This document shows, piece after piece, positions 1-27,568 of a stretch of DNA of 27,568 nucleotides. How positions within the stretch are numbered: the first letter of the stretch is position 1; the number at the start of each line of letters is the position of its first letter. Below the pieces are notes generated by a model. The model searched no databases and was not told where the DNA came from. It worked only from the letters and a program-made list of their open reading frames with translations. A program made the position numbers and the translations under genes. The DNA is from a virus: the IMG/VR virus record IMGVR_UViG_3300027985_000229, positions 1-27,568 of that record. The stretch is one strand, 5' to 3'.

Positions 1-23
1 CCCCCCCGAACCAGGGGGGTTTA
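1..23 (+). terminator. Terminator-like hairpin at left edge
   Basis: A run of C (1-7) and a run of G (15-19 plus neighbours) form a six-base-pair stem around a GAACCA-type loop, followed by TTT. It would end transcription from a gene lying left of the window. The T-tract is short, so the call is moderate. Confidence 0.5.
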
Positions 24-24
24 T

Positions 25-51
25 CGTTGCGTAAATACGAATTACGCAACG
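25..51. promoter_or_regulatory. Perfect inverted repeat CGTTGCGTAA / TTACGCAACG
   Basis: The 10-bp arms 25-34 and 42-51 are exact reverse complements separated by 7 bases. The half-site GTTGCGTAA recurs in the right-hand control region (27404 on one strand, a near copy at 27478). This looks like the binding site of a dimeric regulator, or a site linked to packaging, since it lies just ahead of the HNH/terminase genes. No protein in the window can be assigned to it. A second small hairpin, GCGGGG-CGT-CCCCGC, follows at 81-95. Confidence 0.45.
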
Positions 52-114
52 CTCGGGGGTTGCGGTTCACGCTTGCGGTTGCGGGGCGTCCCCGCTCGTA
101 CTAGCGTGAACGGC

Positions 115-516
115 ATGAGCAACCGGGGATGCCGATACGACACGCTCGCGGGCCCGTGCGACCGGCCGCACTACGCGAAGGGCCTGTGCAGGAATCACTA
201 CAAGAAGGTTCGCCGCCTGCTCGGGCAAGAGGCGACCGGCCCGCGGTGGGACGACCGCCGCGCGAGCATGTGTGCGATGCGCCGGGCCGCGAGGCTCGGG
301 GCCCCCGTGGTCGAATACGTGAGTATCGCCGCGGTGCATGAGCGCTCGGGGTGGCTTTGTGGCGTGTGCCTAGAGCCCATCGACCCCGATATCGAGTACC
401 CGGACCCGGCGAGCGCGTCGATTGACCATTACCGCTCGTTGAAGGCGGGCGGCTCGCACACGATGAGTAACCTGCAATCGGCTCATTTAGGGTGCAATTC
501 AAGGAAGGGCGACTAG
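115..516 (+). CDS. HNH endonuclease
   Basis: A 133-residue metal-dependent nuclease. The C-terminal half carries a CxxC pair (CGVC), then IDHYRSL, GGSHTMSNLQ and the closing CNSRKGD, which together are the beta-beta-alpha-metal HNH core. A second Cys/His cluster (CDRPHYAKGLCRNHYKK) near the N-terminus resembles a small zinc-binding element. HNH proteins beside the terminase genes are known in many HK97-like phages to help terminase cut the concatemer, and that role is inferred here from position. ATG 115 is chosen; GTG 106 and TTG 73 are in-frame alternatives, none with a strong ribosome site. Confidence 0.85.
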   Translation: MSNRGCRYDTLAGPCDRPHYAKGLCRNHYKKVRRLLGQEATGPRWDDRRASMCAMRRAARLGAPVVEYVSIAAVHERSGWLCGVCLEPIDPDIEYPDPASASIDHYRSLKAGGSHTMSNLQSAHLGCNSRKGD

Positions 517-546
517 CAGGCACGGACCAAAGGAAGGGGGCCGGAT

Positions 547-1008
547 ATGCCTAGTGGTGGACACGCGCGAAGCGGCCCCGCACCGAAGCCCGGTTCGGGC
601 CGTAGCGATTCGCGCGGTATCAATTTCCGTACGCTTCCGGCGCACGGATACCAGGGAGAAATTCCTAAGTTTCCCGGGCCTCGCCCGCGCGCGCGCGTGG
701 TCGCCTGGTGGGAATGGGCGTGGCGCACGCCGCAAGCGGCGCTATGGGCTACGGACGAATGGGCGTGGGTTATCCCCGCGGTCGCCGATTGGGCGCGGCT
801 AAAGGCCGTGTGTGAGACGGCGCAAGCAACCGGCGCAATGTGGACGGCGCTACGGCAACGTGAGGGGGATATCCTGCTCACGGCCGACGCGCTCGCGCGC
901 GCTGGTTGGATTGTCGCGCCCGCGAAGAGCGCCGAAAAGGCCGAGGACAAGAGCGGGGGTTACGACCCTCGCGCCGAGATGGGGGCCGACGATGGCCGAG
1001 CCGAGTAA
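547..1008 (+). CDS. terS: Terminase small subunit
   Basis: A 153-residue protein, probably the DNA-recognition subunit of the packaging motor. Its N-terminus (MPSGGHARSGPAPKPGSGRS), the following Leu-Pro/Gly/Pro-Phe-Pro-rich stretch and the WWEWAWRTPQAALW helix match the pattern of small terminases in actinobacterial siphoviruses. Position agrees: it follows the HNH gene and overlaps terL by 17 bases, implying translational coupling. AAGGAAGGGGG just upstream supports ATG 547. No catalytic motif is expected. The assignment rests on pattern and order, not on a diagnostic motif. Confidence 0.8.
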   Translation: MPSGGHARSGPAPKPGSGRSDSRGINFRTLPAHGYQGEIPKFPGPRPRARVVAWWEWAWRTPQAALWATDEWAWVIPAVADWARLKAVCETAQATGAMWTALRQREGDILLTADALARAGWIVAPAKSAEKAEDKSGGYDPRAEMGADDGRAE

Positions 1009-2647
1009 GCGGCCCCCGTCGTTGGGCCCGTTGTGGGCGGCATGGGTTGCCGCCCATTGTGTTGTGCCGGACGGCTTCCAACGCGGTAGCGCTTTCTACT
1101 GGCGCGGCTGGCAGGCAACCGTGGGATTCAATTACGGCATGGTGCGGCCGAATATCGAATTCGACCCCGAGCGGCCTCTCTTGCGTTCCGCTTTCGAATA
1201 CAAGCGCGCGCAAGTTATCGGCCCGCAAAAGTTGGGAAAGGGCCCGTTTACCGCTTCGACCGTGGCGCTGGAAGCCGTGGGCCCCTCGCTGTTTGGCGGG
1301 TGGGCCGAGCACGGCGACGGCTACGCGTGCTCGGATAACGACTGCGGTTGCGGCTTCGAATGGGAGTATCGGCCGGGCGAGCCTATGGGCATGGTGCGGC
1401 CGACCGCGCTTATCCAAATTGTCGCGACGAGCGAGGACCAAACCGACAATATCTATCGCCCGCTACAGGCGATGATTCGGCTAGGCCCGCTTTCTGAGAA
1501 TATGGCCGTGCGTGAGGGGTTTATCCGTCTGCCGAACGATGGGCGTATCGACCCGGTGACGAGCGCGGCGAATTCCAAACTAGGTGCGCCTATCACGTTC
1601 GCCATTATGGACGAGACGGGGCTATATACCAAGACGAACAAACTTATCAAGGTGGCGCAAACCATTGGCCGTAACCTCGCGGGAATGGGTGGCCGTTCGA
1701 TTGAGACGACGAACGCCTATGACCCGATGGATGACTCGTGGGCGCAACGTACGCACGAGTCGCGCCAGCCTGATATTTACCACTATTACCGGAAGCCCCC
1801 GGCTAATCTCTCGTATCGGAATAAGCGCGAGCGCCGGAAGATTCATGCATACGTTTACGAGGGAACCCCGTGGGTTAACCTAGACGATATCGAATCCGAG
1901 GCGGCCGAGTTGTTGGAGAGCGACCCGGCGCAAGCCGAGCGCTTTTTCGGCAACGGGCTCGTACAGGGCCTCGGTGCGTATATGCCGCTGGAATTGCTCG
2001 ACAAAACCGGCATGCCGCTACGCAAGGATAAGAGCGGGAACCGTACGCGGGTGCGCAAGCAACCCCCGGACGGAACCGCTATCGCGCTCGGCTTCGACGG
2101 CTCGCGCTCGGGCGATTGGTCCGCATTGCGGGCCGAGACTCGCGAGGGCTACCGCTTCACGCCGCTGTATGGGCCGGACAAGCGGCCGACGTTCTGGAAT
2201 CCGAAGGAATGGCCCGGCGAGCACATCCCTCGTGGCGAGGTGAAGGCGGCGGTTTCCGAGTTGTTTGCTCGGTATCGCGTGAGCCGCTTTTACATCGACC
2301 CGCGATTCTGGGAGACGCAAGCCGACGAATGGGCGAATGAATTCGGCGAAGAGCGCGTGACGGAATGGCCGACGAATCAGCGCGGCCGCATGTACGAGGC
2401 CCTAATTCGATTCCTCACCGATAGCAAAGAGGGATTGACGACGCACGATAACGAGCCGACCTACCGGCTTCACGCGCTCGCGGCGCGGAAGATGGGTAAG
2501 CCGGGCGACACGTACGTAATCGGCAAGCCTGCCGACTCTCAAAAAATTGATATCCTAATGGCCGATATCCTGGCGCACGAGGCCGCCGCGGATAAGAGGG
2601 CCGAGGGTTGGAACGACGACGATAACCGCGTTATCGTCATGCGCTAG
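992..2647 (+). CDS. terL: Terminase large subunit (ATPase and nuclease)
   Basis: A 551-residue packaging motor subunit that moves DNA into the prohead and cuts the concatemer. A Walker-A-like GPQKLGKG lies at residues 77-84, and a Walker B segment FAIMDE ends at D207/E208, the acidic pair expected for the ATPase. The nuclease half shows the RNase H-fold acids D369 (in GFDGSRSGDWS) and D436 (in FYIDPRFW), plus a DILMAD motif at about 520-525 as the third acidic position. ATG 992 lies inside the end of terS. Upstream in-frame codons belong to the terS overlap and look non-coding. Confidence 0.95.
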   Translation: MAEPSKRPPSLGPLWAAWVAAHCVVPDGFQRGSAFYWRGWQATVGFNYGMVRPNIEFDPERPLLRSAFEYKRAQVIGPQKLGKGPFTASTVALEAVGPSLFGGWAEHGDGYACSDNDCGCGFEWEYRPGEPMGMVRPTALIQIVATSEDQTDNIYRPLQAMIRLGPLSENMAVREGFIRLPNDGRIDPVTSAANSKLGAPITFAIMDETGLYTKTNKLIKVAQTIGRNLAGMGGRSIETTNAYDPMDDSWAQRTHESRQPDIYHYYRKPPANLSYRNKRERRKIHAYVYEGTPWVNLDDIESEAAELLESDPAQAERFFGNGLVQGLGAYMPLELLDKTGMPLRKDKSGNRTRVRKQPPDGTAIALGFDGSRSGDWSALRAETREGYRFTPLYGPDKRPTFWNPKEWPGEHIPRGEVKAAVSELFARYRVSRFYIDPRFWETQADEWANEFGEERVTEWPTNQRGRMYEALIRFLTDSKEGLTTHDNEPTYRLHALAARKMGKPGDTYVIGKPADSQKIDILMADILAHEAAADKRAEGWNDDDNRVIVMR

Positions 2648-2661
2648 GAGGATTGCCGGTT

Positions 2662-4065
2662 ATGGCCGTAGATATGACGAGTGGCGAGCGGGCCCTCTTT
2701 GGTTCGATGCGCGACAAGATTTTGCAGTATCGAATCCCGCTCGACCTTGAAGATAAGTATTACGACGGCGAGGCCCGCCTAGAGCAATTGGGCCTCGCTA
2801 TCCCGCCCGAGTTGCAATCGTTTACGGTGATTGCGAATTGGCCGCGTATCGCGGTGGACGGCCGGTGCGACCGGCTGGACGAAAAGGGCTTTCGTACGGC
2901 GAAGTCTGATATGGACGAATACCTGTGGGGGCTTTGGGTTGCTAATCGCATGCCCGAGAACGACCTCATGGCCCGAGCCGATTATGGCATTTTCGGGCGC
3001 TCGTTCCTATCGGTGGGCGTTTCCGACCGGGCGGGCGATAGCGCGCTTATCACCGTGGAGAGCCCGCGGCAAATCATGTGCGAGCGCGACCCTCGTACGG
3101 GCCGCACGGTCGCGGCGCTACGGCTCTACATGGGCGCGGACGATAGTTCCGAGGATGACCGCGCGACCTTTTACCTGCCGAATATCACTTATTGGCTAGA
3201 GTTGTCCCCGATGGGCTGGCAGGTTGTGAAGAGCAACCGGCACAATCTCGGCGAGGTGCCGGTTATTCCGGCATATCGCTCGCGGCGCTCGGCGATTCCG
3301 GCGTGGAATTCGTACAAGATGCAAGGAACGTCGGCAATGATCGACGTTATCCCGATTGCGGATTCGGCGGCTCGCAACCTTACCAACGTGCAGGTTGCGC
3401 AAGAGACGCACGCGGTTCCGGCTCGCTACGCTATCGGCGTGAGCAAGGGCGATTTTGTCGATTCCGAGGGGAACCCGCTACCCGCGTGGGAAGCCTATTT
3501 CGGCGCTATCTCGGCGACTGCGAACCCCAAGGCACAATTTGGGCAATTCTCGTCTAGCGATATGCGCAATTTCGAGACGATGCTCAACATGTACGCTCGG
3601 CAGGCGGCCGCGCTCGCGGTGATGCCGCCCGACTATTTCGGGCTACCGGCCGACGACGCGGCGAGCGCCGACGCTATCCGCTCGCGCGAGGCCCGGCTAG
3701 TCAAGCAGGTAGAGCGCGACCAAAAGGCGCTCGGCTACGCCCGAGCCGAGGCCGTGCGGCTCGCGGCAAAGTTGAGCGGAAAGACGCTACCGGCTACCGA
3801 CCGGGTGGAAACCCTTTGGTACGACGCCGGTACGCCGACGTTCGCGCAACGTGCCGACGCGGTACAAAAGTTGTGGAGCGCCACGAACGCGACCGGCGAG
3901 GCCCTGCTACCTACGCGCATGGCGCGCGAGGAATTGGGGTGGAGCCCCGAGCGCATCCAACGCGCCGAGGCGATGGACGCCGAGGCCCGCGCTCGTGCCG
4001 ACGAGTACCTACGCGACACGCCGCCGAACCCGCCCGAAGAGCCCGGCACCGACACTCAACCCTAA
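2662..4065 (+). CDS. Portal protein (SPP1 gp6-like)
   Basis: A 467-residue portal subunit, forming the ring at one capsid vertex through which DNA passes. It has the family pattern: an N-terminal RIPLDLEDKYYDG segment, an NWPRIAVD block followed by DRL, a mid-protein SPRQI/DPRTG region, and a C-terminal helical part with repeated Asp-Ala motifs (LPADDAASADAIRSREARL). AGGAGG at 2646-2651 supports ATG 2662 over TTG 2653. The last residues (TDTQP) and the stop codon fall inside the conserved 5' box of a dispersed 135-bp element, so this element forms the 3' end of the gene. Confidence 0.93.
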   Translation: MAVDMTSGERALFGSMRDKILQYRIPLDLEDKYYDGEARLEQLGLAIPPELQSFTVIANWPRIAVDGRCDRLDEKGFRTAKSDMDEYLWGLWVANRMPENDLMARADYGIFGRSFLSVGVSDRAGDSALITVESPRQIMCERDPRTGRTVAALRLYMGADDSSEDDRATFYLPNITYWLELSPMGWQVVKSNRHNLGEVPVIPAYRSRRSAIPAWNSYKMQGTSAMIDVIPIADSAARNLTNVQVAQETHAVPARYAIGVSKGDFVDSEGNPLPAWEAYFGAISATANPKAQFGQFSSSDMRNFETMLNMYARQAAALAVMPPDYFGLPADDAASADAIRSREARLVKQVERDQKALGYARAEAVRLAAKLSGKTLPATDRVETLWYDAGTPTFAQRADAVQKLWSATNATGEALLPTRMAREELGWSPERIQRAEAMDAEARARADEYLRDTPPNPPEEPGTDTQP

Positions 4066-4183
4066 ACGTCCATTTGGAACGTTAACATCGGCCGTCTCCC
4101 GCGTTTTGGGGACATACCCGCTGTACCCCTATCTCTTAGGGGGTCACTCGCGGGAGAGGGCCGTTTTAGAGCGTCTGAGAGGG
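4049..4183 (+). repeat. 135-bp structured element, copy A
   Basis: First of three full copies that align without a gap. The 5' box CCGACACTCAACCCTAAACG overlaps the portal stop codon. A small hairpin (AACGTCC/GGAACGTT) occupies 4065-4083. The long-range stem arms are 4089-4103 and 4149-4163, with 14 of 15 positions paired. The loop holds GCGTTTTGGGG, TACCCCTATCT and a small ACCCC/GGGGT hairpin (4125-4144). The 3' box GGGCCGTTTTAGAGCG ends in GAGAGGG, which serves as the ribosome site for the MuF-like gene at 4191. It could be a leader RNA, attenuator or terminator/promoter unit. Confidence 0.8.
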
Positions 4184-4190
4184 GGTGCCT

Positions 4191-5231
4191 ATGGCGGCGG
4201 TGCAGACGGTGCCGACGCTCACGCGTCAGTACGCGCTAGAGCAACGGCGGCTCTCGTTGCGAGCACAGCGCAAGATTGCGCAACTTTGGTACAGCGTGGG
4301 CCCCGATTTCGAGAACGGCTTTCTACGGGTGGCCCCGGAAATCTTGCGAATCATGAACGCGACGCAATTGCAAATCGCGAAGAATGCGCAAGAGTACATG
4401 CCCGAAATCACGCGCTTTACCGGCGCGGGCTCGCTTATGGGGGAATACTCGTTCGACCCCGCGGCGATGGTGGGCACGACGGGCGACGGGCTCACGAGCC
4501 CCGGCCTCGCGTACGGCTCGGTGACGCACACGAAAGACGCGCTCGGCGGCGGCATGAGCCTCGCGCAAGCGCGAGCGCGCGGCGGCGCATATCTCTCGAC
4601 GGCCGCGGAAACGCTGTTTGCCGATACCGGCCGGACATACGAGGCAATGGAAGGATTTTCGCATAAGGTCACCACGTACATTCGCGCGCTAACCCCGCCC
4701 TCGTGCGGCCGGTGCGCGATTATCGCGGGGCAACCGACCCGCGCGAGCGAGGCTTTCCAACGGCACCCCAAATGCGATTGTCACAATGTGCCGGTGGGCT
4801 CGGGCGAGGGCGCGGAATACCTCACCGACCCGCACGAATATCTCGCCGAATTGGATGGCCGCGGCGACGAGGCGGCGCTACGGAAGGCGCTCGGCTCGCA
4901 ATCGAACGTGGATGCGTGGCGCGATTACGGGGCCGACCCCTACGCGCTCGTGAACGGATATCGCGGCGGGCTCGCCCCGGCGCAAGTCTACGGCCGTAAT
5001 GTGAAGTACACGACCGAGGGAATGAGCCGCCGCGGAAATGCGGCGTGGCAAATGTCCCGGGTGCGCGAATTGTCGCGCGCCGCTGGCGCTCGCGAGGTGG
5101 GCATCGGCCCGCTCGGGCGCATTCCGAATGTCCCCCGTCTCATGCCTGAGAGCATTTTGGGATTGGGGCTATCAAGGGAAAAGACGGCCGAAATGCTAAA
5201 GGCTTTCGGTTGGCTAGGCCCGGTTGGATAA
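4191..5231 (+). CDS. MuF-like minor head (capsid morphogenesis) protein
   Basis: A 346-residue protein in the position of the phage Mu gpF / SPP1 gp7 family, a minor capsid protein bound to the portal inside the prohead. The C-terminal half has the family's cysteine pattern: SCGRC at C172/C175, then HPKCDCH at C195/C197, following a helical N-terminal half. No protease motif is evident, so a maturation-protease role is not claimed. It is the first gene after the 135-bp element; GAGAGGGGG directly upstream supports ATG 4191 over GTG 4185. Confidence 0.82.
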   Translation: MAAVQTVPTLTRQYALEQRRLSLRAQRKIAQLWYSVGPDFENGFLRVAPEILRIMNATQLQIAKNAQEYMPEITRFTGAGSLMGEYSFDPAAMVGTTGDGLTSPGLAYGSVTHTKDALGGGMSLAQARARGGAYLSTAAETLFADTGRTYEAMEGFSHKVTTYIRALTPPSCGRCAIIAGQPTRASEAFQRHPKCDCHNVPVGSGEGAEYLTDPHEYLAELDGRGDEAALRKALGSQSNVDAWRDYGADPYALVNGYRGGLAPAQVYGRNVKYTTEGMSRRGNAAWQMSRVRELSRAAGAREVGIGPLGRIPNVPRLMPESILGLGLSREKTAEMLKAFGWLGPVG

Positions 5232-5283
5232 CAGAAACCGCGAGGGCGCGACGCCCCCGCAATAACCCGCGATGGGAGAATAG

Positions 5284-5841
5284 ATGGCTGACGAGAATCC
5301 GGCCGGGGCACCCCCGCCCAATGGTGAGCCGAAGGGGGGCGAAGAGCCCCTAGCCGCGCCAGGGCTAGCCGCGCTCGCAAGCGAGCGAACCGCGCGCCAA
5401 GAGGCCGAGAAGGCGCTACGCGCCGTGCAGGCCGAGCGCGATGCCGCGGTGGCGAAGGCCGAGGGCCGCGAGGCAGAATATGCGGCCGAGGTTAAGGCTC
5501 GTGAGGAAATCGAGCGCCGCTTTAACGAGCGGATTATTCACACCGAATTGCGGGCCGCGGCCCGCGAACTAATGGCCGACCCCGACGACGTATTTGCATT
5601 CGTCAAGGTGTCGGATTTTGAGGTCAATGCCGATGGGGAGGTTGACGCGAAGGCGATTACGGAAGCGATTTCCGCGCTCGTCAAGCGTAAGCCCTATTTG
5701 GCCGCGCGACGCGAAGATGACCCCAACCAGCCCGGCCATATTGAGCCGGACCCGTCCCAAGGTGCTCGCACCCCGGGACACGACCCGCTAAATGGTGACG
5801 GGCTATTGAATGCCCTAACTAGCAAGTTGGGTATTCACTAA
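5284..5841 (+). CDS. Capsid scaffolding protein
   Basis: A 185-residue protein directly before the major capsid gene. It has a Pro/Gly-rich start, then a charged coiled coil of about 70 residues (heptad-like runs of Ala, Glu, Arg and Lys), then a DPDDVFAFVKVSDFEV segment and KPYLA, the usual pattern of scaffold proteins in actinobacterial siphoviruses. It would guide capsid assembly and then leave the prohead. GGGAG upstream supports ATG 5284. Confidence 0.87.
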   Translation: MADENPAGAPPPNGEPKGGEEPLAAPGLAALASERTARQEAEKALRAVQAERDAAVAKAEGREAEYAAEVKAREEIERRFNERIIHTELRAAARELMADPDDVFAFVKVSDFEVNADGEVDAKAITEAISALVKRKPYLAARREDDPNQPGHIEPDPSQGARTPGHDPLNGDGLLNALTSKLGIH

Positions 5842-5870
5842 AAACCCCTGAAAGGGAAAGGTAAAGGAAA

Positions 5871-6773
5871 ATGGCTATTACTGCCGCAACCAAGATGTCG
5901 GATTTCTCCGGCTTCCTGAATGCGGACGAGGCGGCCCCCTATTTCGCCGTCGCGCGTCAGAATTCGATTGCGCAACGGCTTTGCCGTCAGGTTCCGCTAT
6001 CCTACCGGGGCTCGCAAGTCCCGGTGGTCTCGACCAAGCCCGTTGCCGGGTGGGTCGCTGAGGGTGGGCAAAAGCCCGCTACCGCTGGTGCGATGGAACT
6101 TAAGTCCATCACCCCGAAGAAGTTGGCGGCTATCGCCGTCGTTTCGGCTGAGGTGGTCCGCGCCAACCCGGGCGGCTACATTCAGGAACTACGCGCCGAC
6201 ATTGGCGAGGCGTTCGCGCTCGCGTTCGATGCCGCCGCGCTTCACGGCACGAGCACCCCGTTTGGTGCTTCCAACTACATCGACGCGACCACGAAGGCCG
6301 TTGAGATTGGCACCGCGACCGCTTCGACCGGTGGTGTCTACGCCGACGTTGTTTCGGGCCTATCGGCCCTGGTCAACGACGGCAAGCGCCTTACCGGCTT
6401 CGCGTTCGACTCGGTGGCCGAGCCGCTGTTCCTGAACTCGGTTGACTCTCACGGCCGACCGCTGTTCGTGGACACCCCGCTAGCCGATGCGCCCGCGGTT
6501 ATCACGCCCGGACGGCTTATCGGCCGTCAAGCGTTCCTCGGCGATGGCGTCGCTTCCGGCGACGTTGTGGGCTACGGCGGCGACTGGTCGCAAGCCGTTT
6601 GGGGCACCGTGGGCGGTATCACCTACGACGTTTCGACCGAGGCGACCGTCACCATTAACGGCTCGCTCGTTTCGCTCTTCGAGAACAACCTCGTTGCGAT
6701 TCGTGCCGAGGCCGAGTACGGGTGGCTCGTCAACGACACCGCCGCGTTCGTCAAGTACAACAACGCTTCCTAA
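5871..6773 (+). CDS. Major capsid protein (HK97 fold)
   Basis: A 300-residue shell subunit. It follows the scaffold gene after a purine-rich ribosome site (AAAGGAAA). The sequence has the N-terminal FLNADEAAPYFA segment, the P-domain helix region (KLAAIAVVSAEVVRANPGG), DIGEAFALAFDAAALHG, and a C-terminal segment (NLVAIRAEAEYGW) typical of HK97-fold capsids. The N-terminus is short compared with HK97 itself because the scaffold is a separate protein. Codon use here shifts toward the C-ending codons expected of a highly expressed gene. Confidence 0.93.
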   Translation: MAITAATKMSDFSGFLNADEAAPYFAVARQNSIAQRLCRQVPLSYRGSQVPVVSTKPVAGWVAEGGQKPATAGAMELKSITPKKLAAIAVVSAEVVRANPGGYIQELRADIGEAFALAFDAAALHGTSTPFGASNYIDATTKAVEIGTATASTGGVYADVVSGLSALVNDGKRLTGFAFDSVAEPLFLNSVDSHGRPLFVDTPLADAPAVITPGRLIGRQAFLGDGVASGDVVGYGGDWSQAVWGTVGGITYDVSTEATVTINGSLVSLFENNLVAIRAEAEYGWLVNDTAAFVKYNNAS

Positions 6774-6802
6774 GCGGTTAGTTTAGGAAAGGGGGTGCGC
6801 CC

Positions 6803-7225
6803 GTGACTTATGCAAATCTCAGTGATGTGCAAACCCGTCTCGGGCGCACCGTCTCCGACGCATCGGAAGTCGCGCAAATTAACGCGTGGCTTTCCGATGC
6901 CGAGACGGTGATTACCGGACGAATTAGCAACCTCGTGGCGCTCGTTACCGCGGGAACAATTCCGCTCGCTACCGTTGTGATGGTCGAATGTCGTGCGGTT
7001 ATCCGCAAGATTAACAACCCGGACGGTAAGCAAAACGAGCGACTAGATGACTATTCATTCGGACTAAACCCGGACCAGGCTAAGGGCGAAATCTTCCTCA
7101 CCGATGAAGAGTGGGAAATGGTGACGCCCGACACGGGTTCGGCCGAGGCTTTCACGATTCGCCCGCGCGGAATGCGTGACCTATACGGCGAGTGGAGCCC
7201 CCCGGCATATTCTGAGGAATCGTGA
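6803..7225 (+). CDS. Head-to-tail adaptor
   Basis: A 140-residue protein directly after the capsid gene, where siphoviruses encode the adaptor that docks beneath the portal. The helical N-terminus (LSDVQTRLGRTVSDASEVAQINAWLSDAE) and the central VECRAVIRKINNPDG helix fit the gp15/Gp19-type connector fold, and the C-terminal tail is aromatic and Pro-rich. GTG 6803 is preferred, with AGGAAAGGGGG a few bases upstream. It ends in a GTGA overlap with the next gene. Confidence 0.78.
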   Translation: MTYANLSDVQTRLGRTVSDASEVAQINAWLSDAETVITGRISNLVALVTAGTIPLATVVMVECRAVIRKINNPDGKQNERLDDYSFGLNPDQAKGEIFLTDEEWEMVTPDTGSAEAFTIRPRGMRDLYGEWSPPAYSEES

Positions 7226-7614
7226 GCGCGATAAGCGCCGCTCGCGCGGGCCGTGTGCTCGCCGAGCGGAACATGCTCGACACGGTGACGATTGTCAGGA
7301 AGTCCGAGACATTCAACGAAACGACCGGCGACTACGATATCGAAAACGAGTCGATTTATGCCGGGCGTGCAAGAGTACAGACATACGAGCCGCAAACCAC
7401 GATGCCCGAAGCGGGCGGCCATACTTACATGGTGCAAACGTATTCGGTGCATATTCCCGTGGGCTCGGCTGACGTTGCTATCGGCGACGTTATCACGGTG
7501 ACCGCGGCGGCAATTGAGCCCAATTTGGTTGGGCGCGAATACCGCGTGGTGGGCCTACTGCACAAGTCTTTGCAGACCGCCTATCGTTTGCAGGTCACGG
7601 AAATTAGCGGATAA
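7222..7614 (+). CDS. Head closure (stopper) protein
   Basis: A 130-residue protein starting at GTG 7222, overlapping the previous stop as GTGA. It is predicted to be mostly beta: DTVTIVRKSE, an YAGRARVQT strand and VGREYRVVGLLHKSLQTAYRLQV at the end. This is the pattern of the small beta-barrel stopper proteins (DUF6093-like) placed between the adaptor and the tail completion protein in actinobacterial phages. The function is inferred from pattern and gene order. Confidence 0.75.
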   Translation: MSAISAARAGRVLAERNMLDTVTIVRKSETFNETTGDYDIENESIYAGRARVQTYEPQTTMPEAGGHTYMVQTYSVHIPVGSADVAIGDVITVTAAAIEPNLVGREYRVVGLLHKSLQTAYRLQVTEISG

Positions 7615-7623
7615 GGGGGGCGC

Positions 7624-8001
7624 ATGGGCTTCGATACTCACGAGGTTAAGGCGCTCGCCGTCGAATTGGGAGCACAACCCGTCAGGGTGGCGGCCGAGGT
7701 TTCTCGGTCGCTATTCAAGGGCTCAATGAATATCAAACGCGCATGGGCAAAGGATTTGGGCTCACGCCCGCACTTTAGCCCCGTCGCCGCGGCCGTCGAT
7801 TTCGAAATCGAAATGAACGGCGACGCGCAAGAGGCCGAAATCGGCCCGAGGAAAGAGGGGGCGGGCCCCCTCGCGAATGTGGCGATTTTCGGCGTTCCCC
7901 GCGGTGGCGGTGGAATGGCGAAAGACCCGCAAGAATTCCTAGACGATGAAGAGCCCAAATTCATCGGCGCATTGCGTGAAATTCTAGGGGGGCTACATTG
8001 A
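7624..8001 (+). CDS. HK97 gp10-like tail completion / neck protein
   Basis: A 125-residue protein in the third connector position. It starts with a helical segment (ALAVELGAQPVRVAAEVSRSLFKGS), continues with WAKDLGSRPHFSPVAAAVDFE and a beta-rich PLANVAIFG stretch, and finishes with a C-terminal helix, as in HK97 gp10-like proteins. AAGGGGGGC upstream supports ATG 7624. Its stop overlaps the TTG start of the following tail terminator gene. Confidence 0.76.
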   Translation: MGFDTHEVKALAVELGAQPVRVAAEVSRSLFKGSMNIKRAWAKDLGSRPHFSPVAAAVDFEIEMNGDAQEAEIGPRKEGAGPLANVAIFGVPRGGGGMAKDPQEFLDDEEPKFIGALREILGGLH

Positions 8002-8399
8002 GCACTATTGACCCCGTTACGGCGGCCGTGGCGGCACTCACCGCCGCGGGCGTCACCGCCTACGATACCGAGGAAGAGGGCGTGCCCCCGACCCGGTATG
8101 CCGTCGTGTTCGGCCCGGCCCCGCTCGACGTGGCGGCGACGCTCGACGGTGTGGCGCGTGACCAGCGCGATTACCTACGCGTCATGTGCGTGGGCACCGG
8201 CCCGGCGCAAGCGCGACGGGTACAGCACGACGTAGCCGCGGCGCTCGACGGCGCGGCGCTCGACGTGACCGGATACCGCGCGAGCCTACGGCGCATCGCG
8301 ACGAGCCCGGTAACGACCGCGCCCGAGACGACGCTCACGAAAACCGCTCACCCCGCTTATGCAACCGATACCTACAAATACGAGGCGACACCCGCCTAG
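7998..8399 (+). CDS. Tail terminator protein
   Basis: A 133-residue protein predicted to cap the tail tube and join it to the head. The start is TTG 7998, sharing bases with the preceding TGA, a coupling used repeatedly in this window. The order alpha (TAAVAALTAAG), beta (YAVVFG), a central RDYLRVMCVG strand, a helix with the ARRVQHDVAAALDG repeat, and a final strand (YKYEA) matches the lambda gpU-like fold. It is the last connector gene before the major tail protein. Confidence 0.75.
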   Translation: MSTIDPVTAAVAALTAAGVTAYDTEEEGVPPTRYAVVFGPAPLDVAATLDGVARDQRDYLRVMCVGTGPAQARRVQHDVAAALDGAALDVTGYRASLRRIATSPVTTAPETTLTKTAHPAYATDTYKYEATPA

Positions 8400-8415
8400 A
8401 AAGTGAGAAAACCAA

Positions 8416-8931
8416 ATGGCTAAGTTTCTAGCCGATGGTAAGAAGAAGTTGGTTATGCTTTCCTCGGCACCGGCCGGAATTGCTACCGACACGATTCTTA
8501 CCAGCGAAGCGACCGCGGGAACCGATATCTCGGCAATGACTCTCGCCCCCTGTAACCTCGGCCCCTCGGGCTCGGATACGGTGGACGAAAAGAGCCTCGC
8601 CGACCAGGGGAACGCGCAAACGTTCGGCGCGTCGAATTACCAGGGCCGTAGCATCACGCTATTCCGGTATTTTGACGAGTCCACGCTACAGCCGGACGGC
8701 ACCGAGGACGCGGCCTATACCGCGCTAAAGGAAAAGGGCACGACCGTTCGATTCCTTACGCGCGAGAGCGCCAAGGATTCGACCGCGGCATTCGCGGACG
8801 GCGACGAGGTGAATTACGTCGAGTACACCACCGACGAGCCGCAAGAGACCGAGGGCGACGGCTACATCAAGTCCGTCATTCCTCTTGCGTACGCGGGCAC
8901 CTCGGCCCGTAACGTGGTGCTCTCCACCTAA
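8416..8931 (+). CDS. Major tail protein
   Basis: A 171-residue tail tube subunit. It lies between the tail terminator and the frameshifted chaperones, the fixed position for this gene. It is beta-rich and ends in GYIKSVIPLAYAG; an SITLFRYFDE strand and a VRFLTRE strand are typical of siphoviral tube proteins. ATG 8416 follows AAGTGAGAAAACC, a rather weak ribosome site for an abundant protein. A strong hairpin follows the stop codon. Confidence 0.85.
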   Translation: MAKFLADGKKKLVMLSSAPAGIATDTILTSEATAGTDISAMTLAPCNLGPSGSDTVDEKSLADQGNAQTFGASNYQGRSITLFRYFDESTLQPDGTEDAAYTALKEKGTTVRFLTRESAKDSTAAFADGDEVNYVEYTTDEPQETEGDGYIKSVIPLAYAGTSARNVVLST

Positions 8932-8947
8932 CCGATGCTAGACTAGT

Positions 8948-8996
8948 GGCGGCCCCCGGCCCGCGCGCTACGCGCCGCGGGTTGGGGCCTGCCGCC
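8948..8996 (+). terminator. Strong hairpin after the major tail gene
   Basis: GGCGGC (8948-8953) pairs with GCCGCC (8991-8996), and 8954-8965 pairs with 8976-8987 at all 12 positions (two G-T wobbles), leaving a 10-base loop. No T-tract follows, so a classical intrinsic terminator is doubtful. It may partly terminate, or protect the 3' end of the major tail mRNA, lowering expression of the chaperone genes relative to the tube gene. Confidence 0.5.
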
Positions 8997-9019
8997 CGAC
9001 CGACGAGGAAGAGGAAAAC

Positions 9020-9628
9020 GTGGAATATACCAGCGAAGATATGCCGTTCGATTTTGACGAATGGCTCGCGTCCGGCACCGTGCGCCGCAAGATGGTGCGC
9101 GTATACAATGACCCCGCGCTCGCGGAAGAGGCCGAGGCCCTGCTCGCCGAGCGCGAGGAAATCGCTAAGACGGCCGAAGAGCGGTCGCTTTCCGAGGGCG
9201 ACCCGTTCGCCGAAATCGACGCGCGGCTAGAAGATATCGCGACGCGCTTTGCCGCGAGCGTATCCGAGTGGCTTATCGGCCCCGTGACCGCCGAGGAATA
9301 CGACGCGATTACCGCCGAGCACCCCGAGACTTTGCCCCCGCATAAGCCGTTCGTCTCGGCCCCCAAAAAGGCGTGGGACGATTGGGGCGAGGCCGTCAAC
9401 AAGTGGAAGGCTCGCGAGGCCGCGGCCGACCTAGAGCGCAACCTTGCATATCTCGCGGCCGCCGTGGTCGAAATCCGTTTCGGCGACAAGGTTATCGACC
9501 ATGTGACGCCCGAGCAAATTCGGGCGCTACGCAACCGGCCGCACGGAAAGTTGCAATATGAGTCGCTACTCGCGACCGCGATTGCGATTACCGATGGTGA
9601 GGTTGAATTCCCCGCCCCAAAATCCTAG
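9020..9628 (+). CDS. Tail assembly chaperone (gpG-like)
   Basis: A 202-residue chaperone that binds the tape measure protein during tail assembly. It is helical and acidic (EEAEALLAEREEIAKTAEER; IDARLEDIATRFAASVSEW), with an IRFGDKVIDHVTPEQIRALRN segment near the end. GTG 9020 follows GAGGAAGAGGAAAA. Just before the stop, the in-frame codons GCC CCA AAA form the slippery heptamer CCCAAAA (9616-9622), allowing a -1 shift into the downstream reading frame, as in lambda gpG/gpGT. Confidence 0.88.
   Translation: MEYTSEDMPFDFDEWLASGTVRRKMVRVYNDPALAEEAEALLAEREEIAKTAEERSLSEGDPFAEIDARLEDIATRFAASVSEWLIGPVTAEEYDAITAEHPETLPPHKPFVSAPKKAWDDWGEAVNKWKAREAAADLERNLAYLAAAVVEIRFGDKVIDHVTPEQIRALRNRPHGKLQYESLLATAIAITDGEVEFPAPKS
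9616..9622 (+). promoter_or_regulatory. -1 ribosomal frameshift site CCCAAAA
   Basis: The heptamer is read C CCA AAA in the gpG frame, matching the X XXY YYZ rule. Slippage re-pairs CCC and AAA and continues ATC CTA GAC GAA, entering the downstream open frame two codons before the gpG stop (9626-9628). The downstream protein starts ILDEFGDREGLLLSLRTA, the usual start of the T extension in this phage group. Confidence 0.9.
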
Positions 9629-9969
9629 ACGAATTCGGTGACCGCGAGGGCCTTTTGCTTTCGTTGCGAACGGCCCGCGCTTGGGGAAAGACCCCGACCG
9701 AATACGAGAAAATGTCGAATCGTGATAAGCAATTGTGCGAAATGCTCGTGCTACACGATGACGCGCTACTCACCCGGTACGGGGTGCGAGCCGACCAGGC
9801 TGGCGACCCCGACACCGAGGGGTGGTGGATAGTTGAGACGACAACCGACTACGCCGCGAAGGCGGTAGCCGAGTGGGAAGCCGACAACGAGACGGGGCCC
9901 GGCGAGACCGTAACGGTGCGGCTCGACCCCGACTATATCCCACGGCATCGCGGCGATAGACGCCGCTAG
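9622..9969 (+). CDS. gpT extension of the frameshifted tail chaperone (gpGT)
   Basis: This segment adds 115 residues to the first 201 residues of the gpG frame, giving a fusion of about 316 residues that would bridge the tape measure and tube subunits. The conserved entry EFGDREGLLLSLRTARAW and the acidic middle are typical. It probably has no start codon of its own; TTG 9655 has no ribosome site. The stop TAG (9967-9969) is immediately followed by copy B of the 135-bp element. Confidence 0.87.
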   Translation: MLDEFGDREGLLLSLRTARAWGKTPTEYEKMSNRDKQLCEMLVLHDDALLTRYGVRADQAGDPDTEGWWIVETTTDYAAKAVAEWEADNETGPGETVTVRLDPDYIPRHRGDRRR

Positions 9970-10104
9970 CCGACGCTCGACCCGTAACGCGCCACAGGAC
10001 GCCCGGAAACGGCCCTGTGGCGCGTTTGCGTGCGTGGGCGCTTGTACCCCTACCTGTGGCACCCCTACTCGCGTTAGAGGGCCGTTTTAGAGCGATTGAG
10101 AGGG
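9970..10104 (+). repeat. 135-bp structured element, copy B
   Basis: It has the same length and offsets as copies A and C. The 5' box CCGACGCTCGACCCGTAACG is followed by a perfect 13-bp hairpin (9986-9998 with 10014-10026) ending in TTT, a terminator-like structure. The alternative long-range stem 10010-10024 with 10070-10084 pairs at 14 of 15 positions, two by G-U, and shares its 5' arm with the hairpin. TACCCCTACCT occupies the loop. The internal ACCCC/GGGGT hairpin of A and C is lost here. GAGAGGG at the 3' end serves as the ribosome site for the tape measure gene. Confidence 0.82.
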
Positions 10105-10113
10105 TGGTGCAGA

Positions 10114-12876
10114 ATGGCCGACCGTAGCATCGTCGTGCGCCTACGCGCCGAGATTTCAGGATACCGCCGAGCGATGGCCGACGCCTCGCGCGACGCGACG
10201 CGCTTTGCCGCGACGCACGACGCCGCGGGCGGCAAGATTGACACGGCCACGGGCCGCATGGTGCGTAGCGCGAAGGTCAACGGTAGCGCGTGGCGAACGG
10301 CTGGCATGACGCTAACCGCGTTCGGCGTGGCGGGCGTTGCCGCGCTCGGGCTCACGGCTAAGGCCGCGATTGATTGGGAAACCGCGTGGGCGGGTGTCCT
10401 AAAGACCGTTGAGGGCACGCCCGAGGAATTGGACCGGCTGGAAAAGTCGCTCCACGATATGAGTTTGCGGCTACCCGCGAGCGCCGAGGAAATTGCAGGC
10501 GTCGCCGAGGTTGCCGGACAACTAGGAATTAAGGTCAACGACGTAGCGAAATTCACCGAGACAATGGTGATGCTCGGCACTACGACGAACCTAAGCGCGG
10601 AAGAGGCCGCGGTTTCGCTCGCTCGCATGGTCAATATCATGGGGACGAGCGTCGAGGATATCGACCGCATGGGCGCGGCGATTGTCGATTTGGGTAACAA
10701 TTCGGCTACCACCGAGTCTGAAATCGTGGATATGTCTACGCGCCTCGCCGCGGCTGGCGAGCAGGCGGGGCTATCCGAGGCCGACGTGCTGGCATTCGCG
10801 GCGGCGCTTACCTCGGTGGGCGTTTCGGCCGAGGCTGGCGGCACCGCGCTTTCTAAGGTATTCACGAGCATTAAGGATGCGACGCGCGACGGCGGCGACG
10901 ACCTAGAGACTTTCGCGAAGGTCGCGAATATGTCGGTTGACGATTTCGTATCGCTATTCCAAAAGGATGCCGCGGGCGCGATTAACGCGTTCATCGTGGG
11001 CATGGGCCGCATGGAAGATGCGGGACAATCGACCACGGGCGTTTTCAAGCAACTGCACCTCACCGATATGCGCCTAAAGCGCTCGATTTCCTCCCTCGGT
11101 TCCGCGGGCGAATTGCTCGGCGATTCTATCGAATTGTCGAACCGCGCGTGGGAAGAGAATTCGGCGCTCGTCATTGAGGCGCAAAAGCGCTACGAGACGA
11201 CGGCTAGCAAGATTCAAATTGCCAAGAATGCGATTAACCTTGTCGCAATCCAAATTGGCGAGAACCTGCTACCGGCTATCGCGGGCGCGGCTTCCGGCGC
11301 GGCATCGTTGGCTAAGACGTTCTCGGAATTGCCGGACCCGCTGAAAAAGGTGCTCGGCACTTTCGGCGGTGTCGTTTCGATGCTCTCGCTTGGCGCTGGT
11401 GCATTCCTGATTCTGATTCCTCGCGTCATTGAGACGAAAAAGGCGCTCGACGTGCTGGCGCTCACGTTCCCGAAGGTGGCCCGTGCGGGCCGCATCGCGG
11501 GCGCGAGCCTCGGCGTTATCGGCGCGGCTCTCACCGTAGCGGTGGCGGTATTCGGCTACTTTGCCAATAAGGCGGGCGAGGCTAACCAAAAGGCCGAGGA
11601 ATTGGCCGACACGCTGGACGAGGCTTCCGGCGCGATGACGACCCTAACCCGCGAGACCGTCTACAATGAATTGGTTTCGAGCAAGGCTGTTGACGCGGCT
11701 AAGCAATTGGGCATCGGGCTCGACACGATTACCGACGCGGCGCTCGGCAATGCCGACGCTATGGCCGTCGTTAATCGGGCGATTGACGAGGGCGAAACCC
11801 GCGTTGCTAAGTTGGTTGACCAATACGGCGCGAGCGCCGAGGGCGCGGTTGAAACGACCGACGCCATTACGGTATTGCGCCAGACTATCGGCGACCAAAA
11901 CGAATCGCTCGCGCTCGCTAAGGAAAAGTGGGTTGACCATAAGGCGGCGATGGGCGATGCCGAATCTAGCACCGATAGCCTAACCGGCGCGATTACCGAC
12001 GCAACCGGCGCAACCGACGATTACGCCGACGCGCTGGAAGAAGCCCTCGGCGAACTAGACGAGATGGCGCAAAAGACCCTCTCGGCTCGCGAGGCTTCGC
12101 GTAAGTTTGAGGGCGCTATTGACGACGCCGCGGCGGCCGTCAAGAATAACGGCAAAACGCTCGATATCCACACGCAAAAGGGCCGCGATAACCAGGCGGC
12201 GCTAGACGATATCGCGGATTCGACATGGGCCCTTATCGACGCGTTCCGCGAGAACGGCGCATCGGTAAAGACGCTAGAGGGCAAGATGAAAACCGGCCGC
12301 GCCGAATTCATTCGGGCGGCCGAGGCTATGGGCATGGGCTCGGATAAGGCTAAGGCTTTGGCCGACAAGATGGGGCTAATTCCTCATAATGTCCACACGG
12401 CCGTATCGGTTTCGACCGGGCAGGCGAGCGCGACGGTAAATGCGTTCCTCGCTAAGTATCGCTCGACCACCCTAACAATTCCGTTTAAGACGGTTGAGAG
12501 TGCGCCGCCGAGTTTCTTTGGCAAGGCGGCCGGTGGTCGAATCTACGGGCCCGGCACCGAGACGAGCGACAGTATCCCGGTGCGACTCTCTCGCAACGAG
12601 CACGTTCTCTCGGCTCGCGAGGTGCGCGGGCTCGGTGGTCACGCGAACGTGGAGCGTATCCGCGCCGCGGCTCGGCGAGGGTTCGCCGATGGCGGGCACC
12701 TCGGTTCGTCCGGGGGCAACGTCACGGTAAACCCGCACCTAGACGGCATGACGAGCCGCGACCTGGCGATGCTCGCCGAGCAAATCGGCGCGGCCAACGC
12801 CGAGGCGGCGGCCCGCATCGTCTACGGCGCGCTACGGCAAGCCGCTCGCGAAGTTGGACAGGGGGCGCGTAGGTAA
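10114..12876 (+). CDS. Tape measure protein
   Basis: A 920-residue protein that sets tail length; at about 1.5 angstroms per residue it predicts a tail near 140 nm. The N-terminal third (IDWETAWAGVLKTVEGTPEE, SAEEIAGVAEVAGQLGI, TNLSAEEAAVSLARM, GGTALSKVF) is the TP901-type tape measure core. A hydrophobic region (FGGVVSMLSLGAGAFLILIP; GASLGVIGAALTVAVAVFGYF) provides the membrane-active part. Long helical stretches follow, with a typical C-terminal GGRIYGPGTETSDSIPVRL and FADGG. ATG 10114 is preferred over TTG 10096 because GAGAGGGTGG lies between them. Confidence 0.94.
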   Translation: MADRSIVVRLRAEISGYRRAMADASRDATRFAATHDAAGGKIDTATGRMVRSAKVNGSAWRTAGMTLTAFGVAGVAALGLTAKAAIDWETAWAGVLKTVEGTPEELDRLEKSLHDMSLRLPASAEEIAGVAEVAGQLGIKVNDVAKFTETMVMLGTTTNLSAEEAAVSLARMVNIMGTSVEDIDRMGAAIVDLGNNSATTESEIVDMSTRLAAAGEQAGLSEADVLAFAAALTSVGVSAEAGGTALSKVFTSIKDATRDGGDDLETFAKVANMSVDDFVSLFQKDAAGAINAFIVGMGRMEDAGQSTTGVFKQLHLTDMRLKRSISSLGSAGELLGDSIELSNRAWEENSALVIEAQKRYETTASKIQIAKNAINLVAIQIGENLLPAIAGAASGAASLAKTFSELPDPLKKVLGTFGGVVSMLSLGAGAFLILIPRVIETKKALDVLALTFPKVARAGRIAGASLGVIGAALTVAVAVFGYFANKAGEANQKAEELADTLDEASGAMTTLTRETVYNELVSSKAVDAAKQLGIGLDTITDAALGNADAMAVVNRAIDEGETRVAKLVDQYGASAEGAVETTDAITVLRQTIGDQNESLALAKEKWVDHKAAMGDAESSTDSLTGAITDATGATDDYADALEEALGELDEMAQKTLSAREASRKFEGAIDDAAAAVKNNGKTLDIHTQKGRDNQAALDDIADSTWALIDAFRENGASVKTLEGKMKTGRAEFIRAAEAMGMGSDKAKALADKMGLIPHNVHTAVSVSTGQASATVNAFLAKYRSTTLTIPFKTVESAPPSFFGKAAGGRIYGPGTETSDSIPVRLSRNEHVLSAREVRGLGGHANVERIRAAARRGFADGGHLGSSGGNVTVNPHLDGMTSRDLAMLAEQIGAANAEAAARIVYGALRQAAREVGQGARR

Positions 12877-13682
12877 TGGCAATTAGTGTCACCGTCTCGC
12901 TCGTGGGCACCACGAGCCCGCGGCAGGTGCAAATTGACGTGGGCGGCACAAGCCCCGGCGATATCGTCTCAATTGTCGGTAGCCTCGGCACGTTCTCGTG
13001 GAGCGTGCGCGGGGCAACCGACATTGTGGCGACCGGCTCGCAAGTATTGCGGCGCGATAACCTAGCCCCTGTCAATGTCGCTTTCACCTATATTGTCACC
13101 GTTAATGCGGTGCAGTACGAGTCTAGCGAAATCACCGTGACCTATGGCGCGAATTACGTGCTTACGGGGCTCGACGGCTTGGATTCGGTAGATTTTACTT
13201 GGTTGGATAACGACGCGCCGGTAGATATTGATTTCAACCAGCATTTCACGCGCGTACCCGGACGCGATACCGATGTGATGCGATATGCCGAGGGCGGCGT
13301 CGAATCCGGCGAATATCTCGTGCAGACGGTAAAGAGCGACACCCTGGTATTGCGCACCATCTTGCGCAAGGGTGCCCCGGTGGTGCTACGCACGAACGGA
13401 AGCATTCGCGATATCCCGCCCGTTTCGATTGTCGGTATCACGAGCGCTCACCGCGAATTGCGGCGCAAGGGCGGCAACTCTTCCGACCGAAATTGGTTGC
13501 TCGGCTGGCGCGACGCGTCCGACCCGCGCGCCACGGTCCCGGTGACCGCGTGGACGTTCGCCGATATGAACGCGGTTATCACCGCCGAGGGCGGCACGTT
13601 CGCCGACCTGAATTCCTACATTACCGCGATGGGCGGCACGTTCGCCGACATTAACGCATGGGATTGGGAGAGCGAGGCGTAA
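12876..13682 (+). CDS. Minor tail protein (distal-tail position)
   Basis: A 268-residue protein whose ATG shares one base with the tape measure stop (TAATG). It is beta-rich, with an Ig-like N-terminal half (VTVSLVGTTSP; FTYIVTVNAVQYESSEITVTYG) and a second half with LVLRTILRKGAPVVLRTNG. By position it would be the distal tail protein joining the tube to the tip. The last 42 residues (227-268) are three 14-residue repeats beginning TFADMN, TFADLN and TFADIN, the first two ending in GG. Confidence 0.68.
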   Translation: MAISVTVSLVGTTSPRQVQIDVGGTSPGDIVSIVGSLGTFSWSVRGATDIVATGSQVLRRDNLAPVNVAFTYIVTVNAVQYESSEITVTYGANYVLTGLDGLDSVDFTWLDNDAPVDIDFNQHFTRVPGRDTDVMRYAEGGVESGEYLVQTVKSDTLVLRTILRKGAPVVLRTNGSIRDIPPVSIVGITSAHRELRRKGGNSSDRNWLLGWRDASDPRATVPVTAWTFADMNAVITAEGGTFADLNSYITAMGGTFADINAWDWESEA

Positions 13683-14765
13683 ATGCGCGATTCGGCCTCA
13701 GACGAGGTATTCGAAACCGCCGCGGGCTTTCGCGTGCGGGTGGATTCCTGCCTAGGTGGGGATTTGCTCGCCGCGAATATCCCCGTTAGCGGGGGCTCGT
13801 ATATTCTCGACTCGACTACACAAACCCTGGAAAGCGCTACCGTGGTGGTGCCGTATTACGCCGATGGCCGCTCGTGGGTTCCCGCGGCCGAGGTGCGGCA
13901 CCCGCTCGGGCGCTTTGGGCAGGAATTGGTATTTACCGCCGTCGTTACGGACGGCTCGGAAGATTTTTGGGAAACCGACCTAGGCCGCGTGCGTATCCAA
14001 GAATGGTACGACGACGGCAATATCGTCGTGGAATGCGAGGGGGTTATGCGCCGCGCGGCCGATAGCCGGTTCTCGCGACGCACGACACCGCGCAAGGATG
14101 GCACGCTCGCAAGCGAATTGGTACGCATCATGCCGGGCGGTATCCCCGTCATGATTTCCGACGACCTTACCGACCGCGCGTGCCCGTCCACGTTCGAATG
14201 GGACGAGGACCGAATTTCGGCGATTTACGACATTATCGACGCGTGGCCCGCGCTTATCAAGCCGGACGGCTACGGCGGCGTGGAAATCCTCCCCGAATTG
14301 AACGAGGCCGAATGGTCTAGCGTCTACACGTTCCACGACGGCGACGGCGGCACCGCGGCGAGCGCGCCGCGCTCGGACACGCGCGAGCGCGTCTACAACC
14401 GCGTGATTGCCAGGGCCGAGACGGACGACGCCGACGCGCCGCTAGTGCAGGGGCAGGCGAAGATTACGAGCGGCGAGTATTCGGTGACCGGCCCGTACGG
14501 CGACGTTCCCCGGTTCTACTCGTCCCCCCTGCTAAAGACGCAAGCGGAATGCCAGGCCGCCGCGGCGGCCCTGCTCGCCAAGTCGCAACGCCCGGCGCGG
14601 GTGCTCGACGTGGTGGCGGCGGTTGACCCCCGGTTCGAATTGTTCGACCCGGTGACCGTGGAATTCGACGGGGTGGAATATCGCGGGTGGATTATCGGCA
14701 TCGCGTACCCGCTTACGCACGATGACGATATGGTGCTCACCGTATCCATATTCTACGCATTCTAA
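13683..14765 (+). CDS. Minor tail protein (DUF5047-like / tail-tip)
   Basis: A 360-residue protein beginning right after the previous stop. A beta-rich N-terminus (LESATVVVPYYADGRSW; GRVRIQEWYDDGNIVVECEG) is followed by a helical DRISAIYDIIDAWPALIKPDG segment and a C-terminal FDPVTVEFDGVEYRGWIIGI. This arrangement resembles the baseplate-hub-like proteins encoded after the distal tail gene in actinobacterial phages. The family name is given from memory of the pattern; the tail-tip role follows from gene order. Confidence 0.66.
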   Translation: MRDSASDEVFETAAGFRVRVDSCLGGDLLAANIPVSGGSYILDSTTQTLESATVVVPYYADGRSWVPAAEVRHPLGRFGQELVFTAVVTDGSEDFWETDLGRVRIQEWYDDGNIVVECEGVMRRAADSRFSRRTTPRKDGTLASELVRIMPGGIPVMISDDLTDRACPSTFEWDEDRISAIYDIIDAWPALIKPDGYGGVEILPELNEAEWSSVYTFHDGDGGTAASAPRSDTRERVYNRVIARAETDDADAPLVQGQAKITSGEYSVTGPYGDVPRFYSSPLLKTQAECQAAAAALLAKSQRPARVLDVVAAVDPRFELFDPVTVEFDGVEYRGWIIGIAYPLTHDDDMVLTVSIFYAF

Positions 14766-14774
14766 GGGGGCGCT

Positions 14775-15851
14775 ATGCGATTGTCCGATGCGGTAGCCGC
14801 GACCCCCCGGCCGGACGGCGATACCGCGGCCTCGCGCCGCGGTATCGTTCGCGCGGTCGATTACACGGGCCGCCGTATTGAGGTTGCGGTTTACGACGAC
14901 ACGATTTCCGAGGATGAAGAGGAAACCCTCGTTATCCCTTATGTCGGATATATTGACGATTATGAGGTTGGCAATATCGCGCTCATTCAGCGCGAGCCGA
15001 CCGGCTATATCGCCACCGGCTGTATCGGCCTCGCGCAAGAGGTGTCGGCCGACGCGAGCGCGGGCACGACCGCGGTTCCTACGGGCCTCGCGCTCGACCG
15101 CTCGAACGCGACCGTCACGGCGACGTGGGACGATAACAGCGAGACGAACTACCGCCTACGGACGAGCAAGGATGGCGGCACGACGTGGGCCCCCACGGTA
15201 TTCACCACGAGCCAGTCTAAGACGTTCGGAATTCAACAGGGCACCACGCTTACCGTTCAAATCTCGGGCTATACGGCCGCAACCGGCTGGTCTGCCTGGT
15301 CTAGTTCTAAGAGCGTGACATATCCCGAGCCCGTACAGCAATACGAGACGGTGACCACCACGATTTATCCGAGCGATTCCGGCACCTGGCGCGTGGATGC
15401 GGCGGCGTGGGACCGCTGGAATACCGACCGGTGGGACGGCCGCCGCGGATTCTACCAGGCCGACCCGGGCGCTTACGGCTCGGGCGTGCTCGTGGGGTGG
15501 GCCGGTTATGGCTCGCGCGTTAAGGATTTGCACGCGGTCGAAATCAAGAAAATCGTTGTCAAGGTAAAGCGCAACGGTTGGGGCGATTACGGCTCGCGTA
15601 AATCGGTGACGGTGCAGGGTTGCGCGAATGGCTCGCGGCCCTCTTCCCGGCCGACCGGCTCGGGCGGCACCAGCACCACGGGCTCGGTCTACATGTATAA
15701 GACGACCTCGTGCGAATTGGGTTCCGCATTGTGCGAGAATTTCCGCACGGGCGATATCCGAAGCCTTATCGCCGCGGGCACACAGGCCGCGGGCTGGTAT
15801 GGCACCAGCGGCTCGTTTGTCCTGGTAGTCACGTATGTTAGGAAGGTCTAA
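14775..15851 (+). CDS. Minor tail protein with fibronectin-III-like domain
   Basis: A 358-residue virion protein. Residues 1-90 form a beta-rich base domain (RGIVRAVDYTGRRIEVAVYDD). Residues about 95-180 look like a fibronectin type III module (PTGLALDRSNATVTATWDD, then YRLRTSKDGGTTW and LTVQISGYTA). The C-terminal part is rich in Gly, Ser, Thr and aromatic residues, suggesting a host-recognition domain. Ribosome site AAGGGGG precedes ATG 14775. The substrate is unknown. Confidence 0.7.
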   Translation: MRLSDAVAATPRPDGDTAASRRGIVRAVDYTGRRIEVAVYDDTISEDEEETLVIPYVGYIDDYEVGNIALIQREPTGYIATGCIGLAQEVSADASAGTTAVPTGLALDRSNATVTATWDDNSETNYRLRTSKDGGTTWAPTVFTTSQSKTFGIQQGTTLTVQISGYTAATGWSAWSSSKSVTYPEPVQQYETVTTTIYPSDSGTWRVDAAAWDRWNTDRWDGRRGFYQADPGAYGSGVLVGWAGYGSRVKDLHAVEIKKIVVKVKRNGWGDYGSRKSVTVQGCANGSRPSSRPTGSGGTSTTGSVYMYKTTSCELGSALCENFRTGDIRSLIAAGTQAAGWYGTSGSFVLVVTYVRKV

Positions 15852-15852
15852 C

Positions 15853-16071
15853 ATGCGGGCACTATGTGGGGCATGCGGCTCGCTCGTGGGCGACGTTACC
15901 AGGCATATCGCCTGGCACCGAAGCCTCGGTGACGCGGCGCGTGACGGGGTGGTGCTCGACGTGCCGGTATTCCGCACGCGAGACACCGAAGAAAGCGGCG
16001 ACATTATCGGCCGCGCAAGGATTATCGGAATTTGTGGGCAACTAGCCCCGGAACGCGAGAGGACTAGGTAA
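15853..16071 (+). CDS. Small C2H2-like zinc-finger protein
   Basis: A 72-residue protein overlapping neither neighbour, with AGGAAGG eight bases before ATG 15853 (an in-frame ATG at 15835 lies inside the previous gene). C5, C8, H18 and H22 form C-x2-C-x9-H-x3-H, a compact zinc-binding motif near the N-terminus; the rest has no recognised motif. Its place between two minor tail genes suggests a virion or assembly factor, or a small DNA/RNA-binding regulator made late. Confidence 0.65.
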   Translation: MRALCGACGSLVGDVTRHIAWHRSLGDAARDGVVLDVPVFRTRDTEESGDIIGRARIIGICGQLAPERERTR

Positions 16072-16725
16072 ATGTCTGCAACCTCCGACGAGTGGACTAT
16101 TCCAACGACCACCAGCGACGGCACGCCCATTAACGAGTGGATTGCTCGGGCGGCTAAAAACGGCTATTTTGTCGTGGCTAGCGAGGCCGAGCGCGCTACG
16201 CTATTGACGACGCTAGACGATGCCGGAATTGACAACACGTACGTTCACGTTGTCCGGCTCGACGCTGACGAGAATTACGAGCACGAATACACGATTGACG
16301 GCGGTACGAATTGGCTCGCCGTTAAGGCCGATGCCGCGAGCACGGACGGGTGGACGCCGACCTATACCAATTTTAGCGTTGGCGATGGCACGGTAACTAC
16401 AAGGGTACAGCGCCGCGACGGGTGGGTATTCGCCTCGTGGAAATTCGTTTTCGGTAGCACGACCTCGGTAACCGGAACTATCAACATTTCGCTTCCCGAG
16501 AGCGTGCTCGTAACGTTTACGAATATCGGCACCTGTTACCTTAACGACGCTAGCGCGTCCGGTGGCGGTAGCCGTAAAAACGGGTGGGTACAGGTGGGTG
16601 CCGACACGTCGATTTGCATTCTTCGCCCCGAGGTTGACGAGGGCGACCTCGTTAACAACACGACCCCGTGGACGTGGGCGGTGGGCGACCAAATCGGCTT
16701 CACCATCGCATACCCGTACATTTAA
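16072..16725 (+). CDS. Minor tail / receptor-binding protein candidate
   Basis: A 217-residue protein starting immediately after the preceding stop. The first 60 residues are helical (WIARAAKNGYFVVASEAERATLLTTLDD); the remainder is a beta-rich jelly-roll-like domain (VTGTINISLPESVLVTFTNIGTCYL; FTIAYPYI at the end). It is the last gene of the main tail operon, a usual place for a fibre or receptor-binding protein. No family was recognised with certainty. Confidence 0.6.
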   Translation: MSATSDEWTIPTTTSDGTPINEWIARAAKNGYFVVASEAERATLLTTLDDAGIDNTYVHVVRLDADENYEHEYTIDGGTNWLAVKADAASTDGWTPTYTNFSVGDGTVTTRVQRRDGWVFASWKFVFGSTTSVTGTINISLPESVLVTFTNIGTCYLNDASASGGGSRKNGWVQVGADTSICILRPEVDEGDLVNNTTPWTWAVGDQIGFTIAYPYI

Positions 16726-16737
16726 GGAGGTGGCACG

Positions 16738-17097
16738 ATGACCGGGGACGAGCGCGAGCGCGACGCGTGGGCTATTGCGGCCACCGAGCGCGCCGAGATA
16801 CGAGGCGAGTACCGACAGGGGCAGGCCCGGATTGAGGGGCTTATCTCGACGCTCGCGAGCGAGATTCGCACCGGCAACGCCTCGCGCGACGCCGAGCACT
16901 CGACGTTCCGAGCGATGTTCACCGACCACGAGAACCGCATTCGCGAGCAAGAGAGCCACCGCACCGACGACCACGAGGCCCGCATTAAGGCACTAGAGCG
17001 CGCAATGTGGCGCTTTGCCGGTGCGGCCGCCGTGGCTGGCGCGGCATTGTCCCTGCTCGTGCAGGTGATTCTCGCGCTGTTCGGCGACCGCCTGTAA
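16738..17097 (+). CDS. Coiled-coil membrane protein (XhlA/holin-like)
   Basis: A 119-residue protein with an almost perfect ribosome site (AAGGAGGTG). Residues about 25-88 are a charged helix with coiled-coil character (ARIEGLISTLASEIRTGN; DDHEARIKALERAMW), and residues 93-115 are one hydrophobic membrane span, followed by GDRL. This N-terminal coil plus C-terminal anchor resembles XhlA-type lysis accessory proteins, and it opens the block leading to endolysin and holin. A virion membrane-anchored role cannot be excluded. Confidence 0.65.
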   Translation: MTGDERERDAWAIAATERAEIRGEYRQGQARIEGLISTLASEIRTGNASRDAEHSTFRAMFTDHENRIREQESHRTDDHEARIKALERAMWRFAGAAAVAGAALSLLVQVILALFGDRL

Positions 17098-17111
17098 GGT
17101 GGATGCTCGCT

Positions 17112-17384
17112 ATGACACTACGCGAAAAGTTCGGGGGGCCCCTGCACGATAGGGGCCCCGCGTGCGGGGTGTGCGATTGGCTCGCCACCCTCACCGACCC
17201 CGACGATATTGCATACTCTGACAAAATTCTGTGGGACAAGATTTCGGCACGGCGGTACGAATTCCCGGCCGAAGAGGCGGCGCTACGGCTCGGTTACGGC
17301 GATGACGAGGGTATCCCCGTAGGGCGCAACGTGATTTCGACACACCGGAAGTACGGGCACCCTCGCCGAAAGGCTGACGAATGA
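17112..17384 (+). CDS. Small CxxC protein, possible DNA-binding
   Basis: A 90-residue protein with AAGGTGG before ATG 17112. It has a CGVC pair near residue 18, a long acidic helix, and a C-terminal segment with ISTHRKYGHPRRK, recalling a group of small actinophage proteins with a CxxC followed by a helix-turn-helix ending in a V-x-R/T-H-R pattern. Function is unknown. Its stop overlaps the exonuclease start as ATGA, so the two are probably translated together. Confidence 0.6.
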   Translation: MTLREKFGGPLHDRGPACGVCDWLATLTDPDDIAYSDKILWDKISARRYEFPAEEAALRLGYGDDEGIPVGRNVISTHRKYGHPRRKADE

Positions 17385-18205
17385 CTATCCGCGAAAATTA
17401 TGAGGAAGGCGTGCGCCGTCACCGGATGACAACTAAGGCGAACGTCTTTACTTGGGATATCGAAACCAAGCCGATGACCGGCTATTTCTTCCACCCTAAA
17501 GTGGAATACGTGACGCCCGACAAGATTATCGACCACGGCGGCATGCTGACGTGGGCAGGCAAATTCTACGGCGAGCGCACGATTCTCGACGCCGCGGAAT
17601 GGCGCGACGGCAAAGAGGAAATGGTGCGGGCGCTTTGGGATGCGCTCGACCGGGCCGATATCGTGGTCACTTTCAACGGCGACAAGTTCGACATTCGATA
17701 TACGAACGCCGAATTTATCGCGATGGGCCTGCCGAAGCCGAGCCCGTACAAATCGGTTGACCTACTGAAAATCGTTCGCACTCTCGCGATGCTCCCGTAC
17801 AACCGCATGGACGAGGTGGCCCGGTGGCTCGGGCTCCCGCGGAAGATGCACCACGAGGGGTTCGCGCTATGGCGCGCGGTGGTCGAAGGCGACGAGCGCG
17901 CGCGGGCGAAGATGCTTCGCTACAACCGGCAGGATATCCGCGTCACCGAGAGTATCTACGATGCGCTACGGCCGTGGATTCCCAACCATCCAAACCTAGG
18001 GCTATGGGCCGGTTCCGACGACGACGGCAACCCGGTTGAGGTGTGTTGCAATTGCGGTTCGGCTAACCTCACGCGGGGCGAGGCTGACACCCGCACGGCC
18101 CTAACGGGCTACGCGACGGTACGATGCGGGAAGTGCGGGGCTATCATGCGCCGCAACCATGTGCGCGAGCGCGTGAACCTACGACCTGTGAGGGGGACAA
18201 ATTGA
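17381..18205 (+). CDS. DnaQ/YprB-like 3'-5' exonuclease with zinc ribbon
   Basis: A 274-residue RNase H-fold exonuclease. ExoI is WDIE (D26, E28), ExoII is FNGDKFD (D101/D104) and ExoIII is YNRQD (Y181, D185), the full catalytic set of a two-metal nuclease. A C-terminal zinc ribbon uses C222-C225 and C249-C252. It would trim single-stranded or replicating DNA. Its place between a membrane protein gene and the endolysin is unusual, since such enzymes normally sit with replication genes. It starts in an ATGA overlap and ends in a TTGA overlap with the endolysin. Confidence 0.85.
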   Translation: MTIRENYEEGVRRHRMTTKANVFTWDIETKPMTGYFFHPKVEYVTPDKIIDHGGMLTWAGKFYGERTILDAAEWRDGKEEMVRALWDALDRADIVVTFNGDKFDIRYTNAEFIAMGLPKPSPYKSVDLLKIVRTLAMLPYNRMDEVARWLGLPRKMHHEGFALWRAVVEGDERARAKMLRYNRQDIRVTESIYDALRPWIPNHPNLGLWAGSDDDGNPVEVCCNCGSANLTRGEADTRTALTGYATVRCGKCGAIMRRNHVRERVNLRPVRGTN

Positions 18206-18945
18206 CACTTGTCAATCTATCGACGCCGGGGCGGCTGGAAGCCCCGGCCGCCGAGGGCTACGAGCGCGCAATCTTCGCGCTATGGCTGGCGCTCGACTTC
18301 GACGCGGGCACCACGGACTCGTGGCAGGCCGCCCGCACCTACGCCGAGCAAGTGAGCATCTTCCTCGCCCGGTACACGCCGCAAGCCGAGGGCGTGGGCC
18401 CGTACGGCGACGTTCGTTGGTTTAACGGCACGCGGTACGTGCGTACGAGCGACCTCGGCGCGGCCGCGATTCCCGGCACGTCGAATCACGGCACCGGCTA
18501 CGCGTGCGACTTCCAGAATCTAGGGAATTACGCAACGGCCCGCTGGAAGGCGGCCGACCCCATCCTACGGGATAATGGCTGGTCTAACGCGGAAGGCAAG
18601 AGCGTTGGCGAGCCGTGGCATTGGAATTACGCAACATCACGAGACAATCACAAGGGAGAGCCCGTGCCAACTATTCAGGAAATCGCCGAGGCCGTGTGGG
18701 ATGCGCCCTACAAGACCCCGAGCGCGCTCGTGGAAGTGCTCGGCGAGCAAACGACCATGAAGCGGCTTGTGGCATTCGCCGCCAATAACTCGCGCTCGGC
18801 GGTGCAGAATGCCGTCAAGAATCGCCAGGTGCTCCCCGAAAAGGTGGCCGCGGCGGTGGCCCCGTTCGTGGGCGATTCGGCGGCGACTCGCGCCGAGGTT
18901 GAGGCGGCCGTGCGCTCGGTGCTCGGCTCGCTAGACGACGAGTAG
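18202..18945 (+). CDS. Endolysin, M15-family peptidase
   Basis: A 247-residue cell-wall peptidase of the VanY / L-alanyl-D-glutamate peptidase type. SNHGTGYACD supplies zinc ligands H96 and D103; EPWHW supplies catalytic E137 and zinc ligand H140. After residue 155 a helical linker and C-terminal domain (TPSALVEVLGEQTTMKRL; VLPEKVAAAVAPFVG) may bind the wall or form oligomers. TTG 18202 overlaps the previous TGA and has GAGGGGG six bases upstream. Two copies of GAATTACGCAAC (18525 and 18624) occur in the coding sequence. Confidence 0.88.
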   Translation: MTLVNLSTPGRLEAPAAEGYERAIFALWLALDFDAGTTDSWQAARTYAEQVSIFLARYTPQAEGVGPYGDVRWFNGTRYVRTSDLGAAAIPGTSNHGTGYACDFQNLGNYATARWKAADPILRDNGWSNAEGKSVGEPWHWNYATSRDNHKGEPVPTIQEIAEAVWDAPYKTPSALVEVLGEQTTMKRLVAFAANNSRSAVQNAVKNRQVLPEKVAAAVAPFVGDSAATRAEVEAAVRSVLGSLDDE

Positions 18946-18947
18946 CC

Positions 18948-19451
18948 GTGGAGATTCTGCGGCCGCTCGACGGCGACCGTGGCAACACGTACGACGGCCG
19001 GAACCCCGCGCTCTCTATCACCGTCCACGAGACGGCTAACGAGGGCGCGGGGGCCGACGCCGCCGCGCACGCCCGGCTACAGGCGGGCGGCAACGTCCGC
19101 ACGGCCTCGTGGCATTGGTCCGTGGACTGTATCCGCGCGATTCAATCGTACGGGCACCGGGTGCAATGCTGGCATGCTGGCGACGGGGACGACCCGGACG
19201 GCGGCAACCTTACGAGCGTCGCCGTGGAGATTTGCGTTAACGCCGATGGCGACTACCGGCAAGCGCGCGCCAATGCGGCCGCGCTCGTGGGCGCTCTCAT
19301 GCGCCTGCTCGACGTGCCTGCCGAGCGCGTCTACCAACACGAACATTGGTCCGGCAAGGATTGCCCCGAGCGGCTACGCTCGTCCTGTGATGGCGCATCA
19401 TGGGCCGCGTTCGTCGCCGAGGCCGAGGCATCTAAGGAGGTGACATTGTGA
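18948..19451 (+). CDS. N-acetylmuramoyl-L-alanine amidase (Amidase_2)
   Basis: A 167-residue single-domain amidase that would cut the bond between glycan and stem peptide. VHETAN supplies H27, and QHEHWSGKDCP supplies H131, K137 and C139, the same 8-residue His-to-Cys spacing and Lys two before Cys as in T7 lysozyme. WHWSVD and SVAVEICVNADG are further family landmarks. There is no separate wall-binding domain. GTG 18948 is three bases after the endolysin stop; its end overlaps the holin start. Confidence 0.9.
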   Translation: MEILRPLDGDRGNTYDGRNPALSITVHETANEGAGADAAAHARLQAGGNVRTASWHWSVDCIRAIQSYGHRVQCWHAGDGDDPDGGNLTSVAVEICVNADGDYRQARANAAALVGALMRLLDVPAERVYQHEHWSGKDCPERLRSSCDGASWAAFVAEAEASKEVTL

Positions 19452-19669
19452 GGATTCGGATTCCGAAGGTAGCGACCGCGCTGGTGAAGGCGGCCGGAAT
19501 GCGCGCGTTGCGCACGTTCCTACAGGTGCTAATCCCGGCGCTCGGCGCTGGCGCTATCACCGAACTAGACTACATGGGCGGGCTCGGCATCGCGGCTGGC
19601 GCGGCGCTTATCTCGTTCCTGCAAGGCGTGCTCGTGGGGCTCCCCGAGGCTCCGGCCGACGAAACTTAA
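19448..19669 (+). CDS. Holin (r1t-like)
   Basis: A 73-residue membrane protein starting at GTG 19448 in a GTGA overlap, with AAGGAGGTG upstream. A basic N-terminus is followed by MRALRTFLQVLIPALGAGAI and, after a short turn, GIAAGAALISFLQGVLVGL, giving two hydrophobic segments and a short acidic tail. This matches small r1t-type holins, which open the membrane so that the endolysins reach the wall. Position right after the two lytic enzymes supports it. Confidence 0.85.
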   Translation: MRIRIPKVATALVKAAGMRALRTFLQVLIPALGAGAITELDYMGGLGIAAGAALISFLQGVLVGLPEAPADET

Positions 19670-19697
19670 CAACCCCTAAATACTAGGAGAAACGTAA

Positions 19698-20102
19698 ATG
19701 GCAACGACTCACTCGGATGCCGCCCAAAACGCCATTGCCAACGCGGTCGTTGACCTTATCGACGCGGGCACGGGTTCGGGCTACATCGAAATTCGCACGG
19801 GCTCGGCACCGGCCGACCCGGACACCGCGGCAACGGGCACCCTGCTCGTTACGCTCACGTTCTCGGCTACCGCGTTCGGCGATGCCTCGGGCGGCGTGGC
19901 GACGGCGGCGGCTATCGCTAGCGGGACCATCGTCGCGGACGGCACCGCGGGCTACGGCCGCGTGTATGACGGCGACGATAACCCCATCTTCGACGGGGCG
20001 TGCGGAACGTCGGGGGCTGAATTCAATTTCTCTTCCCTCTCGTTCCTCACCAACAACGAGGTCTCGCTCTCGTCGATGACCTACACGGTTCCGATTTCCT
20101 AA
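19698..20102 (+). CDS. Probable virion protein, beta-rich
   Basis: A 134-residue protein with TAGGAGAAA before ATG 19698. The sequence is Ala/Gly/Thr-rich and beta-rich (GYIEIRTGSAP; GTLLVTLTFSATAFG; VSLSSMTYTVPIS), a pattern seen in small structural proteins placed near tail-fibre genes in actinobacterial phages. I recognise the general type but no function. It may be a fibre-associated or decoration protein. Confidence 0.6.
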   Translation: MATTHSDAAQNAIANAVVDLIDAGTGSGYIEIRTGSAPADPDTAATGTLLVTLTFSATAFGDASGGVATAAAIASGTIVADGTAGYGRVYDGDDNPIFDGACGTSGAEFNFSSLSFLTNNEVSLSSMTYTVPIS

Positions 20103-20122
20103 GTTAACCAGGGGGTTTAGCA

Positions 20123-22765
20123 ATGTCCGAAACGCTGTATGCAACCTCGCATATCACGGGCTCTTGCTCGACCCCCGCGAACGCGAACGGGTCGCCCGAT
20201 GGCACATTCACGACCGACACGAGCAATACCTCGTGGGCGTCGCGATGGGCTATCGGCGACCCGTCCGGCGCGCTCGACACCGTAACGCAAACCATCACGG
20301 TTCGGGCCCGCAAGGATAGCGCGAGCGATTCGGGCCTACCGACGCTCACCGCGACGCTCTACGAAAACGGCAGTAGCGTCGCCACACTCTTTACGGCACA
20401 AGGTGTCCCGACCGATGGCTCGTATGTTGACCTGCAAGGGACGTTCAACGGTTCCGCGATTTCCGACGCGAGCGCGATTGAGGTCTACCTAGCCGCGACC
20501 GGTCACGGCACGGGCGGCAACAAGCGCACCATTCAGGTTGATTCCATCACGCTTACGGCGACCGTCGCCGCAATGACCCCCATCACGGGCACGAGCGCGC
20601 TCGACGGCCCGACCGGCGCGGCCGAGGCTACCGGCGCAATGGTTGTCCCCATCACGGGCACCGCGGCGGCCGATGGGCCCGCGGGCTCGGTGGAGCAGGC
20701 GGGCGGGTACGACACCCCGCAATTTACCAACATTGCCACAAACCCCAATTTTGAGGGCTCCGACCTTACGAATTGGCAACTAGACTCCACGACGCTATCG
20801 CGTCAACAAACCGACGTTCACCAGGGCGATTACAGCGGACACGTAGCCTATCCCGATACTCAATACTCGGCCGTCTGGTCGAAGGCCGATGCGTCTACGC
20901 TGTACCCGCTCGACCCGGACCAGGATTACTACCTGGGATTTTGGGGCAACTTCCCGAGCGGGCAACAACTCTGGTTTTCCGTCTACCAATACGATGCCTC
21001 GCTCGCATACCAGGCCCTCGCGCAAATCACGGCCGAGGGCACGGGCGCGTGGACGTTCTACGAGGTGGGGCAATTCACCCCGGCGAGCACGGCCGTATGG
21101 GGCAAAATTCTATGGGGCCGCCCGAATGCCACGGGCGCGTTCAACATGGAATTCGACCAAATCATGCTCGGCCCGGTCAACATTCTTGGCACGGGCGACG
21201 CCGACGCCGCCCCCGGCGCGGCGAGCGCGACGGGCGACGTAGCGGGGCAAGAGGACGAATACCTGTCGGGCTATGTGTCCGGCAATGTGCCGACGCCGAC
21301 CGCGGCGCTCGGGGCCCCCGATGGCTCGTTCACGACGCCGACCACGGCCGCGTGGGATTGCATGTGGGAGGTTGCCGACCCGGCCGGTACGCTCGACACG
21401 TCCGGCACCATCACATGCGTTTTCACCATGCGAAAGTCTGGCACGGGTGGAGCGCCGACCGTTAACGCGTTCGCCTATGATGGCACCACCTACGGCAAGG
21501 TGATTCTATCCACCATCGGCGCACCGGCTGACACTACGGATACGTTCGAGGTGCAAGGCACCTACGCGGCCTCGTACACGCCGACCGCGGCCGATATCCG
21601 GCTCTACATGACCGGCACCACGAGCGCGAGCACGACCATCCAGGTTGACGCGGTGCGGTTCGTCCTGCCCCTGGTGACGAGCAACGACGTTACCGGCACG
21701 GCCGCGCTCGACGGCGCGGCTGGCGCGGCGAGCGCTTCCGGTTCCATCACGGTTCCCGAGACGAGCGGCACAGCCGATGCGGACGGGCCCCCGGGCTCGG
21801 CATCGGCGAGCGGCACCGCGGCCCCCGTTGAGACGAGCGGCACGGCCGCGCTCGACGGGGTGCCCGGCTCGGCATCGGCCTCGGGCTCGTACGACGTGCC
21901 GAGCACGGACGGCACGAGCGCGCTCGACGGCTCGCCCGGCTCGGCGAGCGCGAGCGGCGCGTTCCTCACGTCCGGCACGGGCGAGGCTGACGGCCCGACC
22001 GGCTCGGCATCGGCAACGGGTGACACCGGGGCCCCGACGCTCGACGGCTCGGCGGCCCTCGCGGGCTCGCCCGGCTCGGCGAGCGCCACCGGCTCTATCA
22101 CGGTCCTAAGCACGAGCGGCACCGCCGACGTGGGCGGCCTCGTGGGCTCGGCGTGGGCCGACGCAACCGGCGCAACCGCGGGCACCGCGAGCGCGACCGG
22201 GGCCCCCGGCTCGGTGGTCGCGAGCGGTTCGCTCACGGTCCCGAGCACGACGGGCTCGGCATCGTTCGACGGCTCGACCGGCTCGGCATCGGCGACCGGC
22301 ACCAGCGGCGCGGGCGTCATCTCGGGCACCGGCTCGCTCGACGCGAGCGCGGGCACCGCGAGCGCGACCGGCGACATTTCGACACCTAGCGTCACCGGCT
22401 CGGCGACGACGGCCGGAATCGTGGGCGCGCTCGTCGCGCTCGGCGAGGCTGGCCCGGTCACGACGAGCGGCACGGCGACGGCCGCGGGCCTCGCGGGCTC
22501 GGTGGTCGCGAGCGGCGGCACGAGCGTTCCGACGCTCACCGGCTCGGCGGCCCTCGTGGCGGCCGTGGGCGGCGCGGCCGCGTACACGCTACAGGCCGAT
22601 GACCACACATTCACGGCGACGCTCGGCGCGCGGCTCTACGGGGCGACGCTCGGCGAGCGCCACTACGCGGCCGAGGCTCGGCGCGCATGGCTAGCGGCCC
22701 TGGGGTCGCGACGACACGAGGCCGACGAATTGGCTCGGCGATTTGAGGTAACCGCATGGCTGTAA
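20123..22765 (+). CDS. Large repeat-containing fibre / surface protein
   Basis: An 880-residue probable virion fibre. Residues 1-150 and about 377-515 are two copies of one beta-sandwich domain (shared PDGTFTT/PDGSFTT, a W-x3-W, LDT, RK, and TIQVD near the end), an internal duplication. Residues about 203-350 resemble a carbohydrate-binding module (NPNFEGSDLTNWQ; YYLGFWGNF). From about 520 to 816 lie some 13 imperfect 20-25-residue repeats (SGTAALDG, then GSASASG), with three more between the domains. The C-terminus is charged. It is highly Ser/Thr/Gly/Ala-rich. Confidence 0.72.
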   Translation: MSETLYATSHITGSCSTPANANGSPDGTFTTDTSNTSWASRWAIGDPSGALDTVTQTITVRARKDSASDSGLPTLTATLYENGSSVATLFTAQGVPTDGSYVDLQGTFNGSAISDASAIEVYLAATGHGTGGNKRTIQVDSITLTATVAAMTPITGTSALDGPTGAAEATGAMVVPITGTAAADGPAGSVEQAGGYDTPQFTNIATNPNFEGSDLTNWQLDSTTLSRQQTDVHQGDYSGHVAYPDTQYSAVWSKADASTLYPLDPDQDYYLGFWGNFPSGQQLWFSVYQYDASLAYQALAQITAEGTGAWTFYEVGQFTPASTAVWGKILWGRPNATGAFNMEFDQIMLGPVNILGTGDADAAPGAASATGDVAGQEDEYLSGYVSGNVPTPTAALGAPDGSFTTPTTAAWDCMWEVADPAGTLDTSGTITCVFTMRKSGTGGAPTVNAFAYDGTTYGKVILSTIGAPADTTDTFEVQGTYAASYTPTAADIRLYMTGTTSASTTIQVDAVRFVLPLVTSNDVTGTAALDGAAGAASASGSITVPETSGTADADGPPGSASASGTAAPVETSGTAALDGVPGSASASGSYDVPSTDGTSALDGSPGSASASGAFLTSGTGEADGPTGSASATGDTGAPTLDGSAALAGSPGSASATGSITVLSTSGTADVGGLVGSAWADATGATAGTASATGAPGSVVASGSLTVPSTTGSASFDGSTGSASATGTSGAGVISGTGSLDASAGTASATGDISTPSVTGSATTAGIVGALVALGEAGPVTTSGTATAAGLAGSVVASGGTSVPTLTGSAALVAAVGGAAAYTLQADDHTFTATLGARLYGATLGERHYAAEARRAWLAALGSRRHEADELARRFEVTAWL

Positions 22766-23019
22766 CGATTCCCCGCGAGTCTGACGAACTAGTGCCCGTC
22801 GTGGTGACGGTAGACGGCACCGCGGTTTCGTCCGGCGTGAAGTACGCGATTGTAGCGATGGGCACCAGGCCCACGACGTTTAGCGATGTATCGCTCGACG
22901 GCGACACGACCCTAGTCCCCGTGTCGGGGCTTGACCCCGGCTCGTACACGGTATGGATTCAGGTAACGGCCGGTTCCGAAGTCGCCGTGCTCGACGCGGG
23001 CCCGCTCTACATCACTTGA
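22756..23019 (+). CDS. Small beta-rich virion-type protein
   Basis: An 87-residue protein whose ATG lies inside the last codons of the fibre gene. It is a short beta-sandwich (ELVPVVVTVDGTAVSSGVKY; GSYTVWIQVTAGSEVAVLDAG) of the kind found as single-domain tail or fibre companions. It is the last gene before a strong terminator and so ends the late operon. No exact family was recognised. Confidence 0.62.
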   Translation: MAVTIPRESDELVPVVVTVDGTAVSSGVKYAIVAMGTRPTTFSDVSLDGDTTLVPVSGLDPGSYTVWIQVTAGSEVAVLDAGPLYIT

Positions 23020-23025
23020 CCCCCG

Positions 23026-23059
23026 CCCCCGGCTCCCCTCGTGGGGGCCGGGGGTTTTT
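23026..23059 (+). terminator. Intrinsic terminator ending the late operon
   Basis: CCCCCGGC (23026-23033) pairs with GCCGGGGG (23047-23054), the stem continuing through CCC/GGG to a short loop, and TTTTT follows (23055-23059). This is a textbook rho-independent terminator just after the stop at 23019. Confidence 0.92.
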
Positions 23060-23078
23060 CGCGTACCCCATAAAACTA

Positions 23079-23088
23079 TTAGCGCTAA
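23079..23088. promoter_or_regulatory. Palindrome TTAGCGCTAA
   Basis: A perfect 10-bp palindrome lies 11 bases upstream of the first accessory-gene promoter. A related sequence, GTTAGCGTTAAC, is at 27420-27431 in the right-hand control region. The placement suits an operator or activator site. Confidence 0.4.
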
Positions 23089-23099
23089 CAACTTTGGGG

Positions 23100-23151
23100 T
23101 TGCGCTCGGGCTCGCGCGGGTGCATTCTGGTGGTGAAAGAAGGTGAGCACG
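23100..23151 (+). promoter_or_regulatory. Promoter/start cassette 1
   Basis: TTGCGC (23100-23105), a 17-base spacer, then CATTCT (23123-23128), then GGTGGTGAAAGAAGG and the ribosome site leading to ATG 23152. The leader would be only about 16-20 bases. This is one of five similar cassettes in the right-end region. Confidence 0.65.
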
Positions 23152-23439
23152 ATGACCGCGACCCGGACCAGGAAGGTTACCGAGGAAGGCCGTTGCCGCG
23201 ACTGTGGCATGTGGGTTCGCTGGACCGAGGGGCGTTACGGCTGGTATCTGCAAGAGACCACCGCCCCCTACGAGAACGGCGCTCGCTACGGCCGGGGCTC
23301 GCACTCCCAGGCGGTTTGCGACCAGCGTTCGAACCGCGAGGCTCGCGAGGCTTACGAGCGTGAGTGCGCGGTTTACGCCGAAGCCGAGCGTTCGATGGCT
23401 TACGCCGACGCCTACGGCATCGACCCGCTCGACTACTAG
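23152..23439 (+). CDS. Small CxxC accessory protein
   Basis: A 95-residue hypothetical protein. A CRDC pair at residues 15-18 followed by WVRWTEGRYGWYL suggests a half zinc finger; further Cys at QAVCDQ and EREC could complete a metal site. The rest is charged and helical, with a Tyr/Asp-rich end. ATG 23152 is preferred over in-frame GTG 23143 because the latter lies within the ribosome site. It is the first gene of the accessory block and has its own promoter. Confidence 0.7.
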   Translation: MTATRTRKVTEEGRCRDCGMWVRWTEGRYGWYLQETTAPYENGARYGRGSHSQAVCDQRSNREAREAYERECAVYAEAERSMAYADAYGIDPLDY

Positions 23440-23485
23440 ACGCACAAAAGCCCCGGGCGACCCGGCCCCGGGCCCGCGGCCCCCG

Positions 23486-23511
23486 GCCGGTGGCGATTCG
23501 CTCCCACCGGC
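23486..23511 (+). terminator. Hairpin downstream of first accessory gene
   Basis: GCCGGTGG (23486-23493) and CCACCGGC (23504-23511) form an 8-bp stem with a 10-base loop in a very G+C-rich intergenic stretch. There is no T-tract, so terminator function is uncertain. Confidence 0.4.
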
Positions 23512-23543
23512 AGGGCTGGCCCTGAATTTCATATCGAACCACT

Positions 23544-23563
23544 AGGAAAGGAAGGCGAGCACG
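23544..23563 (+). promoter_or_regulatory. Start-associated sequence without clear promoter
   Basis: AGGAAAGGAAGGCGAGCACG before ATG 23564 is the translation half of the repeated cassette. Here GCG replaces the in-frame GTG of the other copies, showing that the ATG is the conserved start. I see no convincing -35/-10 pair upstream. Confidence 0.6.
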
Positions 23564-23794
23564 ATGCGCTCGACCGTTAACCAGAACCACCGCCGCGGCG
23601 ACTCGTGGACCGACGCCGAGGGCCGGTGGCACGTTGCCACCCGCGACCGCGACGAGGCCGTGCTCGAAATCGCGCTCGTCATGCAAGAGCGCGGCGAGGC
23701 GACCGACCACGACGAGGCGGTATCGTACGCCGAGGGCTACGTGCACGAATGCCTCGGCCGTCACGACGTGTACTGCGAAAACAGCGACCACTAA
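23564..23794 (+). CDS. Small acidic accessory protein
   Basis: A 76-residue hypothetical protein with the repeated start-associated sequence in front. It begins basic (MRSTVNQNHRRGDSW), continues with WHVATRDRDEAVLEIALVMQ and ends His/Cys/Asp-rich (YVHECLGRHDVYCENSDH), where His and Cys could bind metal. No family was recognised. The next gene starts 12 bases after its stop. Confidence 0.65.
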   Translation: MRSTVNQNHRRGDSWTDAEGRWHVATRDRDEAVLEIALVMQERGEATDHDEAVSYAEGYVHECLGRHDVYCENSDH

Positions 23795-23806
23795 GGGGCA
23801 GGAATC

Positions 23807-24028
23807 ATGACCGGGGACATTGGGCGAGAAATCGAATATGGGCTGGCGCGCGAGCGCGTGGGCCTCGCGGCGGCCGACCTGGCGAAAGCGCGACGGGCGT
23901 ACAGCATCGCGCAATGCGGGACCGACGCGACCGAGCAGGCCCTCGCGGGCATTTGGCTCGTTACCGCGATGGAAGAGCACGAGGAAGCGCACGCGGCCTA
24001 CCGCGAGCGCGCGGGTGAAAGCGCGTGA
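23807..24028 (+). CDS. Small helical accessory protein
   Basis: A 73-residue, almost wholly helical protein (ARERVGLAAADLAKARRAYS; AGIWLVTAMEEHEEAHAAY), probably a short coiled coil or helical hairpin. Ribosome site AAGGGGCAGG precedes ATG 23807. Its stop overlaps the GTG of a 53-codon gene (GTGA), so they form one translational unit with the gene at 23564. Function unknown. Confidence 0.62.
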   Translation: MTGDIGREIEYGLARERVGLAAADLAKARRAYSIAQCGTDATEQALAGIWLVTAMEEHEEAHAAYRERAGESA

Positions 24029-24186
24029 CGTACCCGCAAAACGAGCCCGACCCCATCGGGGCGAAATGTAAATCGGTGGCCGAGTTGTGCCAGGCCCTCG
24101 CGTGGGAAGATGCCGACGCCGAGGGGCTGGCGCTTGCGCTTGACACGCTCGCGAACGCGCGTATCGTTGGTGGTGAAAGGAAGTGA
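24025..24186 (+). CDS. 53-residue coupled small protein
   Basis: A short reading frame starting at GTG 24025 in a GTGA overlap, a coupling used elsewhere in this phage. It encodes MTYPQNEPDPIGAKC, then an Ala/Leu/Glu-rich helix (VAELCQALAWEDADAEGLAL), and ends at TGA 24184. The promoter and ribosome site of the next gene lie inside its last 16 codons, so its C-terminus (RIVGGERK) may be dictated by that cassette. Coding status rests on coupling and codon pattern. Confidence 0.5.
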   Translation: MTYPQNEPDPIGAKCKSVAELCQALAWEDADAEGLALALDTLANARIVGGERK

Positions 24187-24191
24187 GCACG
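24140..24191 (+). promoter_or_regulatory. Promoter/start cassette 2
   Basis: A consensus TTGACA (24140-24145), a 16-base spacer and TATCGT (24162-24167), then TGGTGGTGAAAGGAAG and ATG 24192. It lies within the 3' end of the preceding small gene. It has the best -35 of the set. Confidence 0.7.
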
Positions 24192-24482
24192 ATGACCACC
24201 ACGATTAGGGCCCAAGTCACCAGCAAGGGCATTACCGTTCACGCGGAATACTCGGGCGGCCCGTACGTCGAACTCTCGTACGGCTACGCCGGGGCCCCCG
24301 CATCGCACCCGCTGGAAGTTATCAACGTCTACGACTACGCAACCGGCACCATCGACCCCCGCACCGCGACCCGCAAGGGCGTGCGCGAGATTGTCGCCGA
24401 ATGGCTCGCCGACACCACGGACCCCGAGCAGGGCGGCGACCCCGACGCCCTCGCCCGCTACATGGCGAACGCCGCTTGGTAA
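24192..24482 (+). CDS. Accessory protein, beta-rich N-terminus
   Basis: A 96-residue hypothetical protein: TTTIRAQVTSKGITVHAEYS and YVELSYGYAG suggest a small beta sheet, followed by a helical C-terminal half (VREIVAEWLADTTDPEQ; DALARYMANAAW). It has its own promoter cassette upstream and a strong terminator 11 bases after the stop, making a single-gene transcription unit. ATG 24192 is preferred over in-frame GTG 24183. Confidence 0.68.
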   Translation: MTTTIRAQVTSKGITVHAEYSGGPYVELSYGYAGAPASHPLEVINVYDYATGTIDPRTATRKGVREIVAEWLADTTDPEQGGDPDALARYMANAAW

Positions 24483-24492
24483 GTCCCACCCG

Positions 24493-24525
24493 CCCCCGGC
24501 GCAATCCCGCGCCGGGGGCTTTTTT
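24493..24525 (+). terminator. Intrinsic terminator
   Basis: CCCCCGGCGC (24493-24502) and GCGCCGGGGG (24509-24518) form a perfect 10-bp stem with loop AATCCC, followed by CTTTTTT. This is a strong rho-independent terminator for the gene ending at 24482. Confidence 0.94.
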
Positions 24526-24529
24526 GCGC

Positions 24530-24557
24530 TTGCATTCGTCGGCTGGCGCGGTACTCT
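24530..24557 (+). promoter_or_regulatory. Promoter 3 with a long leader
   Basis: TTGCAT (24530-24535), a 16-base spacer and TACTCT (24552-24557), followed by GGTGGTG as in the other cassettes. Unlike them, the ribosome-site part is absent here, and about 157 bases separate the -10 from the next ATG (24715). Confidence 0.6.
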
Positions 24558-24714
24558 GGTGGTGGACAAAGAAAACACGCGGGGACTGCCCCGCCGCCCC
24601 CCACTCGGTAGGCGGTTGGACGAAAGCGACGCAAGTAGGCGACTGTCAGGGTGGGACGTAGCCCAAGGGCCGTGCAGAATATGGACACACGTTGACACAT
24701 CGAAGGGTGAAGCC
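24558..24714 (+). other. 157-base leader or untranslated region
   Basis: The stretch contains several possible hairpins: GCGGGG-ACTG-CCCCGC, CCGCC/GGCGG around an ACTCGGTA-containing loop, and GCCCAAGGGC. It is open in the frame of the downstream gene from GTG 24558 or 24561, so an N-terminal extension is possible, but a good ribosome site (GAAGGGTGA) sits before ATG 24715. It is best read as a 5' leader that may fold, or a small RNA. Confidence 0.4.
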
Positions 24715-25014
24715 ATGCCGCTTCCCGAGGTAGACGAAAGCATGACCGCCGCGCACGAGGCCGCCGAGACGGCATACCGAGCGCTCGTGGCCGCAATCAA
24801 TCGCGCCGCGTGCGACTATCGCGCCGCGTGGGCCGCGTGGAACAGCGCCGAGCCGGGGACGCCCGCGCACTCGGTAGCCGTTCACCGGCTGGAAGCGGCC
24901 GACCGGTCGCAACGAGAGTTGCGGGTGATTTGTGACCACGCCCGAACGCTACGCGCCGACACGAGGAAGAGCGAGCGCATGGGCCGCCCGATGGCCGCCC
25001 GTCGCCGACACTAG
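24715..25014 (+). CDS. Helical accessory protein
   Basis: A 99-residue, mostly alpha-helical protein (HEAAETAYRALVAAINRAAC; SVAVHRLEAADRSQRELRVI) ending in a basic tail (RMGRPMAARRRH). The pattern suggests a helical hairpin with a nucleic-acid-binding tail, but no family was recognised. GAAGGGTGA precedes ATG 24715. It is served by promoter 3 and followed by a hairpin terminator 12 bases after its stop. Confidence 0.65.
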   Translation: MPLPEVDESMTAAHEAAETAYRALVAAINRAACDYRAAWAAWNSAEPGTPAHSVAVHRLEAADRSQRELRVICDHARTLRADTRKSERMGRPMAARRRH

Positions 25015-25026
25015 CGAGGGGAGATT

Positions 25027-25052
25027 GCCGCCCGGCTTGCGCCGGGCGGCTT
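25027..25052 (+). terminator. Hairpin terminator overlapping the next promoter
   Basis: GCCGCCCGGC (25027-25036) and GCCGGGCGGC (25041-25050) form a perfect 10-bp stem with tetraloop TTGC, followed only by TTCC. The loop supplies the first bases of the -35 box of promoter 4, so termination and initiation share the same DNA. Confidence 0.65.
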
Positions 25053-25089
25053 CCGCGCGTAACTTTGGGAGTGAAGGAAGGTGAGCACG
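25037..25089 (+). promoter_or_regulatory. Promoter/start cassette 4
   Basis: TTGCGC (25037-25042), a 17-base spacer and TAACTT (25060-25065), then TGGGAGTGAAGGAAGG and ATG 25090. The -10 departs from the other cassettes, but spacing and the downstream start sequence are kept. Confidence 0.55.
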
Positions 25090-25377
25090 ATGACCGCCAT
25101 TCGAAACACTGTAGACGAGCGAAGGGCCGATGCCCTTACCCGCGCGCAAGCCGCCGCGCTCGTGGCGCTTCGCGATTGGGACGCCCGGCACCCGGGCCGC
25201 TCGGTTGAGGCCCGCGACATTGGCGCGAGCGCCGCGGCCCTCGCGGCGCTTATCCGCGGCGGCATGGTTGCCCGGCCGGACACGATGGGGCAGGCATACG
25301 GTTGGGACCGCGTGCGTCGCTACCTCATCACGAACCGCGGCCGCAACGTCGCGATGGTACTTGACGAAAGGGCGTGA
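25090..25377 (+). CDS. Possible winged-helix protein
   Basis: A 95-residue protein with a helix-turn-helix-like layout: RAQAAALVALRDWDARHPGR, then ARDIGASAAALAALIRGGMV and a beta hairpin-like RRYLITNRGRNVAMVL. This resembles a small winged-helix DNA-binding domain such as MarR-type, so it could regulate the accessory genes. The assignment is by pattern only. ATG 25090 is preferred over GTG 25081. The stop overlaps the next start. Confidence 0.6.
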   Translation: MTAIRNTVDERRADALTRAQAAALVALRDWDARHPGRSVEARDIGASAAALAALIRGGMVARPDTMGQAYGWDRVRRYLITNRGRNVAMVLDERA

Positions 25378-25622
25378 GGAAAATGACCACCACCAGGCGC
25401 GATGCCTACGTGAAGATGTATTGCCGCGAGCGGCTACGCCACATGGCCGATGCCGCCGACGCCGAGGGCATGGCGCTCGCGCTCGTGTACGCGATGCCCG
25501 GGGCTCGCATCCCGCGCGCCCGGCTCGCCGAGTGGACGCGCGACGCCGAAAGCCTCGTGCAAATTGAGGTTGAGGCCCGCAACGCGGCCGCCCGCCTCGC
25601 GCGCGAAGGGTACGGCTCGTGA
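25374..25622 (+). CDS. Small accessory protein
   Basis: An 82-residue hypothetical protein starting at GTG 25374 in a GTGA overlap, or at ATG 25383, whose N-terminus (MTTTRR) resembles those of neighbouring proteins. Neither has an ideal ribosome site. It is mostly helical (YVKMYCRERLRHMADAADAE; IEVEARNAAARLAREG) and basic at the start. Translation is probably coupled to both neighbours; its own stop overlaps GTG 25619. Function unknown. Confidence 0.6.
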   Translation: MRKMTTTRRDAYVKMYCRERLRHMADAADAEGMALALVYAMPGARIPRARLAEWTRDAESLVQIEVEARNAAARLAREGYGS

Positions 25623-26059
25623 ACGCCCGGCTATGCCGCGAGTGCGGCGCATCGTTCACCCCCGAGCCGAAGAGGGGCCGCCCCCCGGCTCGGTGCCCCG
25701 CGTGCCGGGGTGAGGCCCCCCGCCCGGCCGAGCGCTACCGCCGCGGCGACGTGGTGCCCGGTTGGGGCGAAGTTACCGGCCGCGCCGATGGCGACGGCTC
25801 GACTACGCTGGAATTCACGCGCGAGACCGAGCACGGCACCGTCATTCAGCGGCCGACGTTCCGCGGCGGCGAGCGCGTGGAGCCCCCGAGCGACCTCGTG
25901 GACGAGTACGCGCAAGCGTGCATAGTTGTAGAGCAAGCCCTCGCCGAATTGGAGAGCGCCGAGCACGGCGGCGACGAGCGCCGGTTGCGCGAGGCGTGGA
26001 CGCGCTACGCACGAGCGGCCGGATACCGCGGCGGCTTATCCGTCAGAATGCGCGGGTAA
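25619..26059 (+). CDS. Zinc-ribbon accessory protein
   Basis: A 146-residue protein starting at GTG 25619 within the previous stop. The N-terminus holds CRECGASFTP and, after a basic Pro-rich linker, CPAC: a four-cysteine zinc ribbon of about 25 residues. A beta-rich middle (GDGSTTLEFTRETEHGTVIQ) and a helical end (VVEQALAELESAEHGGDERR) follow. The ribbon suggests nucleic-acid or protein binding. Copy C of the 135-bp element begins right after its stop. Confidence 0.68.
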   Translation: MNARLCRECGASFTPEPKRGRPPARCPACRGEAPRPAERYRRGDVVPGWGEVTGRADGDGSTTLEFTRETEHGTVIQRPTFRGGERVEPPSDLVDEYAQACIVVEQALAELESAEHGGDERRLREAWTRYARAAGYRGGLSVRMRG

Positions 26060-26194
26060 CCGACACTCGACCCTAAACACGCCACCAGCGGCCCGTTTCC
26101 GGGCCGCTGACGCGTTTTGGGGATGCACCCGCTATACCCCTATCTCTCCGGGGGTCTCTCGCGTTAGAAGGCCGTTTTAGAGCGTCTGAGAGGG
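26060..26194 (+). repeat. 135-bp structured element, copy C
   Basis: The 5' box CCGACACTCGACCCTAAACA is followed by a perfect 10-bp hairpin (26086-26095 with 26100-26109, loop TTTC) and GACGCGTTTT. The competing long-range stem 26100-26114 with 26160-26174 pairs at 12 of 15 positions, one by G-U. The internal ACCCC/GGGGT hairpin is present (26136-26155). The 3' box AGGCCGTTTTAGAGCG ends in GAGAGGG, but no start codon follows closely; promoter cassette 5 comes next. The copy therefore works, if at all, without a directly attached gene. Confidence 0.82.
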
Positions 26195-26207
26195 TATCGC
26201 TTTCCGG

Positions 26208-26258
26208 TTGACTTTCCGGCCCCCTGCCGTATTCTGGTGGTGAAGGAAGGTGAGAACA
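26208..26258 (+). promoter_or_regulatory. Promoter/start cassette 5
   Basis: TTGACT (26208-26213), a 16-base spacer and TATTCT (26230-26235), then GGTGGTGAAGGAAGG and ATG 26259. This is the closest of the set to a sigma-70-type consensus and lies just downstream of copy C of the 135-bp element. Confidence 0.75.
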
Positions 26259-26474
26259 ATGACCACCAGCGACCGCCGCACCAAGGCCGACGTTCGTCGC
26301 GATGCGACCTACGCACGGGCCCGCATTCGCGACCTCATGGCGCTTGTGAACGCCCCCGAGATTCAGGGCCCGGAAGATGTGCCCGAAGGCTCGCGCGAGG
26401 TTGCCGAGCAAGATTACCTAGAAGCAATCGGCTCGCTCACCGAAATTGCCCTGTACCTCGGGCTCGACGTTTAA
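26259..26474 (+). CDS. Small accessory protein
   Basis: A 71-residue protein with a basic start (MTTSDRRTKADVRRD) and two helices (ATYARARIRDLMALVNAPE; YLEAIGSLTEIALYLGLDV). No family was recognised. ATG 26259 follows the repeated start sequence; GTG 26250 is within the ribosome site. It opens a three-gene unit with the genes at 26486 and 26816. Confidence 0.66.
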   Translation: MTTSDRRTKADVRRDATYARARIRDLMALVNAPEIQGPEDVPEGSREVAEQDYLEAIGSLTEIALYLGLDV

Positions 26475-26485
26475 GAGAGGAAGCC

Positions 26486-26803
26486 ATGACCGCCCTAGAG
26501 CAATACATCGCCGAGGCTATCGCCCGGCGACCGCTGGAAGCCGCCTACGTCCGGCGCATCGTTGAAGCGCTCGACGCGAACGGAACGCCCGTCGTTGCCG
26601 TTGACGACACCGAAGAGCGCGAGCCCGTCGCGAATGCCGACGATGTGCTCAACATCGTTTTCAATCTTGACGAGGCGTACCTACTCACCGAATCGGGCGC
26701 GTGGGTTCGGCTCGTCATGGGCGAGTACCCCGACACGATTTGCGATTACGCGGTGTCGCTCGACCCGGCGCTCGACCCCCTGCTCGACCCCCCGACGCGA
26801 TAG
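26486..26803 (+). CDS. Acidic accessory protein
   Basis: A 105-residue acidic protein with AGAGAGGAAG before ATG 26486. An N-terminal helix (MTALEQYIAEAIARRPLEAA) is followed by beta-type segments (TPVVAVDDTEE; VLNIVFNLDEAYLLTESGAW) and a repetitive Asp/Pro/Leu end (DPALDPLLDPP). The net negative charge and compact size recall DNA-mimic or inhibitor proteins, but that is only a guess. Confidence 0.66.
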   Translation: MTALEQYIAEAIARRPLEAAYVRRIVEALDANGTPVVAVDDTEEREPVANADDVLNIVFNLDEAYLLTESGAWVRLVMGEYPDTICDYAVSLDPALDPLLDPPTR

Positions 26804-26815
26804 GAAGGAACTACC

Positions 26816-27088
26816 ATGCCACACACCGACGACGGCCCCGCCCCCCGCGTGAGCGTCCGACTACTGGAAAGCGGCGACGTGCTCGTTGGCGAGTGCGGGG
26901 CCCTCGTGGGCACCGTCTACGGTGCGCCCGTCATGACCCCGAGCGCACTCCACGTCCGCATTCTGCTCGCGGGTGCCGATATTGTCGCCGAGGCCCAATT
27001 CTCGCCGACGTGGGAAGGCGGCGAGGCCGCCGACTCGGGCGGCTGGCGATGGCCGAGTGTGCGCGTCGCCAAGAATGGCACCGCATAA
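26816..27088 (+). CDS. Small beta-rich accessory protein
   Basis: A 90-residue protein with AGGAAGGAA before ATG 26816. It is beta-rich (RVSVRLLESGDVLVGECGAL; LHVRILLAGADIVAEAQFS) with a Trp-rich C-terminal part (SPTWEGGEAADSGGWRWPS). No family was recognised. It is the last convincing gene before the AT-richer control region. Confidence 0.65.
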   Translation: MPHTDDGPAPRVSVRLLESGDVLVGECGALVGTVYGAPVMTPSALHVRILLAGADIVAEAQFSPTWEGGEAADSGGWRWPSVRVAKNGTA

Positions 27089-27365
27089 AGCGCCACCCAA
27101 ACCGAAGAGGAACGACGATGCGCGACCCGCCCGAGTAACGACACTCCCCGACAAATTGACTGCATGATATTACGGACAACTGAATACCGATGCATTGGCC
27201 GATGGGCCCGACTCTCTCGCGTGGTGGTGGGGAGCCGGGCCCTTTGGCGCGCGTAAAGCGGCCGACGCCGGTTCGTGTTCTGAGAATGGTTGAGGATGCG
27301 TTGACCTTCGCTCGCGTATTTAGCGAACTTGTACGAGCGGTGTATTTGACAGGCGTTCGTGAAAA

Positions 27366-27382
27366 ATACCCCCCCGGGGTAT
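27366..27382. promoter_or_regulatory. Inverted repeat near a TTGACA box
   Basis: ATACCCC and GGGGTAT are exact inverted 7-bp arms around CCC, 14 bases after TTGACA (27346-27351). The repeat would cover the -10 position of a promoter using that -35 box, as a repressor operator often does. The promoter itself is uncertain. Confidence 0.4.
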
Positions 27383-27492
27383 ATTACTTCACGATTCCGT
27401 AGTGTTGCGTAATTCGATTGTTAGCGTTAACTTTTCGAAAATTCATGCCATTTACCAGGGAAACTTGTCTACCGGCCGTGGCGTAAATACCG

Positions 27493-27546
27493 GCTATGAC
27501 CATATCTCTCCCCCCCCTGCTCGCGTTAGAGGGCCGTTTTAGAGCG
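27493..27546 (+). repeat. 135-bp element, partial copy D (3' part)
   Basis: It aligns without gaps to offsets 71-124 of copies A-C: GCTAT, TATCTCT, then CTCGCGTTAGAGGGCC and GTTTTAGAGCG. The 5' half, including the partner arm of the long-range stem, is absent, so the paired structure cannot form as in the other copies. The GAGAGGG ribosome-type end is also replaced (GCGTTTCGGC). This is either a decayed copy or one used only for its 3' box. Confidence 0.72.
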
Positions 27547-27568
27547 TTTCGGCAAAGACTTGGCAAAG

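Follow-up and report, generated by a model that had tools for sequence, protein, structure and literature searches.

A 135-bp intergenic element repeated at gene boundaries of an actinobacteriophage-like contig, a candidate operon-boundary cassette

Results

Gene context

The window analysed here is the whole of an IMG/VR contig of 27,568 bases (64% GC), which is probably incomplete. Its left part carries HNH, small terminase, large terminase (812-2647) and portal (2653-4065) genes, followed by a MuF-like protease gene (ATG 4191, to 5231; a match to phrog_1522) and by scaffold, major capsid and tail genes; the contig also has a tape measure gene (ATG 10114 to 12876), a gene for an amidase and, in the right arm, a large number of small genes, and all genes identified on it lie on the + strand. 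A megablast-level search gave no match to any known phage. The host is probably an actinobacterium. The nearest phages infect Actinobacteria: by TerL the closest are Arthrobacter and Gordonia phages at about 55% identity, the capsid is 65% identical to that of Arthrobacter phage ArV2, and the identity of the major capsid protein (MCP) to those of relatives reaches 71%.

Two further observations concern the contig itself. The gene at 20123-22765, for which there was no PHROG match, contains many degenerate repeats of ~24 residues (about 72 bp; TSGTAxxDGxxGSASASG) at 20588-22517. The contig ends, 1-46 on the left (GTTGCGTAAATACGAATTACGCAAC) and 27403-27500 on the right (GTTGCGTAATTCG), hold related sequence, the right one being rich in AT (44% GC), which suggests control or terminal sequences near a real genome junction.

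Copies of the element

Four stretches of the contig belong to one sequence family:

4049-4183, + strand: copy 1, between the portal gene (ends 4065) and the MuF-like protease gene (ATG 4191)
9970-10104, + strand: copy 2, preceded by the final ORF of the tail-chaperone region (ends 9969) and followed by the tape measure gene (ATG 10114)
26060-26194, + strand: copy 3, 3' of the ORF at 25619-26059, with a sigma-70-like promoter shortly downstream
27485-27549, + strand: copy 4, partial, limited to columns 64-128 and to the middle and 3' boxes, stopping 19 nt short of the contig end

The initial annotation described three ungapped copies of equal length, and the coordinates, lengths and alignment proved exact: copies 1 to 3 align over 135 positions at 63-74% pairwise identity (1 and 3, 100/135; 2 and 3, 91/135; 1 and 2, 85/135), with the landmarks at the offsets given there when counting starts from zero. 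Because E-values for these copies are 5e-9 or lower, both in a self-BLAST of the window (8e-24, 1e-16 and 5e-9) and with nhmmer (3e-40 to 6e-37), chance is excluded as the source of their similarity. Three is the right number for full copies, but the partial one had been overlooked; it is detected by nhmmer at E = 9.7e-12 (about 1e-11) and by a covariance-model match of 23.6 bits, is ungapped with its boxes spaced as in the full copies, and has no 5' box, hairpin or ribosome site. The family is thus known from four copies on a single contig.

All four copies are intergenic and share one orientation, and the 12-mer CGTTTTAGAGCG is present exactly in each of them and nowhere else in the window. 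Similarity among the full copies has sharp limits, CCGAC at the start and GAGAGGG at the end. In copies 2 and 3 the first base directly follows the upstream stop codon (the stops end at 9969 and 26059), and copy 1 includes the portal stop codon. As had been noted at the outset, copies 1 and 2 end in the ribosome sites of the MuF-like and tape measure genes, the SD-like GAGAGGG lying just before ATG 4191 and ATG 10114; no start codon adjoins the 3' box of copies 3 and 4. Since the contig end is taken to be near the genome junction, our guess is that copy 4 is placed before the late operon.

Anatomy of the unit

Each full copy opens with a 5' box (columns 1-14, CCGACRCTCRACCC), after which a variable part leads to the left arm of an inverted repeat (columns 41-55; CGCGTTT occupies columns 52-58). 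A middle box (columns 76-88, TACCCCTATCTCT) is followed by a variable spacer of constant length and then by a nearly invariant 3' box (columns 99-135, CTCGCGTTAGAGGGCCGTTTTAGAGCGTCTGAGAGGG), which in copies 1 and 2 runs into the ribosome site of the MuF or tape measure gene. Columns 41-55 and 101-115 make up the imperfect inverted repeat, of 15 bp with its arms always 45 nt apart; a strong local 5' hairpin in copies 2 and 3 also involves its left arm:

4089-4103 (left arm) and 4149-4163 (right arm), + strand: inverted repeat of copy 1, 14/15 pairs
10010-10024 (left arm) and 10070-10084 (right arm), + strand: inverted repeat of copy 2, 14/15 pairs
26100-26114 (left arm) and 26160-26174 (right arm), + strand: inverted repeat of copy 3, 12/15 pairs
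9986-10026, + strand: terminator-like 5' hairpin of copy 2 (fold z = -3.35; 0.3% of shuffles as stable)
26079-26115, + strand: terminator-like 5' hairpin of copy 3, then TTTT (fold z = -5.08; 0/300 shuffles as stable)

The summed score of the inverted repeat is 40/45 pairs, against a maximum of 38 in 400 column shuffles. The copy 2 hairpin has its 3' arm in common with the inverted repeat and is followed by a short T run. An intrinsic terminator calls for a stable GC-rich hairpin and a U run after it; copies 2 and 3 have a significant hairpin with 3-4 U, but a pattern scan listed neither. The variable hairpins of the initial annotation hold for these two copies; in copy 1 the 5' half is no more stably folded than its shuffles and has no significant hairpin.

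The element is non-coding. A coding leader peptide (LYPYL....SR*, in one frame) was ruled out by phase and synonymous tests: the best candidate frame scored 7 synonymous against 5.6 expected (fraction 0.34) and is broken in the copies. The likeness of GTTTTAGAGC to a CRISPR repeat was also set aside, as only 10 nt are common and the continuation differs.

Promoters and a second repeat family

None of the copies was found to contain a sigma-70-like promoter, so that any promoter within the element would need another specificity. The promoter previously described as following copy 3 is indeed there:

26208-26235, + strand: sigma-70-like promoter TTGACT-16-TATTCT, directly downstream of copy 3 and part of the GGTGGTGAAGGAAGGTGAGCACGATGACC repeat family

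This second, start-associated family (GGTGGTGAAGGAAGGTGAGCACGATGACC) occurs at 23129-23157, 24169-24197, 25067-25095 and 26236-26264, and more weakly near 25347, with 4 copies at <=3 mismatches against 0 expected. Two of its copies are preceded by sigma-70-like TTGAC-16-TATCGT/TATTCT, and the family looks like a true SAS-like set of promoter and RBS for right-arm genes.

Searches for homologs

No occurrence of the element was found in 50,697 phage records; by blastn the best phage match had E = 5 and plasmids gave nothing. In Rfam the window had no match at gathering score, the copies themselves giving chance-level matches only. Exact searches of IMG/VR with parts of the 3' box returned 24 matches for a 15-mer, 3 for GTTTTAGAGCGNNTGAGAGGG and 2 for CTCGCG..GTTT, all with unrelated flanks, and 0 for two stricter patterns; a similar search of 84,980 genomes returned 2, again with unrelated flanks. 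There was no homolog by nhmmer over 143 fetched loci and no convincing one by covariance model over 89 protein-related loci, where the best match among relatives (L075, E = 0.63) lies inside the scaffold coding region. The Rfam and covariance-model comparison that the initial annotation had suggested thus yielded neither a family nor a relative. The lack of Rfam, phage or plasmid matches, the fixed length and the recurrence at gene boundaries support its view that this is a reused element that is neither a known transposon nor a simple promoter repeat.

In 32/32 relatives in which both could be placed, the portal gene overlaps the MuF gene or lies no more than 4 bp from it, whereas 125 nt holding copy 1 separate the portal stop from the MuF ATG here; we therefore consider the element to have been acquired in this lineage. 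Conservation at the corresponding junctions of related phages, by which the initial annotation proposed to judge a functional family, was not seen, but because the phages compared are only remotely related (about 55% identity in TerL, at most 71% in MCP) the absence points to a lineage-specific gain and not to a lack of function.

Discussion

We favour, at a probability of about 0.42, a reading in which the element is a regulatory cassette, present between genes in several copies, that marks off transcription units from one another and combines a terminator, a phage-specific promoter or operator and a ribosome site; it would then probably act as a phage-specific switch, setting apart and restarting gene expression. 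The 5' part (box, hairpin and short T run) would most likely stop or weaken transcription from the upstream gene, and the middle and 3' boxes would most likely be a phage-specific promoter or operator, read by a factor that the phage might encode or modify, with the last bases providing the ribosome site of the next gene where one exists. The ungapped length, the conserved boxes parted by variable spacers of constant length and, in copies 2 and 3, a 5' hairpin whose stability greatly exceeds that of shuffles argue for such a cassette. As copy 4 keeps only the middle and 3' boxes, with their spacing unchanged, these look like a core that does not depend on a start codon, and since relatives have no gap between portal and MuF, it appears that 125 nt were gained and kept in a compact operon. 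Against the cassette are the absence of sigma-70-like promoters from the copies, the lack of a significant 5' hairpin in copy 1, T runs of just 3-4, the sigma-70-like promoter that copy 3 already has downstream, and the small sample of four copies on one incomplete contig.

It is possible, although on balance we think it unlikely, that the element is instead a cis-acting structured RNA leader, an attenuator or antitermination element in which columns 41-55 would pair either with the 5' arm, as the local hairpin, or with the 3' box (101-115, then UUUU), giving two mutually exclusive folds before late genes. The inverted repeat outscores all 400 shuffles, and complementarity between the upstream segment and the 3' box is beaten by 0/500 shuffles in each of copies 1 and 2 and by 2.6% in copy 3; there is also a compensated change (GG/CC in copy 1 against UU/GG or GA in copies 2 and 3), and the best 15-mer score is 40 on the + strand against 38 on the minus. 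The minus strand, considered as the RNA strand because of one G-U site in a closing stem, was dropped since the long helix pairs better on +. The inverted repeat lends weak support to the leader family proposed in the initial annotation, but the covariation is weak, with only two pairs changed on both sides and 44/500 control shuffles doing equally well. The long helix is predicted with probability 0.92 in copy 1 but 0 in copies 2 and 3, and copy 1 lacks the fold competition. Copy 4, without a 5' half, has no significant pairing (a closing stem and long helix were abandoned there, as complementarity was within that of shuffles, 0.19-0.24), and neither it nor copy 3 is attached to a start. The more ambitious version, a new class of phage RNA switch, seems improbable to us; in it one segment would pair with either the upstream arm or the invariant 3' box, each fold ending in a U run, and this bistable attenuator, recurring ahead of MuF, the tape measure and other operons, would time the late genes. 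As the 3' box is more conserved in sequence than pairing alone would require, and no start codon adjoins it in copies 3 and 4, our judgement favours sequence-specific recognition.

There is a small chance that the copies represent a small non-coding, MITE-like element that reached gene junctions by moving or being duplicated and has no essential role. It would account for the element-free portal-MuF junction of all relatives and for the sharp ends, which are partly complementary (GACRCTC / GAGCGTC). However, these terminal repeats are short and imperfect, no target-site duplication was visible by eye in the flanks read, and copy 4 shows similarity without one end; pairwise divergence of 26-37% with zero indels points to constraint, and the copies always point one way and end at stop codons or ribosome sites. 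Slightly less probable still is an mRNA processing or stability site, with an RNase III-type long stem cutting the late transcript between genes, for although copy 1 has a long stem (probability 0.92), copies 2 and 3 have strong local stems and the placement is intergenic like that of T7 processing sites, the stem varies in position, copy 4 has no significant one, and double-strand cutting needs no sequence conservation, yet the 3' box is the most conserved part.

Many phages of Actinobacteria carry repeated motifs between their genes, and what these do has been a question since 2011. The element described here is longer and strictly conserved in length, brings a hairpin, an inverted repeat and a ribosome site together, and lies inside the virion-gene operon, at a junction that is gapless in relatives; because of this length, composite build and placement, it is a compact test object for the way in which late transcription is split and timed in such phages. 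As an RNA switch, should that reading prove true, it would represent a new class of regulator.

Comparison with known repeat systems

When each of the relatives over 8 kb was compared with itself, Gordonia phage Ewald and Streptomyces phage Dubu were the only ones to show intergenic repeats, the sequences of which are unrelated. Ewald (L060) has a 77-bp intergenic element in two copies of 82% identity (6179-6255 and 40909-40985), which parallels ours in its two placements, ahead of the scaffold gene and close to the right end, and in a conserved core (AGTTATCCACAGGCATACTGA) followed by a variable hairpin, but differs in sequence, length and a visible -10-like CATACT. In the intergenic gaps of Dubu (L061) a number of motifs recur, among them TTGAC.CGACTCAATTGAGTCG-like sites upstream of several genes and, at 19634 and 37224, a pair of 136 bp. 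The stoperators of cluster A mycobacteriophages are 13-bp repressor sites, repeated and oriented, in short intergenic gaps. Our element is likewise repeated, oriented and intergenic; stoperators are also mentioned in work on cluster K (PMC3203893).

The SAS/ESAS-like and other repeats of Microbacterium phages (clusters EF, EC, EG and EI) are, like the element, conserved, intergenic and upstream of starts, with cluster-specific sequence, and one EC-cluster copy sits between MuF-like and protease genes (PMC7302621). They differ in being 13-30 bp motifs of another consensus in 5-12 copies, with no ungapped 135-bp composite (PMC7302621); the EF SAS consensus GGGAAAGGACCCC has 8 matches against 9.38 expected, none of them in the copies.

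A close parallel is with the SAS and ESAS of cluster K mycobacteriophages, which are also multi-copy, intergenic and of one orientation, with a ribosome-site motif before starts and an imperfect inverted repeat upstream (PMC3203893; PMC11373665), and which can include the upstream stop codon. Pope et al. (2011) favoured the ESAS as DNA-binding or promoter sites, more likely to bind protein than to form hairpins, as the mismatches seen between the arms are not of a kind that would preserve pairing (PMC3203893). In Adephagia 90-91 a terminator-like hairpin comes first, then the inverted repeat of the ESAS, which has a putative promoter, and last the SAS ribosome motif (PMC11373665); the parts that we propose for the element stand in this order too, which speaks for the cassette. 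The dimensions differ, the SAS being 13 bp and the ESAS inverted repeat 17 bp with a spacer mostly of 4-13 bp, against 15 bp and 45 nt here; SAS/ESAS lie among non-structural genes, whereas two copies of the element precede virion genes, and the sequences are different. The SAS consensus GGGATAGGAGCCC has 7 matches in the window at up to 3 mismatches, against 9.15 expected, with none in the copies. Since neither this consensus, nor the short ESAS spacer, nor the SigA-like hexamers that ESAS hold are found in the copies, the element is not a member of that family, and the best reading, by analogy, is that it would work as the SAS/ESAS motifs of actinophages do while standing outside them.
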